This document shows, in pieces, positions 1 through 56,720 of a stretch of DNA of 56,720 bases (positions are counted from its first letter, which is position 1; the number at the start of each line of letters is the position of its first letter). The translations under genes and the position numbers were made by a program. The stretch lies in assembly GCF_000701365.1 (NCBI RefSeq), contig NZ_JNIK01000007.1, positions 1 through 56,720 on the forward strand. Reading direction: 5' to 3'. Origin of the DNA: Blastococcus sp. URHD0036. Its GTDB lineage: Bacteria; Actinomycetota; Actinomycetes; Mycobacteriales; Geodermatophilaceae. The notes under the pieces are model-generated. The model searched no databases, was not told the origin of the DNA, and was given only the letters and a program-made list of their open reading frames with translations.

Positions 1-2
1 AC

Positions 3-1409
3 CGCTACGACCGGGACGCGCCGACGCACGGCGTGCCGACGGCCGAGTTGGCGCTCCTCGAGACCTTTTACGACCGCGGCGCCGAGGCCGTGCAGGTCTT
101 GGTGGATGCCGGAGGGCTGTACCTGAACAGGGAGCGCGGCCACATCTTTCCCGACTACCACGCGGATCTGCCGCAGAACGCTGCACCGATCGGACGTTCC
201 TTCGGCCCGGCCATGCCACCGGAGCAGGAGCTTGCCGCCGGCCAGGCGGTCAACGCGAACCTGCCCGGGGGCACCATCCTCATTGAGGTGCTGCGCCAGG
301 CGGCCAAAGCGCGCGGGGTGAAGCTGCTGTTGGGACACCGCGTAGTCCACGTGCACCAGGACGACGACGGCGCGGTGGTGGGCGTTGAGGTCCATGCCGG
401 TCGTGGCCGAGGAACGGTCCTCGTGGGAGCCCGCCGCGGCGTCGTCTTCGCCTCTGGCGGCTTCCTCCACGACGAGCAGCTCGCCCGCGACTTCCTTCGC
501 GGCCCACTGCTGGGCGGGTGCGCTTCCTCCGGGAGCACCGGAGACTTCATCCGGATCGGTATCGAGGCGGGGGCGCAGCTCGGGAACATGCAGCAGGCCT
601 GGTGGACGCAGACCGTCCTCGACGTGGTCCTGCGCGCGCGAGAGACCGCCGAGGACATCTGGTTCCCCTTCGGCGACAGCATGATCCAGGTCGACAAGTA
701 CGGCCGCCGGGTCATGGACGAGAAGCAGACCTACAACGACCGGGGTCCCGTCCACTTCGCCTGGGACGCGGGACGCCGCGAGTACCCCAACCTCGTGCTC
801 TTCCAGATATACGACGACGCTGTCGCCCAGAAGGAGTCGCCCGAGGGGTTCCGCGGCTACATCCCATTCCCGGGACAGCCGGCCCCCTACGTGATCAGCG
901 GCACGACATTCGCCGAGCTGGCCGCCAACATCGACTCCCGCCTGGTCGAGCTGCAGGCGGAGACCGGAGGCGTGAGACTGGCCGCCGACTTCACGGAGAC
1001 CCTCACCCGCTCGGTCGAACGGTTCTCGGAGTTCGCCCGTCAGGGGGTGGACCGGGACTTCGGCCGCGGCGACAAGCCCATCCAGCAATCGTGGCAGCTC
1101 TGGCAGGGAACGCCACGCGGTGGCGTACCCAACCCGTGCCTCGCCCCGTTCGCCGATCACGGCCCCTATCACTGCATCCTGCTCGTCGCGGCCGCCCTGG
1201 ACACGAAGGGTGGTCCGCGGATCGACCCGTCCAGCCGCGTGCTGGGGACCGATGGCCAACCGATCGCGGGTCTGTACGGCGCCGGTAACTGCATCGCCTC
1301 GCCAGCTGGGGCGGGCTACTGGGGCGCTGGCGGGACGATCGGGCCTGCCGTCGTCTTCGGTGTCATCGCCGGCCAGCACGCGGCTCGGCAGCAGGACCGG
1401 ATCCAGTGA
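3..1409 (+). CDS. FAD-dependent oxidoreductase, 3-ketosteroid dehydrogenase / fumarate-reductase family, 5' end outside window
   Basis: The frame is open from the first bases of the window, reading YDRDAPTHGVP before the first possible GTG at 33, so the N-terminal FAD-binding Rossmann motif lies outside. The visible 468 residues match the FAD_binding_2 family: the C-terminus GAGNCIASPAGAGYWGAGG is the characteristic flavin-contacting segment of ketosteroid-dehydrogenase-like and fumarate-reductase-like enzymes, followed by FGVIAGQHAA. Such enzymes desaturate or reduce C-C bonds next to a carbonyl. The next gene, an alcohol dehydrogenase, starts 55 bases downstream on the same strand, so the two are probably co-transcribed. 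The substrate cannot be read from the sequence. The family is secure; a steroid substrate is only a possibility. Confidence 0.85.
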   Translation, partial: RYDRDAPTHGVPTAELALLETFYDRGAEAVQVLVDAGGLYLNRERGHIFPDYHADLPQNAAPIGRSFGPAMPPEQELAAGQAVNANLPGGTILIEVLRQAAKARGVKLLLGHRVVHVHQDDDGAVVGVEVHAGRGRGTVLVGARRGVVFASGGFLHDEQLARDFLRGPLLGGCASSGSTGDFIRIGIEAGAQLGNMQQAWWTQTVLDVVLRARETAEDIWFPFGDSMIQVDKYGRRVMDEKQTYNDRGPVHFAWDAGRREYPNLVLFQIYDDAVAQKESPEGFRGYIPFPGQPAPYVISGTTFAELAANIDSRLVELQAETGGVRLAADFTETLTRSVERFSEFARQGVDRDFGRGDKPIQQSWQLWQGTPRGGVPNPCLAPFADHGPYHCILLVAAALDTKGGPRIDPSSRVLGTDGQPIAGLYGAGNCIASPAGAGYWGAGGTIGPAVVFGVIAGQHAARQQDRIQ

Positions 1410-1464
1410 ACAACCCCGGGGGCCAGCTCGGGCGCCGTCCCTCCCGACCGCGAGGAGCCACTCG

Positions 1465-2406
1465 ATGAAGGCCTGGCGGATTACCTGCTACGGGCATCCG
1501 CTCGACCTCCGCGACGTCCCTCGCCCCTCCCCCGGGCAGGGGCAGGTGCTCGTCGACGTCCGCGCCGCCGGCCTGTGCCACACCGACATCTCGGAGATCG
1601 CCGGCCGCCTCACCGTGCTCAACCCCCCGCTCCCGTTCACGCCAGGACACGAGATCGCCGGCGTGGTCGCCGAACTCGGGCCCGGCGCCACCCGACTCCA
1701 CCTGGGGCAGCGAGTTGCGCTGCCCGCGTCCGGTTCCAGCCCGGGTATCGCCAGTGACGGCGGCTTCGCCGAGTTCGTCGTGGCCACAGAGTCCGACCTG
1801 ATCTCGATTCCGGAGTCCGTCGACTTCTCCGACGCAGCGCCCGCCACCGACGCCGGCATGACCTCGATGCACGCGCTCCGGGTCGGTGGTGTCGGCAAGG
1901 GCACCCGCGTGGGCGTCATAGGCCTCGGCGGGCTCGGGTCGATGGGCAGCCAGATCGCCGTCGCACTGGGCGCCGAGGTCTACGCCGCCGAGCTGAACGA
2001 GGACGTGTGGGAACGGGCCGCCGGGTGGGGCGTCCGCCGCTGCGCACGCGACATCACGGAGTTCGCGGCTGAGGAGCTCGAGGTGATCGTCGATTTCGCG
2101 GGAGCGGGCACCACAACCTCCGCGGCGATCGAGGCCCTGGGCCACGGCGGCCGAGTGGTCCAGGTCGGCAGCACGAGGCACGAGGCGCTCATCAGCACGC
2201 GCACCATGCTCTTCAAGGAGCTCTCCCTCCACGGCTCGCAGGGTGGCTCGCGTCAGGACGCCCTCGACGTCATCGACCTCATCGCGCGGGGCGCGGTCAT
2301 ACCGTTCGTGACCCCGATCCTCTTCGACGAGATCGGCGACGGCATCGACCGGCTGGAGGGCGGTGACGTCCGCGGTCGCCTGGTCGCGCTGCGGTCGCCG
2401 TCCTGA
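1465..2406 (+). CDS. zinc-type medium-chain alcohol dehydrogenase lacking the structural-zinc lobe
   Basis: The 313-residue product is an MDR-superfamily dehydrogenase. GLCHTD carries the catalytic-zinc cysteine and GHE the proton-relay and zinc region; the Rossmann motif is GVIGLGGLGSMG near residue 150. The start at ATG 1465 is supported by GAGGAG 8 bases upstream. Unlike classical members, the loop after GQRVALPA (about residue 90) runs straight into SGSSPGIASDGGFAEF. The four structural-zinc cysteines are absent, which also explains the short length against a usual 340-360. It probably oxidises a secondary alcohol or a hydroxyacyl-CoA made by the neighbouring flavoenzyme or P450. Inference: NAD(P) dependence. 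Confidence 0.85.
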   Translation: MKAWRITCYGHPLDLRDVPRPSPGQGQVLVDVRAAGLCHTDISEIAGRLTVLNPPLPFTPGHEIAGVVAELGPGATRLHLGQRVALPASGSSPGIASDGGFAEFVVATESDLISIPESVDFSDAAPATDAGMTSMHALRVGGVGKGTRVGVIGLGGLGSMGSQIAVALGAEVYAAELNEDVWERAAGWGVRRCARDITEFAAEELEVIVDFAGAGTTTSAAIEALGHGGRVVQVGSTRHEALISTRTMLFKELSLHGSQGGSRQDALDVIDLIARGAVIPFVTPILFDEIGDGIDRLEGGDVRGRLVALRSPS

Positions 2407-2517
2407 CGATTCGGTCCCACCACCAGCGCGGCTGCCAGCTCAGAAGTGGCCTGAGGAGGCCGGCGCTGCGGCGTGGCGACGGCCAGAGCAGGCGCCCGCA
2501 CTAGGGGAAACCCACGA

Positions 2518-2532
2518 GTGGATCCAGGACAC
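2518..2532 (+). promoter_or_regulatory. candidate GntR operator upstream of the first P450
   Basis: GGATCCAGGACAC at 2520-2532 differs at 2 of 13 positions from the perfect palindrome GTATCCAGGATAC found at 56085. It lies about 90 bases before the P450 start, in a 217-base gap otherwise free of genes. Recurrence of the motif at other promoters in the window supports a regulatory role; this single site alone would not. Confidence 0.5.
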
Positions 2533-2623
2533 GGCGGCGTGTAGCCTGGCACATAGAGGGTCGAACAGCCACAACTGTCGCGCACCGCACCTCTCGACAG
2601 CAGCCCTTGAGACCGGAGTGCCG

Positions 2624-3871
2624 ATGTCAGCGCCCGCCCAGCAGATGCCGGAATTCGACCACTACTCGGACCATTACACGCAGAACACCGAGCAGGTGCT
2701 CGCCGACCTGCGCCGCAACAGCCCGGTTGCCTACTCCGGGGCGTACGAAGGCGGGTTCTTCATCGTCAGTCGGTACCAGCAGGTACGTGACCTCCTGGCC
2801 GACCACGAGGGCTTCAGCTCCGCCAAGTGGGTGGACGATGACGGCACCCGGAAGGGCGGCGACAGCATCCCGTCCAGCGGTCAGCCGCCGCTGCTGCCGA
2901 TGGAGCTGGACCCTCCCCAGGCCACGGACTATCGCCGGCTGCTGTCCCCCTGGTTCAGCGTCAAGCGCGCAGAGCAACTGCGCCCGCGCATCACGGAGTT
3001 GACGAGCGCGCTGATCGACGAGCACATCGAGCAGGGTCGGCTCGACGTCGTCCTGGACATCGGGAACCCCGTACCCGCCATCGTCACCTTGGAGCTGATC
3101 GGGCTCCCCGTGGACGACTGGCACAGCTTCGCCGACCCGATGCACCAGATCGTGGCGGCACTGCCCGGTAGCGAGCCCTTCCTGCGGGCCGCCGAGGGAG
3201 TGGCTCGCGTCTCGGCGGCCTTGGCGGAGCTCGTGGCGCAGCGGCGCGCCAGCCCGGCGGACGACCTGGCCAGCCACCTCTGCCAGGCCCAGGTGAACGG
3301 CGCCCCGATTCCGGACGAGGACATCGTCAACATCCTCATGACCGTCGTCGGTGGCGGGGTGGACACCACCACCAGCGCCATCGCGGGCGCGATCGGCTGG
3401 CTCGACGAGCATCCCGAGGACCGGCGGCGGCTCATGGAGGAACCGGAGCTGCTGCCCGTCGCGACCGAGGACTTCATCCGCTACCTCACGCCCGCCCAGT
3501 TCCTCAGCCGGACCGTGCGCAGGCATGTCGAGGTGGCCGGTCAGCCGCTCGTCCCCGGAGACCGGGTGGCGCTGTCGCTGGCCTCGGCAAACCGGGACGA
3601 GACGGTCTTCGAGCGCGCCGACGAGGTCGTCGTCGACCGCCAGCCCGTCCGTCACATCGGTTTCGGCTTCGGCGTCCACCGCTGCATCGGCGCCCACCTC
3701 GGGCGGGTGGAGCTGCAGGTCATGCTGGGAGAGCTGCTCCGCCGAGTGCCGGACTTCCGGGTCCAGGCGGACGACGTCCAGCGCTATCCGAAGCGGGCGA
3801 AGGTCAACGGGTACGTGCAGATGCCCATCACTTTCCGCCCCCGGCCGCGCCAGGGCGGCGACTCCATCTGA
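2624..3871 (+). CDS. cytochrome P450 with DxxR in place of the ExxR motif
   Basis: The 415-residue soluble bacterial P450 has an I-helix GGGVDTTTSA near residue 245 and a heme-binding loop FGFGVHRCIGAHLG with the cysteine thiolate ligand near residue 350. ATG 2624 is chosen because it gives a normal N-terminus; an in-frame extension upstream has no family features. In the K-helix, where nearly all P450s have ExxR, the sequence reads ATEDFIRYLTP, so an aspartate replaces the invariant glutamate. It would hydroxylate a hydrophobic substrate using external ferredoxin and reductase, neither of which is encoded nearby. A candidate GntR operator lies upstream. Family secure, substrate unknown. Confidence 0.92.
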   Translation: MSAPAQQMPEFDHYSDHYTQNTEQVLADLRRNSPVAYSGAYEGGFFIVSRYQQVRDLLADHEGFSSAKWVDDDGTRKGGDSIPSSGQPPLLPMELDPPQATDYRRLLSPWFSVKRAEQLRPRITELTSALIDEHIEQGRLDVVLDIGNPVPAIVTLELIGLPVDDWHSFADPMHQIVAALPGSEPFLRAAEGVARVSAALAELVAQRRASPADDLASHLCQAQVNGAPIPDEDIVNILMTVVGGGVDTTTSAIAGAIGWLDEHPEDRRRLMEEPELLPVATEDFIRYLTPAQFLSRTVRRHVEVAGQPLVPGDRVALSLASANRDETVFERADEVVVDRQPVRHIGFGFGVHRCIGAHLGRVELQVMLGELLRRVPDFRVQADDVQRYPKRAKVNGYVQMPITFRPRPRQGGDSI

Positions 3872-4078
3872 CCCGGCCGGTTGTGCGCGGCGGCGAAGGC
3901 GTTCGCCTCCGACGTCGCGATGAAGGTGACCACCGACGCCGTGCTGTTGTTCGTCGGTGCGGGCTACACCTCCGACTTCCCGGTCGAGCGGATGATGCGC
4001 GACGCCAAGATCACCCAGATCTACGAGGGCACCAACCAGGTCCAGCGCATGGTCATCGCCCGCAGCCTCCTGCGGTAG
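3872..4078 (+). pseudogene. acyl-CoA dehydrogenase C-terminal fragment
   Basis: Directly after the P450 stop codon, in the same frame, come about 65 residues that match the C-terminal helix bundle of short-chain acyl-CoA dehydrogenases: [14 protein letters not shown], then [16 protein letters not shown] and [18 protein letters not shown]. No start, FAD-binding region or upstream two-thirds of the gene remains. It is the 3' scar of a deleted acyl-CoA dehydrogenase gene joined to the P450 end, and is unlikely to make a useful product. A TTG at 3881 could formally start translation but has no ribosome binding site. Confidence 0.8.
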
Positions 4079-4095
4079 CACCCTCCCACCCGCGA

Positions 4096-4122
4096 GGGGC
4101 CGGCTGCACCGCAGCCGGCCCC
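4096..4122. terminator. bidirectional hairpin terminator
   Basis: A perfect 12-bp stem (GGGGCCGGCTGC and its complement) closes a 3-base loop between the convergent P450 and SDR genes. No long U-tract follows, as is common for actinobacterial terminators. Confidence 0.65.
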
Positions 4123-4200
4123 AAGTCCCGTTCCGCTGAGCCCTGCGAGGCCTCTACCCGACGACCGACGGGGGCCTGAGCGGCTGTCGTCCCAGGAGCA

Positions 4201-4962
4201 TCAGCGCGGCGCCATGCGGATGGCGCCGTCCAGGCGGATCACCTCGCCGTTGAGCATCGGGTTGGCGATGACCTGTGCGACCAGGAGGCCGAACTCGTTG
4301 GGCCGCCCGAGCCGCGAGGGGTGGGGAACCTGACGCCCGAGCGACTCCTTGGCGTCGTCCGGAAGGGAGGCCAGGAGCGGCGTGTCGAAGAGCCCCGGCG
4401 CGATGGTCATGACCCGGATCTTGTGGCCGGCCAGGTCCCGCGCCACCGGGAGTGTCAGACCGACGATCCCGGCCTTCGACGCGGCATAGGCTGCCTGGCC
4501 CACCTGACCGTCGAAGGCGGCCACGGAGGCGGTGTTGACGATGACGCCGCGCTCCCCCGCGATCTCGTCGACCGCCGCGATCCGCTCCGCGGCGAGGCGG
4601 AGCACGTTGTAGGTGCCCAGCAGGTTCACCGTCACGACTCGCGCGAAGCCGTCCATCGGTGCGGGTCCGGACCGGCCGAGGGTCCGCGCCGCGGGGCCGA
4701 TACCAGCGCAGTTCACGGCGACGCGGAAGTCGCCCAATCCGGTCGCGACGTCCAGCGCCGCGCGGACGTCCTCCTCACTCGTGACGTCGCCGGGGCTGTA
4801 GCGAGCAGCAGCCCCCAGTCCCTCAGCGGCAGCGGCCCCGTCGGATCCGGGCAGGTCGAGGAGGACGACGCGCCCCCCCGCGGCGACGAGGCGCTGTGCG
4901 ACCGCAAGCCCGAGGCCGGAAGCGCCCCCGGTAACCACTGCCACCGAGTCCTGGATGTCCAT
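4201..4962 (-). CDS. SDR, type II 3-hydroxyacyl-CoA dehydrogenase (HSD10-like)
   Basis: This 253-residue short-chain dehydrogenase has the cofactor motif TGGASGLG near residue 12, NCAG in the central sheet and the catalytic YAASK near residue 160. The whole layout, including [13 protein letters not shown] and [17 protein letters not shown], resembles HSD17B10-type 3-hydroxy-2-methylacyl-CoA dehydrogenases, which oxidise 3-hydroxyacyl-CoA with NAD+. It lies about 110 bases downstream of a Rossmann-type 3-hydroxyacyl-CoA dehydrogenase on the same strand, presumably in one transcript. The pair suggests oxidation of two different 3-hydroxyacyl-CoA intermediates. Family secure; exact substrate inferred. 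Confidence 0.85.
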
Positions 4963-5070
4963 CTGTGCTCCTTCGGCTGTGTCTGTCGGGTGAGCACGGT
5001 GCCACTCGACCGCGGTGGTCCTGTGCCCGTCGTGCCGCCGCGACGGGGCCGGTCGCGTGGGCGGGGGTCG

Positions 5071-5922
5071 TCAGCTGTACGTGTGGAAGCCCCGACCGGA
5101 CTTGCGACCGAGCAGCCCCGCGTCGACCATCCTGGAGAGGAGCGGCGGTGGCGAGTACAGCGCCTCCTTGAACTCCTCGTACAGCGACTCGGCGATGGAC
5201 TTGGTGGTGTCCAGGCCGATCAGGTCGGCGAGCCGCAAGGGGCCCATCGGGTGCGCGCACCCCAGGACCATCCCGCGGTCGATGTCCTCGGGTGAGGCGA
5301 ACCCGGACTCGACCATGCGGATGGCCGAGAGCAGGTACGGGATGAGCAGCGCGTTGACGACGAAGCCGGCACGGTCCTGGCTGCGGACGATCTCCTTGCC
5401 GAGGACCTCGGTCACGAGCTGCTCCGCCGCCGTCCGCACGGCGTCGGCAGTGAGCAGTGAGGGAACGATCTCCACGAGCGGCAGCACAGGCACCGGGTTG
5501 AAGAAGTGGACACCCAGCACGTACTCCGGGCGGGTGGTCGCCACGCCCAGCTTCATGATCGGGACGGAGGAGGTGTTGGACGCGAGGATCGCCTCACGGT
5601 TCTCCACCACCTTGTCCAGGCGGGCGAACACCTCGGTCTTGAGAGTCTCGTCCTCGGCGATGGCTTCGAAGACCACGTCCCTGTCGGCGAGCTCGTCGAA
5701 GCAAGGACTGACGCGGACGCGCTGTAGCACCGCCGCGCGCTCCCCACCGGTCAGCTTGCCGGAGCGCACCGCCCGGTCCAGCGACGCCCGGATGCGGTCC
5801 CGACCGGCCTCCGCCCTCACCTCGTCGACCTCGTTGACGACCACGTCCAGCCCCGCGCGCGCGCAGACCTCCGCGATCCCGGCCCCCATCAGACCGCATC
5901 CGACGACACCGATCCTGGTCAC
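5071..5922 (-). CDS. 3-hydroxyacyl-CoA dehydrogenase (FadB2/PaaH/Hbd type)
   Basis: The 283-residue protein begins TRIGVVGCGLMGAGIAE, the NAD-binding GxGxxG of the 3-hydroxyacyl-CoA dehydrogenase family. It contains VHFFNPVPVLPLVEIV with the catalytic histidine near residue 140, and a C-terminal helical domain with NALLIPYLLSAIRMVESG and CAHPMGPLRLADLIGLD. It oxidises 3-hydroxyacyl-CoA to 3-ketoacyl-CoA. GTG 5922 is chosen because GAGGGG precedes it by 7-8 bases; ATG 5946 is an alternative. It is divergent from the dienoyl-CoA-reductase-like SDR and separated from it by 96 bases holding a candidate GntR operator. With the thiolase downstream of that SDR it completes a beta-oxidation round. 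Confidence 0.92.
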   Translation of the reverse strand: MTRIGVVGCGLMGAGIAEVCARAGLDVVVNEVDEVRAEAGRDRIRASLDRAVRSGKLTGGERAAVLQRVRVSPCFDELADRDVVFEAIAEDETLKTEVFARLDKVVENREAILASNTSSVPIMKLGVATTRPEYVLGVHFFNPVPVLPLVEIVPSLLTADAVRTAAEQLVTEVLGKEIVRSQDRAGFVVNALLIPYLLSAIRMVESGFASPEDIDRGMVLGCAHPMGPLRLADLIGLDTTKSIAESLYEEFKEALYSPPPLLSRMVDAGLLGRKSGRGFHTYS

Positions 5923-5955
5923 ACGAACACCCCTCACGCCGAACATCTCGCAGCG

Positions 5956-5981
5956 GTTACTGAATCCAGGATACGTTACTG
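5956..5981 (+). promoter_or_regulatory. candidate GntR operator in a divergent promoter, flanked by direct repeats
   Basis: GAATCCAGGATAC (5962-5974) differs by one base from the perfect palindrome at 56085. It is bracketed by two direct copies of GTTACTG (5956-5962 and 5975-5981). The site sits in the middle of the 96-base gap between the divergent 3-hydroxyacyl-CoA dehydrogenase and SDR, so one bound protein could control both directions. Confidence 0.6.
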
Positions 5982-6018
5982 TGCCTCTGCGCCCGAACGA
6001 CGGAAGGTGGACCAGCAG

Positions 6019-6795
6019 GTGGCCGACTACTTCAGGGACGACTGCCTGCAGGGCAAGGTCGTGTTCGTGAGCGGCGGGTCGAGCGGGATCAACCTCGGCA
6101 TCGCGCAGCAGTTCGCTGCCAAGGGCGCCCGGCTGATGCTCTTCAGCCGCACGGAGGACAAGCTGCGTGCGGCTGCCCAGACCATCACCGAGACCGGAGG
6201 CACCGCCCTCTGGGCCGCCGGTGACGTCCGGGACTGGGAGGCGGTCCGTGCCGCCCTGGCCCGCTGTCACGTGGAGCTGGGGCCGCTCGACGTCGTCCTG
6301 TCCGGAGCGGCGGGCAACTTCCTGGCCCCCGTCACGGGACTCTCGTCCAACGGGTTCAAGACCGTGATCGACATCGACCTGTTGGGGACGTACAACGTGC
6401 TAAAGCACAGCTACGAGTACCTCCAGCGCCCCGGGGCATCGCTGATCTCGATCACCGCTCCCCAGGCGGTGATGCCCATGGCCGAGCAGGCACACGCCGG
6501 AGCCGCCAAGGCCGGGATCAACATGCTGACCAAGGTGCTGGCTCGGGAGTGGGGCCCTGAGGGTGTTCGCGTCAATGCCATCTCCCCCGGGTTCATCGCC
6601 GACACGGAGGGGACCGCACGGCTGGTCGACACGGCCGAGAAGTCGGTGGCCCTGCTGAAGTCCATCCCGTTGGGTCGACTCGGCGAGAAGAACGAGATCG
6701 CCGACATGGCGCTCTTCCTGTGCAGTGACAACGCGCGTTACGTCACCGGGTCGATCTTCGACTGCGACGGCGGCTACGTGCTGGGTACAGCCTGA
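6019..6795 (+). CDS. SDR, 2,4-dienoyl-CoA reductase-like (DECR2 type)
   Basis: The 258-residue SDR has cofactor motif SGGSSGINLGIA and, where most SDRs have YxxxK, reads QAHAGAAKAGINMLTKVLA. Loss of the tyrosine with retention of the lysine is the pattern of the 2,4-dienoyl-CoA reductase branch (peroxisomal DECR2-like proteins have QVHAGSAKA here). Those enzymes use NADPH to reduce conjugated dienoyl-CoA and so remove double bonds during beta-oxidation of unsaturated acyl chains. GTG 6019 is preferred because GGAAGG ends 11 bases upstream; GTG 6007 has no such sequence. The thiolase starts 25 bases downstream, so the two are an operon. Family assignment is good, substrate inferred. Confidence 0.85.
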   Translation: MADYFRDDCLQGKVVFVSGGSSGINLGIAQQFAAKGARLMLFSRTEDKLRAAAQTITETGGTALWAAGDVRDWEAVRAALARCHVELGPLDVVLSGAAGNFLAPVTGLSSNGFKTVIDIDLLGTYNVLKHSYEYLQRPGASLISITAPQAVMPMAEQAHAGAAKAGINMLTKVLAREWGPEGVRVNAISPGFIADTEGTARLVDTAEKSVALLKSIPLGRLGEKNEIADMALFLCSDNARYVTGSIFDCDGGYVLGTA

Positions 6796-6820
6796 CTCCA
6801 ACGTTCAGAGAGGACCCTCC

Positions 6821-7972
6821 GTGACTCGAGATGCAGTCATCGTGGCGGCCGTCCGCACCCCGACGGGCAAGCGGAACGGCGCTTTGTCCGGCGTTCACCC
6901 GGCCGACCTGTCGGCCCACATCCTCCGTGCCCTGGTTGAACGGACGGGCATCGACCCCGGACTCGTGGACGACGTGGTCTGGGGATGCGTCAGCCAGGTG
7001 GCCGAGCAGACGTTCGACCTGGCCCGGACCGCAGTGCTCTCCGCCGGGTGGCCGGAGACCGTACCCGGAGTCACGGTGGACCGGCAGTGCGGATCGTCCC
7101 AGCAGTCGATCAGCTTCGCTGCGGCCGGCATCATCGCCGGCCACTATGACGTCGCCGTCGCCGGTGGGGTCGAGTCGATGTCGCGCGTGCCCATGTTCTC
7201 GGCGGTCTCCGAGGGCACCTCCCCCCTCGGAGACTCCTACGCGGCGCGATACGGCGCCGACATGCCCAACCAGGGCATCGGGGCAGAGATCATCGCAGAG
7301 CAGTGGGGACTGCCGAGAATCCAACTCGACGAGTTCAGCGCCGCCTCGCACGAGAAGGCCGCCGCCGCTGCCGACAGTGGGGCTTTCGACGACGAGATCG
7401 TCCCCGTCACGCTCCCTGACGGCTCGGTCGTGCGCGCCGACGAGGGCATCCGCCGCGGCACGACGGTGGAGAAGCTCGCGGCCTTGAAGACGCCGTTCAA
7501 GCCGGACGGTGTCGTCACCGCGGGGAACGCCTCCCAGATCAGCGACGGCTCCGCCGGACTGCTCCTCATGACGAGCGAGCGGGCGCGCGAGCTGGGACTG
7601 ACTCCGCTCGTGCGGGTGCACAGCTCGACCGTCCTCGGCGCCGCGCCCATGCCGATGCTGACCGCGCCCATCCCGGCGACCCAGCGCCTGCTGCAGCGGA
7701 GCGGGCTCACGGTCGACGAGATCGGGGCCTTCGAGGTGAACGAAGCTTTCGCCCCCGTGCCTCTGGCCTGGCTCGCGGAGATCGGCGCCGACGCGAAGGC
7801 ACTCAACCCGCGTGGTGGCGCCATCGCCCTCGGCCACCCCCTGGGCGGCAGCGGCGCGCGCCTGGCAACGACACTGGTGCACCACATGCGCGCCAACGGC
7901 GTCCGCTACGGACTGCAGACGATGTGCGAGGCCGGGGGCCAGGCCAACGCCACCCTCTACGAACTGGTCTGA
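6821..7972 (+). CDS. acetyl-CoA C-acyltransferase (thiolase)
   Basis: The 383-residue thiolase contains all three catalytic segments: DRQCGSSQQS with the nucleophilic cysteine near residue 88, NEAFAPVPLAW, and GHPLGGSGARL followed by CEAGGQAN with the second cysteine near the end. The start GTG 6821 has GAGAGGA about 6 bases upstream. It cleaves 3-ketoacyl-CoA with CoA to acetyl-CoA (or propionyl-CoA) and a shortened acyl-CoA. It follows the dienoyl-CoA-reductase-like SDR and faces the 3-hydroxyacyl-CoA dehydrogenases across the divergent promoter, which fits beta-oxidation of an unsaturated or cyclic acid. Confidence 0.95.
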   Translation: MTRDAVIVAAVRTPTGKRNGALSGVHPADLSAHILRALVERTGIDPGLVDDVVWGCVSQVAEQTFDLARTAVLSAGWPETVPGVTVDRQCGSSQQSISFAAAGIIAGHYDVAVAGGVESMSRVPMFSAVSEGTSPLGDSYAARYGADMPNQGIGAEIIAEQWGLPRIQLDEFSAASHEKAAAAADSGAFDDEIVPVTLPDGSVVRADEGIRRGTTVEKLAALKTPFKPDGVVTAGNASQISDGSAGLLLMTSERARELGLTPLVRVHSSTVLGAAPMPMLTAPIPATQRLLQRSGLTVDEIGAFEVNEAFAPVPLAWLAEIGADAKALNPRGGAIALGHPLGGSGARLATTLVHHMRANGVRYGLQTMCEAGGQANATLYELV

Positions 7973-8202
7973 CGGGCCACCTCCGGGCAGGTCACCCACC
8001 GGTGGTGAGCTGATCTGGCCGGAAGCGGCGGTCGAGGCGCCCGGGTCTGATCAGCGTCATGCCTGCGGCGGCTCCCGCGGCTGTACTCGTCGTCTCATCA
8101 GCCCTGGTGGACGCGCGGATCCGCGCCGGCGCAGAGCAACCGCCTCCCGACGGGGCGCGCCCGGGGCATGAGCCGGGCAGGAGCCGGAGCCTCAGGGGGC
8201 CC

Positions 8203-8242
8203 GCCGTCCGCCACGCCATGGGTAGGCGGCATGGCGGACGGC
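8203..8242. terminator. bidirectional hairpin terminator
   Basis: Arms GCCGTCCGCC (8203-8212) and GGCGGACGGC (8233-8242) are perfectly complementary, with CCATG/CATGG adding inner pairing. It lies between the convergent thiolase and flavin dehydrogenase genes. The remaining 230 bases between those genes show no coding signal. Confidence 0.65.
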
Positions 8243-8261
8243 GAGCTTCCGGGACAACCCC

Positions 8262-9689
8262 TCAGGCCAGGGCGGCCGCCTTGAGTGCCTGGGCGGCCTC
8301 CTGGCCGGCGATCCGCCCGAACGTCAGCGAACGCAACACCGAGGATCCCGACGGGTAGACGTTCCCGTGGAAGATTCCGGTGATCTCGCCTGCCGCGTGC
8401 AGCCCGTCGATGGGCCGGTCCGCGGTGTCCAGGACGTGCGTGGTGCCGTCGACCTTCAGCCCCCAGAACGTGAAGCAGATCTGCGCCCCGACCGGCCAGG
8501 CCTCGAACGGCGCCTGGGTGAGCGGCTGGGCCCAGTGCGACTTGGGCGGCGCGATGCCGACGGTGTGCTTGTTGTCCAAGGCGGTGGCGTCGTACGGGGC
8601 GTCAACCGAAGCAGCGTTGTACTCGTCGACCGTCTGCCGCAGGGCGGCAGCATCGAGGCCGAGCTTCTCCGCCAGTTCCTCGATCGAATCCGCCGTGATC
8701 GGGCCGACATCCGTGGCGTTCAGGAACTCGAAGTAGGGGTTGCCCGACCTGACCGAGGCATCGTTGATGGCGTAAGCCCTCCCGCCCCGCGCGAGGATCT
8801 CCTTGGCCACGAAGTCGAACTGCATGTCGAAGCTGGTGGCCGCCTCGTCCATGAAGCGCTTACCCTCCGGGTCCACCAGGATGCCCCAGAACCACGAGCT
8901 GACCAGGGGTTCGGTGACCTCCGACCTGGGGTCGACGGGCTCGAGGTGAGACCCGGAGAAGTCACCCGCCGTGGCAGCCCCGATCGCGACGGCGGCGTCG
9001 ATGCCGCGCCCCGTGTTCACTCGCGTACCCCGCGAGACGGTGTCCAGCGTCTCCCCGCCAGGGAAGCGCTGACCGAGCTTCTGGCGGTCACCCTCGAAGC
9101 CACCGCACGCGAGCACGACGGCGCGGGCGGCGAAGTGGCGTTCGGAGCCGTCCGCGGCCCGGGCATGGACACCCGTGACGGGACCGCCCGGCTCACGGTC
9201 GAGACCGACCAGGTCCATCTCGTAGAAGCACTGGGCACCCCGCGCCTGCACCAGCTCCGTGAAGACCTCGACGAAAGCCCGCCCGCCGCCCTGAAGGGCG
9301 TACCCGTGCCGGCTGAACATTCCCGGAAGGGCGGCGTTGCGGATCGTCAAAGTGCGCACGCCGTTCTGACGCAGCCAGTTCAGGGTGTCGACGCAGTTCT
9401 CGTAGAACGTGTCGACGTACCCGGCGTTCACCTCGTCGCCGGCCGTCTCCGTCACGATCTTGCCCCAAGCGGGGTCGAGCTGGCCGTCGTCGTCGAGCCG
9501 GAAGTTCGCCGACGTCCAGGCGGTCGAACCGCCGCGCTCCTCGAAGGGAGCCCGGTCCAGGACGGCGACGCGAGGCTGACCACCCTCAAAGCGCTCAAGG
9601 AACGATGCAGCGGCACTGAGGCCCGCAGCCCCATGACCCACCACCACGAGATCCCACGGGCCGGTCCACTCTTCGCCGCTTGCGGTCAA
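8262..9689 (-). CDS. FAD-dependent oxidoreductase, fumarate-reductase / tricarballylate-dehydrogenase (TcuA)-like
   Basis: The 475-residue flavoprotein begins with WDLVVVGHGAAGLSAA, the dinucleotide-binding GxGxxG, followed by ERGGSTAWTS, the motif after the second strand typical of tricarballylate dehydrogenase and ketosteroid dehydrogenase relatives. The C-terminus GLHAAGEITGIFHG and YPSGSSVLRSLTFGRIAG closes the FAD site. A TTG at 9689 is chosen as start because AAGGAG lies 7 bases upstream; longer versions from ATG 9758 or ATG 9716 would run through the operator region and lack a ribosome site. It is divergent from an aldehyde dehydrogenase-SDR pair with a TetR-like operator between them. 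It probably introduces or reduces a double bond beside a carboxylate or ketone. Confidence 0.85.
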   Translation of the reverse strand: MTASGEEWTGPWDLVVVGHGAAGLSAAASFLERFEGGQPRVAVLDRAPFEERGGSTAWTSANFRLDDDGQLDPAWGKIVTETAGDEVNAGYVDTFYENCVDTLNWLRQNGVRTLTIRNAALPGMFSRHGYALQGGGRAFVEVFTELVQARGAQCFYEMDLVGLDREPGGPVTGVHARAADGSERHFAARAVVLACGGFEGDRQKLGQRFPGGETLDTVSRGTRVNTGRGIDAAVAIGAATAGDFSGSHLEPVDPRSEVTEPLVSSWFWGILVDPEGKRFMDEAATSFDMQFDFVAKEILARGGRAYAINDASVRSGNPYFEFLNATDVGPITADSIEELAEKLGLDAAALRQTVDEYNAASVDAPYDATALDNKHTVGIAPPKSHWAQPLTQAPFEAWPVGAQICFTFWGLKVDGTTHVLDTADRPIDGLHAAGEITGIFHGNVYPSGSSVLRSLTFGRIAGQEAAQALKAAALA

Positions 9690-9770
9690 GTTGACACTCC
9701 TTGCTACGGCCGGCATCTGAGCGGCCGGCGACTGTTGGAACACTGTGACTGGGGTCATGGTAGAACACTC

Positions 9771-9788
9771 GTTAACCGGCTAGTCAAC
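9771..9788. promoter_or_regulatory. candidate TetR-type operator between flavin dehydrogenase and aldehyde dehydrogenase
   Basis: GTTAAC-CGGCTA-GTCAAC forms an inverted repeat with arms GTTRAC separated by 6 bases. This is the same arm sequence and spacing as the centre of the 28-bp palindrome at 16799-16826. It lies in the 186-base divergent gap. Two direct GAACACT repeats (9738-9744 and 9763-9769) sit just to its left. Confidence 0.45.
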
Positions 9789-9875
9789 AGCGCTGCGCAT
9801 TCATTCCGGCCGCATCTCAGAGCAGCCGAGCCAGCCGACCGACCCGCAGCCGCACCGGCCGAGAGGGGCATGAGG

Positions 9876-11381
9876 ATGCAGGACGAGCAGCTCACCGACG
9901 GAGCCACGACGGCACGCTTTCCCGACTTCCCGGCGGACGCCGAGTACGGGCTGCTGATCAATGGTCAGTCGGTGCCGGCCATGGACGGCAGCACGTTCGC
10001 CTGCGTGGATCCCTTCGAGGACCGCGAGTGGGGCGTGGTCGCCTCCGGATCCGCCGCCGACGTCGACCTGGCCGTCTCCAGCGCCCGCGCGGCATTCGAA
10101 CGCTGGCGGTCGGTCAGCCCGGGCAACAGGGCGCGCATCCTGCTTCGGTGGGCCGCGCTCATCGAGCAGCACGCAGAAGAACTCGCGCGACTGCAAGTGC
10201 ACGAGAACGGCAAGACGATCACAGAGATGCAGGGCGCCAGTCTGGGCACCGCGGCTGCGGCGTCCTTCTACGCGAGCCTGGCCGCAAACATGCATGGGGA
10301 GACCTTCGAGTCCCCCCTCCCCCGGCACCGCGCCTGGACCGTGCGCGAGCCCATCGGCGTTGTCGGTGCCATCACCCCGTGGAACAACCCTCTGGTCCTG
10401 CTGTCGTGGAAGCTCTTTCCGGCCCTGGCGGCGGGCAACACCATCGTGATCAAGCCGAGCGAGGTGACACCGCTCTCGACCCTGCGTCTGGCCCAGCTCG
10501 GCCTGGAGGCGGGTCTCCCCGACGGAGTCGTCAACGTGGTCATGGGGGCGGGGGCTGCGGGTAAGGCACTGGCCGAGCACCCCGATGTGGACAAGCTGGC
10601 CTTCACCGGCTCCACGGCCACCGGTCGGGCGATCGCCCTGGCGGGCGCGGCACGTTTCGCCCACGTCACCCTGGAACTGGGCGGCAAGGGCCCGCACATC
10701 GTGTTCCCCGACGCAAACCTGGACCGGGCCGTCGAAGGTCTGGTGACCGGACTCACCGCCGGAACGGGACAGGCGTGCAATGCGGGCAGCCGGGTGCTCG
10801 TCCACGCCGACATCCATGACGAGGTGATCGAGCGGGTTGGACGCCGCCTGAGCGAGTTGCGTGTGGGGGATCCGCTGGATCCGGAGACGGAGATCGGTCC
10901 GCTGGCCTCGCGGCCGCAGCTGGCTAAGGTGACGAGCTACTTCGACATCTCCCGGGAGGAAGGCCACCGACTGGTGACCGGGGGGCAGCGAGCCTCCGGA
11001 GATGCAGCCCTCGAACGAGGTCTGTTCGTCGAACCGACCCTGTACGCCGGTGTCGACAACCGCTCTCGCCTGGCCCAGGAGGAGATCTTCGGTCCGGTCG
11101 GGGCGGCGATGAGCTTCACGACTGATGAGGAAGCGGTCCGCCTGGCGAACGACATCCCCTACGGCCTGACCGCAGGTTTCTGGACCAAGGACGTCGACCG
11201 GGTGCACCGCCTCTCCGGACAGCTCCGCGCAGGCACCGTCTGGGTGAACACCTGGCGCGTGGGGGGGCTGCAGCTGCCCTTCGGCGGCATGAAGGCCAGT
11301 GGCGTCGGCCGGGAGATGGGCCTGAATGCGCTGGACGCCTACACCGAGACGAAGTCGGTCTGGCTGGGTCTGGACTCATGA
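9876..11381 (+). CDS. NAD(P)-dependent aldehyde dehydrogenase
   Basis: The 501-residue aldehyde dehydrogenase carries the oxyanion asparagine in ITPWNNPL, cofactor motif FTGSTATGRAI, the general-base glutamate in TLELGGKGPH and the nucleophilic cysteine in GTGQACNAGSR near residue 305. The C-terminal EEIFGPV and PFGGMKASGVGRE are present. It oxidises an aldehyde to the acid. ATG 9876 is preferred because GAGAGGGG is placed 8-9 bases upstream; ATG 9870 is possible. The SDR follows 118 bases downstream and may supply the aldehyde from an alcohol. A TetR-like operator precedes it. Substrate unknown. Confidence 0.93.
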   Translation: MQDEQLTDGATTARFPDFPADAEYGLLINGQSVPAMDGSTFACVDPFEDREWGVVASGSAADVDLAVSSARAAFERWRSVSPGNRARILLRWAALIEQHAEELARLQVHENGKTITEMQGASLGTAAAASFYASLAANMHGETFESPLPRHRAWTVREPIGVVGAITPWNNPLVLLSWKLFPALAAGNTIVIKPSEVTPLSTLRLAQLGLEAGLPDGVVNVVMGAGAAGKALAEHPDVDKLAFTGSTATGRAIALAGAARFAHVTLELGGKGPHIVFPDANLDRAVEGLVTGLTAGTGQACNAGSRVLVHADIHDEVIERVGRRLSELRVGDPLDPETEIGPLASRPQLAKVTSYFDISREEGHRLVTGGQRASGDAALERGLFVEPTLYAGVDNRSRLAQEEIFGPVGAAMSFTTDEEAVRLANDIPYGLTAGFWTKDVDRVHRLSGQLRAGTVWVNTWRVGGLQLPFGGMKASGVGREMGLNALDAYTETKSVWLGLDS

Positions 11382-11499
11382 CCACGTCCGCACGGGCCGG
11401 CCACCGGCGGGGCGCGACCGGACAGGCTCCCCGGCTGTCCGCGCCTCGTTGCTTAGTCGCCTCTGCCTACCGCGCGACACCATCCACGAGGAGCGATCG

Positions 11500-12297
11500 A
11501 TGAGCACGCTGAACGGAACCCGCGTCGTCGTCACGGGCGGGGCGACCGGGGTAGGACGCGCTCTGGCGCGCCAGGCCGCCGCGCGGGGAGCTGAGGTGAT
11601 CGTGGCCGACCGGGACGACCCGGGCGAGACCGTCGCGATGATCACCGACGAGGGCGGCCGGGCTCGCGGGATCCAGGCCGACGTGCGCGACGAGGCCTCG
11701 CTCCGCGCCGCCGCCGAGGAGGTGGCAGGTGGGGACGGGATCATCGACATCGTCTGCGCCAATGCGGGCACCGGTGCGGGCGGGACCATCGACGAGCTCA
11801 CCGGCGACGGGCTGCGCGCCATCCTCGACACGAACGTCGTGGGAGCGCTCCTGACGGTCCAGGCCTTCCTGCCGGCGCTGCGCCGAGCGCGGGCCGCCGG
11901 CCGGCAGGTCCACGTGCTCATCACCGGCTCGGAGCACTCTCTGGGCGTTCCGCCCTACGTACCGCCGATGACGGCCTACACCACGTCGAAGCATGCGCTG
12001 CTCGGGCTGGCGGGAACCATCCGTCGTGATCTCCAGGGTGACGGGGTGGGCGTGTCGATCTTGTGCCCTGGATACGTGCGCACCGAGATGCTTCTCGCAT
12101 ACGCCGCGGCCCAGCCGGCGATCGCCGAGGTGCTCGACACATACGGCCAGGACGCGGAGCTCGTCGCCGCACGGGCGTTCGACGGTCTGGCCGCGGGAGC
12201 CTTCGTCATACCCACCAATCCCTCCAGCGTGGACTACGTCGTAGACCTCCACACGGAGATCGTCGACGCGATGAAGAAGATCCCGACCGAAGGCTGA
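11500..12297 (+). CDS. SDR family oxidoreductase
   Basis: The 265-residue classical SDR has TGGATGVGRALA near residue 12, ANAG in the sheet, a serine in TGSEHSLG and catalytic YTTSK. ATG 11500 has GAGGAG 6 bases upstream. The protein is a soluble NAD(P)-dependent alcohol or ketone oxidoreductase. It lies downstream of the aldehyde dehydrogenase on the same strand and is followed by a very strong terminator, so it ends that transcription unit. No subfamily-specific feature lets me name the substrate. Confidence 0.88.
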   Translation: MSTLNGTRVVVTGGATGVGRALARQAAARGAEVIVADRDDPGETVAMITDEGGRARGIQADVRDEASLRAAAEEVAGGDGIIDIVCANAGTGAGGTIDELTGDGLRAILDTNVVGALLTVQAFLPALRRARAAGRQVHVLITGSEHSLGVPPYVPPMTAYTTSKHALLGLAGTIRRDLQGDGVGVSILCPGYVRTEMLLAYAAAQPAIAEVLDTYGQDAELVAARAFDGLAAGAFVIPTNPSSVDYVVDLHTEIVDAMKKIPTEG

Positions 12298-12402
12298 TCA
12301 CCGACGACGGTGGGCTCCATGGTTCGACGGCGTGACCGTGCCGTTGCCGGAGCTCAGCCGGGTGTGCTGGAAGACGCGACGCGGTCAGCGGTCAGCGCCG
12401 CC

Positions 12403-12469
12403 GGCACGACGACGTCCGGGCCGAGGAGCGGTACCTGCACCGCTCCTTCGGCCCGGACGTCGTCGTGCC
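12403..12469. terminator. very long bidirectional hairpin terminator
   Basis: The arms 12403-12432 and 12439-12469 pair over about 30 bp with a single bulged base, around a 6-base loop. It lies exactly between the convergent SDR and P450 genes and could terminate transcription from either side. Confidence 0.75.
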
Positions 12470-12503
12470 TTCGTTCAGTGGCCGGCGGACCTGCCCGACG
12501 GGC

Positions 12504-13700
12504 TCACTGGCAGACGACTGGGAGTGCGAACAGCTGGTTGATGAACGTCGACCAGCCGCGGGTCGGCTCCCCGTTCGACGTGATCCGGATGTCGCGGGCC
12601 ACCAGGCGCTCGAGCAGGATCTGGACCTCCAGGCGCGCGAGGTGGGCACCGATGCAGAAGTGCGGGCCGCCGCCGCCGAAGGCCTGGTGCGGGTTCGGCC
12701 TACGGTCGATGTTGAACGTGTGCGGGTCCGTGAAGACCTCGGCGTCGCGGTTCGCCGACACGAACCACAACAGCACCATGTCGCCCTTCTTGATCGTCTT
12801 GCCGTGCATCTCGACGTCCCGGGTCGCGTGGCGCGCCATGTGCATGGCCGGGGTGACCTGGCGCAGGAACTCGTCCACCAGGGCGCGGCTACGCCCCTCG
12901 GTGATCGCAACCCGCGCCTGCTCCGCGATCTCAGGTTGCTCGAGCATCAGGCGAAAGCTCTGACTGATGAGGGTGTGCGTGGTCTCGAAGCCCGCGATCA
13001 GGAGTGCCATGAACATCTGCATGAACTGCGAGTCCGTGATCTTGACGCCGTCCCGCTCGAACGACGCCAGCTCACCGAGCATGTTGTCGCTCTGGACGTC
13101 ACGGTTCTTGGCCCGCAGCTCCATCGCGTACTGCATCACGGCCATCGTTGCCGCAGTCGCCCTCTCCGGACCGATGTCTTCGCGCTCCCGGCCGAAGATC
13201 TCGTCGGCCCACTGCACGACCCTCGTCCGATCCTCATCCGGAACGCCCATGACCGAGCAGATGACCTGGATCGGCAACTCGACCGCGATGAGCGGCACCA
13301 GGTCACACTCTCCTCGCCCCTCGAGCCCGTCCAGGATGATGTCGACCCGCTCGGTGATCCAGTCCGCGAACCGGGCCACCATCCGAGGCGTGAAGGCGGC
13401 ACCGGCCAGCTTCCGAACCTGCGCATGCTCGGGCGGGTCGTTGAACATGACGTTGTCGACCATCATCGCCGACTCTTCGTAGTTCGAGGGGTAGCAGATG
13501 CCCAGCGTGCTCGTGAACGTCTGCGTGTCACGGCTGGCAGCGGCGACGTCCGCAGCGCGGGTCAGCGACCAGAAGCCCCCCGTCGCGGTTCCGGAGGCCG
13601 TCGGCGTCCAGGACAGGGGCTCTTCGTTTCGGAGCCGCTCGAACTCCTCATGAGGAACCGCGTGGTGGAAGCTCTTCGGGTCAGACAGGTCGACAGCCAT
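12504..13700 (-). CDS. cytochrome P450
   Basis: The 398-residue bacterial P450 has I-helix LLIAGFETTHTL near residue 240, a normal ExxR in VDEFLRQVTP and the heme loop FGGGGPHFCIGAHLARLE with the cysteine ligand near residue 345. NDPPEHAQVRKL is the usual C-helix motif. The start ATG 13700 follows GAGGAG by about 11 bases. Overall character resembles CYP125/CYP142-like and terpene-type P450s of actinomycetes, but this is only an impression. No ferredoxin gene is adjacent. It is divergent from a TauD/TfdA dioxygenase, with a 313-base gap between them, so two different oxygenases share a control region. Confidence 0.92.
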   Translation of the reverse strand: MAVDLSDPKSFHHAVPHEEFERLRNEEPLSWTPTASGTATGGFWSLTRAADVAAASRDTQTFTSTLGICYPSNYEESAMMVDNVMFNDPPEHAQVRKLAGAAFTPRMVARFADWITERVDIILDGLEGRGECDLVPLIAVELPIQVICSVMGVPDEDRTRVVQWADEIFGREREDIGPERATAATMAVMQYAMELRAKNRDVQSDNMLGELASFERDGVKITDSQFMQMFMALLIAGFETTHTLISQSFRLMLEQPEIAEQARVAITEGRSRALVDEFLRQVTPAMHMARHATRDVEMHGKTIKKGDMVLLWFVSANRDAEVFTDPHTFNIDRRPNPHQAFGGGGPHFCIGAHLARLEVQILLERLVARDIRITSNGEPTRGWSTFINQLFALPVVCQ

Positions 13701-13860
13701 CGCGGTCCGTACTCCTCGGTCATCAGTTATCAAGCCGACGGAACTTCCCCGTCGCTCGCCTTCCGCGGACATGCATCCCTGGCACCCTGGCCATCGGACG
13801 CAAGGTCCGAACGCGGCGTCGCGGGTCGCCGAGATCACTCGCCCAATTGTCGGCTGAAAG

Positions 13861-13883
13861 GTATCCGAGAAGCAGGATCCTGC
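13861..13883. promoter_or_regulatory. weak GntR-like site and 12-bp palindrome in the P450/dioxygenase promoter region
   Basis: GTATCC (13861-13866) is followed by the perfect palindrome GCAGGATCCTGC (13872-13883). The pieces resemble the half-sites of the GTATCCAGGATAC operator but not its spacing. I see nothing else recognisable in 13701-14013. Confidence 0.25.
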
Positions 13884-14013
13884 CTAGTCGCCGGGCGACC
13901 CGCTGTCCGTGTTTCCTGAATACGGCATCCAGTTGCGTCCTGGGTATGGCGCGGGTTACGTTCCGGTTGTCCTGAGCAACAACGGCATCCTTCGCGCGAG
14001 AGGGTGGGGCGAC

Positions 14014-15057
14014 GTGGCTTCCAGAGCTGGGACGACCGTTGGCAGACCGGGTGTCGACCTCCCGGACGTCACCACATACCTGTACGGCGGCTCGTCGGGT
14101 CTCCCGCTGTTCATCGAGCCGGCCGGCGAGCGGGTCACCTCTCTGGAGGGCACCCTCGCGTGGTTCGGGGACCACCGCGAACAGCTGGACACCCTCGTGA
14201 CGGAGATCGGTGCGGTCGTCCTCCGCGGGTTCCCGATCGACACCACCCCAGCCTTCGGCGCGCTCGTCGAGGGGTACGACTCCGATGAACACGGTTACGT
14301 CGTCGGTGCGGCACCCCGGGCACAGGTCGAAGGCCGTGTGTTCGAGGCGACGAAGGCGCCCGCGCCGCTGCGCATCGGGCTCCACCAGGAGATGGCCTAC
14401 CTCCCGCACTTCCCTGCCAAGCTGGCCTTCTACTGCCTGCGGCCCTCCGAGACCGGCGGCGAGACGATCATCGGGGACATGCGCCGGTTCACCGACCTGG
14501 TGCCTCCCCGCTTCCGTGACGCCGTGAAGGAGCGGGGAGTCCAGTACCGGCGCAACTTCCGCTCCCCCGACTGGAGCAGCGGCGACGCCAACCTCGACCT
14601 GATGCACAAGCCGTGGCCGGATGCGTTCGGCACCGCGGATCCTCGCGCGGCCGAGGCCGCCTGCCTGAACATGGGCCTCCAGTACGAGTGGGTCGACGGC
14701 AGCCTGACGGTGCTCTACAACGCCCCCGGCTTCCTCGAGCACCCGGTCACGGGTCAGGAGGTCTGGTTCAACCAGATCGCCACGATGTCGAACTCCGTGG
14801 AGTACAACGGGGCGGAGCGCCTGGCGCTGACCCAGCGCCTCTACGGCGATCGCCCCTGGCCGCTCGACACCCGCTTCGGCGACGGCGCACCCATCCCGCC
14901 CAGCGATGTCTCCTCGCTCTACCCAGCCCTCGACGAGGTGACGGTGGCCTTCCCGTGGCAGCACGGCGACGTGATGCTCCTCGACAACCTCAACACCGCC
15001 CACGGACGCAACCCCTTCACCGGTGAGCGCGACGTCCAGGTGTCCCTTCTCTACTGA
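14014..15057 (+). CDS. TauD/TfdA-family non-heme iron, 2-oxoglutarate-dependent dioxygenase
   Basis: The 347-residue protein fits the TauD/TfdA (clavaminate-synthase-like) fold: GAVVLRGFPID near residue 70, then GLHQEMAYLP supplying the HxE iron ligands near residue 130, and distal LDNLNTAHGRNPFTGERDVQVSL with the third histidine and the 2-oxoglutarate-binding arginine. GTG 14014 is preferred because GAGAGGG lies 9 bases upstream; an upstream extension has no family features. The family uses Fe(II) and 2-oxoglutarate to hydroxylate small acids or amino-acid-like molecules; the HxE variant and length recall SyrP-like members. A class II aldolase gene starts 12 bases after the stop. Confidence 0.85.
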   Translation: MASRAGTTVGRPGVDLPDVTTYLYGGSSGLPLFIEPAGERVTSLEGTLAWFGDHREQLDTLVTEIGAVVLRGFPIDTTPAFGALVEGYDSDEHGYVVGAAPRAQVEGRVFEATKAPAPLRIGLHQEMAYLPHFPAKLAFYCLRPSETGGETIIGDMRRFTDLVPPRFRDAVKERGVQYRRNFRSPDWSSGDANLDLMHKPWPDAFGTADPRAAEAACLNMGLQYEWVDGSLTVLYNAPGFLEHPVTGQEVWFNQIATMSNSVEYNGAERLALTQRLYGDRPWPLDTRFGDGAPIPPSDVSSLYPALDEVTVAFPWQHGDVMLLDNLNTAHGRNPFTGERDVQVSLLY

Positions 15058-15069
15058 GAGGTCCTCCCG

Positions 15070-15834
15070 ATGACCACCCTCATGGACCGCCCCGCCACCA
15101 TCTCGGCGGAGGAGTGGGCAGTCCGCCGCGACCTGGCTGCCTGCTATCGCCTCGTCGCCCTATATGGGTGGGACGACCTGGTGGCCAACCACATCACGGC
15201 CACCGTTCCCGGCGAGCCGGGCACCTTCCTCATCAACCCTTACGGGTTGATGTTCGACGAGGTGACCGCGTCGAACCTCATCAAGATCGACAGCGACGGT
15301 AACGCCCTGAGCAAGAGCGATTGCCCGGTGAACCAGACGGGCTTCGTCATCCACGGAGCCATCCACGGAGCCCGGGAGGACGTCGCCTGCGTCATCCACC
15401 TGCACACCCGCAACGGTGTGGCGATGTCCATGCTCGAGGAGCGGGTCGAGCCGCTGAACCAGACGGCGATGCTGATCGCCGACCGGATCGGCTATCACGA
15501 GTACGAGGGCATCGCGCTGGACATGGCGGAGCGCGAGACCCTCCTCCGGGATCTCGGCGACAACGACATCATGTTCCTCCGCAACCACGGCACCCTGGTG
15601 GCGGGACGCAGCATCGCGGATGCCTTCCTCCGCTTCTACTACCTGGAGTGGGCGTGTGACGTCCAGCTGCGCGCGAAAGGCGGTGGACGGACGGTCCATC
15701 CAGCCGACCCGGACGCCGTGGCACGGGTGTCCGCGCACATGAGCCGGGAGAGGGCCGAGCAGCAGGCAAGCGGCGTTGTGTGGCCGGCGCTCCTGCGCAA
15801 GCTGGCGCGGGAGAACCCCGGCTACGACTGCTGA
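15070..15834 (+). CDS. class II aldolase/adducin family protein
   Basis: The 254-residue protein has the class II aldolase/adducin zinc motif: VIHLHTRNG with HxH near residue 110 and a third histidine in FLRNHGTLVAG near residue 175, after NHITATVPGEPGTFLINPYG. Known members are fuculose-phosphate aldolase-like lyases and decarboxylases; many catabolic relatives remain uncharacterised. GAGAGG lies just upstream of ATG 15070 and the gene follows the dioxygenase by 12 bases, so the two are coupled. A plausible role is retro-aldol cleavage or decarboxylation of the hydroxylated product, but this is inference. Confidence 0.85.
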   Translation: MTTLMDRPATISAEEWAVRRDLAACYRLVALYGWDDLVANHITATVPGEPGTFLINPYGLMFDEVTASNLIKIDSDGNALSKSDCPVNQTGFVIHGAIHGAREDVACVIHLHTRNGVAMSMLEERVEPLNQTAMLIADRIGYHEYEGIALDMAERETLLRDLGDNDIMFLRNHGTLVAGRSIADAFLRFYYLEWACDVQLRAKGGGRTVHPADPDAVARVSAHMSRERAEQQASGVVWPALLRKLARENPGYDC

Positions 15835-15928
15835 CACGGCCCCTGCCTCCTTCCCCGTCGACCCCGAGCTGCTCCGAGCCGAGATTCGTGGCCCGCGGCG
15901 GCTGAGGGACAACCGGGGTTCTTGATCC

Positions 15929-15941
15929 GTTGTCAGGATAC
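15929..15941 (+). promoter_or_regulatory. candidate GntR operator before the solute-binding-protein remnant
   Basis: GTTGTCAGGATAC matches the 13-base palindrome at 10 positions, including a complete CAGGATAC half. It ends 6 bases before the ATG of the signal-peptide remnant at 15948. An intact paralogue of that gene has the same type of site upstream. Confidence 0.4.
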
Positions 15942-15947
15942 GAATTC

Positions 15948-16401
15948 ATGCTGGGTGCTCGGCGGTTTCGAGCTTTGAGCGTTGCGGTCGTGACCGGTGT
16001 GGTGCTCTCGGCGTGTGGGGGTCACATCCAGTGATGACTTCGACGCCGGCGGAGGGACGCTGGACACCTCGGCGTCGATGTCGTTGGGCGTGCTCTCCAC
16101 TCCCACATCCTTCGACCCGGCGCTGAGCCGCGTCCCGTACGTGAGCGATGCGCAGTTCCTGTCACCGGTCTACGACCAGCTGCGCGTGCTGGACGAGGAC
16201 CTGCAGATTGCTCCCCTCCCGGCCTCCGCCTGGGAGATGAGCGAGGACGGCATGGCCCTGACGTTGACGCTGCGCACGGACGTAACGTTCCAGGACGGCA
16301 GTGCGTTCGACCAGGTGACCGCCGACTGCGCCACCGACTGGATCGACCGCCACCGGATCGAGCGACCGACGACCGGCCCCGACCTGACGCTCGGCTCCTG
16401 A
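15948..16401 (+). pseudogene. remnant of a family 5 solute-binding lipoprotein gene
   Basis: ATG 15948 opens a lipoprotein signal peptide ending VVLSACGG. The frame then closes at a TGA after HIQ. The mature domain continues in the +1 frame: TPTSFDPALSRVPYVSD, FLSPVYDQLRVLDEDLQI and VTFQDGSAFD match the intact binding protein at 23761-25338 segment by segment. Similarity stops about residue 110, and the rest of the roughly 525-residue gene is gone. So there is a frameshift at about 16020 and a 3' deletion. The intact relative binds peptides or other small organic solutes for an ABC importer. Confidence 0.8.
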
Positions 16402-16639
16402 GCGACCGTGTGATCTGGCGCACTTCAGGTGCGAAACCGACCCCCGGCGAGCTGGTCATCGTGCTCAAGGAGGAGATACCGGTGGACGGCCAGACACTGG
16501 GCCGCGGCCGCAGGCCTACACCGACGCGCACACCGTCTACGGAGCCGAGGTGGCAGGCCGGGGCGGCTGCGAGTTCCTCCTCGTCCGTAGGGCGTACGCC
16601 AGGACGACGCTCGTCGAGCACGGCGGGCCGGTCCGATGA
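16402..16639 (+). pseudogene. unrecognised gene debris, possibly cupin-like
   Basis: Two short stretches with coding character lie in different frames: ELVIVLKEEIPVDGQTLG, then AYTDAHTVYGAEVAGRGG and CEFLLVRRAYARTT up to a TGA at 16639. Joined across a frameshift they look like the end of a small beta-rich protein; a cupin is my best guess and a weak one. The following bases to 16798 show no coding signal. The block lies between the binding-protein remnant and the palindrome at 16799. Confidence 0.3.
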
Positions 16640-16798
16640 GCGGCGCGACTGCCCTGCCGACACGTCCGGTCCCGATGCGTTCCCCCGCGATGGCCGGTGG
16701 GCACCGGATCGGCCGGGAACGCCAGCGAGTAGGCCGCCGGAGCCCGCCGACGGAAACGGTCGAGGCCGATGGACCGAGTGACCCCCGTCATGCTATGA

Positions 16799-16826
16799 AC
16801 TGTGTTGACCAATTGGTCAACACAGT
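16799..16826. promoter_or_regulatory. 28-bp perfect palindrome, probable TetR-type operator
   Basis: The left half ACTGTGTTGACCAA is followed at once by its exact reverse complement. The core is GTTGAC-CAATTG-GTCAAC (16804-16821), the same arms and spacing as at 9771-9788. It lies 133 bases before the six-gene dienelactone hydrolase/CoA transferase operon, beside a TATGAA sequence at 16794-16799 that could be a -10 element. AT-rich perfect symmetry in very GC-rich DNA strongly suggests a dimeric regulator site. Confidence 0.7.
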
Positions 16827-16959
16827 GCCGGAGCCTGCTCGCGCTCCCGTTTCGACCTGAACGCTCCCTCCGGGGCGGGCATCGACCCCGACCGCCCGTC
16901 CGGGGGCGCTAGGCCGGCCCCCGCGGAGCGCACGCCGCAGCGCGAGAAAGAGAGTCCTC

Positions 16960-17652
16960 GTGGAGAACCCCGTCCAGAACGTCTCCTTCCCCAGTGGCGG
17001 AGGCGAGGCCTTCGGCTACCTGGCCACCCCCGAGGCCGGTAGCGGCCCTGGCGTCATCGTCATCCAGGAGTGGTGGGGTCTCACCACCCACATCGCCGAC
17101 ATCGCCGACCGTCTGGCCAAGGCCGGGTTCGTCGCCCTGGCGCCGGACCTCTACGGGGGGCCGACCACCCACGACGCCGCAGAGGCCATGGAGATGGCGA
17201 AGAAGCTGCCGCCCGCCCGCGCCGCCCAGGCCCTCGCAGGCGCCGTCGACCACCTCCTGGCCCTGCCCCAGGTCAGTTCGTCGACCGCCGGCGTAGTGGG
17301 CTTCTGCATGGGCGGGGGGTTCGTGCTCTCCCTGGCCGGCCTTCAGGGGGGGAGGGTCTCGGCGGCGGTGCCCTTCTACGGATTGCCCCACGACCTGCAG
17401 GTCCCCGCCGGCCTGCAGTGCGCGGTGCAGGGTCACTTCGGCGAGCAGGACCAGATGGTGCCCCTACCCAACGTCCGAAAGTTCTTCGACCGCCTGTCGA
17501 CGGGCACCACCGGCCCGGTGGAGCTCCACGTCTACCCGGCCGGCCACGCGTTCGTGAACGACGAGAACCTCATCGGCACCCACGATCCGGACTCCGCCGC
17601 ACTGGCCTGGGACCGGGCCGTGTCCTTCCTCCGGGAGCACGTCCGTGGCTGA
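16960..17652 (+). CDS. dienelactone hydrolase family protein
   Basis: The 230-residue alpha/beta hydrolase matches dienelactone hydrolase closely in length and motifs. QEWWGL supplies the activating glutamate, GFCMGGGF the nucleophilic cysteine near residue 118, FGEQDQMVP the aspartate and YPAGHAF the histidine. It hydrolyses lactones or related esters in the cytoplasm. GTG 16960 has AAAGAGAG upstream. It is the first gene of a coupled operon: its stop overlaps the next start by 8 bases. In this context it may open a lactone to the hydroxy or oxo acid that the CoA transferases then activate; that is inference. Confidence 0.9.
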   Translation: MENPVQNVSFPSGGGEAFGYLATPEAGSGPGVIVIQEWWGLTTHIADIADRLAKAGFVALAPDLYGGPTTHDAAEAMEMAKKLPPARAAQALAGAVDHLLALPQVSSSTAGVVGFCMGGGFVLSLAGLQGGRVSAAVPFYGLPHDLQVPAGLQCAVQGHFGEQDQMVPLPNVRKFFDRLSTGTTGPVELHVYPAGHAFVNDENLIGTHDPDSAALAWDRAVSFLREHVRG

Positions 17653-18202
17653 GCCCGATACCCGGGCCGAGAGCCTGGTGACCGAGGAGATGCGCGCCCT
17701 GATGGGCGCGCGGTCCGAGCCGCGGACGGCAGACCTGCCGCTGACCGCCGAGATGCTGCGCCGGTTCGTGCACGGGGTCATGGAGGAGGACCGGGTGCAC
17801 TGGGACCCCGAGGCTGCCGCGGCGTCGCGGTACGGCGACGTCGTCGCAACTCCTCTCTTTCCGTTGCACGCCTTCCGGCGCGGCCCGGGGGACGCCGATC
17901 CGTTCCGGGCTCTCGACGACGACCCGGACGACGACGGCACGTTCGTCGGCAAGGCGGCCCCGTTCGGCCTCCCGCCCATCGACCTCCCGCTCACGCGACG
18001 GCTGAACGGCGGGACCGAGGCCGAGTTCTTCCAGCTGGCGAAGCTGGGCGACGTGATCACGGCTCAGTCCGAGTACGTGGACATTTCCGAACGCCGGAGC
18101 CGCAACGGTGCACCGATGATCGTCCTGCGCGTCAGGACGGACTACACCAATCAGGACGGCGCCCCGCTGGCGGCCATCACCACGACCATGATCGCGCGAT
18201 AG
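17645..18202 (+). CDS. MaoC-type hydratase, FAS1-like dehydratase N-terminal domain protein
   Basis: The 185-residue protein resembles the N-terminal hot-dog half of MaoC-like enoyl-CoA hydratases (ALTAEMLRRFVHGVMEEDRVHWDPEAA-like segment around residues 33-58, then a hot-dog core with PLTRRLNGGTEAEFF). This half usually lacks the catalytic dyad and forms a heterodimer with an R-specific hydratase partner, which here is the next gene. The GTG start at 17645 overlaps the previous stop. The partner starts 12 bases downstream. Together they should hydrate a 2-enoyl-CoA, such as a mesaconyl- or itaconyl-type CoA ester. The family is clear; the pairing is inferred from order and family precedent. 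Confidence 0.8.
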   Translation: MAEPDTRAESLVTEEMRALMGARSEPRTADLPLTAEMLRRFVHGVMEEDRVHWDPEAAAASRYGDVVATPLFPLHAFRRGPGDADPFRALDDDPDDDGTFVGKAAPFGLPPIDLPLTRRLNGGTEAEFFQLAKLGDVITAQSEYVDISERRSRNGAPMIVLRVRTDYTNQDGAPLAAITTTMIAR

Positions 18203-18213
18203 GCGAGCCTGCG

Positions 18214-18705
18214 ATGACTTCCAGCGACACGACCGAGCACGGCACCGTGGTCTTCACCGACCTTCAGGTGGGAGATCGGATCCCTGACCTCGTCCGGGGC
18301 CCCCTGCGCGAGCCGCACCTGATGCGCTGGTCCGCAGCCATCGAGAACTGGCACCGGATCCACTACGACCAGCGCTTCGCCGTCGAGCACGACCGCCTCC
18401 CCGGTCTGCTGATCAACGGCAGCTGGAAGCAGCACTTCCTCGTTCAGCTGGTCCGCCAGTGGGCGGAGCCCGAGGGGTGGCTGCGGCAGATCGCGTTCCA
18501 GTTCCGGGGCATGGACGTCGTCGGCGCGACCCTGACGGCGTGGGGCCAGGTGGCCCGACTGGACGAGGAGGACGGCTACGGCGTCGTCGGGCTGGAGATC
18601 GGCATCCGCGACCAGGACGGCAACCAGAACACCCCCGGCACCGCCACCGTCGTGCTGCCGCTGCCGGGCGGCCCCGCAGTCCCCTACCCCTACCCGCCCC
18701 GATGA
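18214..18705 (+). CDS. MaoC-like (R)-specific enoyl-CoA hydratase subunit
   Basis: The 163-residue hot-dog protein has the hydratase dyad region NWHRIHYDQRFA near residue 45, equivalent to the NxIHxD segment of MaoC hydratases, followed by LLINGSWKQHF and a beta-hairpin core. It follows the non-catalytic partner by 12 bases and overlaps the CoA transferase start by 4 bases (ATGA), so synthesis is coupled. Expected reaction: reversible addition of water to an unsaturated acyl-CoA. The proline-rich C-terminus (GGPAVPYPYPPR) is unusual but not domain-like. Confidence 0.83.
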   Translation: MTSSDTTEHGTVVFTDLQVGDRIPDLVRGPLREPHLMRWSAAIENWHRIHYDQRFAVEHDRLPGLLINGSWKQHFLVQLVRQWAEPEGWLRQIAFQFRGMDVVGATLTAWGQVARLDEEDGYGVVGLEIGIRDQDGNQNTPGTATVVLPLPGGPAVPYPYPPR

Positions 18706-19856
18706 CCGGCCCCCTGCACGACGTACGGGTGCTGGAGGTCGGGCGTGGCCGAGCCATCCCCCTGGCGGCGCGGGTGCTCGCCGACCTCGGCGCCCAGGTC
18801 GTCAAGGTCGAGTCGCCGGAGGGCGACCCGACCCGCGCCCAGGCTCCCTTCTACGTGTCCGACTCCGGGGACGAGCGCAGCGCCCTGTTCGAGTACCTCA
18901 ACTGGAACAAGTCCGGCGTGGTGCTCGACCCGGGAACGCAACGGAGCGACCTGCGTCGGCTGGTCGCCGACAGCGACGTCCTGCTCGTCGGGGACGACCT
19001 GGACCAGCTCGACCGCTGGGGGATCGACCCGGAGGCACTGCTGGACGAGTTCGGGGACCTGGTCGTGGTGACACTGACGCCGTTCGGGACCACCGGGCCG
19101 CACGCGCGGTGGTCGGCCACGGATCTGACACTGCAGGCCGGCAGTGGCCTCATGTCCTTCAGCGGGACTGCCGACCGTGAACCGCTCAAGCGGGGACTCC
19201 TGCAGAGCACCTACGAGACCGGTCTGACGGCGGCGTACGTCGCCCAGGCCGGCGTGCTGGCGGCGCGCAGCGGCGCCGGAGGCACGTTCGCGGACATCTC
19301 GATGTCGGAGTGCATGACCTCCGAGATGGTCCTGACCGTTCCCGAGTACACCTTCCTCGGCGCCCTCTCGGCACGGCGGCCGCCGGTCCTGGACCCGCTG
19401 ACCTCGGGAGCCCCGCTGCCCGCCGGCGACGGCTACGTGACCGTGCAGATCAACCCGCAGATCCCGCCCAGCGCCTTCATCGAGATGACCGGCGACGAGC
19501 GGCTGGCCGACCCGCGCTTCGTCACCCCCGAGGGGCGAGCGCTCAACGCCGGCGAGCTGCGGGAGATCTTCCACACCGCGCTCGCCGAGAGTTCGCCCCG
19601 CGAGTTCTTCGTCGAGGCGTCCCATCGCGGCCTGCTGACCGGTTTCGTACAGACCGCCGAGCAGCTGCTGACCTGCGAGCACCTGGCTTCGCGTCAGGTC
19701 TACGTCGAGATGCCGGGCCTCCTCGACGGCCGGCCGTGGCGGATGCCCGCTCTGCTCCCGGGCCTCTGGCGCGAGCCCGGCAGCGCGGTCCGACCGGCTC
19801 CGGCCCTCGGGGAACGTGGCACGTCCCCGCGCGACGTCGCGGCGGTGTCGGCATGA
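18702..19856 (+). CDS. CaiB/BaiF (class III) CoA transferase, first of a pair
   Basis: The 384-residue protein begins with the CoA-transferase signature DVRVLEVGRGRAIPLAARVLADLGAQVVKVE-type layout (split here only for description) and contains ATDLTLQAGSGLMSFSG, where the aspartate corresponds to the catalytic residue that forms the mixed anhydride. Class III enzymes move CoA between carboxylic acids through an enzyme-bound glutamyl/aspartyl thioester. The ATG overlaps the hydratase stop, and its own stop overlaps the second CaiB gene, both as ATGA. The probable role is activation of a dicarboxylic acid using succinyl-CoA or a product CoA ester. Confidence 0.88.
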   Translation: MTGPLHDVRVLEVGRGRAIPLAARVLADLGAQVVKVESPEGDPTRAQAPFYVSDSGDERSALFEYLNWNKSGVVLDPGTQRSDLRRLVADSDVLLVGDDLDQLDRWGIDPEALLDEFGDLVVVTLTPFGTTGPHARWSATDLTLQAGSGLMSFSGTADREPLKRGLLQSTYETGLTAAYVAQAGVLAARSGAGGTFADISMSECMTSEMVLTVPEYTFLGALSARRPPVLDPLTSGAPLPAGDGYVTVQINPQIPPSAFIEMTGDERLADPRFVTPEGRALNAGELREIFHTALAESSPREFFVEASHRGLLTGFVQTAEQLLTCEHLASRQVYVEMPGLLDGRPWRMPALLPGLWREPGSAVRPAPALGERGTSPRDVAAVSA

Positions 19857-21235
19857 CGCCCGAGCGCACGACCTCCGACGGGCCGCTGGTGGGCGTGCGG
19901 GTCCTGGACCTGTCCGCCGTCTTCGCGGCGCCGTACATGGGCGCCCTGCTGTCCGACCTCGGCGCCGAGGTGATCAAGATCGAGCCGCCCGCCCGCCTCG
20001 ACCAGACGCGGGGAGGCGGCTTCGGGCCCTACCTCGACAACGACCCGGGAACCGACGGGTGGAACTGGTCCGGGACCTTCCACAGTCTCAACCGGGGCAA
20101 GAAGTCGCTGGTCCTCGACCTCAAGCAGGAGGACGGGCGGGCCATCCTGCGGGACCTGGTCGCCAACGCCGACATCCTGCTGGAGAACTTCACGCCCCGG
20201 GTCATGCGGGGTTGGAGCATGAGCTATCCCGACCTCGCCCAGCTGAACCCGCGGCTGATCATGCTGTCGAACACCGGGTACGGGTCCACCGGACCCTGGT
20301 CGGCGTTCAAGGCCCAGGGCACGACGCTCGAGGCGACGATGGGCCTCACCTTCTACACGGGGTACGACGGTGCCGAACCGCGGAAGACCGGGCAGTCCTA
20401 CCCCGACTTCATCGCCGCATGGACGGGTCTGACCGCCATCATGTCGGCCGTCCTGGCCCAGTGGCGCACCGGTCGTGGCCGGTGGATCGACCTCGGGATG
20501 TACGAGCTGGGCGGCACACTCCTGCCGGAGGCACTCATCGCAGCGCAGGCGGGCGCCCCGATCACGGCCAGGACGGGCAACCGGGAACTCGGCACGCGCC
20601 TGTCCGGCGTCTACCCCTGCCGCGAGCGGGAGGACTGGTTGGCCATCGGGATCGCGGACGACGCGATGCTCGCTGCCGCCGGCAACCTGATCGACGGGCT
20701 TCCTCCCCGCATCGCCGGCACGGAGGACGCCGAACGCGCGGATGCGGCCGTGGCCGCCTGGGCCCGGTCGACGTCCGCGGACGAGGCCGCGGAGCAGCTG
20801 CAGGCTGCCGGCGTCGCTGCTGCTGCGGTGGCCGACGTGCCGCGACTCCTGCGCGATCCCCAGTACATCGAGCGCGGATTCTTCGAGTGGACCCAGTTCC
20901 GGGGCCAGTCGCGGCCGGTGATCGGCCGCCCCTACAACTGGCACGGCCGGCACACCGTACGCATCCGGGGCCGGGGACCGCTCTTCGGCGAGCACAGCGA
21001 CGCCCTCCTCACCGAGCTCGGCGTGTCCCCGCAGCGGATCGCGGAACTCCGCGAGAAGGCGGTCGTCGTCGATGTCCCCCTGGGGGTGTCGATGCGGCCC
21101 GCCAACCTCGATGCTCTGATCGCGGGCGGCGTCTTCCGCGGGTTGGACACCGAATACCGCGAGACCATCGAAGAGGCAGCGCGGCAAAGCCTCGTTGCTG
21201 AGCGGGCGACCGAGGCGCAAGGAGGACCCCGATGA
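19853..21235 (+). CDS. CaiB/BaiF-family protein, second of a pair, without the catalytic aspartate
   Basis: The 460-residue family member opens VRVLDLSAVFAAPYMGALL and GAEVIKIEPP. At the position where active class III CoA transferases have aspartate about nine residues before the SGL-type motif, it reads AQGTTLEATMGL, so a glycine replaces the catalytic aspartate. A tail of about 50 residues after GVSPQRIAELREKAV is longer than usual. Adjacent CaiB pairs in which only one subunit carries the aspartate are known for benzylsuccinate CoA transferase (BbsE/BbsF). A heteromer with the preceding gene is therefore the likeliest arrangement. It overlaps both neighbours by 4 bases. Confidence 0.82.
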   Translation: MTPERTTSDGPLVGVRVLDLSAVFAAPYMGALLSDLGAEVIKIEPPARLDQTRGGGFGPYLDNDPGTDGWNWSGTFHSLNRGKKSLVLDLKQEDGRAILRDLVANADILLENFTPRVMRGWSMSYPDLAQLNPRLIMLSNTGYGSTGPWSAFKAQGTTLEATMGLTFYTGYDGAEPRKTGQSYPDFIAAWTGLTAIMSAVLAQWRTGRGRWIDLGMYELGGTLLPEALIAAQAGAPITARTGNRELGTRLSGVYPCREREDWLAIGIADDAMLAAAGNLIDGLPPRIAGTEDAERADAAVAAWARSTSADEAAEQLQAAGVAAAAVADVPRLLRDPQYIERGFFEWTQFRGQSRPVIGRPYNWHGRHTVRIRGRGPLFGEHSDALLTELGVSPQRIAELREKAVVVDVPLGVSMRPANLDALIAGGVFRGLDTEYRETIEEAARQSLVAERATEAQGGPR

Positions 21236-22323
21236 GCTACCCCCGAGTCCATCTGAACGAAGAGGTCATGCGCGAGGGCATGCAGATCGAGTCCGTCGAC
21301 ATCAGCGTCGAGGACAAGGTCGAACTCCTCACCCTCCTGTCGGGCTGCGGCCTCGAGGCGATCAACGTCGGGTCCTTCGTCAGCCCGCGGTACACCCCGC
21401 AGATGGCGAACCTGGAGGACGTGCTGCGCAAGTTCACGCCGGCCGAGGGGACCGACTACTACTGCCTGGTGATGAACCAGAAGGGCATCGAGCGCGCCGC
21501 GGAGTTCCCCTGGCTCCGGCCGGCGACCCAGCCGACCACCGTGGCGCATCTGTGCGACACCTTCGTCCGGCGGAACATGAACCGGTCCCAGGCCGACGAG
21601 ATCGCGGGATGGTCGGCGACGGTCGACCGGGCCCGCGAGGCAGGCGCCTCGGCCGGCACCATCGGGGTGGGTGCCGCCTGGGGCTCGAACTTCGAGGGCG
21701 CCTTCACCACCGCCCAACGGCTGGACATCCTGCGCCGGCAGCACGAGCTGTGGACGCAAGCCGGCATCCGCGTAACGGGCATGATCTTCGCCGACCCGAT
21801 GGGCTGGTGCATGCCGCACTGGGTCGAGGAGACGCTCGAGGCCGTGCGTGCGGAGTGGCCCGACATCACCCGCTTCACCCAGCACCTGCACGACTCCCGC
21901 GGGATGGCGTTGCCCAGCGTCTACGCCACCATCCGCAGCCTCGACGAGACGTGCGAGGTGTGGTTCGACGTCACCGCCGGGGGGATCGGCGGCTGCCCCT
22001 ACTGCGGCAACGGTCGAGCCACCGGTATGGCGGCCACCGAAGACGTGGCGATGATGTTGCAGGCCATGGGGATCGACTCCCCCGTCGACCTGCCGAGGCT
22101 GATCGAGTTCGTGGTCCGGCTCGACCAGGTCCTCGGCCGTTCGACCCCGGGCCGGACCTCGAAGGCCGGTCCTCTGCCGCTGCGCCCGGGCGACTTCTAC
22201 GACCCAAACCTGCCGCTGGTGGAGACGTACGAGGAGGCACAGCACTTCCGGCTGGGGCCGGCGGTCGCCGAGCACCAGATTCGGCCATGGCGGGAACCCA
22301 TCCCTCAGCCGCAGACCACCTGA
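21232..22323 (+). CDS. HMG-CoA lyase-like DRE-TIM metallolyase
   Basis: The 363-residue TIM-barrel protein has the N-terminal EEVMREGMQIES in place of the usual LRDGxQ, the metal-binding HLHDSRG near residue 222 and GGIGGCPYCGNGRATG with the glycine-rich loop and catalytic cysteine near residue 250. These are features of 3-hydroxy-3-methylglutaryl-CoA lyase and relatives that cleave tertiary 3-hydroxyacyl-CoA to acetyl-CoA plus a keto acid. It ends the six-gene coupled operon and is followed by a terminator. With CoA transfer and hydration upstream it would perform the final C-C cleavage. The substrate is probably a branched hydroxy-dicarboxylyl-CoA, by inference. Confidence 0.87.
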   Translation: MSYPRVHLNEEVMREGMQIESVDISVEDKVELLTLLSGCGLEAINVGSFVSPRYTPQMANLEDVLRKFTPAEGTDYYCLVMNQKGIERAAEFPWLRPATQPTTVAHLCDTFVRRNMNRSQADEIAGWSATVDRAREAGASAGTIGVGAAWGSNFEGAFTTAQRLDILRRQHELWTQAGIRVTGMIFADPMGWCMPHWVEETLEAVRAEWPDITRFTQHLHDSRGMALPSVYATIRSLDETCEVWFDVTAGGIGGCPYCGNGRATGMAATEDVAMMLQAMGIDSPVDLPRLIEFVVRLDQVLGRSTPGRTSKAGPLPLRPGDFYDPNLPLVETYEEAQHFRLGPAVAEHQIRPWREPIPQPQTT

Positions 22324-22329
22324 CTGTCA

Positions 22330-22365
22330 GGAGCGGGTCGAGCCGCGCGGGGCTCGGCCCGCTCC
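22330..22365 (+). terminator. hairpin terminator of the CoA-transferase operon
   Basis: A 15-bp stem (22330-22344 with 22351-22365, one mismatch that can form a G-U pair in RNA) with a 6-base loop starts 7 bases after the lyase stop and is followed by a pyrimidine-rich stretch. Confidence 0.75.
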
Positions 22366-22437
22366 CGTCTTCTCGCGATCGAGGCGCCCAGGGGGCGTAT
22401 CCCCGATGCGCACCTCGTCCCTACAAGGCGGGGGTCT

Positions 22438-22450
22438 GGGTTCAGGATCC
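22438..22450 (+). promoter_or_regulatory. candidate GntR operator before the broken GntR gene
   Basis: GGGTTCAGGATCC is identical to the 13 bases at 52805-52817 in front of the intact paralogue. It keeps the CAGGAT half of the palindrome. It lies about 60 bases before the ancestral start position, the same distance as in the intact copy, which suggests autoregulation. Confidence 0.5.
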
Positions 22451-22510
22451 AGCATGTCTGGTCGTAGCCTTTCCGTCACCAGCCAGATCGTCGGACGGGG
22501 AGGTGGGGGC

Positions 22511-23241
22511 AGGGCCGCGGACTCCATCGCCGTCAATCCGTTGCAGCGCGTTCGCCTCGTCGACCAGGTGACGGATCGCTTGCGCGACATGATCATCAGC
22601 GGCGAGGTGTCTCCGGGCTTCCCCTGTTGCAGATCCAGCTGTCCGAGCAGTTCGGCGTCCGCCGCACCCCTCTCCGCGACGCGTTCCGGATCCTCGAGCG
22701 CGACGGGTTGGTCCGGGTGACCAACGGCAACCAGACCGTCGAAGTCATCGAGATGACCCCGGCGGAGATCATCGACCTGTACCAGATCCGCGAGTCACTC
22801 GACGGACTCGCCACCAGACTCCTCGCGACCTGCGGGATGAGCAGCCAGGCCGAACAGCGCCTGGTGCGGTCCCTCGCCACCTTGGACGAAGTCATGTCGG
22901 CCGAGCGACTCGACATCGCCGCATACAACCCGGCCTACATCGACTTCCACCTCGGCATCATGCTGGCCAATCCGAACCGGCGCCTGCAGGAGCTGCAGCA
23001 CATCGTGCGTCTCAGCTCGCAGATGTTCCTGCCCCGCTACCTGAGCAGGACGAGCGGCGACGAGTCCGAGTCCTTCAACGAGGAATACCTGCGGTCGCTG
23101 CTCATCGCGGGCAATGACGACCACCAGCAGATCTCTGAATCCATCAAGGCCGAGGACGCAACGAAGGCCGAGTCGTTGGCGAAGCGGCACATCCGCAAGA
23201 CGATCAGCGAGATCTCCCGCGCCACCAAGCGGCCCGAATAG
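22511..23241 (+). pseudogene. GntR/FCD-family regulator, start codon lost and frameshifted
   Basis: The sequence is a close paralogue of the intact regulator at 52876-53607. Aligning the leaders, the start ATGGCCGCGGAC of that copy reads AGGGCCGCGGAC here (22511), so the start codon is destroyed. The winged helix (LQRVRLVDQVTDRLRDMII) is then interrupted near 22624: one base is missing between GEVSPGF and LQIQLSEQFGV. The downstream FCD ligand domain (DLYQIRESLDGLA, NPNRRLQELQHIVRLSSQ) is otherwise well preserved to the stop at 23241. An ATG at 22454 could open the first frame but would still hit the shift. Two independent lesions make this a dead gene. Confidence 0.88.
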
Positions 23242-23669
23242 CCGTCGGGAAGCGTCCGCCCCACAAGGCCGCCCGAGAAGGCCGCCCGAGAAGGCCGCCG
23301 GAAGCGTTCACCGGGGCCGAACACCATGCCAAGCGCACGGGCGCGAATCGCTCACCGTCGCGCGTGATGAACCGCGCGATGCGTCCCAAGCACGTCACGA
23401 GGCCCGGGGTGTGGTGAGGAAGCGGGCTCTACGGTAGCGCACGCCGTCGTCTGCACCCGCGCCGTCCTATGCCCGCCCGGCTCGGTGAGCGCCACCGACT
23501 CCACTCCATGCAGAGCGGAGCGCGGTCGGTCCGCCCCGGATGCACGGGGCATCACCCCCCAGTATCCGGCACCCCCCGCTTCGGGAGCGGCCGGCCGGCC
23601 CCAGCGCGAAGAATGCTGGCCGCGTCGACAGAGGGTCCGACCGTCGGCGCGGTCCCCGCACGTCGGGCG
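23242..23669. other. gene-free stretch with a short tandem repeat
   Basis: This is the tail-to-tail gap between the dead GntR gene and the binding-protein gene. No coding signal was recognised. It holds two full and one partial copy of the 13-base unit AAGGCCGCCCGAG at 23265-23299. The remainder shows nothing I can assign. Confidence 0.5.
23265..23299 (+). repeat. 13-bp tandem repeat, 2.7 copies
   Basis: AAGGCCGCCCGAG occurs at 23265-23277 and 23278-23290, followed by AAGGCCGCC. It lies 24 bases after the GntR pseudogene stop. Function unknown. Confidence 0.7.
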
Positions 23670-23718
23670 CCGGTGTGCCCGGCACGGGACCACGAGGGTC
23701 CCGTGCCGGGCACACCGG
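23670..23718 (-). terminator. perfect 22-bp hairpin terminator of the binding-protein gene
   Basis: Arm 23670-23691 pairs without mismatch with 23697-23718 around the loop ACGAG. It lies 43 bases beyond the stop of the minus-strand binding-protein gene. A near-copy follows the decayed paralogue at 25645-25692, so gene and terminator were duplicated together. Confidence 0.8.
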
Positions 23719-23760
23719 TCGCGCTCGGAGGCCTGACGTCGGCCGACGTCGGCCGCCCGC

Positions 23761-25338
23761 CTACCGCTCGATGCCGATGTGCCGGAGGTCTGGAGACGCA
23801 CCGACCCGGGTAAACGTCATGTCTTCCACGCCCACGACCTCGGGGCTGGCGAGCCAGACGTTCTGGATCCGGAAGAACGGGATCTGCACCGACTGTTCAG
23901 TGATGATCCGGTTGATCTCCTGGAGGGACTCCTCCCGCGAGGGGTCATCGAGAGGAATCGCCTGGAGCTCTGCGAACGCCGCCTGGAGCTCGGGCGACGC
24001 GCCGCCCGGGTTCTGTGGGCCGAGCGCCCAGTAGGTGAGGTACGTCATCGGGTCACCACCGTTGACGGCCGCGACCGCGTACGCCCCACCCTCGCCGGCA
24101 CGGAAGGCCGATCCGGCCCCGGTCGGCGGATACTTCTTGGTCTCCACGTTGATGCCGACCTCGGTCAGCTGTGCCTGCACGATGGTGGCGATCGTGTCCG
24201 AAGGCTCGGTGCTGTTCATCACGATGGTGACCGTCGGGTTCGCGATCCCAGCCACGAGTTGCCGCGCCTCATCGGGGTCGTACGCGTCCTCGTCCAGCTC
24301 CGGCAGATACCCCGGCGTCCCCTCGGGGAACCACTGGTACGCCACCTCGCCCGCGCCCCCGGAAGCCGCCTCGGCCAGCGACTCCCGGTCCACGGCGAGC
24401 GAGACCGCCCTGCGCAGATCCTCGTTGTCGATTCCCGGCACGTTGGTGTTGAAGAGAATCCCGAAGGTCTGACCACCGTTCGGGTAGGTGGTGGCCTCGA
24501 ACTGGCCGGAGTCGACAATGGGCTGCCACGCCGCGCTTGCGAAGGCCGTCGCATGGGACAGCTGGATCTGCCCGCTCTGCAGTGCACTCAGCCGGGCGTT
24601 CTCATCTGGGATGCCGATGATCGTGGCGCGCCGTACCAGGGCCGGATGCTCCTCATCCCAGTACTCGTCCCAGCGCTCGTACGTGGCACGGTCTTGGCCC
24701 AGCTCGGCCAGCGTGAACGGCCCGCTGCCCGCAGGCGTGCGGCTGAGGTCGGCGCCGTCAGCGATCGCCTTGCCACTGATCATCGACGAGAGGCCGTAGT
24801 ACTCGGCCAGGGTGTAGGGGAAGGAGTGGCTCGGCGTCTTGAAGGTGATCGTGACCTTCGTCGGCCCGTCCGTCTCCACCGAGGCGATGTTGGCCACAAG
24901 GTTCTTGATGGTCGACGTCTCCAGGGTCGCGGCCCGGTTGAAGTTGGCCTTGACCACCTCGGAGTCGAAGCCGCTCCCGTCCTGGAACGTCACGCCCTCG
25001 CGCAGCGTCATCGACATCGACAGGCCGTCGTCGCTCACCTCCCACTCCGTGGCCAGCCCCGGCGTGATCTGCAGATCCGCGTCCAACGTGAGCAGCTGGT
25101 CGTACACCGGCGACAGGTAGCCTGGGTCACTGAACAACGGGATGCGGGACTGGTGCGGGTCGAAGGACGTGGGCACGGACGTATAGCCGGCGGCGATCTC
25201 GGCATCGGGGTTCAGCTCCCCCGCTTCCTCGGATCCCGACGACGACGAGTTGTCATCGTCAGCCCCGCCGCACGCAGTGACGAACAGCGTTAGCGGCAGC
25301 ACGATGGCGGCAAGCCGCATTGACCTCGAACGCTTCAT
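23761..25338 (-). CDS. ABC transporter solute-binding lipoprotein, family 5 (peptide/nickel/opine type)
   Basis: The 525-residue protein has a lipoprotein signal peptide (MKRSRSMRLAAIVLPL, then LFVTACGG with the lipobox cysteine at about residue 24) and a serine-rich linker. The mature domain has SBP_bac_5 landmarks: PTSFDPHQSR, YLSPVYDQLLTLDADL, MTLREGVTFQDGSGFD and RRAVSLAVDRESLA. It should be anchored outside the membrane and capture peptides or other organic solutes. GGAGAT precedes ATG 25338. No permease or ATPase gene is present anywhere in the window, so it must work with a distant transporter or as a sensor. A candidate GntR operator lies 95 bases upstream. Confidence 0.93.
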   Translation of the reverse strand: MKRSRSMRLAAIVLPLTLFVTACGGADDDNSSSSGSEEAGELNPDAEIAAGYTSVPTSFDPHQSRIPLFSDPGYLSPVYDQLLTLDADLQITPGLATEWEVSDDGLSMSMTLREGVTFQDGSGFDSEVVKANFNRAATLETSTIKNLVANIASVETDGPTKVTITFKTPSHSFPYTLAEYYGLSSMISGKAIADGADLSRTPAGSGPFTLAELGQDRATYERWDEYWDEEHPALVRRATIIGIPDENARLSALQSGQIQLSHATAFASAAWQPIVDSGQFEATTYPNGGQTFGILFNTNVPGIDNEDLRRAVSLAVDRESLAEAASGGAGEVAYQWFPEGTPGYLPELDEDAYDPDEARQLVAGIANPTVTIVMNSTEPSDTIATIVQAQLTEVGINVETKKYPPTGAGSAFRAGEGGAYAVAAVNGGDPMTYLTYWALGPQNPGGASPELQAAFAELQAIPLDDPSREESLQEINRIITEQSVQIPFFRIQNVWLASPEVVGVEDMTFTRVGASPDLRHIGIER

Positions 25339-25432
25339 CCTAATCTCCTGGCTGTTGGATCTCCTGCTCCGCGCGGAGCGGGCGCGACGGTGGAGCCGTC
25401 GGATGTGGGGCACATTACATAGACCTGGGTGC

Positions 25433-25445
25433 TGGATCCAGGACA
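25433..25445 (+). promoter_or_regulatory. candidate GntR operator upstream of the binding-protein gene
   Basis: GGATCCAGGACAG matches 10 of 13 positions of the perfect palindrome and is nearly identical to the P450 site at 2520-2532. On the minus strand it lies about 95 bases before the start of the intact binding protein, with TATGTAAT between, a possible -10 region. Nothing else was recognised in 25339-25596. Confidence 0.5.
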
Positions 25446-25596
25446 GCAGGCACGAACCAGGTCGTTGCAACCCAACGGTTACCCGGCCGGGCAGGAGCAC
25501 TCTGGCCAACGGGATCGGTATCCACAGAGCCTCGTCACGCCGACTCAGGGCCGGCGGCCCTCGGCACGAGGCGCAGTGGTCCCATGCACCGGGCCA

Positions 25597-27291
25597 CTAA
25601 CTTCCCGGCACGCCTCGCGCCGGGGATCGCGTCGTCGAGAAGCGCCGGTGTGCCCGGGACGGGACCACGAGGGTCCTTCCCGGGCACACCGGTCGCGCTT
25701 GGAGGCCCGACGTCGGCCGGCGTCGGGCGACCTCCGACTTCTCGACGCCCACGATTCGGAGGTCGGGGGCCGAGTTGGCCTGCGTGAACGTGGAGTCGCC
25801 CAGACCCACGAGCCCGGGGGCAGAGAGGTACTGGACCGAGACCTGGACCCACGGGATCTGCACCACCTGGTCGGCGAGCCTCCGGTTGATGTCCTGCAGG
25901 ATCTCGTCCCGCGCAGGGTCGTCGAAGGGCTTCTGCTGGAGTTCGGCGTACAACTGCTGGACCTCGGGCCAGAGGCCGCCCGGGTTCTGGATGCCGAACA
26001 CGTTGAAGGCCAGAAACGTCATCGGGTCACCGCCGATCTGGGCGGAACTCAAGTACGCGCCACCCTCACCGGTCCGGAAGGCGGGGGCGGCCCCGGCCGG
26101 CGGGAACGGCCTGACCTCCACCGTGATGCCGACCTCGGCCAGCTGCGCCTGCACGATGGTGGAGATCGTGTCGAAGAGCTCGACGCCGTTCAGGATGATG
26201 GTGACGGTCGGGTTGGCAATGCCCGACTCGGCCACCAGCCGCCGGGCATCCTCCGGGTCGCCGCGTCCTCGTCGAGGTCGGGCACGTACCCCGGTGTCCC
26301 CTCGGGGAAGAACTGGTACGCCACCTCGCCCTCGCCTCCGGTCACCGCCTCGGCCAGCGCCTCCCGGTCCACGGCGAGCGAAACCGCCTTGCGCAGGTCC
26401 TCGTTGCCGGCTCCCGGAACGTTGGTGTTGAACACCGTTGCGTAGATCTGCCCACCGGGCTCGAAGGTGGTGAGCTCGAACTGACCGGAGTCGACCAGCG
26501 GCCGCCAGCCCGCGCTCGAGTACTGCAACACCTGCGCCGCCTGGATCTGCCCGCTCTGCCGCGCACCCTGCCGGGCGTTGTTGTCCGGGTTGGCGACGAT
26601 CGTGGCGCGCCGGACCAGCCGCCGGATGCTCCTCGTCCCAGTACCCGTCCCAGCGCTCGTACGTGGCGCGGTCCTGGCCCAGCTCGACCAGGCGGAACGG
26701 TCCGCCGCCGGCAGGCTCGCGGCTGACGTCGGTGCCGTCGGCGATCGCCTGGCCGCTGATCATCGCCGAGAGGCCGTTCTCGGCCAGGGTGTACGGGAAG
26801 GACTGGTTCGGCGTCTTGAACGTGACCGTCATCGGCCCGTCGGTCTCCACCGAGGCGATGGTGGCCACCAGGCTCTTGGCGGTCGTTTCCTCAAGGGTCG
26901 CGGCCCGGTCAAAGTTGGCCTTAACCAGCTCGGAGTCGAAGCCGCTGACGTCCTGGAACGTCACCGCCTCACGCAGCGTCATTGCCATCGACAAACCGTC
27001 GTCGCTCATCTGCCAGTCCGTGGCCGGCAGCCCCTCCGGCTCCAGGTCCGCGTTCAGCCGGATCAGCTGTTCGTACACCGGCGAGAGGTAGCCCGGATAG
27101 CTGAACGCCACCGAACGGATCTGGTGCGGGTCCATCGACGTCGGCGGGGCCGTCTGGGCGACCGTGATCTCGGCGTCGGAGTTCAGCTTCCCCGACCCCT
27201 CGGAGGACGATGACGAGCCGCCGCCTCCGCAGGCAGTGACGAAACCGTCGGAAGTCGGAGACCCTACATAAAAGTAGGTGGTTGACAACAA
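25597..27291 (-). pseudogene. decayed paralogue of the solute-binding lipoprotein
   Basis: The sequence aligns along its whole length with the intact binding protein. The signal peptide is lost: only DGFVTACGGGG of the lipobox remains, fused to MLSTTYFYVGSPTS from the neighbouring promoter. The frame is correct to YWDEEHP, shifts at about 26620, runs out of frame past the region encoding QFELTTFEPGGQIYATVFN and AVSLAVDREALAEA (readable in another frame), and returns near 26265. The natural stop after LRIVGVEK is also gone, so the frame reads through the terminator to 25597. With four lesions it cannot yield a working exported protein. Confidence 0.87.
25645..25692 (-). terminator. hairpin terminator of the decayed binding-protein gene
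   Basis: Arms 25645-25666 and 25672-25692 pair almost perfectly around ACGAG. Sequence and position match the hairpin after the intact paralogue at 23670-23718, apart from changes in the inner stem. The pseudogene frame now runs through it. Confidence 0.7.
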
Positions 27292-27310
27292 TCTTTTTGC
27301 TGGTCACGAT
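27263..27310 (+). promoter_or_regulatory. promoter and possible autoregulatory site of the TetR-hydratase-synthetase operon
   Basis: The inverted repeat CCTAC-N6-GTAGG (27263-27278) is followed by the small palindrome GTTGACAAC (27281-27289). This includes a consensus-like -35 TTGACA (27282-27287), and CACGAT lies 17 bases downstream. Transcription would start at about the GTG of the TetR gene, giving a leaderless message. The promoter reading is inference; the repeats are directly visible. Confidence 0.4.
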
Positions 27311-27317
27311 CGCGCAG

Positions 27318-28004
27318 GTGGACGACGGACTCAAGAACGACGCGTCCGTTCCAGCCACGCTGGGCGGCGTCGAGGTCAAGCAGCAGCGCTCAGTGCTCTC
27401 CACGCTGGCCATGCTCGACGCCGCCGCCGAGCTGGTGGTCGAGGTCGGCTACGAACGCGCGACGCTTGCCGCGATCGCGCAGCGGGCGGGCTACAGCCAC
27501 GGTCTGGTGACGCAAAGGTTCGGCAGCAAGGAAAGCCTGCTGATCGCGTTGATCGAGCGGATGACGACGGCCGCGGACGGAGCGGCCGGCCCGGAGGCGC
27601 CGCACGGGATGGCTGCTGCGCTGGGCGCCTACGACACGGTGCTGAACGGATGGCGCCGTTCCCCGTTGTCGATGCGTGCGCTCTACGTCCTCATGCTCAC
27701 GTCGATCGTCGCGCAGCCGGCGCTGCGGGACCGGATGGTGCAGTTGCACCGCGACTTCCGGGCCCGGATGGCCTCCGAGATCCGGCACGCCGTCGACAGC
27801 GGCGAGCTCGCACCGGCCATCGATGCCGACGAGATCGCGGCGTCGGTCCTGACCAGCCTGCGCGGCTGCGCGTACCAGTGGGTCCTCGACCCCGAGGGGT
27901 TCTCCTTCGAGTCGGCGCTCACCGCGGAGCGCCGTGCGATGCAGCAGCGGCTGGACCCGTTCCTGCTCCGCTCCAGCCCTACGACGGGAGACAGGGACAT
28001 ATGA
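27318..28004 (+). CDS. TetR/AcrR-family transcriptional regulator
   Basis: The 228-residue protein has a TetR helix-turn-helix near residues 25-70: TLAMLDAAAELVVEVGYERA, then LAAIAQRAGYSHGLVTQRFGSKESLL. The variable helical C-terminal half binds a ligand, probably an acyl-CoA or acid given its neighbours. The start is uncertain; GTG 27318 gives a normal N-terminal arm, while the earlier TTG 27282 overlaps a likely -35 box. Its stop overlaps the enoyl-CoA hydratase start (ATGA), an unusual coupling that puts the regulator first in the operon it probably controls. A decayed copy of its 3' end exists at 53611. Confidence 0.85.
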   Translation: MDDGLKNDASVPATLGGVEVKQQRSVLSTLAMLDAAAELVVEVGYERATLAAIAQRAGYSHGLVTQRFGSKESLLIALIERMTTAADGAAGPEAPHGMAAALGAYDTVLNGWRRSPLSMRALYVLMLTSIVAQPALRDRMVQLHRDFRARMASEIRHAVDSGELAPAIDADEIAASVLTSLRGCAYQWVLDPEGFSFESALTAERRAMQQRLDPFLLRSSPTTGDRDI

Positions 28005-28795
28005 CCCCCGAACCGGTGCTGGTCGAGACCACCGAGGGCCACGTCCGCACCCTGCGGCTTAACCGCCCCGCCCTCGCCAACGCGCTCAATCAGGAGCTCA
28101 TCAGCGCACTCGCGGCCGCCCTCGTCGCTGCCGAGCAAGACCTCGACGTGTGGGTCGTCATCGTGACCGGCACCGGGACGACGTTCTGCTCGGGCGGCGA
28201 CCTGAAGGAAATGGCGGCTGAGGACGCAGCGACGAACCCCGGGCGCCCGCGGCAGGTGCGCCCGAAGGTGAGCACCGCCCCGAACGTGCTCCAGCTGCTG
28301 CTCCAGATGGAGACCCCCGTCATCGCCGCACTCAACGGGCACGCCGTCGCAGGCGGGTTCGAGCTCGCCCTCGCCTGCGACCTCAGGGTCGGGTCCGAGG
28401 ACGCGCGATTCGGGCTGCCGGAGGCGAAGCGGGGCATGGGGGCCGCGTTCGGCACGGTCGTGCTGCCGCGGCTCATCCCGGAGACGGTCGCCCTGGAACT
28501 CCTCTTCACGGGGCGCCTGATTGACGCCGCCGAGGCACAGCGTCTCGGGCTGCTCAACCGCGTGGCCCCCGCCGACGCGGTGCTGGACGTAGCGCGAGCC
28601 CTGGCGGAGGAGATCGGCGGCAACGCGCCCCTCACCGTGCGGCGCATGAAGGCGAACGTGCGTGCCGCGTCGGGTCAGCCGCTGTCAGCAGCACTGCAGA
28701 TGGACGCGGGCCCGGACCCGTACGCCAGCGAGGACCGGGTCGAGGGCGTGCGCGCCTTCGTCGAGAAGCGGGAACCACGATGGAGGAACAGATGA
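28001..28795 (+). CDS. enoyl-CoA hydratase/isomerase family protein
   Basis: The 264-residue crotonase-fold enzyme has the oxyanion-hole segments SGGDLKEMAA near residue 65 and NGHAVAGGFELALACDLRVG near residue 112. The second acidic position reads LPEAKRGMGAAFGT, with glutamate retained at the first catalytic site. It hydrates or isomerises enoyl-CoA esters. It overlaps TetR by 4 bases upstream and the acyl-CoA synthetase by 4 bases downstream, so the three genes form one coupled operon. A frameshifted copy of its 5' half lies at 53839-54220. The exact acyl group is unknown. Confidence 0.9.
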   Translation: MTPEPVLVETTEGHVRTLRLNRPALANALNQELISALAAALVAAEQDLDVWVVIVTGTGTTFCSGGDLKEMAAEDAATNPGRPRQVRPKVSTAPNVLQLLLQMETPVIAALNGHAVAGGFELALACDLRVGSEDARFGLPEAKRGMGAAFGTVVLPRLIPETVALELLFTGRLIDAAEAQRLGLLNRVAPADAVLDVARALAEEIGGNAPLTVRRMKANVRAASGQPLSAALQMDAGPDPYASEDRVEGVRAFVEKREPRWRNR

Positions 28796-30864
28796 GCGCG
28801 AAGAACCTGATCGGGCTGTTCGCACCGGCCTCCGTGGCGATCATCGGGGCCAGCACGACCCCTGGCAAGATCGGCACCCGCGTCGTCGACAACCTCCTGT
28901 CCAACGGCTATCCGGGCCGCGTGTACCCGGTTAACGCGCGCGGCGGCGAGATCGCCGGCCTCCCCGTGTACCGCGACATCGCCTCGTTGCCCGAGGCCCC
29001 CGAGGTCGCCTACGTCCTGATCCCCGCGGACGCCGCGGTCGCGGCCGCCCAGGAGCTGGCCGAGCGCGGCACCGCCTACATCATCGTCGCCGCGGCCGGG
29101 TTCGCCGAGTCGGGAACCGAGGACGGACGCCGTCGGGAACTGGCCCTCCGGGAGATCGCCGAGGCGACCGGCACGCGCATCGTCGGCCCGAACTGCAACG
29201 GCACGTACAGTGCCACGCACCAGGCCTCGATCGGCTTCAACACCGCGCACGGCATGCGCCACCGCGCGGGCGGCGTGGCCATCCTGTCGCACAGCGGCGC
29301 CCTGTTCTCCACCCTCATGCTGCGGGCCGCGACGCAGGGCATGGGGCTCTCGGCCTTCGTGTCCGTCGGCAACGAGTGCGACCTCACCGTCGTCGACTAC
29401 ATGGCCCACTTCGTCGACGATGCTGCGACCTCATGCATCGCGTTGATCATCGACTCGATCCCTGACGGTGACCGGTTCCGGGAGCTGGTGGGGTCCGCGC
29501 ACGCCGCCGGGAAGTCGGTCCTCGCCCTCAAGCTCGGCACCTCGGACGTCGGTGCGAGCGCGGCGGTGGCCCACTCCAGCCGGCTGGCGGGGCGAGCGGA
29601 GGCCTACGAGTCCTTCCTCGGGCACCTCGGGGTCGGCCTCCTCGACACCGTGGAGGAACTCGTCGCCGCGGCCGCGCTGGTGGACACACCTCGCCGTATC
29701 CGTGCGCGCGCGTCGGTCGGCGTCGCCGCCATGTCGGGCGGCGCCGCCACGATCCTGGCCGACGCCGCCACGCGCGCCGGCGTGCGCGTCCCTCCGTTGA
29801 GCGGCACCACGCGCGACCGCATCAGCAGCATCGCGCCGCAGGCACTCATCGAGAACCCGATCGACCTCGGCGGCAGCTACGGCCAGATCGACACGCCCAC
29901 AATGTTCGAGCTGCTCGCCGACGACCCCTCCATCGACGTGGTGCTGCACTACTACCACCCGATGAGCGAGGACGCCGACCGCGCCAGGCTCGCCGACCAG
30001 TTCATCGGCAGTGCCGAGCGTTCGGGCAAGCCGCACCTCCTGCTGGCGCCCGGTGGGATCACCGACGCGGAACGGGAGCGCTACGACGCGGCGCGGCTGC
30101 CGGTCATGATCGACACCGGGACGGCGATGACCGCCATCGCCGCGGCGTCCGCCCAGGCACCCGAGCCGGTCGCCCCGCAGCCCGCCGCCCGGCCGATTAC
30201 AGCGCTCTCCGGGAGCGGCGTCCTCGACGACGCCGTGAGCATCGCACTGCTCGCCGAGGCCGGCGTGCCGATGACGCCAGTCCGCACCGCCACGACCCCG
30301 GCCGAGGTCCTGGCGGCGGCGCACGCCACCGGTCCGATCGTCGTGCTCAAGGGGCTGCTCGAGGGGGTCGCGCACAAGTCCGACCTCGGGCTGGTGGCCG
30401 TCGGCGTCCGAGGCGACGAGGAGGTCGCGGCCCAGGCCGAGCGCCTGTTCGGCCTCGGCGTCCGCACGGTGATGGTCCAGCCCATGGCCACGGGCGAGGT
30501 GGAGGCGCTGCTGGGAGTCGTGACCGAACCCCGCCTGGGCAGATTTGTCGTCTTCGGGCTGGGCGGCGTGTTCACCGAAGACCTCCGTGATGTCGCCATG
30601 GTGCCGGTGTGGGCCAGCCCGGAGCAGATGCGCACAGCCCTGTCCGCCACCCGACTGGGCGCCGTCCTCCACAGCCCACGCCGGCAGGCCGGGGCCTCGA
30701 CCGAACGGTTCCTGGACGCAATCGTCACCCTCGCCCGCTGGGCGCGGACCGTCCCCCAACTCGAGGCTGTCGACATCAACCCCGTGCTCATCGGCACCGA
30801 TGACGTGGTAGGAGTCGACGGCCTCATCGTCCTGGCCGACTCGACAGCTCCCGGCAGCGTCTGA
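28792..30864 (+). CDS. NDP-forming acyl-CoA synthetase (ACD family), first copy
   Basis: The 690-residue protein is a single-chain NDP-forming acetyl-CoA synthetase. A CoA-binding Rossmann domain comes first (FAPASVAIIGASTTPGKIG), then succinyl-CoA-ligase-like domains with GPNCNGTY, LSHSGALFS and AVAHSSRLAG, whose histidine matches the phospho-histidine position. A C-terminal ATP-grasp domain follows (VLKGLLEGVAHKSDLGLV, GLGGVFTEDLRDVA, EAVDINPVLI). It interconverts acyl-CoA plus ADP/Pi and acid plus ATP plus CoA. ATG 28792 is chosen because GGAGGA lies 5 bases upstream and it overlaps the hydratase stop. It may conserve the thioester energy as ATP at the end of a pathway. Confidence 0.9.
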   Translation: MSAKNLIGLFAPASVAIIGASTTPGKIGTRVVDNLLSNGYPGRVYPVNARGGEIAGLPVYRDIASLPEAPEVAYVLIPADAAVAAAQELAERGTAYIIVAAAGFAESGTEDGRRRELALREIAEATGTRIVGPNCNGTYSATHQASIGFNTAHGMRHRAGGVAILSHSGALFSTLMLRAATQGMGLSAFVSVGNECDLTVVDYMAHFVDDAATSCIALIIDSIPDGDRFRELVGSAHAAGKSVLALKLGTSDVGASAAVAHSSRLAGRAEAYESFLGHLGVGLLDTVEELVAAAALVDTPRRIRARASVGVAAMSGGAATILADAATRAGVRVPPLSGTTRDRISSIAPQALIENPIDLGGSYGQIDTPTMFELLADDPSIDVVLHYYHPMSEDADRARLADQFIGSAERSGKPHLLLAPGGITDAERERYDAARLPVMIDTGTAMTAIAAASAQAPEPVAPQPAARPITALSGSGVLDDAVSIALLAEAGVPMTPVRTATTPAEVLAAAHATGPIVVLKGLLEGVAHKSDLGLVAVGVRGDEEVAAQAERLFGLGVRTVMVQPMATGEVEALLGVVTEPRLGRFVVFGLGGVFTEDLRDVAMVPVWASPEQMRTALSATRLGAVLHSPRRQAGASTERFLDAIVTLARWARTVPQLEAVDINPVLIGTDDVVGVDGLIVLADSTAPGSV

Positions 30865-31278
30865 ACCCCCTGGCCGTGCCACTTGATCCCGGTGCATGCA
30901 GCCTGCGCGGGCCCAGGACCCCCTACTCGACAGCAGATCGGGCACGGGTCATGTGCGAATCTGGGCATCTCGAGCCGCCAGGCACTCGTCAGTGGGAGGT
31001 GCCCGCGCCTCTCGGTTGTCCCTTCTGCGCTCGACCGGGGCGCGAGGGCCGACTCACCGACCGGCGCGAATCCGTCGTCCCCACCGATGCGCTGCGCCGC
31101 CGGCGCACGGCCGGGGGGGGCCGGTCGTCGCCGATGAACCGGCTCGCAGGTCGACGTGCAGGAGGGGGACTCCGATCTGGGCTGTCCCTCGATCGCCTGG
31201 CCCTTGTTGCAGCGAAGATGAGCTCGACCGAGTGTCACTTGGACCGCGCGAATTGCAGACGGAGAGGAAGTAGCGGCC
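30865..31278 (+). other. intergenic region before the second synthetase operon
   Basis: These 414 bases separate two same-strand operons. I see no gene, no strong hairpin and no copy of either operator motif. A promoter for the downstream operon presumably lies near its right end; GGAGAGGAAG at 31260-31269 is the ribosome binding site for the next gene. Confidence 0.4.
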
Positions 31279-33399
31279 ATGGAGGGTGCGGACGGGGTTC
31301 AGACGTCCATCTGTCGCATGCTGAACCCCCGCTCGGTCGCGGTAGTGGGAGCAACCAAGTCTCCTGGCTACGCGAGTCGCATGCTGTCGTCGCTGCGCGG
31401 GGGCCGAGCCGAGCTGACGATCTACCCGGTGAATCCGAAGTACGACGAACTCGACGGTCTGCGGTGCTACCCGACGCTGCGGGACCTGCCCGAGGCTCCG
31501 GACGTGGTGGCTGTCGTCGTCCCTCAACCCCTGGTCGCCGATGCGATCGCCCAAGCGGGAGAACTCGGCACCACGGCGGCCGTCGTGATCAGCGCCGGGT
31601 ATGCCGAGCGGGGTGATGACGACGGGCCTCATCGGGAGGCGGCGCTGGCCGAACTCGCCCGGCGTTCGGGGGTCCGGATCTGCGGGCCCAACTGTCTAGG
31701 GGTCAGCAACGTCAAGGACGGCATCTGGGTCGCCGGCGCACCCGTCCCGCAGACGCGGAAGGGTCGCGTCGGCCTGATCTCGCAGAGCGGTGCCCTAGGT
31801 TTCGGGACGCTGATCCCGCGCGCATTCGCCGCCGGTGTCGGCTTCAGCTACGTGGTGACGACCGGGAACCAGGCGGACATCGAGTTCTCCGACTACGCGC
31901 GGTACCTGGTCGAGGACGACTCCACGTCGGTGATCGCGGGCTACGTCGAAGGCTTCAGGAACCCCGAGGCGTTCGCAGAGGTCGCCCGGCTCGCGGCGGA
32001 TCGCGGCAAGCCGATCGTGCTCCTGAAGATCGGTCGCGCCGAGGCCGGTGCGCGAGCGGCGCGCTCCCACACGGCGGCACTGTCGGGCTCGGACTCGGCC
32101 TATGACGCCCTGTTCAGGCAGTACGGCGTGATCCGCGTGTCCGACTACGAGGAACTGCTCGAGCAGGCGCTCCTGCTGTCGACCGTCCGGCGACCTGTCG
32201 CGAGGGGAGTCGGCGTGCTGTCGCATTCGGGCGGACTGGGGACGGTGGTCGCCGACACGCTGGGAGCTGAAGGTCTCGCGCTGCCGCAACTGTCCGACCA
32301 GGCACGGGACGGCATCCAGGGCGTCATCGGGAACCTCGGCTGGGCCGCGAATCCCGCCGACGTGACCCGCTTCGCGACGCAGCCGACGAGCTTCGCCACG
32401 ATCGCCGGCCACCTGCTCGCCGAGCCGTCCATCGGTACCTTGATCGTCGCCGGCCAAGCAACCGAGGAACTGGCGCGCGGCTGCATCGAGCAGGAGAAGG
32501 CCACCGGCAAGCAGATCGTCTACCTCTGGTCGGACGCAGTGCGCGGCCAGGAGCCCGGGATCGACGTCCTGAGGGACGGCGGGATCCCGGTGGTGGTCTC
32601 CCCGGCCCGCCTCGCCCGCGGCCTCCGTACCACCTGGGACCACCACGACTGGCTCGACACCTGGCGCCGACGCGCCGCCGACGCCGCCCCTCCCCCGCCG
32701 CCGGCCGAGGCGCTTGCAGCCCTTCACGGTCTCCAGCCCGGGGCGGCCATGTCCGAGCGCGAGAGCCGGTCCCTCCTCGAACGATGGGGCATCCCCGGCG
32801 TCACAGAGGTGGCGGTCTCCGATGCCGAAGGAGCCGTTGCCGCTGCTTGGCAGATCGGCTTCCCGGTCGTCGCCAAGATCGACTCCCCCGACATCGCCCA
32901 CAAGAGCGAGAGCGGTCTGGTCCGTCTCGGGTTGCAGGACGACGACGACGTCCGTGCCGCGGTCGAGGAGTTGGAGGCCGCGGCCGCCGACGCCCACCCG
33001 GACTCCAGGATCAACGGCATCCTGATCCAAGAGATGGTGCGCGGCGCCGTGGAGGTCATCGCCGGGCTGTCCCATGACGAGCAGCTGGGGCCGGTGCTGC
33101 TCTTCGGCACGGGCGGGGTCACGGTGGAGGTGTTCTCCGACGTCGCGCGTCGGATCTGCCCGATCACCACGGACGATGCGTTGGAGATGATCGCGGAGAC
33201 GCGGGGCGCGAGGTTGCTGAACGGATTCCGCGGTCGCCCTCCGGCGGATGTCGAGGCCCTCGCGCAGGCGCTCGTCTCGCTCTCGCTGTTCGGGCACCAC
33301 GCGCGCGACGTGATCGCGGAGGTGGACGTGAACCCGCTCATGATCCTTCCCCGGGGACAAGGAGTCAGGGCTGCGGACGCCCTGGTGATCGGTCGGTGA
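31279..33399 (+). CDS. NDP-forming acyl-CoA synthetase (ACD family), second copy
   Basis: This 706-residue protein has the same domain order as the copy at 28792: CoA-binding domain (LNPRSVAVVGATKSPGYAS), ligase domains with GPNCLGVSN, ISQSGALGFG and SHTAALSGSDSAYDALFRQ carrying the phospho-histidine, then ATP-grasp (VVAKIDSPDIAHKSESGLV, FGTGGVTVEVFSDVARR, AEVDVNPLMI). It is clearly diverged from the first copy, so substrate preference may differ. It heads a four-gene operon with three CitE-type proteins; its stop overlaps the next GTG start (GTGA). It could activate the acid that the lyases cleave as CoA ester, or recover ATP from the product. Confidence 0.9.
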   Translation: MEGADGVQTSICRMLNPRSVAVVGATKSPGYASRMLSSLRGGRAELTIYPVNPKYDELDGLRCYPTLRDLPEAPDVVAVVVPQPLVADAIAQAGELGTTAAVVISAGYAERGDDDGPHREAALAELARRSGVRICGPNCLGVSNVKDGIWVAGAPVPQTRKGRVGLISQSGALGFGTLIPRAFAAGVGFSYVVTTGNQADIEFSDYARYLVEDDSTSVIAGYVEGFRNPEAFAEVARLAADRGKPIVLLKIGRAEAGARAARSHTAALSGSDSAYDALFRQYGVIRVSDYEELLEQALLLSTVRRPVARGVGVLSHSGGLGTVVADTLGAEGLALPQLSDQARDGIQGVIGNLGWAANPADVTRFATQPTSFATIAGHLLAEPSIGTLIVAGQATEELARGCIEQEKATGKQIVYLWSDAVRGQEPGIDVLRDGGIPVVVSPARLARGLRTTWDHHDWLDTWRRRAADAAPPPPPAEALAALHGLQPGAAMSERESRSLLERWGIPGVTEVAVSDAEGAVAAAWQIGFPVVAKIDSPDIAHKSESGLVRLGLQDDDDVRAAVEELEAAAADAHPDSRINGILIQEMVRGAVEVIAGLSHDEQLGPVLLFGTGGVTVEVFSDVARRICPITTDDALEMIAETRGARLLNGFRGRPPADVEALAQALVSLSLFGHHARDVIAEVDVNPLMILPRGQGVRAADALVIGR

Positions 33400-34163
33400 C
33401 CGCATCCCCCGACGCCGTCGCGGATCGACCCGCCCGCCGTTCCTGGTTGGTGGTTCCGGTCCCGGGACCCGACGAGTGGGCGAGCCTCGACACGACGGCC
33501 GCCGACGTCGTCGTCCTCGACCTGGTCGAGTTCGTGCAGCCGCGCTATCGAGGTGACAGCCGGCTCGAACTGCCCACCGCGATCGCCAGGCTGGCCGGGA
33601 ACGGCCACCAGGTCTTCGTCCAGACGACGGCCGCCGACCCGTTCGACGATCTCGATGCCGCAGTGCGTGCCGGTCTGACGGGGATCGTCGTGGCCGACGC
33701 CGAGACGAGGGGACAGATCGAAGCAATCGATGGCCTCCTGGATCGCCAGGAACGCGAACGCGGGCTCTCGCCGGGTGCGATCGAGATCGTGGTCGCGCTC
33801 GAGTCGGGACGGGGCAACTGGGATGCCTTCGAGATCGCGACCGCCAGCAGCCGCGTGACCGGCGTGACGCTCGGCCGCGTCGACCTGAAGATGGACCTTC
33901 GTGCCGAGCCGAGCGGTGAACTGCACCTGCTCCCCTATCTCATGGAGCGGCTGATCGTGGTCGCCGGCGCGTGCGGCAGGTCGCCCATCGGGGCATGGTG
34001 GCGCCATCCTGCGCGCGGAATGCTCGCCGACGAGCAGCGCACGTATGAGGCTGCCGTGCGCGGCGCCGCGATCGGTTTCCGGGGCGGCATGTGCCTCACC
34101 GAGGAGCAGGTTCGATCGTTCAACCGCGCCTATGCACCCGCAAGTGATCGGGCGAGCCGGTGA
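33396..34163 (+). CDS. HpcH/HpaI aldolase / CitE-type lyase homologue 1
   Basis: The 255-residue TIM-barrel protein resembles the citrate lyase beta/malyl-CoA lyase family: DVVVLDLVEFVQP in place of the usual ILDLEDSV, EIVVALESGRGNWDAFEIATA with the metal-binding glutamate, and VTLGRVDLKMDL with the metal aspartate. RSPIGAWWRHPARGM and the C-terminal helix follow the family pattern. Family members cleave 3-hydroxy-dicarboxylyl-CoA such as malyl- or citramalyl-CoA. The substrate-facing LEDSV motif is altered, so activity may be unusual. Start GTG 33396 overlaps the synthetase stop, and its stop overlaps the next gene. Confidence 0.78.
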   Translation: MTASPDAVADRPARRSWLVVPVPGPDEWASLDTTAADVVVLDLVEFVQPRYRGDSRLELPTAIARLAGNGHQVFVQTTAADPFDDLDAAVRAGLTGIVVADAETRGQIEAIDGLLDRQERERGLSPGAIEIVVALESGRGNWDAFEIATASSRVTGVTLGRVDLKMDLRAEPSGELHLLPYLMERLIVVAGACGRSPIGAWWRHPARGMLADEQRTYEAAVRGAAIGFRGGMCLTEEQVRSFNRAYAPASDRASR

Positions 34164-35095
34164 CCGAACCCCTGGTCGATCGATCGGCGCTGATGATGCC
34201 CATGGTCACCGAGCGCTTCGTGGCGGCTGCGTGGACGCGAGGCGCCGACGCGATCATCCTCGACCTCGAGGACTCGGTCCCCATGCACCTCAAGCACCAC
34301 GCCCGGCGGTTGGTGAAGGACGCCATCGCGCTGGTGTCCCGGGGTGGCGCCCGCGTGCACGTGCGGCTGAACCACGCCACCGCGGTAGAGGAACTCGATG
34401 ACGTTGTCTGGCCGGGTGTCAGTCTGTTGATGTACGCGAAGACCGAGACAGCGCAGGAGGTCCGCCTCCTCGACGAGCGGATCTCCGTTCTCGAGGAGGC
34501 GCGAGGAATTCCCCCCGGCAGCATCGAGCTGACGGCGATCATCGAGACACCGCGCGGGGTCGCGAACGCCATGGACATCGTGCAGGCGTCGACGCGCATC
34601 GTGCGGTTCGGCGGCGGCGCCGGCTACGACATGGGGAACGAGTACAAGGTCGACATCTTCACGGACACGGACCCCTGGCTCTACACCAAGGGTGAGTGCG
34701 AACTCGCCGGGCGCGCCGCGGGAGCGGCACCGAGCATGTCGGTCTTCCTGCCCAATCCGGAGGGCAGCGTTTCCGACGCTGCGTGGACCCGGAGTCAGGC
34801 GCTCGCCTCCATGCGCTGCGGCGCGCGTGGCGGAGTGGCGTTGCACCCAGGCGTCGTCGAGGCGCTCACCACGAGCTTCACGCCCGCGCAGGACGACCTG
34901 GTGACCGCTCGGACCGTACTGCTGGCGTATCACCGGCTGTGCCGGACCCGCGAGACGTGGACCCGGGCGGGCGATCTCGTCGTCGACCGCTACGAGGCGG
35001 AACGCGCGCGGGAACTGCTCTGGTGGGGAGTCCTCTGTCGGCAACGGGACGACGAGAAGCGTGAAGCGCTCGCCAGGGCAGAAGGGGTGACGTAA
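34160..35095 (+). CDS. HpcH/HpaI aldolase / CitE-type CoA-ester lyase homologue 2
   Basis: At 311 residues this is the most canonical of the three: DAIILDLEDSVPMHLKHHAR near residue 30, VHVRLNH with the substrate arginine, IIETPRGVANAMDI with the magnesium glutamate and GGGAGYDMGNEY with the aspartate. It should catalyse Mg-dependent retro-Claisen or aldol cleavage of a hydroxyacyl-CoA, giving acetyl- or propionyl-CoA plus a 2-oxo acid. It overlaps the previous gene by 4 bases (GTGA), and its TAA shares a base with the next ATG. A C-terminal extension (ARELLWWGVLCRQRDDEKRE) is longer than usual. Confidence 0.85.
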   Translation: MTEPLVDRSALMMPMVTERFVAAAWTRGADAIILDLEDSVPMHLKHHARRLVKDAIALVSRGGARVHVRLNHATAVEELDDVVWPGVSLLMYAKTETAQEVRLLDERISVLEEARGIPPGSIELTAIIETPRGVANAMDIVQASTRIVRFGGGAGYDMGNEYKVDIFTDTDPWLYTKGECELAGRAAGAAPSMSVFLPNPEGSVSDAAWTRSQALASMRCGARGGVALHPGVVEALTTSFTPAQDDLVTARTVLLAYHRLCRTRETWTRAGDLVVDRYEAERARELLWWGVLCRQRDDEKREALARAEGVT

Positions 35096-35895
35096 TGCGT
35101 CTCGTTCGCCGGTCCCTTCTGGTAACGGACGACATGGGGTCGCTGACGGGCGGGCCGGATGCCGTCGTCCTGGCAGACACGGTTTCCCAGACCGACGTCG
35201 ACCTGGCTGTGGAGGCGGGAGCCGACGTTCTCCTTCATCACACGGTGGGAAACGCAGATCGACTTCCCTCGGGTGCGGCCGGCCTGGTCGTCGATGCCGA
35301 CACGTCACGGGATATGCACGATGCGATCGGGCGTCTCGCGGCGACCGAGGCCTATCTGGGGGCTGGCCACCCGTTCTTCGAGTTGCTGCCGGTGATCTCT
35401 TCGCCGCTGGGGGTCTGGCGCGCTCGCGAGATCGCACGGTTCTCACGTGTCCGTCAGGTTGGATTCTGCGAGGACGCATTCATCCGTGCCATCGGCGGTG
35501 CTGTCGACGGCGGCGTGGATCCGTGCTTCTACGCTCGCGGACGAGTCGTCACCGAGGCGCTCGTCGCCGGAGCTCAACCAGTGTGTCGGGCGGAACGGCT
35601 GAGCTCGTCGATGTTGTTCAATGCGGGGTACCGCGGATTCCTGATCGACGATCCCGTCCTCATCGATCTGACCAATGACGTGCTGACGCCATCGGCTGAG
35701 GACGTTGCCTACGCAGAACAAGTCAGGGACGCCTTCATGGAGGGGGTCGCGGGTGGTACCGCTGCCGTTAGGCTCGGACAGCGGATGATCGACGTCCCCG
35801 TTTACAAGGCGGCGCTCGGCGTCCTCGAATGGGCGGATGCATGCGCGGCGCGCGAGAGCACGAAACGCGTCCCCAGGCAGAATCACTCCATGTAA
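35095..35895 (+). CDS. degenerate CitE-like protein, homologue 3
   Basis: The 266-residue protein keeps the CitE fold pattern: RRSLLVTDD at the N-terminus, LLPVISSPLGVWRAREIAR where active enzymes have IETxRGV, FYARGRVVTEALVAGAQPV, and the C-terminal TPSAEDVAYAEQVRDAF followed by MIDVPVYKAA. The metal-binding glutamate is replaced by serine and the LEDSV motif by LADTV, so lyase activity is doubtful. It starts within the stop of the preceding lyase and ends the operon. A non-catalytic or regulatory subunit for its neighbour is possible; alternatively it has a different reaction. Confidence 0.7.
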   Translation: MRLVRRSLLVTDDMGSLTGGPDAVVLADTVSQTDVDLAVEAGADVLLHHTVGNADRLPSGAAGLVVDADTSRDMHDAIGRLAATEAYLGAGHPFFELLPVISSPLGVWRAREIARFSRVRQVGFCEDAFIRAIGGAVDGGVDPCFYARGRVVTEALVAGAQPVCRAERLSSSMLFNAGYRGFLIDDPVLIDLTNDVLTPSAEDVAYAEQVRDAFMEGVAGGTAAVRLGQRMIDVPVYKAALGVLEWADACAARESTKRVPRQNHSM

Positions 35896-36025
35896 CCCGA
35901 GGAGATCGCGCAGGATGGCCGGACCACAAGCTCGGTCCGAGAGCGCCCAATGTGCTGTTGAGGTCGTACCTCATGGACCGGCGGGGCCTGACCCCATCCC
36001 GGTTTGACCCCTGTTTCCCGGCTCC

Positions 36026-37320
36026 TCACGATCGAGGGTGTAGTCGGGTCCTGAATCCGCCGGTCGCGAGCAGGCTCCTGGTGATGTAGTTGGTGAGGTT
36101 GCGGAAGCCGAGCGCGGAGCCGCGGAGGTGCTCGAGTCGTCCGTTGAGGGCCTCGGTCGGCCCGTTGCTGGTACCGGGGCGGTTGACGTGCGCCAGGACG
36201 TCGGCGGCCCGCATCTTCAGCGTCCGCCCCAGCGTGATCAGCGCGGCCGAGACGCCGCGCGCGAGCGCGTCGATGAGGTCGCTTATCAGCCGCCCGTGGC
36301 CCGGTCAGGCTCGCGGTAGGCGCCGATCATCCGCTGGTAGATGCGCCAGGTGGCCTCGACCCGGACGTGCTCGTCGACGGCGAACAACGCGGTCAGCCGC
36401 TGCTGTTGCCGGTCGGTGAGCAGGTCGGCGCCGGTGTGCAGCGTCCGCCGCGCGGGGTAGAGCGGGTCGTCATTGCGGCCGCGGTGTCCGTGCAGGGCCT
36501 GCTGAACCCCGGCGCCGGAAGCGGCCAGGACGTCGCCGGCCAGGCGCACGACGTGGATACGGATCCATCACCGCGGTCGCGTCCGGCAGCTCCTCGGTGG
36601 TGGCGATCTTGAAGCCGGTGAACCCGTCCATCGTCACCACGTCCACCGCGTCGCGCCAGGCCGGGTCGCGCTCGGCGAGCCAAGTCTTGAACGCCTGCTT
36701 GGAGCGGCCCTCGACCATGTCCAGCAGCCAGGCCGGGCCGGTGCCGTCGCGGACGCGGGGCAGGTCGATGATCACGGTGACGTACTTGTCGCCGCGGCGG
36801 GTGTGCCGCCACACGCGCTCATCGACACCGAGCACCTGCACGCCGGCGAACCGGCCCGGGTCGTCGATGAGAACCCGCTGGCCCTCGGCCAGGACGGCGT
36901 CGTTGGCGGTATTCCAGGCGACCCCAAGCCCGTCGGCGACCCGGGCGACGGTCAGGTGCCCGACCACGATGCCCTCCAGCGCCCACCGCAGCCCCCGCCG
37001 GGACAGCTTCGCCCGCGGCTCGGCCGCCCGCTGAGTGTCCTGCCGCACACGTGTCCGTGGCCGCTGCACCAGTAGCGGCGGATCGTGACCAGCAGTGTCG
37101 TCGGACGCCACCCCAGCGGCTCGTGCAGCCAGGCGCCGCAGAACGGTGTCGCGCGGCGCGCCCTCGCAGCCGCAGCGCCGACACCACTGGTCGGGGTCGA
37201 CGACGCGGCAGGCGAGCACGGCCCGATCCGGCTCCACCGCTGCCCGAGCACCCCCGGCCGTGCCCGTCCAGCCGGCAGAAACGTGGTCAGGTCAGGGCGA
37301 GCGAAGGTAGCGTCAGACAA
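36026..37320 (-). pseudogene. ISL3 transposase, broken by several frameshifts
   Basis: Pieces of one transposase read in order on the minus strand in alternating frames: SDATFARPDLTTF from TTG 37320; EPDRAVLACRVVDPDQWCRR; HEPLGWRPTTLLV; the DDE core with VLGVDERVWRHTRRGDKYV and VVTMDGFTGFK; QALHGHRGRNDDPLY; a stop after ATGG; and GTSNGPTEALNGRLEHLRG with GFRNLTNYITRSLL at the C-terminus. At least four frame changes and one internal stop or deletion are needed to join them. The zinc-finger and DDE regions are recognisable but no functional enzyme can be made. Confidence 0.87.
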
Positions 37321-37321
37321 G

Positions 37322-37374
37322 TCGAGGTCTTCCGGATGGGCGGCGTGAGAACCTCCATCTTCGGAAGACCTCGA
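37322..37374 (-). promoter_or_regulatory. long inverted repeat in the transposase leader
   Basis: TCGAGGTCTTCCG-GATGG (37322-37339) and CCATC-TTCGGAAGACCTCGA (37355-37374) form arms of about 18 bp just upstream of the transposase TTG start. Placed inside the IS end, such a hairpin could block translation of transcripts entering from outside, a known protective device of some IS elements. That role is inference. Confidence 0.5.
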
Positions 37375-37430
37375 ACCCTATCCGGCCACCGACGCGCGGC
37401 TCACCAATAAACCCTCATCTGCGAAGAGCC

Positions 37431-37582
37431 CTATTAGTACGAACATCTCGGCATGCTGGGGCCTCCACGGTGCCGACGAGGTCGCGCACCTACAGCGGGC
37501 CGACGTTGCGACCACCCTTGACCGAGATGAGCACTCGGCCAGCGCCGCCGCGGCCCCGGTGGTGGAGGCGCCCGTTCCCTGA
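37431..37582 (+). pseudogene. 3' remnant of an unrecognised gene cut by the ISL3 element
   Basis: The frame reading ISACWGLHGADEVAHLQR, then ADVATTLDRDEHSASAAAAP and a TGA at 37580-37582, has coding-like third-position GC and begins exactly at the IS end. I do not recognise the family. It may be the C-terminus of a gene whose front part was lost when the element inserted. The following 37583-37723 holds nothing recognisable. Confidence 0.35.
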
Positions 37583-37723
37583 CCTGTGCCGCCAGCCGGC
37601 ACGCGCCTGCGGTCGCCCACCGGGTGGTCGGGCGGATGGGGCGCTCGGCTCCGCTGGGTCGACCGGCCGCATGCCGGTGTCGGACCCGACCCCGTGCCGG
37701 TGAGGCCGTGACGATCGCGGAAA

Positions 37724-37748
37724 GGCCTGGACTACGGTCGTCCAGGCC
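37724..37748. promoter_or_regulatory. 9-bp inverted repeat before the isopropylmalate-dehydrogenase-like operon
   Basis: GGCCTGGAC-TACGGTC-GTCCAGGCC is a perfect inverted repeat with a 7-base centre. It lies 28 bases before ATG 37777, directly ahead of the ribosome site AGGAGGGG. The position favours an operator over a terminator. It contains CTGGAC and GTCCAG but not the ATCCAGGAT core. Confidence 0.45.
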
Positions 37749-37776
37749 GTGATCCGTCAGGAGGGGGGCGCGGCAC

Positions 37777-38835
37777 ATGACCGCTGACAGGCACGTGGCC
37801 GTGGTTCCCGGGGACGATGCGGCACCGGAGGCGGTGGACGCCACCATGTCCGTCCTCGAGCAGCTGGCGCTACCGGTCACATGGACGGTGCTGAAGCCGG
37901 GCGAGTCGCTCACCGCCGAACTGGCCGACGCCAGTGACACCGTGCTGTTCGGCTCGAGCAACGGGCACACCGGCGGACTGATGCAGCTGCGCTTCGGCTG
38001 GGGCACCTACGCGAATGTCCGTCCGGTGCGGTACATCCCCGGGGTGCCGAGCTCGCTCCGTCGACCCGACGACGTGGACTACGTGATCGTCCACGAGGCA
38101 CTGGAGGACGTGTACGCCGGCATCGAGGGCCCGCTGTCCCGGCTCGCTGCCGCCGGGGTCGACCTCACCACGCAGTACGAGACGGCCGGCACGCGACTGC
38201 GGTACCCGTTCACCGCCGCGGGTGAGGGGGTGTACGGCATCAAAATCTACACCCGGGAGGGGGTCGAGCGCGTGGCCCGATTCGCGGCGGCCCTCGCCCT
38301 CCGGCGCAAGGCGCAGGGGCACGCGGGCCGGGTCACCATCGGCGGCAAGTGGAACGTGAATCCCGGCACCGACGGCTTCTTCCACGACGTCGCCCGAGCG
38401 GTGATCGAGGAGACGCCGGGCGTCGCGTGCGACTCCTGCCTCGCGGACGACCTCGGTCGCCGATTCGTCATGAGCCCCGAACAGTTCGACGTCGTCCTGC
38501 TGCCCAACCTGCTCGGCGACGTCCTGTCCGATGTGGGCGCCGGCACGGTCGGCGGCCTGGGGATGGCGCCGAGCGGAGGCTACGGCGACAGCCGCGCGTA
38601 CTTCGAGCCCGTCCACGGGTCGGCACCGGACATCGCCGGTCGCAACGTCATCAACCCGACGGCCACTCTCCTGTCGGCCGCCATGATGCTGGACCACCTC
38701 GGGCTGACCGACGCGGCACAGCGGCTCGACTCGGCGGTGCGGACCGTCATCAGCGCCGGGGACTGCGCCACACCGGATCTAGGCGGCACGGCGTCCACAG
38801 GCGAGTTCGCCCGCGCGGTCGCCGGCTCCTGCTGA
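37777..38835 (+). CDS. isocitrate/isopropylmalate/tartrate dehydrogenase-family protein
   Basis: The 352-residue beta-decarboxylating dehydrogenase family member begins HVAVVPGDDAAPEAVDA and has LTTQYETAGTRLRYPFTAAG, GGKWNVNPG in place of the usual lysine segment, NLLGDVLSDVGAGTVGGLGMAPS with the metal aspartates, and FEPVHGSAPDIAGR, the NAD-binding loop, near residue 280. Family enzymes oxidise a 2-hydroxy acid carrying a neighbouring carboxylate and often decarboxylate it. The first strands diverge from LeuB, so this is not the leucine enzyme. It heads a three-gene operon; its TGA shares a base with the next ATG. AGGAGGGG precedes the start. Confidence 0.85.
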   Translation: MTADRHVAVVPGDDAAPEAVDATMSVLEQLALPVTWTVLKPGESLTAELADASDTVLFGSSNGHTGGLMQLRFGWGTYANVRPVRYIPGVPSSLRRPDDVDYVIVHEALEDVYAGIEGPLSRLAAAGVDLTTQYETAGTRLRYPFTAAGEGVYGIKIYTREGVERVARFAAALALRRKAQGHAGRVTIGGKWNVNPGTDGFFHDVARAVIEETPGVACDSCLADDLGRRFVMSPEQFDVVLLPNLLGDVLSDVGAGTVGGLGMAPSGGYGDSRAYFEPVHGSAPDIAGRNVINPTATLLSAAMMLDHLGLTDAAQRLDSAVRTVISAGDCATPDLGGTASTGEFARAVAGSC

Positions 38836-39689
38836 TGGGGCCGGATGGGATGCGGCCGCTACTGCACGGCTCGACCTGCGTGCGGCTGGCCTCGGTCTTC
38901 GATCCGCTGTCCGCGCGCATGGCCGCGGAACTCGGTTTCGAGGGCTGCATCTTGGCCGGTTCGGTCGCCTCGCTCGCCGTGCTGGGGGCGCCCGATCTGA
39001 TTTTGGTGACGCTCACGGAACTGGCCGAGCAGGTCCGGCGGATCACCCGTGCCGACCCGCCACCCCTGGTGGTGGACGCCGACCACGGCTTCGGGAACGC
39101 GTTGAGCGCCGCCCGCACGGTGCAGGAGCTCGCCGCGGCGGGCGCCGCGGCCGTCACCATCGAGGACTCCGCCCTGCCCGAGGCATTCGGATCCGGCGCG
39201 GCGGACGTGGTCGGTGTCGACGAAGCGGTCGGGAAGCTGCGCGCAGCCGCCGAAGCGAAGGCCGGCACCGACACGGTGGTGATCGCCCGGACCTCCGCCT
39301 ACGGGGTCGAGGGCCTGACCGCCACTCTCGAACGGGTCCGCCGCTACGCCGAGGCCGGCGCGGACGCGATCTTCGTGGTCGGGCTGCAACGGCTCGAGGA
39401 GGTCGCGGCCGTGCAGGACGCGGCAGGGGGACTGCCGCAGATGCTGTACGCCACGGGACCCGACATCGCGACGGGCGACCTCGCTCCGTTGGGCGTGCGC
39501 CTGCTCGTGGAAGGACACCTGCCGATGGTCGCGGCCGTCGAAGGCGCCTGGGAGGCGCTGTCGGCACAGCGGGACCGAGGCGCGTACCAGCCGCGGCATC
39601 CAGGACTGATCTCCCGGCTCACGCGGGCCGACGACTTCGAGCGACGGACGACGCGTTTCCTGCGACCCGACGGCACCGACCATGACTGA
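38835..39689 (+). CDS. isocitrate lyase/PEP mutase superfamily protein, oxaloacetate-decarboxylase type
   Basis: The 284-residue TIM-barrel protein has DADHGFGNALSAARTVQEL and TIEDSALPEAFG, the metal and lid region that closely matches the oxaloacetate decarboxylase (PA4872-like) branch of the PEP mutase/isocitrate lyase superfamily. The 2-methylisocitrate lyase branch has a KKCGH-type loop instead. Predicted reaction: Mg-dependent decarboxylation or C-C cleavage of a 2-oxo dicarboxylic acid. It starts in the stop codon of the dehydrogenase and overlaps the oxidase gene by 8 bases, so the three proteins are made together. It would act on the oxo acid from either neighbour. Confidence 0.85.
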   Translation: MGPDGMRPLLHGSTCVRLASVFDPLSARMAAELGFEGCILAGSVASLAVLGAPDLILVTLTELAEQVRRITRADPPPLVVDADHGFGNALSAARTVQELAAAGAAAVTIEDSALPEAFGSGAADVVGVDEAVGKLRAAAEAKAGTDTVVIARTSAYGVEGLTATLERVRRYAEAGADAIFVVGLQRLEEVAAVQDAAGGLPQMLYATGPDIATGDLAPLGVRLLVEGHLPMVAAVEGAWEALSAQRDRGAYQPRHPGLISRLTRADDFERRTTRFLRPDGTDHD

Positions 39690-40782
39690 CGACCAGGAAC
39701 CCGAGTTCGCGACGCTGCACGAAGTCGTGGCCGCGGCACGGGGGCGGCTCGAACCCCCGATCTGGGACTACCTGACCGGCGGCGGCGGCACCGAGACGAC
39801 CCTGGCCCGCAACCGGCTGGCGCTGGACCGGCTGGCGCTGCGGCCGCGCGTGCTGCGGAACGTGCGGGGCGTCGACGCAGGCACGAGCGTGTTCGGACGA
39901 CCGATCGCCCTGCCGGTGGCACTGGCCCCGGTGGGCTCTGTCGACAGCTTCGACTCCGGCGGCCTCGCCACCGTGGCGGCCGCGGCCGATCGATGCGGCG
40001 TGCCGATCTTCTGCGGTGGCCTCGCCCCGGAGGGTGCGGAGACGGTCGCCGCCGGAACGTCCGGGCCGAAGATCTATCAGGCGTACCTGCGTGGCGACGA
40101 CCCGAGACTCGACGAGCTCGTCGAGCGGGTCGCCGCCCTGGGCTACGACGCCTTCTGCATCACCGTGGATGCTGCCCATCCCGGCCGGCGCGAGCGCGAC
40201 ATCGCCCGCCGCTTCGTCAAGCCGTGGGTCGGTGCGGGTGCCCACCTGCTTGATCAGCCGACGCTGAGCTGGTCCGACGTCGAGCACTACCGAGCACGAC
40301 ACCAGCTGCCCTTGATCCTCAAGGGAATCGCGACGGCCGAGGACGCCGTCCTCGCGGTCGAGCACGGCGTCGACGTGGTTTACGTGTCCAACCACGGCGG
40401 TCGCCAGCTCGATCACGGCCGGGGTGCCCTCGACGTGCTGCCGGAGGTGGTCGCCGCTGTCTCGGGGCGGTCCCAGGTCTGGGTCGACGGCGGGGTGAAC
40501 CGCGGGACCGACGTGGTAAAGGCGCTCGCGCTCGGCGCCGATCTGGTCGGCATCGGCCGGATCTACCTCTACGGCCTCGCCGCAGCCGGCCAGGTGGGCG
40601 TGGAGACCGTGCTCCAGCTACTCGCCGCAGAGGTGCGCGAGGCCTTGGCGCTGTGCGGAGTGACGTCTCCCCGCGACCTGGGCCCTGCCTTCGTGACGAC
40701 GGCCGAGGCGGTGCGGCCCGTCCACGTGCTGAGCGCCTTTCCCTTGCTCGCGCCAGCGCTCGATTCTGACCCGACGGTGTGA
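39682..40782 (+). CDS. FMN-dependent alpha-hydroxy-acid oxidase/dehydrogenase
   Basis: The 366-residue FMN TIM-barrel enzyme resembles glycolate oxidase, lactate monooxygenase and mandelate dehydrogenase: IWDYLTGGGGTETTLARNR at the start, PVALAPVGSVD, the catalytic histidine and arginine in YVSNHGGRQLDHG near residue 235, and VWVDGGVNRGTDVVKALALGA for FMN phosphate binding. It converts a 2-hydroxy acid to a 2-oxo acid with flavin. It is last in the three-gene operon. A mandelate- or lactate-type substrate is possible but not shown. Confidence 0.92.
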   Translation: MTDDQEPEFATLHEVVAAARGRLEPPIWDYLTGGGGTETTLARNRLALDRLALRPRVLRNVRGVDAGTSVFGRPIALPVALAPVGSVDSFDSGGLATVAAAADRCGVPIFCGGLAPEGAETVAAGTSGPKIYQAYLRGDDPRLDELVERVAALGYDAFCITVDAAHPGRRERDIARRFVKPWVGAGAHLLDQPTLSWSDVEHYRARHQLPLILKGIATAEDAVLAVEHGVDVVYVSNHGGRQLDHGRGALDVLPEVVAAVSGRSQVWVDGGVNRGTDVVKALALGADLVGIGRIYLYGLAAAGQVGVETVLQLLAAEVREALALCGVTSPRDLGPAFVTTAEAVRPVHVLSAFPLLAPALDSDPTV

Positions 40783-41177
40783 TCCAGCTGTTGCCCGTGT
40801 CGACCATCCGATGCGCATGGGGGAACAGCGCGCCCGAGTACGTGGACTACCACGACGAGGAGTGGGGAGTGCCGCTGCACGGGGACGACGCCCTGTTCGA
40901 GCGGCTCTGCCTCGAGGCGTTCCAGTCGGGGCTGTCCTGGCTGACCGCTGTGACGTGCGCCGCGGTCCGCATGGAGACGTCCCCGTTCAAACCGCGTTCC
41001 TGTACCGGTTGGCGCACGGCTTCCACGCGCTCGGGCGTGTGGCCGCGGGATTGCGAACCGCGGCGCCGCAGTGGCTCAGGAGGCGGTACGCGTCACTTTC
41101 GCGCGCCGCGGACAAGGGCGCTGCACACACCCCCCGGTCCCGCTCCAGGTCTCCAGGGCTGCATGAAGCACGACTAG
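40779..41177 (+). pseudogene. tag: DNA-3-methyladenine glycosylase I remnant
   Basis: The N-terminal portion, IRCAWGNSAPEYVDYHDEEW, GVPLHGDDALFERLCLEAF and QSGLSWLT, is typical of Tag, which removes 3-methyladenine from DNA. Similarity ends at about residue 55, after which the frame encodes unrelated sequence. In another frame 40990-41110 reads FLYRLAHGFHALGRVAAGL and has coding character but is not recognised, so a foreign fragment may be fused there. A complete Tag is about 185-200 residues; this copy cannot be functional. Confidence 0.75.
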
Positions 41178-41211
41178 GAGGCGCCTCCTCCGTCGGCCCC
41201 ATCACGGGCTG

Positions 41212-41919
41212 TCAGTTGCCGGCCTCGCGATACGCCTGGATCACTTCGTCCTTGATCCGGCCCCGCGGCGAGACGGTCATGCCGTTGGCCGCGGCCCACG
41301 CCCGAACAGCGGCGGTGTCGACGCCGTTGAACTCCGGCTTCGCGGCCCTGGCGGGGGCGCGGCGACGACTGCGGGCAGGCTTCGCCGGCTCTTCGGCTGC
41401 GACCGGCTGCGGCGCAACGTCGGCAGCCGATCCGGCGGCGGTCTCGGCCGGCTCCTCCTCGCCGCCGGGTTCGACCTCCGGCGATGCGTCGAGGGTCGTG
41501 TCGTCCTCGCCAGTCGCACTCTCGTCGGGCACGCCAGGCTGCGGCTCACCGTCCGCCGGAGCGTCCGTCTGCGCGGCGTCCGTCTCGAGTCCGTGATCGG
41601 CGGCCTCGTCCACCGGTGCGACATCGACGGCGTCTGCAACGACCTCGTGATCGTCGCCAGCCGCCTCGTCCGCCGCCGACTCCGCAGCACGGCCCGAGGT
41701 CGACCACTTTAGCTCCAACTCCAGCTCAATCTCGTCGCCGTCGACCACCACCTCGAGCTCGCACCGTAGCTGCTCGGCCACCTTCAGCTCCAGCGTGCTG
41801 TTCCCCAGCTGGACGGTCACCTTGCCGTCGCCGCTCAATCCCTCGGCCAGTTCAACGAGGAGGCGCGCGACCTCCTGCCGGCTCAGCGACTGCTTCTGCT
41901 TGACCTTAACGTCAGACAC
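41212..41919 (-). CDS. amphi-Trp domain / Lsr2 DNA-binding domain fusion protein
   Basis: The 235-residue protein has three parts. Residues 1-75 (KQKQSLSRQEVARLLVELAE, then VTVQLGNSTLELKVAEQL and EIELELELKWS) match the small amphi-Trp domain. Residues 80-195 are a low-complexity acidic A/E/D/T/P linker. Residues 196-235 (FNGVDTAAVRAWAAANG, then MTVSPRGRIKDEVIQAY) match the Lsr2 C-terminal domain, whose RGR loop enters the minor groove of AT-rich DNA. GTG 41919 follows GGAGAA by 6 bases; longer frames add only low-complexity sequence. It is probably a nucleoid-associated or xenogeneic-silencing type protein with a different oligomerisation domain. Confidence 0.8.
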   Translation of the reverse strand: MSDVKVKQKQSLSRQEVARLLVELAEGLSGDGKVTVQLGNSTLELKVAEQLRCELEVVVDGDEIELELELKWSTSGRAAESAADEAAGDDHEVVADAVDVAPVDEAADHGLETDAAQTDAPADGEPQPGVPDESATGEDDTTLDASPEVEPGGEEEPAETAAGSAADVAPQPVAAEEPAKPARSRRRAPARAAKPEFNGVDTAAVRAWAAANGMTVSPRGRIKDEVIQAYREAGN

Positions 41920-42491
41920 GTCTTCTCCATCCAGGGCACCGAGGCGCTTCAATCGGCGGCATCCGCCACCCACTGCGCCCCATTCAAGCCCTACCTCCCC
42001 TTCACTGGCGCCGGAGCCGCTCCACTCCGCTCGATCGAGCGAGGATCCGGCAGCAGCTACGGATCCCGCCCCCACGGCGGGGCGCATCGCCGACTCGACC
42101 GCGAGGCCTGCATCGGCTGCTGCATTCCAAGACGAACGAGCTTGCCTGCGATTACGCGACCAGGGGCTGGACAGCGTCGGCAGCTACTGAAGGAGCAGGT
42201 CAGCCAACGTGTCATGCGTTGCGGAGTGTTGGCTGACGCGTGCGCTGCTGGGTTGATTGTTCGTCGTAGGTTCGTCGCCTCCAGCCCGTGTCGCAGCAAG
42301 CTCGGTTGAGCGACTGACTCCAAGCGGCGGTCACGAAGGAGTACTCGCCACCATGTCGGTCGGCTGTAGGCACAGGGGTTCGCGGTGCGACGTGCGGAGC
42401 TCTTGAGCTCAGCTCGATGCGAAGCGCGTTGATGTGTCCGTTGCTGTAGCGAGGGGCCGACACCCACCTGCCGGTCGGGGCCAGGAGCGGC
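41920..42491. other. gene-free region upstream of the Lsr2 fusion
   Basis: No convincing coding frame was found in this 570-base gap. It is somewhat lower in GC than its surroundings. It contains the hairpin at 42199-42237. The promoter of the Lsr2-fusion gene must lie near its left end but I cannot place it. Confidence 0.4.
42199..42237 (-). terminator. hairpin downstream of the lipoprotein gene
   Basis: Perfect 10-bp arms GTCAGCCAAC and GTTGGCTGAC enclose 19 bases. It lies about 255 bases beyond the stop of the minus-strand lipoprotein gene and before the Lsr2-fusion gene. The long loop and distance make a terminator role only moderately likely. Confidence 0.4.
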
Positions 42492-43763
42492 CTACTGGTG
42501 AAGGGCTCGCGGTGCCAGCAGTAGGACGTCGGTGTCGTCGGTGGTCACGCCGAAGACGCCCTGGTGGTCGCGTGTGATGGCCAGGGGGCTCGCCGCTCCG
42601 GGGACCGCGACGGTGGTGGTCGACCGGGTGGCGGCGTCGTAGGTCACGCGCAGCGTCATGGTGCCTTCCTGCCGGCCCCAGCCACGGCCGTCGTCATCGA
42701 GGGCGGTCCACCACAGCGAGTCCTCGGTGCAGACGGTGGTGTTGGTTCGCAAATCGACGAGGTTGCTGCCTACGACGACGTACCGGCCGTTGGGTGATTC
42801 GGGGACCAGGCTGAAGCCCATGCGGCAGGGCAGGTCGACCCGCAAGCCTTCGGGGCGGTCGGCCAACAGCCGCTGGCCGGCCTCGGTGCCCAACAGGACC
42901 CGGGGCAACAGCAGGAGGTCGCTTTCGGAGTCGTACTGCTGGCCGTCGTAGACCAGCCCTAGCTGCGGGCATGCGTCGGCCGCCGGCGTCGCGTCGCGGA
43001 TGTAGGTGCAGCCGCGGGTGTAGATGGGCTCGCCTTCGAGGAAGCCGGTGACCGAGTCCAGGTAGGCGATGTCGCCGGTGTCGACCTCGGGGTTGTCGAA
43101 CCGCTGCTGCTCCCCGGTCTGCAGGTCGACCAGCAGGGTGTGGAAGGTCAGGTACTCCTCGTCCAAGACCGCGAGGCTGAGGGAGTCCACGCCCGGGACG
43201 ACCGACACCCGGGTGGTCGGCAGGGTGAAGTCCAGGACCAGTTCGCCGGTGTCGGCGTTGAGGGTGAGCACGCGGGTGGCGAGCGGGCCCGTCGGTGTCT
43301 GGCTGCCGATGTTGGTCACCACCAGCCAGTCCGGGCCCTCGGTGGTGGGGATGCGGTTCAGAATCGGTTGCAGCGGCTGGTCCCCGGCGGGGTCGAGGAG
43401 CTCGGGCAGCTGGGTGTGCCAGATCGGTGCGCCGTCGAGGTCGACCAGGGTGACGTACTCGGCGCCGGCGTCATCGCGCCACAGCGTCGCCAACCGATCC
43501 CCCACCAGTTGCCAGCTGGCCCGCCGGAAGCCGTCGGTCTCGGCACCGGCGTCTGCGGTGCGGAAGCCACGGGCGCCGGCCAGGTCGAACTCCGGCGGCA
43601 ACGTGACCCCGGACAACGACCACTGGTCGGTGAGAGCCGTCGGCACATCCGGCGCCGGCGGCGCCGTCCGAGCCGCCTCCGGAGAGGGGGACGGTCCGTC
43701 GCCGCTGCACGCACTGGTGAGCACGATGACGGATCCGAGCAGCCCGATGACCCGCTTCAACAC
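42492..43763 (-). CDS. secreted lipoprotein of unknown function, probable beta-propeller
   Basis: The 423-residue protein has a signal peptide LKRVIGLLGSVIVLTSACSG with the lipobox cysteine at residue 19, then a proline-rich linker. The mature part contains repeated units of the type WQLVGDRLATLWRDDAGAEY, LVDLDGAPIWHTQLPEL and VLTLNADTGELVLDFTLP, in which short strands alternate with D-G turns. This looks like a PQQ- or WD-like beta-propeller. Four cysteines in the distal half may form disulfides outside the cell. The start is GTG 43763. I do not recognise a named family. It is a single-gene unit between the Lsr2 fusion and a degraded region. Confidence 0.75.
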   Translation of the reverse strand: MLKRVIGLLGSVIVLTSACSGDGPSPSPEAARTAPPAPDVPTALTDQWSLSGVTLPPEFDLAGARGFRTADAGAETDGFRRASWQLVGDRLATLWRDDAGAEYVTLVDLDGAPIWHTQLPELLDPAGDQPLQPILNRIPTTEGPDWLVVTNIGSQTPTGPLATRVLTLNADTGELVLDFTLPTTRVSVVPGVDSLSLAVLDEEYLTFHTLLVDLQTGEQQRFDNPEVDTGDIAYLDSVTGFLEGEPIYTRGCTYIRDATPAADACPQLGLVYDGQQYDSESDLLLLPRVLLGTEAGQRLLADRPEGLRVDLPCRMGFSLVPESPNGRYVVVGSNLVDLRTNTTVCTEDSLWWTALDDDGRGWGRQEGTMTLRVTYDAATRSTTTVAVPGAASPLAITRDHQGVFGVTTDDTDVLLLAPRALHQ

Positions 43764-44147
43764 CCGATTCCTGCCTTTCGTCTACCCCGCGAACGCCCCG
43801 CAGTCGCCAGCCGACGCCCTGGGGAGGTGATCACGGAGTTCGCTGGTGGATCCGCCCACTCAAGGAGCCTCGGCCTCCCTTCGGGCCTTGCCCTCATCCA
43901 TGCCGTTTCCGGCGGAGGCGCGATGGTCCGTGACCGCTCTCCAGTAGTTCTCCGGTCCTCCTGCCGTCCGGTCCGCTGGGCGCTCACCATGTCGAAAGCC
44001 GTGTACGGGTAGGGATGTGGTGAGCGGCAGCTGGTTGTGGGCGACTCCCGGCCGGGCCGCCGCAGTCCGGCCGACCGGACAGGAGAACAGGAGGCGCCGT
44101 TCGGAAAGCTGACCGCACATAGCGGCGGCCCGCTCCGATCCGCACAG
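43764..44147. other. region without recognisable features
   Basis: These 384 bases upstream of the lipoprotein gene show no protein family, hairpin or operator I can support. The promoter of the lipoprotein presumably lies near its left end. Confidence 0.35.
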
Positions 44148-44318
44148 CTACTCCCCCGCGTGGTCGTCGGTCCCGGGGCCCCGCAGATGCTCACGGATGC
44201 GTTCGGCTGGTTCACGGTGCTTCTTGGCGCGCGACAGCAGCTCCTCCGCCTCATGCGACCAACCTCGGTGCGGCTTGCCCGGACGAGAAGGCGGAGAGAT
44301 GCCCATGCCACCCAGCAT
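44148..44318 (-). CDS. possible small basic protein, 56 residues
   Basis: An ATG-initiated frame encodes LGGMGISPPSRPGKPHRGW, then SHEAEELLSRAKKHREPAE and RIREHLRGPGTDD. The charged heptad-like pattern suggests a helix and is more protein-like than the alternative frames here. There is no clear ribosome binding site, and a stop codon lies 24 bases upstream in frame. I do not recognise the family. It could be a genuine small gene or the end of a decayed one. Confidence 0.35.
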   Translation of the reverse strand: MLGGMGISPPSRPGKPHRGWSHEAEELLSRAKKHREPAERIREHLRGPGTDDHAGE

Positions 44319-44539
44319 CGAGATACGGAACTCATTGGACTAGGACAACGTCGCGCACTGTCACCGGAGCGGGGGCCTCGTTCACTCGGCCGGGCCTATG
44401 CACGCCGTACGCGCACCCGGGCCGCCAGGAGCCGACCAAGCGCGGGTGTGTGCATCGGACCGCTATCCACGGACGCTGCCGTACTGATTACTGCTAATGT
44501 GCCGACCGTCGGCGAATCGGACTGCCGGCGCGAAGCGGC

Positions 44540-45100
44540 ATGCCCGCCGGCTACCCGCACGGGCTGGGGTGGAAGTCGCCGCGCGAGTACCGCAAGCCCA
44601 CGATTACGGCGGTCAACGGCTACGCACTCGGCTCCGGCTGTGAGCTGGCCCACATGACGGACTTCATCGTCGCGGGCGACTCCGCGGAGTTCACGGCCGC
44701 CGAGATCGAGGTGGGCCTGCACCCCTTCGCGTCGACGACGAACTACCTGCCGAAGATGGTGGGCAAGCACCTCGCGATGGAGCTTGTCCTCAGCGGTCGG
44801 AAGCTGAGTGCCCAGGAGGCCCCGGAGCTCCGCCCGCTCAACAAGGTGGTCCCCGACGGTGACCTGCTGACCGAGGCCAAGGCCCTGGCGAAGCAGATTG
44901 CCGCCCGATCACCGTCGCCTTCGCCTTCGCCTTCGCCTTCGCCTTCGCCAAGAAGTTGGTGAACCGCGCGATGAATGTCATGGAGGACTACGAGCTCGAG
45001 CGGGGCTTTGGTCTACTACCTGCACACCATGGACGACACGCGTGCGGCGTGGACCGCCGCTGCCGCCCGTGCGCCCCTCCCGGAGTTCCACGGCCGTTGA
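44540..45100 (+). pseudogene. enoyl-CoA hydratase remnant disrupted by a hexanucleotide expansion
   Basis: From 44585 the crotonase fold is clear: KPTITAVNGYALGSGCELA, MTDFIVAGDSAEFTAAEIEVG and LPKMVGKHLAMELVLSGR. The N-terminal quarter is missing. After QIAARSP the ancestral sequence would read ITVAFAKKLVNRAMNVMEDY. Here TCGCCT is repeated five times (44915-44944), giving an SPSPSP tract and changing frame; the correct frame resumes as KKLVNRAMNVMEDYELERGF. Another shift precedes VYYLHTMDDTRAAW, and the natural C-terminus APLPEFHGR stops at 45098-45100. Confidence 0.8.
44915..44944 (+). repeat. hexanucleotide microsatellite, five TCGCCT units
   Basis: Five exact copies of TCGCCT are followed by the variant TCGCCA. 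The repeat lies inside the hydratase pseudogene where homologues have one or two such units, so it is a slippage expansion. Confidence 0.9.
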
Positions 45101-45206
45101 CGTCGTCCGGAGGTCCGTCCGCCGCACCCTTGCGGCACGGCGGGTGGCCGCAGTACCGCCCGCGACCCGCCCGCGGACGGTGAACCCTGACCCGTAGTGG
45201 GGACCT

Positions 45207-45219
45207 GATCCCTGGATTC
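45207..45219 (-). promoter_or_regulatory. candidate GntR operator before the second GntR gene
   Basis: On the minus strand GAATCCAGGGATC matches 9 of 13 positions of the palindrome GTATCCAGGATAC, including an intact ATCCAGG. It lies 73 bases before ATG 45293. It is one of the weaker sites, supported by its position upstream of a paralogous regulator that has a better site. Confidence 0.4.
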
Positions 45220-45292
45220 CGGACTCACGCACCCGCGCTCGTCTACAGTATCCCTCACGACTTCCGACGGCACCGGAGAGATGTGAGGTCCC

Positions 45293-46024
45293 ATGGCGGA
45301 CGAGTTGGGTCAGGCGAGTCCGCTTCAGCGGGTGCGACTCGTCGATCAAGTGACCGATCGGTTGCGCAGTATGATTGTCAGTGGGGAGCTTTTGCCGGGC
45401 CACCCGCTGCTTCAGATCCAGTTGTCCGAGCGTCTCGGCGTCAGTCGCACCCCGCTGCGCGAGGCGTTCCGGATCCTCGAGCGGGACGGGCTCGTCCGGG
45501 TCAGCAACGGCAACCAGACCGTCGAGGTCACCGAGATGACGCCGACGGAGATCACCGAGATCTACCAGATCCGGGAAGCCCTCGACGGACTCGCCGCCCG
45601 GCTGCTCGCGTCCGCGGGCATGACGGCCGAGGTTGAGAAGAGCTTGTCCCAGTCGATGACCAAGATGGACAAGATCCTTGCCCGCAAGCGCCTCGACGTG
45701 GCCGCCTTTCAACCCGCGCACATCGACTTCCACGTCGGCATCATGCTTGCGAACCCGAACCGTCGCCTGCAGGAGATGGCCCACATCGTGCGGCTCAGCT
45801 CCCAGATGTTCCTCCCCCGCTACTTGAACCGGACGCACGGCGGCGCAGCGAGAGCCGACGACGAGAAGTACCTTCGCTCTCTTTTCGACGTCGCGGCGGA
45901 CGACCACAAGGTGATCTTCGAGACGATCATGAGCGGCGACGCCGACAAGGCCGAAAAGATCGCCAAGCGACACATCCGCAGGTCGATCGAGACGATTGCG
46001 CGCACCACCCATCTCGACGCCTGA
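45293..46024 (+). CDS. GntR-family regulator with FCD ligand domain, intact copy
   Basis: The 243-residue protein has a winged helix-turn-helix in residues 8-80 (LQRVRLVDQVTDRLRSMIV, IQLSERLGVSRTPLREAFR, ILERDGLVRVSNGNQTVEV) and a helical FCD domain (EIYQIREALDGLAARLLAS, HIDFHVGIMLANPNRRLQE, RHIRRSIETIA). It has the same length as the copy at 52876 and is clearly paralogous, but it differs more than those two differ from each other. FCD GntR proteins bind small organic acids or acyl-CoAs and usually repress catabolic genes. The start is ATG 45293 with GAGGT upstream. It is a monocistronic gene between a hydratase pseudogene and IS debris. Confidence 0.92.
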   Translation: MADELGQASPLQRVRLVDQVTDRLRSMIVSGELLPGHPLLQIQLSERLGVSRTPLREAFRILERDGLVRVSNGNQTVEVTEMTPTEITEIYQIREALDGLAARLLASAGMTAEVEKSLSQSMTKMDKILARKRLDVAAFQPAHIDFHVGIMLANPNRRLQEMAHIVRLSSQMFLPRYLNRTHGGAARADDEKYLRSLFDVAADDHKVIFETIMSGDADKAEKIAKRHIRRSIETIARTTHLDA

Positions 46025-46199
46025 CCGCCGCCCGGCACGCTTCGTCCACCCCGCACGGGTCGAGCCGGCATGACACGAAACAGTCACCCGGATGTCGCGT
46101 CCTCGTTGCGACAATCGGCACGGAGCACCTGCGACACCTCGGAAGGGCATCCCTCGGCGTTGACGGGGCAAAGCCCCTGCCTCGTCGCTCCCTGAGTCG

Positions 46200-46850
46200 A
46201 CACGGCAGCGGGCGACCGGGATGCCCTCCCGGTTCAGAGCCCGCCAGACCTTGCGGGCGCCATAGACGCCGAAGTCGGCCTCGTGCACCCGGACGACCTC
46301 GGCCTTGAGCTGCTCGTCGGCCACGGCCCGGGCCGAGGACGGCCGGGATCGCGCGGCGTAGTAGGTGCTCGGAGCGATCTTCGCGCCCGCCTCGGTGAGG
46401 GCCCGGCAGATCGGCTCGACTCCGAACTGCTGTCGATACTGAACGATGAAGTCGATCAGCGCTGGGACGGCCGGTCGAGCTCGGCCGCGAAGAAGGCCGG
46501 GGCGCTCTTGAGGATCGTGTTCGCCCGGCGCAGCTCCCGATTCTCCCGCTCCAGCTCGGCCAGCCGCGCCCGTTCATCAGTCGTCAGACCTGCCGCGCTG
46601 CCGTCGTCAATGCGCGTCTGCTGCACCCAGTTCCGCAGCGAGTCCGGCACGATCCCCAACTGCTCACCGACCCGCTTGCACGCGGCGTTGACGCTCAGCT
46701 TCTCCGGCCCCTCCACCAGATCGACCGCGAAGCGAATCGCCCGCTCACGCAGCTCGACGGGGCAATTCCTCGGTGCCGCCATGACTTCCATGCTTCGGTG
46801 GTTGGAAGCCTCCATCAATCCCGGGGCGGTTCACGCTGCGGGCCGGCACG
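46200..46850 (-). mobile_element. IS3-family element, truncated
   Basis: An intact OrfA (46456-46782) overlaps the start of OrfB. OrfB continues in the shifted frame (ADEQLKAEVVRVHEADFGV, YGARKVWRALNREGIPVA) but is lost after about 80 residues near 46205, so the catalytic DDE domain is absent. No second end was found. The element abuts the 3' flank of the GntR gene. Confidence 0.75.
46456..46782 (-). CDS. IS3-family transposase OrfA
   Basis: The 108-residue protein has the IS3 OrfA helix-turn-helix (NCPVELRERAIRFAVDLVE, VNAACKRVGEQLGIVPDSL, RNWVQQTRIDDG) and the leucine-zipper-like C-terminus ARLAELERENRELRRANTIL. It is complete from ATG 46782. Because OrfB is truncated, it can no longer give the fused transposase by frameshifting; at most it is a DNA-binding remnant. 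Confidence 0.8.
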   Translation of the reverse strand: MAAPRNCPVELRERAIRFAVDLVEGPEKLSVNAACKRVGEQLGIVPDSLRNWVQQTRIDDGSAAGLTTDERARLAELERENRELRRANTILKSAPAFFAAELDRPSQR

Positions 46851-47043
46851 CAAAGTTCGGCGCCGATCCAGGCCGGTCCCCGCTGCTCCCGACGGCCGAG
46901 TTCGACGACCCAGTCTTCTATCTCTGCAGCAGCGCGCCGGGGGCTAGTGTGCGGCCGGCTGGACCGGTCGACCAACCCCGCCTCGCCTTCAGCCTGCAAA
47001 CGGCTGACCCAGGTGTTGGCCTTCGACAAGCCACACACCCCAC
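46826..47043 (-). pseudogene. IS481-family transposase N-terminal fragment
   Basis: About 70 residues (SKANTWVSRLQAEGEAGLV, DRSSRPHTSPRRAAAEIED) match the helix-turn-helix and RSSRPH region of IS481 transposases. The DDE domain is missing. The fragment lies next to the IS3 remnant, forming a small mobile-element junkyard between the GntR gene and the kinase/ACAD operon. Confidence 0.6.
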
Positions 47044-47153
47044 TCGGAGGTTCTCCTTCGTTCAAGCCCAGATCGCTGTCACCAACGTCCTGGCTCGGTA
47101 CATCTAGGGCGCTGGGCTCGACCGGACCGGCATGGGAGGAGCGGATTGCGGGA

Positions 47154-47888
47154 TCAGCCGGCTGTTGCTGAAGGCCGGGCGGGTGGGCCCGCGGCCGTGT
47201 ATGCGGTCCCGGGCGGATCCAGCGCCCACTCCGGTGCGGAACCCCACGTGTCCTCGAAGACCAGTTCGGCGAGAGGGCGGCGGCGAACGGGGCCGTGACC
47301 CCCTTGGGGGCGCCCCAGGGTGATCGTTGCAGCGATGAACGCCTCCGCCGGCACACTGAGCAGCTCGCTCAACTGAGGTTCGATCCCGCGATGGAAGCCG
47401 GTCATGACGCCGCCGTAGCCCAGTGCGCGGGCGGCGAGCAGGAGGTTCTGGCAGGCCGGGTAGACGGAAGCGCCTTCCATCGGAGCCGGTTCGCGGTACC
47501 GAACCAGGCACGTCAGGACGACGACCGGAACGGACTCGAAGCCCCCGACGTACTCGGCCATCGTCCGGGCCATCCGTGCCTTGGCGGACCGGGGCTCCGC
47601 ATCTGAGCGGTAGCCCTCCCGCTGCCCCTTGCCCGCCCAAATCTCGCGGGCCCTCTCGCCGAGCAGACGCCGAGCGGCGACCGCCCTGGGGCCGTCGATG
47701 AGCACGATGAACCGGAACGGCTGTCGATTTGATCCACTGGCTGCCCGGGTAGCTGCGAAGAGGATGTCGCGCAAGACCTCGGGCGGCATGAGGTCACCCG
47801 TGTAGCGCCGGATGGCACGGGTGGTCGTCAGCCCCTCGAGGAGGCCCACCGAGTCCGCGGGAAGCGGCCGGACCTCCGGGGCGGTCAC
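47154..47888 (-). CDS. nitroreductase-family FMN protein
   Basis: The 244-residue protein contains TTTRAIRRYTGDLMPPEVL at the N-terminus and ATRAASGSNRQPFRFIVL, the FMN-binding signature of the nitroreductase family, plus VYPACQNLLLAARALGYGG and the C-terminal ITLGRPQGG. Such proteins reduce nitro groups, quinones or enones with NAD(P)H, and some serve as enoate-type reductases. The GTG start overlaps the stop of the phosphotransferase gene by 4 bases, making it the last member of the six-gene operon. Its true substrate is unknown. Confidence 0.88.
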   Translation of the reverse strand: MTAPEVRPLPADSVGLLEGLTTTRAIRRYTGDLMPPEVLRDILFAATRAASGSNRQPFRFIVLIDGPRAVAARRLLGERAREIWAGKGQREGYRSDAEPRSAKARMARTMAEYVGGFESVPVVVLTCLVRYREPAPMEGASVYPACQNLLLAARALGYGGVMTGFHRGIEPQLSELLSVPAEAFIAATITLGRPQGGHGPVRRRPLAELVFEDTWGSAPEWALDPPGTAYTAAGPPARPSATAG

Positions 47889-48946
47889 ACCAGCCCCGCG
47901 ATCCGCGCAGCCCGGTTTAGAAGGGTCGGCACGCGGTGCTCGAAGCTTGCGTGTCCTGGGTCGTCACTCTGCCCGCGCGCGTACCGCGCCCAGCTGCCCT
48001 CGACGAGGCAGGACACCTTGAACAGGGCGAGGACCTGGTAGTAGTCGACGTCCTCCAGCGGTCGGTCCGTGCCCTTCGCGTATCGCTCGATCAGCTCGCG
48101 GCGGGTGAACTGGCCAGGCAGGCTGCAGAACAACGTGCTGGGGTCGCGCCCTTCGGCCGGCTCTCCGGGCTCCTGCCACAGCCCGATCAGCCACCCGAGG
48201 TCGAGCAGCGGGTCACCGATCGTGGCGAGCTCCCAGTCGACGATGGCCGCCAAACGACCCGGCCGACCGTGCGCGCACATGACGTTGGACCAGGTGTAGT
48301 CCCCGTGCATGAGCCCGGGCCTGGAACCCGTCGGCACGTGCGTGCGCAACCACTCGGCGATTTCGCCCACGTGTGGAAGCTCTCGCGTCCTATACCGATC
48401 CAATTGGGCAAGCCACCGGTCGGCCTGACGCTCGAGGAACCCGTCGGGCCGCCCCAGGTCCCCGAGGCCGGCGGCGCGCCAATCGAAGCGACCGAGCGCC
48501 GCGAGGCCGTCGACCAGTGCGCCGGTCAGCTCCCGCTGGGCCGCCGCGTCATCGGTGAAGGGCTCCGGGAGGGGCAGCCGGGGCGCGAAGCCGTGCACCC
48601 ACTCCTGGAGGAGGAACGGCGCGCCGATGACGGCCTCATCCGTGCAGTAGGCGACCACCCGGGCGTGGGGGACGTCGCTGTCGCGCAGGGCGCTGATGAC
48701 CCGGTACTCGCGCTCGAACCCGACCGGTGGCCTGCCCGACGTCACGCGCGGGGGGCGCCGGAGCATCCACGACGACGAGCCGCTCGACACCCGGAACATC
48801 TCGTTGGAGTGCCCGATGGTGATCCGCTTGACGGTGGGCGGCTCGTCGATGGCCACGACGTCGGCGAGGTAGGCCTGGAGTCGCTCGACCGGTACCAGCG
48901 CCGCGGTCAGTTCGTCGTCGGTGAGCGCCCGGGACGGCCCGGTCAC
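47885..48946 (-). CDS. ACAD10/11-type phosphotransferase (APH-fold kinase)
   Basis: The 353-residue protein has the aminoglycoside-phosphotransferase fold: RITIGHSNEMFRVSSG as nucleotide loop, LRRPP with the ATP lysine replaced by arginine as in this subgroup, the catalytic loop LMHGDYTWSNVMC (HxDxxxxN) near residue 235 and IVDWELATIGDPLLDLGW with the metal aspartate. In ACAD10/11 and the bacterial LvaA system this kinase type phosphorylates the hydroxyl of 4-hydroxyacyl-CoA so that a partner acyl-CoA dehydrogenase can eliminate it. The partner is two genes upstream here. It overlaps both neighbours by 4 bases. Antibiotic resistance is unlikely. Confidence 0.85.
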   Translation of the reverse strand: MTGPSRALTDDELTAALVPVERLQAYLADVVAIDEPPTVKRITIGHSNEMFRVSSGSSSWMLRRPPRVTSGRPPVGFEREYRVISALRDSDVPHARVVAYCTDEAVIGAPFLLQEWVHGFAPRLPLPEPFTDDAAAQRELTGALVDGLAALGRFDWRAAGLGDLGRPDGFLERQADRWLAQLDRYRTRELPHVGEIAEWLRTHVPTGSRPGLMHGDYTWSNVMCAHGRPGRLAAIVDWELATIGDPLLDLGWLIGLWQEPGEPAEGRDPSTLFCSLPGQFTRRELIERYAKGTDRPLEDVDYYQVLALFKVSCLVEGSWARYARGQSDDPGHASFEHRVPTLLNRAARIAGLV

Positions 48947-49728
48947 CGCGCGCCTCCGGCGGGGGTCCCCATAACGTCGGCGGCGGGCGCGATGACCGGT
49001 AGGTCGTTCTGGACGGCCTCGAGGATGGATCGCGCCACGGCGTTCGCGTCGATGCTGGGCGATCCCCTCGATGGGCGCCAGCCGTCGCTCGCAGGTGGCG
49101 CCGCCACCCGGAGTCCCTTGGGCCGGTTTCGGTCGGATTCGCTGATGTTGGTGGCCACCAGTCCGGGCAGGACCAGAGTCACGCCGACCGCGGACCCGAT
49201 CCGGCCCAGCTCCTCGCGCAAGCTCTCGGTGAGGCCGACCACGGCATGCTTGCTGGCGGCGTAGACCGCGTTCCCCGGGAGCGGCGTCACGCCGCCGCGG
49301 GAGGCGACGTTCACGACTTGCCCGGCACCGCGGGCAACCATGCGCGGCAAGAACGCCCGCAGCCCGTGGACGACCCCGTCGAGGTTGACGCCGAGGACCC
49401 ACCGCCAATTGGCGAGATCCTGTTCCCACGTCGGCGCCCACGGGCCGACCACGCCGGCGTTGTTGCAGAGCAGGTCGACCGGTCCCACCTCCATGGTGAC
49501 GACCTCCGCCAGGTGCTGGACCGACGGCCACGACGACACATCGGTGACTACGGGGCGCGTCCGGATCCCTTCCCCGTCGAGCGTCTTCGCCGCCGCGATC
49601 AGCGTGCCCGCTTCGACGTCCGCCATCACGACGATGACTCCGAGCCGGCCCAGCGCTCGCGAGAGGGCCAGGCCGATTCCGCTGGCGGCTCCGGTGACCA
49701 CGGCCACCTGCCCCTCTTCGATGTTCAT
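48943..49728 (-). CDS. SDR family oxidoreductase
   Basis: The 261-residue SDR has TGAASGIGLALSRALG, CNNAGVVGP and YAASKHAVVGLTESL with catalytic YxxxK. A C-terminal tail NAVARSILEAVQNDLPVIAP is typical of the SDRs found next to ACAD10/11-type genes. ATG 49728 overlaps the ACAD stop, and its own stop overlaps the kinase start, so it is translationally coupled. It may oxidise the hydroxyacyl intermediate or an alcohol precursor. Substrate unknown. Confidence 0.88.
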   Translation of the reverse strand: MNIEEGQVAVVTGAASGIGLALSRALGRLGVIVVMADVEAGTLIAAAKTLDGEGIRTRPVVTDVSSWPSVQHLAEVVTMEVGPVDLLCNNAGVVGPWAPTWEQDLANWRWVLGVNLDGVVHGLRAFLPRMVARGAGQVVNVASRGGVTPLPGNAVYAASKHAVVGLTESLREELGRIGSAVGVTLVLPGLVATNISESDRNRPKGLRVAAPPASDGWRPSRGSPSIDANAVARSILEAVQNDLPVIAPAADVMGTPAGGAR

Positions 49729-51002
49729 CTGAGCGAAGCGCTCTCGGCCGCGGCGACGTCCTGGCTCCCGAGCGCGGCGAGAGCCGCGGCCCGACGGGTG
49801 GGGACGTGCTCGCTCGGCCACATACCGGTCACCGGCGTGTACCCCCGTAGCACCCGGCGGGCCACGGTGACGCGGTGCACCTCGTCAGGGCCGTCGTAGA
49901 TCCTGGACGCGCGAGCCCGGCGGTACAGGTACTCGAGCGGCATGTCCGAGGAGACGCCCAGCGCGCCGTGGACCTGGATCGCCCGGTCGAGCACATCCAT
50001 CAGGACCTTCGCCCCGTGGTACTTGATCGCCGCGATCTCCGTCCGAGCCTCGGGCACGCCCTTCTGGTCGATCACCCAGGCGGCGTGCAGGGTCATCAGC
50101 CGCAGGCCCTGGATCTCGGCGTAGGAATCGGCGATCCAGTTCTGCACGGTCTGCTTGTCGGCCAGCAGGCCGCCGGAGACCTCGCGGCTGACGGCCCGCT
50201 CGCACATCATGTCGAAGGCACGCCGGCACACACCCAGCCAGCGCATGACGTGGTGGATGCGGCCAGGCCCCAGCCGGCGCTGGGACATCTCGAAGGCGCG
50301 GCCCTGCTCACCCAGCAGGGCCGCGGCAGGGACCCGGCAGTCCTCGAACGCGATCTGCGCGTGCGTGCCCTCGGCCCCCATGAGGTCGCTCTCCCCCACG
50401 ATCCGCAGCCCCGGCGTGCCGCCCGCCACGAGCAACGTGGAGAACTGCTGATGGCGGGGTGCGTCGGGATCGGTCTTGCAGACCACGAGCAGGACGTCGG
50501 CGAAGGCGGCATTGGACGCGAACCACTTGCCCCCGTTGATCACCCACTCATCGCCGTCACGGACCGCGGTGGTCGTGATCCGCGTGGGGTCCGACCCGGC
50601 GCCCGGCTCGGTGAGGCAGAACGCGGAGAAGATGTCGCCGTCCAGCAGGGGCCGCAGGTACGACGCCTTCTGCTCCTCGGTGCCGAAGAGCGCGAGGATC
50701 TCGGCGTTCCCGGAGTCGGGGGCCTGGTTGCCGAAGACCGGAGGAGCAAAGCGGGTGATCCCGATGACCTCATGCAGCAGTCCCAGCTTCACCTGGCCGT
50801 ATCCCGCTCCACCAAGTTCCGGGCCGAGGTGGCACGCCCAGAGCCCGGCGTCCTTGACCTGCTGCTTGAGCGGAGCCGTGCGGGCCAGCAGTTCGGGCCG
50901 GTCGAGATCCAGCGTCTCCAGGGGGAGGATCTCGCGGCGGACGAACTCATCGGCCCAGCGCAACTTCTCCGCGTACGCCTCGTCGGTGCTGAATTCCCAC
51001 AT
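49725..51002 (-). CDS. acyl-CoA dehydrogenase, ACAD10/11-like
   Basis: The 425-residue flavoprotein has FCLTEPGAGSDPTRITTTA for FAD/substrate binding, VINGGKWFASNA, and the C-terminal IQVHGALGVSSDMPLEYLYRR-type segment followed by SRIYDGPDEVHRVTVARRVL. These last motifs distinguish the ACAD10/11 branch from ordinary short-chain enzymes. It should act on long or hydroxylated acyl-CoA and pass electrons to ETF. It is the third gene of the operon, 6 bases after the TetR gene, and its partner kinase is two genes downstream. GGAG precedes ATG 51002. Confidence 0.92.
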   Translation of the reverse strand: MWEFSTDEAYAEKLRWADEFVRREILPLETLDLDRPELLARTAPLKQQVKDAGLWACHLGPELGGAGYGQVKLGLLHEVIGITRFAPPVFGNQAPDSGNAEILALFGTEEQKASYLRPLLDGDIFSAFCLTEPGAGSDPTRITTTAVRDGDEWVINGGKWFASNAAFADVLLVVCKTDPDAPRHQQFSTLLVAGGTPGLRIVGESDLMGAEGTHAQIAFEDCRVPAAALLGEQGRAFEMSQRRLGPGRIHHVMRWLGVCRRAFDMMCERAVSREVSGGLLADKQTVQNWIADSYAEIQGLRLMTLHAAWVIDQKGVPEARTEIAAIKYHGAKVLMDVLDRAIQVHGALGVSSDMPLEYLYRRARASRIYDGPDEVHRVTVARRVLRGYTPVTGMWPSEHVPTRRAAALAALGSQDVAAAESASLR

Positions 51003-51008
51003 GGTGAT

Positions 51009-51674
51009 TCACTCCTCCGGTCGGGCCGCGGGGATGCTCCGCGTGCCCAGTAGTTGCTGGTGCAGGCTCAGTCCGAGCCAGTGTTCGTAGCGGTCGGGAG
51101 ACCAGCCGCGTGCGAGGAACTCCCGGTAGACGGCTGTTCGTGAGAGCGCCCAGACCACGTCGACCGCGGAGTCGACGTCGAGTCCCGTGGCCAAGGCGTC
51201 ACCAATCCCGGCGATCACGGCATGGATCCGGTCGTCGGCCTCCGATCGGAGGGACGTCCAGGTGTCTGCGACCCGCTGGTCGGCCCGGACCGCCTCCTCG
51301 ATGACCATCGAGAGGGTCGAACCGACCTCGTGCTGGTGACGGATCCACTTTGCGGTGAGCTGCAGGCGCCGCCTGGGGTTGGGCTCCTGCAGCGCTTCGT
51401 CCACCAGCCGGGTGACGTCGGCCTCGCTGAACCACAGCTTGCGCAGGTCGACGAGGATCTCGCGCTTGGAACCGAAGATCGCGTAGACAGTCTGGACGGA
51501 GACGCCTGCGGCGCGGGCGATGTCCTCGACGGTCGTACGCGCATAGCCCTGTTCCGCGAAGCGGTCCAGCGCCGCCCGCGCCACGGTCTCCCGCGTGGCG
51601 GCCGCCTGCCGCTGGCGGTGATTCACCCGCTTGGTGCCGCCTGCGAGCGGGTCGACGGTGTCGGCGGCCGTCAC
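51009..51674 (-). CDS. TetR-family regulator embedded in the kinase/ACAD operon
   Basis: The 221-residue protein has the TetR DNA-binding domain near residues 25-75: ETVARAALDRFAEQGYART, TVEDIARAAGVSVQTVYAI, FGSKREILVDL. The C-terminal half is helical and variable. GTG 51674 overlaps the upstream SDR stop (GTGA) and the gene ends 6 bases before the ACAD start, so the regulator is made with the enzymes it probably controls. It is a candidate ligand-responsive repressor for the GTTRAC-N6-GTYAAC sites, but nothing shows this directly. Confidence 0.88.
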   Translation of the reverse strand: MTAADTVDPLAGGTKRVNHRQRQAAATRETVARAALDRFAEQGYARTTVEDIARAAGVSVQTVYAIFGSKREILVDLRKLWFSEADVTRLVDEALQEPNPRRRLQLTAKWIRHQHEVGSTLSMVIEEAVRADQRVADTWTSLRSEADDRIHAVIAGIGDALATGLDVDSAVDVVWALSRTAVYREFLARGWSPDRYEHWLGLSLHQQLLGTRSIPAARPEE

Positions 51675-52456
51675 AGCGGCGCCGAACCGAAGGCCGCCGG
51701 CTTTGCCCGGCGGCGGTACCGCTCGAGGTCGGTGACGGTGGCACCGCCGTCCACGTTGAGCACCTGTCCGGTGACCCAGCCGGCGTCTTCGCTCAACAGG
51801 TAGCGCGCTGCGGCGGCGATGTCCTCCGGACTGCCGAGCCGGGCCATCGGGGGGATGCGGACGGTCGGCGAATTCCACAACGCCTCGGCCTTCTCGGTCG
51901 CGACCAGCCCAGGGGCGATCGAGTTGACCCGCACCCGGGGCGCCAGCTCGACGGCGAGGAACCGCGTCAGGAAGTCCAGACCGGCCTTCGTCATCGCGTA
52001 GGGCCCGTTGTCCCCCGTCCAGGCCTGCCCGCCGATGGAGGAGATGTTGAGGATGGACCCACCGTGCTCCCCCATGTGTGCGCGCCACACGGCCTGGCTC
52101 CACAGCAGCGGCCCGCGCAGGTTCACATCGATGATCTTGTCCAACAGTGGGAGCTCGACCTCGATCATCGGCCCGGTGCGCGGAGTGGTGGCGGCGTTGT
52201 TGACCAGCACGTCGACCGCGCCGAACCTGCTCATGGCGAGATCAACCGCCGCCCCGATGGCCTCCGGGTCGCCCGCGTTGCCGGCGAGGACCTCGACCTT
52301 GCCGCCGCCGAGCGCGCGCAGCTGCTCGGCCTGCTCCTCGAGCGGGCCCTCCTTGCGGGCCGTGATCAGGACCGAGGCCCCGCCCCGTACGAGGTCAGCA
52401 GCGATCGCCGCACCGATCCCCTTGGAACCTCCGGTGACGATTGCTGCCCGCGCCAT
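51671..52456 (-). CDS. SDR family oxidoreductase, first gene of the kinase/ACAD operon
   Basis: The 261-residue SDR has TGGSKGIGAAIAADL, NNAATTPRTG and YAMTKAGLDFLTRFLA with the catalytic tyrosine and lysine, then GWVTGQVLNVDGG, the classical C-terminal signature. It heads the six-gene minus-strand operon; a two-part GntR-like site lies 64-86 bases upstream of its ATG. It shares the SDR fold but little specific sequence with the second SDR of the operon, so the two probably act on different intermediates. Confidence 0.9.
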   Translation of the reverse strand: MARAAIVTGGSKGIGAAIAADLVRGGASVLITARKEGPLEEQAEQLRALGGGKVEVLAGNAGDPEAIGAAVDLAMSRFGAVDVLVNNAATTPRTGPMIEVELPLLDKIIDVNLRGPLLWSQAVWRAHMGEHGGSILNISSIGGQAWTGDNGPYAMTKAGLDFLTRFLAVELAPRVRVNSIAPGLVATEKAEALWNSPTVRIPPMARLGSPEDIAAAARYLLSEDAGWVTGQVLNVDGGATVTDLERYRRRAKPAAFGSAPL

Positions 52457-52519
52457 GACCCGCTCCTGGACGTCGACTTCACTGACTGGAGGCGAACTCT
52501 AATGAGAGTTCCGGCTGAT

Positions 52520-52542
52520 GTCCAGGATCCGATATCCTGGAC
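52520..52542. promoter_or_regulatory. two opposed GntR-like half-operators upstream of the kinase/ACAD operon
   Basis: GTCCAGGAT (52520-52528) and ATCCTGGAC (52534-52542) form a perfect 9+9 inverted repeat with a 5-base centre. Each arm aligns as a 13-base site with 2 or 3 mismatches to GTATCCAGGATAC. The pair could bind two dimers or a dimer in another register, and could control both the SDR operon and the genes to the right. Confidence 0.6.
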
Positions 52543-52592
52543 ACAGAGACTCGGCCCATCCGAGCCTCTATCTTCAAATGAGGAGAGACCTC

Positions 52593-52760
52593 ATGCAGTA
52601 CCGCCCCCTGGGACCCACCGGTCGGCACGATGATGTTCGGCGCGCGGGGCCCTGGCCACGGCGAGTCCATCCGGATAGTCCACGGCGCGCTCGACGCCGT
52701 GGTCACCATCGTGTCCACGTGGTCGACCCGGAGCGCCGTGCCGACGGACGCCGGAGCCGG
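52593..52760 (+). pseudogene. aldo/keto reductase N-terminal remnant
   Basis: After the ribosome site AGGAGAG, ATG 52593 encodes MQYRPLGPTG, the start of many aldo/keto reductases. About nine residues are missing and the frame changes, continuing as GTMMFGARGPGHGESIRIV and HGALDA, which match the family. Nothing further remains. The scar lies between the kinase/ACAD operon and the third GntR gene and keeps its own ribosome site, so an oxidoreductase gene formerly sat under the operator at 52520. Confidence 0.7.
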
Positions 52761-52804
52761 CCGACGTCCGGGCCGACTCGGCCGTGCCCCAACGACTGGT
52801 CCTG

Positions 52805-52817
52805 GGTTCAGGATCCA
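52805..52817 (+). promoter_or_regulatory. candidate GntR operator before the third GntR gene
   Basis: GGGTTCAGGATCC is identical to the site before the broken paralogue (22438-22450) and keeps the CAGGAT half. It lies 58 bases before ATG 52876. Conservation between paralogues while the leader bases between site and start have diverged argues for function. Confidence 0.5.
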
Positions 52818-52875
52818 ACCTACTGCGATACTCTCTGTGAAAAGCAATCTAGGTCGGCGAAGGGAAGGTGAGGGC

Positions 52876-53607
52876 ATGGCCGCGGACCCCGCAGCCCTGT
52901 ACCCGCTACAGCGCGTACGCCTCGTCGACCAGGTGACAAATCGCCTACGGGACATGATCATAAGCGGTGAGCTGTCGCCCGGTCTCCCTTTGCTGCAGAT
53001 CCAGTTGTCCGAACAGTTCGGCGTCAGCCGCACACCCCTACGCGAGGCGTTCCGCATCCTCGAGCGCGACGGGCTGGTGCGGGTCACCAACGGGAACCAG
53101 ACCGTTGAAGTCATCGAGATGACACCGGCGGAGATCATCGACCTCTACCAGATTCGAGAGTCGCTCGACGGGCTCGCCGCCCGACTGCTCGCGACCTCCG
53201 GGTTAAGCAGCGAGGTCGAGGCGCACCTGATCCGCTCCCTCGCCACCATGAGCGAGGTCATGTCCGCCGAGCGACTCCAGATCGCCGCGTACGATCAGGC
53301 GCACATCGAGTTCCACCTCGGGATCATGCGGGCCAACCCGAACCGACGCCTGCAGGAACTGCAGCACATCGTGCGCCTCAGCTCACAGATGTTCCTGCCG
53401 CGGTACATGAACCGGACGAGCGGCGACGAGTCCGAGTCCTTCAACGAAGACTGCCTACGGTCTCTCCTCATCGCGGGCAACGACGACCACCGGCAGATCT
53501 TCGAGTCCATCAAGGGCGGGGACGCCGCGAAGGCCGAGACTGTCGCGAAGCGGCACATCCGCAAGTGGATCAGCGAGATCTCCCGGGTCACCAACCGGCC
53601 CGTGTAA
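52876..53607 (+). CDS. GntR-family regulator with FCD ligand domain, intact copy
   Basis: The 243-residue protein has a GntR winged helix in residues 10-80 (LQRVRLVDQVTNRLRDMII, IQLSEQFGVSRTPLREAFR, ILERDGLVRVTNGNQTVEV) and an FCD domain (DLYQIRESLDGLAARLLAT, HIEFHLGIMRANPNRRLQE, QIFESIKGGDAAKAETVAK). ATG 52876 has GGGAAGG 8 bases upstream. It is very similar to the dead copy at 22511 and more distant from the one at 45293. It is the best candidate to recognise the GTATCCAGGATAC sites, since its own gene and many neighbours carry one. The likely effector is an acid or acyl-CoA of the pathway. Confidence 0.93.
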   Translation: MAADPAALYPLQRVRLVDQVTNRLRDMIISGELSPGLPLLQIQLSEQFGVSRTPLREAFRILERDGLVRVTNGNQTVEVIEMTPAEIIDLYQIRESLDGLAARLLATSGLSSEVEAHLIRSLATMSEVMSAERLQIAAYDQAHIEFHLGIMRANPNRRLQELQHIVRLSSQMFLPRYMNRTSGDESESFNEDCLRSLLIAGNDDHRQIFESIKGGDAAKAETVAKRHIRKWISEISRVTNRPV

Positions 53608-53610
53608 CTG

Positions 53611-54290
53611 GCTGAGATCCGCCACGCCATCGACAGCCGCGAGCTCGCGCCGACCATCGACGCCGACGAGGTCGCAGCGTCCGTTCTGACCAGCCTGCGC
53701 GGCTGCGCCTACCAGTGGCTCCTCGACCCCGAGGAATTCCCCTTCGAGTCGGCGCTCACCGCGGAGCGCCGTGCGATGCAGCAGCGGCTGCACCCGTTCC
53801 TGCTCCACTCCAGCCCTACGACGGGAAGCAGGGAAGCATGACCGCGGTCCGGTGCTGGTCGAGACCTCCGAGGGCCGCGTACGCATCCTGCGGCTCAACC
53901 GTCCTGAGCGCGCCAACTCCCTCAACGCGGAGCCCGTCACGAACCTGGCCGGCGCGCTCGCCGCGGCCAAGGCGGACCCCGATGTCTGGGTCGTCATCGT
54001 GACCGGCACAGGGACGACGTTCTGCGCCGGCGGCGACCTCAAGGAGATGGCCCCGCGGACGCCGGGCAGACCCGGCAGGTGCGCCCGAAGGGCGGCACAG
54101 TGCCCAACCTCCTCGAGCTCCCCCTCCGGATAGGGGACGCCGGTCATCGCCGCCCTCAACGGGCACGCCGTCGCCAGCGGCCTCGCGCCCGCTCCGGCCT
54201 GCGACCTGCGGATCGGGTGGGAGTCGACGGCCTCGTGTTCCTGGCCACGTCGACAACTCCCGACGGGGCAGTGTCAATCCGTCAGGTGCG
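53611..54290 (+). pseudogene. scar of a duplicated TetR - enoyl-CoA hydratase - acyl-CoA synthetase operon
   Basis: Starting 3 bases after the GntR stop, the sequence repeats the operon at 27770-30864 in decayed form. First comes the TetR C-terminus (AEIRHAIDSRELAPTIDAD, LTSLRGCAYQWLLDPEEF) to a TGA overlapping ATG 53838. Then the hydratase 5' half follows, frameshifted within ten codons (PVLVETSEGRVRILRLNRP, FCAGGDLKEMAP, VIAALNGHAVAS). A direct jump then reaches the synthetase C-terminus VGVDGLVFLATSTTPDG, which matches VGVDGLIVLADSTAPGS. More than 2 kb have been deleted between the last two parts. Confidence 0.82.
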
Positions 54291-54387
54291 TCCGCTACGC
54301 CCGCTCGACGAAGTGGTTGATGCTGAGCCAGGCCAGGGTGCTGACGCTAGGGATCGTCGCTCGCCCGCCGATCACGATGCGTCCCGA

Positions 54388-55026
54388 TCAGTTGCTGTCG
54401 GGAGGCGTGAGGAAGGCAACGAACTGGAGGAAGAAGTCGTCCTGCATCTCCTGGAAGCGCGGATCGTCCGGCCGGTTCCCGGTGATGAGCTCGACCACCT
54501 GCGGGAACATCTGAGGGAAGTTGGCCATGGCGAGGAGTGAGACCGCGATCATCGCCGGGGCGAGGTCCGCTCGAACGCGACCACTCGCCTGCGCCTCCTC
54601 GATCCGCTCCTGGTACAGCCGGAACGACGCCGTCCGCTCGTCGCGGAGCGTGATGCTGCCGGGCGTGCCGTCGAGCGCTTCCCAGAGCCAGAGCCGTCGC
54701 CAGTCGGCCTCAATGTCACTGCCGATACCCGCCTGGCGGCGCAGCCAGTCCAGGAGGTCTCTCGACCCCTCCTCCAGCGCGTCCATCCGGGCGTGGGACT
54801 GCTCGATCATCCGCTTGAGCGATTCGGCATACAGGCCCGACTTGTCGTTGAAGTAGTAGTAGATAAGGTTCTTGTTGCAGCCGGCGATGCGGGCGATCTC
54901 GTCGACACGCGCCCCTGCCAAACCCTTCTGGCGGAACTCCGATGCCGCCGCGACCAGGATCCGCTCGCGACTGTCGGGCGCGTCCGATGGGGGCGTCGAC
55001 GACCTACGCCGGTTGCTCGAAGTCAC
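54388..55026 (-). CDS. TetR-family regulator
   Basis: The 212-residue protein has the TetR helix-turn-helix in residues 18-68: SRERILVAAASEFRQKGLA, RVDEIARIAGCNKNLIYYY, FNDKSGLYAE. The C-terminal domain (WRRLWLWEALDGTPGSITL, MIAVSLLAMANFPQMFPQV) resembles the TetR_C group found near acyl-CoA genes. The start is GTG 55026. It lies 149 bases downstream of the enoyl-CoA hydratase on the same strand and could be co-transcribed or independent. Its target is unknown; it is one of three TetR candidates for the GTTRAC-N6-GTYAAC sites. Confidence 0.9.
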   Translation of the reverse strand: MTSSNRRRSSTPPSDAPDSRERILVAAASEFRQKGLAGARVDEIARIAGCNKNLIYYYFNDKSGLYAESLKRMIEQSHARMDALEEGSRDLLDWLRRQAGIGSDIEADWRRLWLWEALDGTPGSITLRDERTASFRLYQERIEEAQASGRVRADLAPAMIAVSLLAMANFPQMFPQVVELITGNRPDDPRFQEMQDDFFLQFVAFLTPPDSN

Positions 55027-55175
55027 CTAGCGCCACCCTTCCGTTCGTCCGAACGCCCGCCCAGCTGCACTCCGTCGAGGAGCTGATCGGGCGCGCAACA
55101 CACTAGCCGTCGGGCGCCAGCCCGTCGGGCACCAGGTCCGCCCGGCCGCGCCTCCCGACCTCCTGGCGGCGACGC

Positions 55176-55961
55176 TCAGCGGCCACTGAAGACCGCCCGG
55201 CCCGGCCCGTGCTCAAGGAACGAGCGCATGCCCGTCCGCTGATCCTCGGTGTCGAAGAGACCGGCGAACAGCTGGGTCTCGAGCGCCAGGCCCTTCGCGA
55301 GCGGCAGATCCAGGCCCTCGTCGATGGCGCGCTTCGCCGCCGCCAGAGCCAGCGGCGCGCCCGCTGCCAGCCCCCGGGCCATCGCCACGGACGCTGCGTA
55401 GACCTCGCCATCCGGGACGACTCCACCCGCCAGGCCGATGCCCATGGCCTCGTCGGCACCGATGTGCCGGCCCGTGAAGACGAGCTCTTTGGCCTTCGCC
55501 GGGCCCACCAACCGGGCGAGCCGCTGAGTGCCTCCGGCACCTGGGATCACGCCCAGTGTGGTCTCCGGCAGGCCGACCTTCGCGCTCTCAGCAAAGAGGC
55601 GGAAGTCCGCACACAGAGCCAGTTCCAGTCCGCCTCCCAGGGCGTAGCCGGCCACCGCGGCGACCACCGGCTTCGGGATCGTCTGGACGGCGTTGAACGA
55701 CTTGGTCAGCTCACGACCCCACTCCGCCATTCCTGCCGCGTCCAGCTTAGACATGGCCTTGATGTCGGCACCGGCGGCGAACGCCCGCTCACCGCCGTAC
55801 AGGACCACGGCGCGGACGTCGGGTCGAGCGGCTGCGTCCTCCGCAGCCGCACGCACCTCGAGATGCAGCTGCTCGTCGATCGCATTCATCTTCGGCCGGT
55901 CGAGACGGATGGTGCCGACCATGTCCTCGACCTGCAGTGTCACGTACTCCGAGTTCCCCAT
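55176..55961 (-). CDS. enoyl-CoA hydratase (crotonase type)
   Basis: This is a 261-residue crotonase with both catalytic glutamates: the oxyanion-hole AFAAGADIKAMSK near residue 65, YALGGGLELALCADFRL with the first glutamate near residue 110 and VGLPETTLGVIPGAGGTQR with the second near residue 132. It hydrates trans-2-enoyl-CoA in beta-oxidation. It is divergent from the acyl-CoA dehydrogenase at 56154; the 192-base gap holds the perfect GTATCCAGGATAC palindrome. The two enzymes catalyse consecutive steps and are probably co-regulated. Confidence 0.95.
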   Translation of the reverse strand: MGNSEYVTLQVEDMVGTIRLDRPKMNAIDEQLHLEVRAAAEDAAARPDVRAVVLYGGERAFAAGADIKAMSKLDAAGMAEWGRELTKSFNAVQTIPKPVVAAVAGYALGGGLELALCADFRLFAESAKVGLPETTLGVIPGAGGTQRLARLVGPAKAKELVFTGRHIGADEAMGIGLAGGVVPDGEVYAASVAMARGLAAGAPLALAAAKRAIDEGLDLPLAKGLALETQLFAGLFDTEDQRTGMRSFLEHGPGRAVFSGR

Positions 55962-56084
55962 GCCGCCTCCTCGCCTCGGGTGGCGGAGCCCTCACCGGCC
56001 CGCCCTCGGCACCGCTTTCGCGTCACCGCGAGCCCGACACCGCTTTCACTCCCGGGCCAGATGTTCGACACGGTGTGCGCAGTA

Positions 56085-56097
56085 GTATCCAGGATAC
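56085..56097. promoter_or_regulatory. perfect GTATCCAGGATAC palindrome, probable GntR operator
   Basis: The 13 bases are exactly symmetrical about a central A. They lie between the divergent enoyl-CoA hydratase and acyl-CoA dehydrogenase genes, 57 bases before the dehydrogenase start. This is the best copy of a motif seen at eight or more other promoters in the window and is used here as reference. Confidence 0.65.
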
Positions 56098-56153
56098 AAA
56101 GCTGATGCTGTCGGCGCCTCGGGTGCCGGCCCTGCCCTGACGGGAGACCCACC

Positions 56154-56720
56154 ATGGCCGGCACGACCGCTGCCCCCTATAGCCTCACGGGTGAGCACGA
56201 CGCGATCCGGGCCGCGGTCCGCGACATCGCCGAGCGGGAGATCAAGCCGTTCGCGGCCGAGGTGGACGCGGAGTCCCGCTATCCGATCGAGGCGCAGAAG
56301 GCGCTGACCTCGGCGGGCTTCCACGCCACGCACATCCCCGAGGCCTACGGCGGTGAGGGTGCCGACGCGATCGCGACCTGCATCGTGATCGAGGAGGTCG
56401 CGCGGGTCGACGTCAGCGCCTCGCTCATCCCGGCGGTGAACAAGCTCGGCTCGATGCCGATCCTGCTGTCGGCGTCGGAGGACCTGAAGCAGCGGGTGCT
56501 GCCGTCGATCGCCGAGGGCCGGGCGATGATCAGCTACGGGCTCTCCGAGCGGGAGGCCGGCTCCGACGCCGCCGCGATGAGGACCCGCGCCCGGCGCGAG
56601 GGCGACAGCTGGGTGCTCAACGGCACCAAGGCCTGGATCACCAACTCGGGGATCTCCGAGTGGTACACGGTCATGGCCGTCACCGACCCGGAGAAGCGGG
56701 CCAACGGCATCTCCGCGTTC
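56154..56720 (+). CDS. acyl-CoA dehydrogenase, 3' end outside window
   Basis: The first 189 residues show an ordinary short/medium-chain acyl-CoA dehydrogenase: the N-terminal helical domain (LTGEHDAIRAAVRDIAERE, GFHATHIPEAYGGEG), then YGLSEREAGSDAAAMRTRA and LNGTKAWITNSG, which contact FAD and substrate. The catalytic glutamate lies beyond the window. GGGAGA precedes ATG 56154. It would catalyse the first step of beta-oxidation, feeding the divergent enoyl-CoA hydratase, under the shared operator. The C-terminal fragment at 3872-4078 belongs to the same broad family but cannot be its missing end. Confidence 0.93.
   Translation, partial: MAGTTAAPYSLTGEHDAIRAAVRDIAEREIKPFAAEVDAESRYPIEAQKALTSAGFHATHIPEAYGGEGADAIATCIVIEEVARVDVSASLIPAVNKLGSMPILLSASEDLKQRVLPSIAEGRAMISYGLSEREAGSDAAAMRTRARREGDSWVLNGTKAWITNSGISEWYTVMAVTDPEKRANGISAF

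Follow-up and report, generated by a model that had tools for sequence, protein, structure and literature searches.

The window analysed here is a stretch of 56,720 nucleotides from Blastococcus sp. URHD0036 that makes up the whole of contig C7. It raises the question of whether a short palindrome with an odd centre, found in front of several of its genes, is an operator, which protein would recognize it, and how far its reach extends. A sequence-only reading had proposed that paralogous GntR proteins bind the palindrome and unite scattered transcription units of the window into one regulon. Computation established where the sites are, how they cluster, that they stand at promoters, and that they accompany a GntR clade in very distant genomes. 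The motif is genuine and far more frequent than chance would give, and we consider a GntR-operator regulon on a catabolic island, taken as a whole explanation, to be quite likely.

Palindromic sites and GntR genes in the window

For the window, both strands were searched with up to three mismatches. The search resulted in 21 strand-matches, whereas 100 dinucleotide shuffles gave a mean of 5.08 and at most 12. Table 1 summarizes the features.

Table 1. Predicted operators, GntR genes, and contig overlap in the window (positions as start..end).
Feature	Position	Strand or adjoining genes	Details
Overlap with right end of contig C2	1..444		100% over 444 bp
Predicted operator GGATCCAGGACAC	2520..2532	upstream of cytochrome P450 gene	2 mismatches, 18.1 bits
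Predicted operator GAATCCAGGATAC	5962..5974	3-hydroxyacyl-CoA dehydrogenase gene (-) / SDR/thiolase pair (+)	1 mismatch, 21.3 bits
Predicted operator GTTTCCTGAATAC	13911..13923	P450 gene (-) / TauD-family dioxygenase gene (+)	2 mismatches, 14.3 bits
Predicted operator GGGTTCAGGATCC	22438..22450	upstream of probably broken GntR gene	18.2 bits
GntR paralogue 1 (22627), probably a broken copy	22612..23241	+	84% identical over residues 35-242
Two overlapping 13-mers, 7 bp apart (25427, 25434)	25427..25446	upstream of solute-binding-protein gene (-)	18.0 and 13.2 bits
Weaker predicted operator GGATTCCGGACTC	45214..45226	upstream of GntR paralogue 2	13.5 bits
GntR paralogue 2, intact, second proposed regulator	45293..46024	+	243 aa, 67% identical to paralogue 3
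Predicted operator pair, centres 14 bp apart	52518..52544	upstream of SDR/TetR/acyl-CoA dehydrogenase/kinase row (-)	12.1 and 15.8 bits
Predicted operator GGGTTCAGGATCC	52804..52816	centre 66 bp before GntR paralogue 3 start	18.2 bits
GntR paralogue 3, intact, proposed regulator	52876..53607	+	243 aa, PF00392 + PF07729 FCD
Perfect operator (predicted) GTATCCAGGATAC	56085..56097	enoyl-CoA hydratase gene (-) / acyl-CoA dehydrogenase-like gene (+), the latter cut by the contig end and identified by eye	22.7 bits

Every site named earlier lies outside called genes, as had been claimed. The perfect 13-mer at 56085 and the variants at 5962 and 2520, with one and two mismatches, were found as described, whereas other entries needed correction. 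The site given as 25433 has its three mismatches but starts at 25434, and the overlapping register at 25427 scores better. The opposed pair reported at 52520 and 52542 keeps its three and two mismatches, but occupies 52518-52530 and 52532-52544. The sites at 22438 and "52805" are indeed identical, with four mismatches each to the 13-mer, although the second starts at 52804; they share the 15-mer TGGGTTCAGGATCCA, which may be because the two gntR copies are duplicates. The match at 15929 has three mismatches as stated, but it is missing from the matrix hits of at least 6.5 bits and is therefore not counted as a site. The register proposed at 45207 reaches 7.3 bits only and gives way to the overlapping 45214. 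The site at 13911 was absent from the earlier list. Two further A/T-centred matches with two mismatches occur at 12063, which is coding, and at 31359, 10 bp before a called start and within a longer reading frame. The matrix scan found no non-coding site of at least 12 bits at about 28000-33400 and 37800-40800.

Two of the three GntR paralogues described earlier are intact, as the mention of "either intact GntR protein" there had implied, with E-values for the PF00392 winged HTH of 1e-15 (45293-46024) and 3e-16 (frame 52630-53607). In the third, at 22627, the N-terminal HTH part is out of frame, so that this copy is probably broken; it covers PF00392 profile positions 29-61 only. PF07729 FCD scores above the curated cut-off in all three. 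The window also holds three TetR genes (27297, 51009, and 54388).

Extent of the proposed regulon

The proposed regulon had been called window-wide, but it is rather island-wide, its remainder lying at C2:178233-251529. A matrix trained on the island, with its threshold taken from a control stretch and genes called by a simple script of our own, gave 33 non-overlapping non-coding island sites of at least 12 bits, 22 of them on neighbouring C2. The C2 end and C7 together comprise about 130 kb, or 2.5% of the 5.18 Mb genome, with a GC content of 69.7% versus 72.7%. We infer that this catabolic island was probably acquired laterally. Gene remnants and transposase genes are present in it, the remnants including the probably broken GntR at 22627, an aldo/keto-reductase-like one (about 52594-52870), a short solute-binding fragment (16078-16401), and a partial alcohol-dehydrogenase frame (C2:197645-198160).

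A genome scan had been suggested earlier, with a motif as common within genes as at promoters to count as refutation; it gave the opposite picture. All 16 A/T-centred genome matches to GTATCC-N-GGATAC with up to two mismatches fall in C7 and the final 74 kb of C2, and 15 of them are outside called genes. The exact core ATCCWGGAT has 13 of its 15 genome copies in the island, against none for the reversed-pattern control. With the 15-mer, 18 of 22 matches at up to two mismatches are in the island, and one further match precedes a P450 gene at the low-GC end of C1; at up to three mismatches, there are 62 matches genome-wide versus 31 for the reversed control. A 1,079-bp stretch is duplicated at the C1 end, whose own site lies about 600 bp beyond it. 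One strong non-coding site outside the island, C6:40364 (21.4 bits), is in DNA of 74% GC.

Matrix hits of at least 8 bits numbered 49 in the 31.9 kb of non-coding and 13 in the 100.7 kb of coding island DNA, compared with 1 in 16.8 kb and 12 in 153.2 kb, respectively, for C2:1-170000. At 8 bits the island has 62 hits, whereas a first-order shuffle of the whole island gave 24.9; at 10 bits the figures are 47 and 9.5. Part of the weaker hits will therefore be due to chance.

This background bears on the possibility that the regulon is real, but that only a few strong sites work, most of the weaker ones being chance or remnants of duplicated promoters in a decaying island. The 9.5 shuffled hits, the gene remnants, the C1-end duplication, and the identical 22438 and 52804 sites before paralogous genes are in its favour. 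However, the flanks mostly differ, so the majority of sites did not arise from copied promoters; the symmetric positions, unlike the flanks, are conserved across sites, and we regard this version as unlikely, though it deserves some weight. Chance matches favoured by the lower island GC would be another account, and across 145 relatives the count at up to one mismatch (35, against 26 for the reversed pattern) is indeed near the control level. Yet no window shuffle reached the observed count, the reversed-pattern control gave 0 versus 15 and 0 versus 7 in this same genome, and enrichment was seen in held-out data from two other genomes. On this evidence, chance is refuted for the set as a whole and its probability is negligible; single weak sites may be chance.

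Comparison with distant genomes

The decisive evidence comes from comparison. Whether motif presence tracks this GntR subfamily had been raised earlier as a check, and the two do occur together in very distant genomes, where relatives of the window FCD-type proteins, 34-44% identical, sit near the same palindrome. A perfect GTATCCTGGATAC lies just before gntR in all seven Ensifer/Sinorhizobium plasmid loci fetched of the 10 listed, so that a predicted operator at the regulator's own promoter, as at 52804, recurs there. Three Ensifer/Sinorhizobium replicons of 0.95-2.6 Mb were searched over their full length, and on each it is the only match with up to one mismatch; the reversed controls gave 1, 0, and 0. 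The 9-mer core alone is common on these replicons (10-33 copies on five searched), and therefore only the full 13-mer is informative there. The Ensifer palindrome is invariant in the seven sequences and lies between TTGAC and TACAAT, overlapping the latter; the leader below it is also conserved, and the upstream divergence comes mainly from one sequence.

In genome G176, all four matches with up to one mismatch are 7-13 kb from gntR (control 2), and on the Rhodococcus plasmid pRWAY01 all three are 11-37 kb from it (control 0). The held-out matrix at 10 bits resulted in 13 non-coding hits and 1 coding hit in 40 kb of G176, and 21 and 2 in 30.6 kb of pRWAY01. In both, a scan of roughly 460 bp ahead of the gntR HTH codons gave no site with up to three mismatches and hence lends autoregulation there no support; in the window, the site before GntR paralogue 2 is weak as well.

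The word could also be a DNA-modification site, a dispersed repeat, or the trace of a mobile element: Dcm-type methyltransferases recognize CCWGG, most of our sites have an A/T centre within CC-GG, and remnants of genes occur in the island beside transposase genes. Against this, comparison of 25 sites by eye showed no shared sequence in their 15-bp flanks, the sites avoid genes, and all eight divergent regions of the C2 island part carry one of 12 bits. Moreover, G176 has C/G-centred versions such as GGATCCGGGATCC, not CCWGG, and the Ensifer copy spans the -35/-10 spacer. We consider such an origin very improbable.

TetR proteins, too, are known to have palindromes with an odd centre, and the gene at 51009-51674 belongs to the row beginning at the 52518/52532 operator pair. 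The palindrome might then belong to another factor, for example a TetR-type protein of the window, with the GntR genes as mere neighbours. However, GntR is the regulator found at all these loci (the island, G176, pRWAY01, and the Ensifer plasmids), and in Ensifer what looks like the gntR promoter itself contains the perfect palindrome. The available gene table, which is incomplete, lists no TetR for 30.6 kb of pRWAY01 or for the 12.6 kb surrounding the E. canadensis gene; the G176 stretch was read as N-terminal peptides. The C2 island part encodes no FCD protein, and among 53 of its 55 called genes (50 judged at E 1e-8 and three more at 1e-3) no other transcription regulator was found. Ownership by another factor is improbable in our estimate, and the two intact GntR paralogues are probably the local regulators, acting by repression.

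Comparison with known regulators

In the literature searched, we found no description of this palindrome as an operator. A set of 38 sites gives the consensus TG[GT]ATCC-W-GGAT[AC]CA, which does not match the GT-N(2-3)-AC form typical of, though not universal in, the FadR subfamily. Our reference is the FadR-subfamily survey of Suvorova et al. (2015; PMC4494728). In its consensus, 2-3 nt separate GT from AC, which belong to TKGT/ACMA boxes, whereas our motif has an ATCC-W-GGAT centre with GT and AC at its outer ends only. The likenesses are the same two domains, catabolic and transport targets, an HTH through which a dimer would be expected to recognize a short palindrome, and a recognition helix SRTPLREA with the key arginine. 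The survey gives Glu-34 of FadR (HTH position 27) as a residue that bonds to the DNA-reading arginines; this clade has Gln instead. NanR and BioR, with the direct repeats TGGTATAW and TTATMKATAA, are likewise named there as off-consensus and are examples of individual FCD proteins that have departed from the family pattern, although their operators differ from the palindrome here; FadR-subfamily membership by domains therefore stands.

Atu1419 (VanR group, PDB 6z74 and relatives), by sequence the second-best solved relative of paralogue 3, is an FCD repressor of a hydroxycinnamic-acid breakdown region (PMC7797058). It also has several palindromes per regulon, but its operator ATGTATACAT is an even 10-mer, and it keeps Glu at the helix-2 position. 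BphS (KKS102) and BphR1 (KF707; PMC10282184) are GntR regulators of biphenyl genes that resemble our proposed case in serving a pollutant catabolic cluster through promoter operators and answering to a pathway intermediate; theirs is one operon, whereas about 30 promoters would be concerned here.

Proposed regulation and its meaning

The favoured explanation is that TG[GT]ATCC-W-GGAT[AC]CA would be the operator of a small FCD-type (FadR-subfamily) GntR clade, whose two intact window members would, as dimers, occupy about 30 copies of it. The predicted targets, on one lower-GC island, are genes for beta-oxidation, acyl-CoA ligation, P450s, aldehyde dehydrogenases, amidohydrolases, and ABC transport. 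The proteins would most likely keep these promoters repressed and release them once the FCD domain has bound a pathway intermediate, either an organic acid or an acyl compound. From the patterns above we infer the physical binding, the repression, the nature of the ligand, and the assignment of paralogues to sites.

A broader reading, to which we give about even chances, joins a switch of code in the clade with retention across phyla, spread to about 30 promoters, and half-site relatives. The clade would be marked by Glu to Gln at HTH position 27 and by a new operator code with a CC-W-GG centre, the half-site TGTATCC, and sometimes a third half-site 7 bp away, retained from Rhodococcus to Ensifer plasmids. 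Related Gln-type proteins of the LRQ form, in an order sample, have lone TGTATCC half-sites upstream of their own genes in five of five cases, which look like an intermediate or simpler version of the code. With the operator spread over so many promoters, one local regulator type would govern much of the acquired island.

If this is right, a regulator and an operator sequence would be available for a family whose published consensus fails to predict the operator, and Glu to Gln at HTH position 27 would be a named, testable cause. The DNA word would serve as a marker for such catabolic islands in new genomes, and a large breakdown cluster would be wired to one local regulator type through a single operator repeated at about 30 promoters.

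Distribution of the Palindrome in the Genome

We searched the window, a complete contig (C7) within the 5.18-Mb, 19-contig genome, for the odd palindrome GTATCC-N-GGATAC. The search resulted in 21 strand-matches with up to three mismatches versus a shuffle mean of 5.08, and none of 100 shuffles reached 21. Genome-wide, 42 places matched with up to two mismatches versus eight for the reversed control. Sixteen of these are A/T-centred, and all sixteen lie in the island, defined as contig C2 from 178 kb plus C7 (about 130 kb); four of the 26 C/G-centred places lie there. The exact 9-mer ATCCWGGAT has 15 copies, 13 of them in the island (control, 0). The 15-mer TGKATCCWGGATMCA matched 22 places with up to two mismatches, comprising 18 in the island, one in the low-GC end of C1 before a P450 gene, and one each on C5, C6, and C11; with up to three mismatches, the count was 62 versus 31 for the reversed control. 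In 145 relatives, a hand count of palindrome matches with up to one mismatch gave 35 versus 26 for the reversed pattern. The excess over shuffles and the confinement of A/T-centred matches to the island upheld the palindrome proposed in the sequence-only reading, whereas its window-wide GntR regulon was replaced by an island-wide one.

The right end of C2 and the left end of C7 are adjacent, as their terminal 444 bases are identical and the reading frame of a FAD-binding oxidoreductase spans the junction. The GC content is 69.7% in C2 from 170 kb, 69.6% in C7, and 72.7% in C2:1-170000; the corresponding coding densities are 75%, 78%, and 90%, according to gene calls from a simple codon-usage script, used in place of a standard gene finder, that left gaps. 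The lower GC content and coding density, the transposase genes, and the lack of closely related GntR proteins within the family suggest a lateral origin of the island. The short or broken solute-binding-protein genes are signs of decay in it, and the 1,079-bp duplication probably broke the assembly at the left end of the window. The features are summarized in the table.

Coordinates of predicted operators, genes, and other features of the island and its genome
Contig	Position	Feature	Remark
C7	1-1079	Duplication of C1:271646-272724 (right end, reversed)	97.3% identity over 1,079 bp
C1	271037	Predicted operator TGGGTCCAGGATCCA	About 600 bp beyond the duplicated stretch, before P450 gene
C2	178233	Site	834 bp ahead of next called gene
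C2	179079-180116	Integrase-core transposase gene	Near left edge of C2 site cluster
C2	195.8-198.2 kb	Gap in gene calls	Partial alcohol-dehydrogenase frame (later scan); site at 197350 inside
C2	248977-250637	AtuA (acyclic terpene utilisation) family gene and AtuA ferredoxin-like partner	Predicted operator upstream at 250751
C2	188181/188188, 242137/242144	Third half-site 7 bp from palindrome centre	
C7	13911/13918, 22438/22445, 25427/25434	Third half-site 7 bp from palindrome centre	
C7	12063	Operator candidate	Set aside, coding
C7	15929, 45207	Operator candidates	Dropped
C7	31359	Operator candidate	Set aside, at gene start
C7	36046	Operator candidate	Set aside, between convergent genes, though counted among the 33 sites
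C7	16078-16401, 25597-27291	Short or broken solute-binding-protein genes	SBP_bac_5 matched in pieces only
C7	22612-23241	GntR paralogue 1	Probably a broken copy
C7	About 28000-35100	Acyl-CoA synthetase/HpcH stretch	No predicted sites
C7	36470-37237	ISL3-type transposase gene	Partial match
C7	37777-40782	Isocitrate-dehydrogenase-like/PEP-mutase-like/FMN-dehydrogenase stretch	No predicted sites
C7	41212-42087	Amphi-Trp domain joined to Lsr2 DNA-binding tail in one protein	Pairing judged unusual
C7	45293-46024	GntR paralogue 2	Intact
C7	52594-52870	Start of aldo/keto-reductase-like frame, soon broken	Between operator pair and paralogue 3 (by eye)
C7	52876-53607	GntR paralogue 3	Intact
C4	189520	Exact 9-mer	Outside island
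C13	10102	Exact 9-mer	Outside island
C6	40364	TGGATCCAGCATCCA, non-coding, 21.4 bits	Lone strong predicted operator outside island in 74% GC DNA; flanked by HxlR-type regulator gene and gene reading like MFS transporter

Matrix Scan and Position Relative to Genes

Fifteen of the 16 A/T-centred sites (up to two mismatches) lie outside called genes. A palindromic matrix built from the non-coding island sites contained 38 sites at convergence and took the form T-G-[GT]-A-T-C-C-[AT]-G-G-A-T-[AC]-C-A. At 8 bits, the island held 1.54 hits per kb in non-coding versus 0.13 in coding DNA, and C2:1-170000 held 0.06 versus 0.08. The two coding rates are comparable in magnitude, and only the island non-coding DNA stands out. 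The island yielded 62 hits at 8 bits and 47 at 10 bits versus 24.9 and 9.5 after first-order shuffling, so some of the weak hits are due to chance. Chance or base composition as the source of the whole set was rejected on the shuffles, the reversed controls, the island clustering, and the matrix. A dispersed repeat or a modification site was likewise rejected after comparison of the site flanks, the C/G-centred versions, and the matrix hits.

Raising the threshold to 12 bits left the island with 33 non-overlapping sites in non-coding DNA, 22 in C2 and 11 in C7. In the C2 part, sites occur in eight of eight divergent, ten of 26 tandem, and none of eight convergent intergenic regions; the respective C7 numbers are four of eight, four of 14, and one of eight. 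None of the 73 intergenic regions of the control stretch has a site at this level, partly by construction because the threshold was the third-best score of that stretch, and the comparison at 8 bits is the fairer one. Counting overlapping registers, 25 of 35 hits have a called start codon no more than 150 bp away. The site at 15929 and the register at 45207, both listed as motif variants in the sequence-only reading, were dropped due to low matrix scores. The mean outer half-site score is highest at offset 7, a distance partly favored by the palindromic half GGATCC, and the third half-sites may reflect cooperative or larger assemblies.

According to Pfam, the neighbours of the sites include acyl-CoA dehydrogenases, enoyl-CoA hydratases, AMP-forming ligases, a 3-hydroxyacyl-CoA dehydrogenase, and an SDR/thiolase pair. 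Further neighbours are P450s, a TauD-family dioxygenase, aldehyde dehydrogenases, a luciferase-like monooxygenase, amidohydrolases, a thiamine-diphosphate enzyme, and an AtuA-family protein. Transport is represented by an MFS transporter, an oligopeptide-type ABC transporter, a branched-chain-type binding protein, and a family 5 solute-binding protein, and the GntR genes themselves also adjoin sites. The AtuA gene and its ferredoxin-like partner, with a predicted operator upstream, are a hint of possible terpenoid degradation by the island.

GntR Proteins and Their Relatives

Nine FCD proteins exceeded the cut-off in the genome; the window encodes three of them, and the C2 portion of the island lacks any. 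The two intact paralogues have a common recognition helix, SRTPLREAFRILERDGLV; the broken copy (at 22627) has the helix RRTPLREAF and an N-terminal HTH part out of frame. A search of the genome's own contigs with paralogue 3 returned two weak relatives. In the family, six of 111 other genomes had a match at E 1e-20, all with 34-44% identity. Among 396 other genomes of the order sample, only one, G176, matched at E 1e-35 (44%), and in the phylum sample of 396 genomes no genome other than the window's own matched at E 1e-27; at most seven candidates per genome were scored in these two samples, so relatives may be missed. Within G176's own family (24 genomes), only G176 matched. The plasmid collection contained 13 matching records: Rhodococcus pRWAY01 (40%), ten from Ensifer/Sinorhizobium (34-37%), and Arthrobacter and Clostridioides (33-35%).

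All seven Ensifer/Sinorhizobium loci fetched (of ten) carry a perfect GTATCCTGGATAC whose start is 73 bp upstream of the gntR stretch that matched, and it is the sole match with up to one mismatch in the three such replicons searched whole. The matches with up to one mismatch number four in G176, at 7-13 kb from gntR, and three on pRWAY01, at 11-37 kb from it, the farthest beyond the fetched stretch. The Arthrobacter and Clostridioides loci had none with up to two mismatches. The island matrix, applied unchanged at 10 bits, gave 21 non-coding and two coding hits on pRWAY01 (30.6 kb), and 13 and one on G176 (40 kb). Both loci share part of the island enzymes: in pRWAY01, oligopeptide-type ABC permeases and one ATPase (64-73%) and SDRs (56-63%); in G176, a thiolase (60%) and an acyl-CoA dehydrogenase (48%).

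The Ensifer palindrome occupies the end of the TTGAC-TACAAT spacer and overlaps TACAAT, with the -35/-10 reading made by eye. It does not vary among the seven sequences, nor does most of the leader below; the upstream DNA diverges, mainly in E. canadensis. This position across the apparent promoter suggests that gntR is repressed by its own product in Ensifer. A TetR protein as the binder was judged unlikely, as the incomplete gene tables of the pRWAY01 and E. canadensis stretches list none. Around the solitary matches in four other genomes (G133, G127, G102, and G037), a pattern search of 14-40 kb, leaving out loci L044-L049, found no GntR-like recognition helix; some of these stretches hold two or three non-coding matrix hits of at least 10 bits (for example, two in G127 and three in G037).

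Residue at HTH Position 27

HTH position 27, equivalent to FadR Glu-34, is described as bonding to the DNA-reading arginines (PMC4494728). From 36 homologue loci, the recognition helix was found in 30 and the other six were omitted; the set did not contain the broken paralogue or loci L039 and L040. Sorted by eye, 18 of the 30, which are related sequences rather than independent cases, have Gln at this position, and the remaining 12 carry Glu. Of the 18 Gln-type loci, 12 show the half-site TGTATCC upstream of gntR; of the 12 Glu-type loci, none does. The Gln-type exceptions are paralogues 2 and 3, G176, pRWAY01, Arthrobacter, and one family genome; in the first four, the palindrome lies at other places in the clusters. 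Five Gln-type order-sample loci (L084, L085, L086, L088, and L089) have lone TGTATCC half-sites upstream, two in one locus, with a canonical TGGT-N3-ACCA palindrome lying another 120-270 bp upstream of them. Since the sequences are related, the apparent link between Gln and the operator is a lead, not proof.

Comparison with Known Operators

The FadR-subfamily consensus has GT and AC 2-3 nt apart (PMC4494728), whereas the predicted operator has ATCC-W-GGAT in its centre. The operator of Atu1419, an FCD repressor of the VanR group, is ATGTATACAT (PMC7797058), and NanR and BioR are named as other departures from the consensus (PMC4494728). Among the papers listed by an open-licence full-text search for the motif, none was on a GntR operator by title, and two contain the word GntR; subscription papers and RegPrecise, outside its scope, may describe it.

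By their domains, the proteins are ordinary FCD/GntR family members. What would be new is the variant operator predicted here, to which about 30 promoters of the island would be wired. Strong comparative evidence points to the motif as the operator of this GntR clade. By analogy with the family and the Ensifer promoter layout, these proteins would act as repressors, and their ligand may be a pathway acid.
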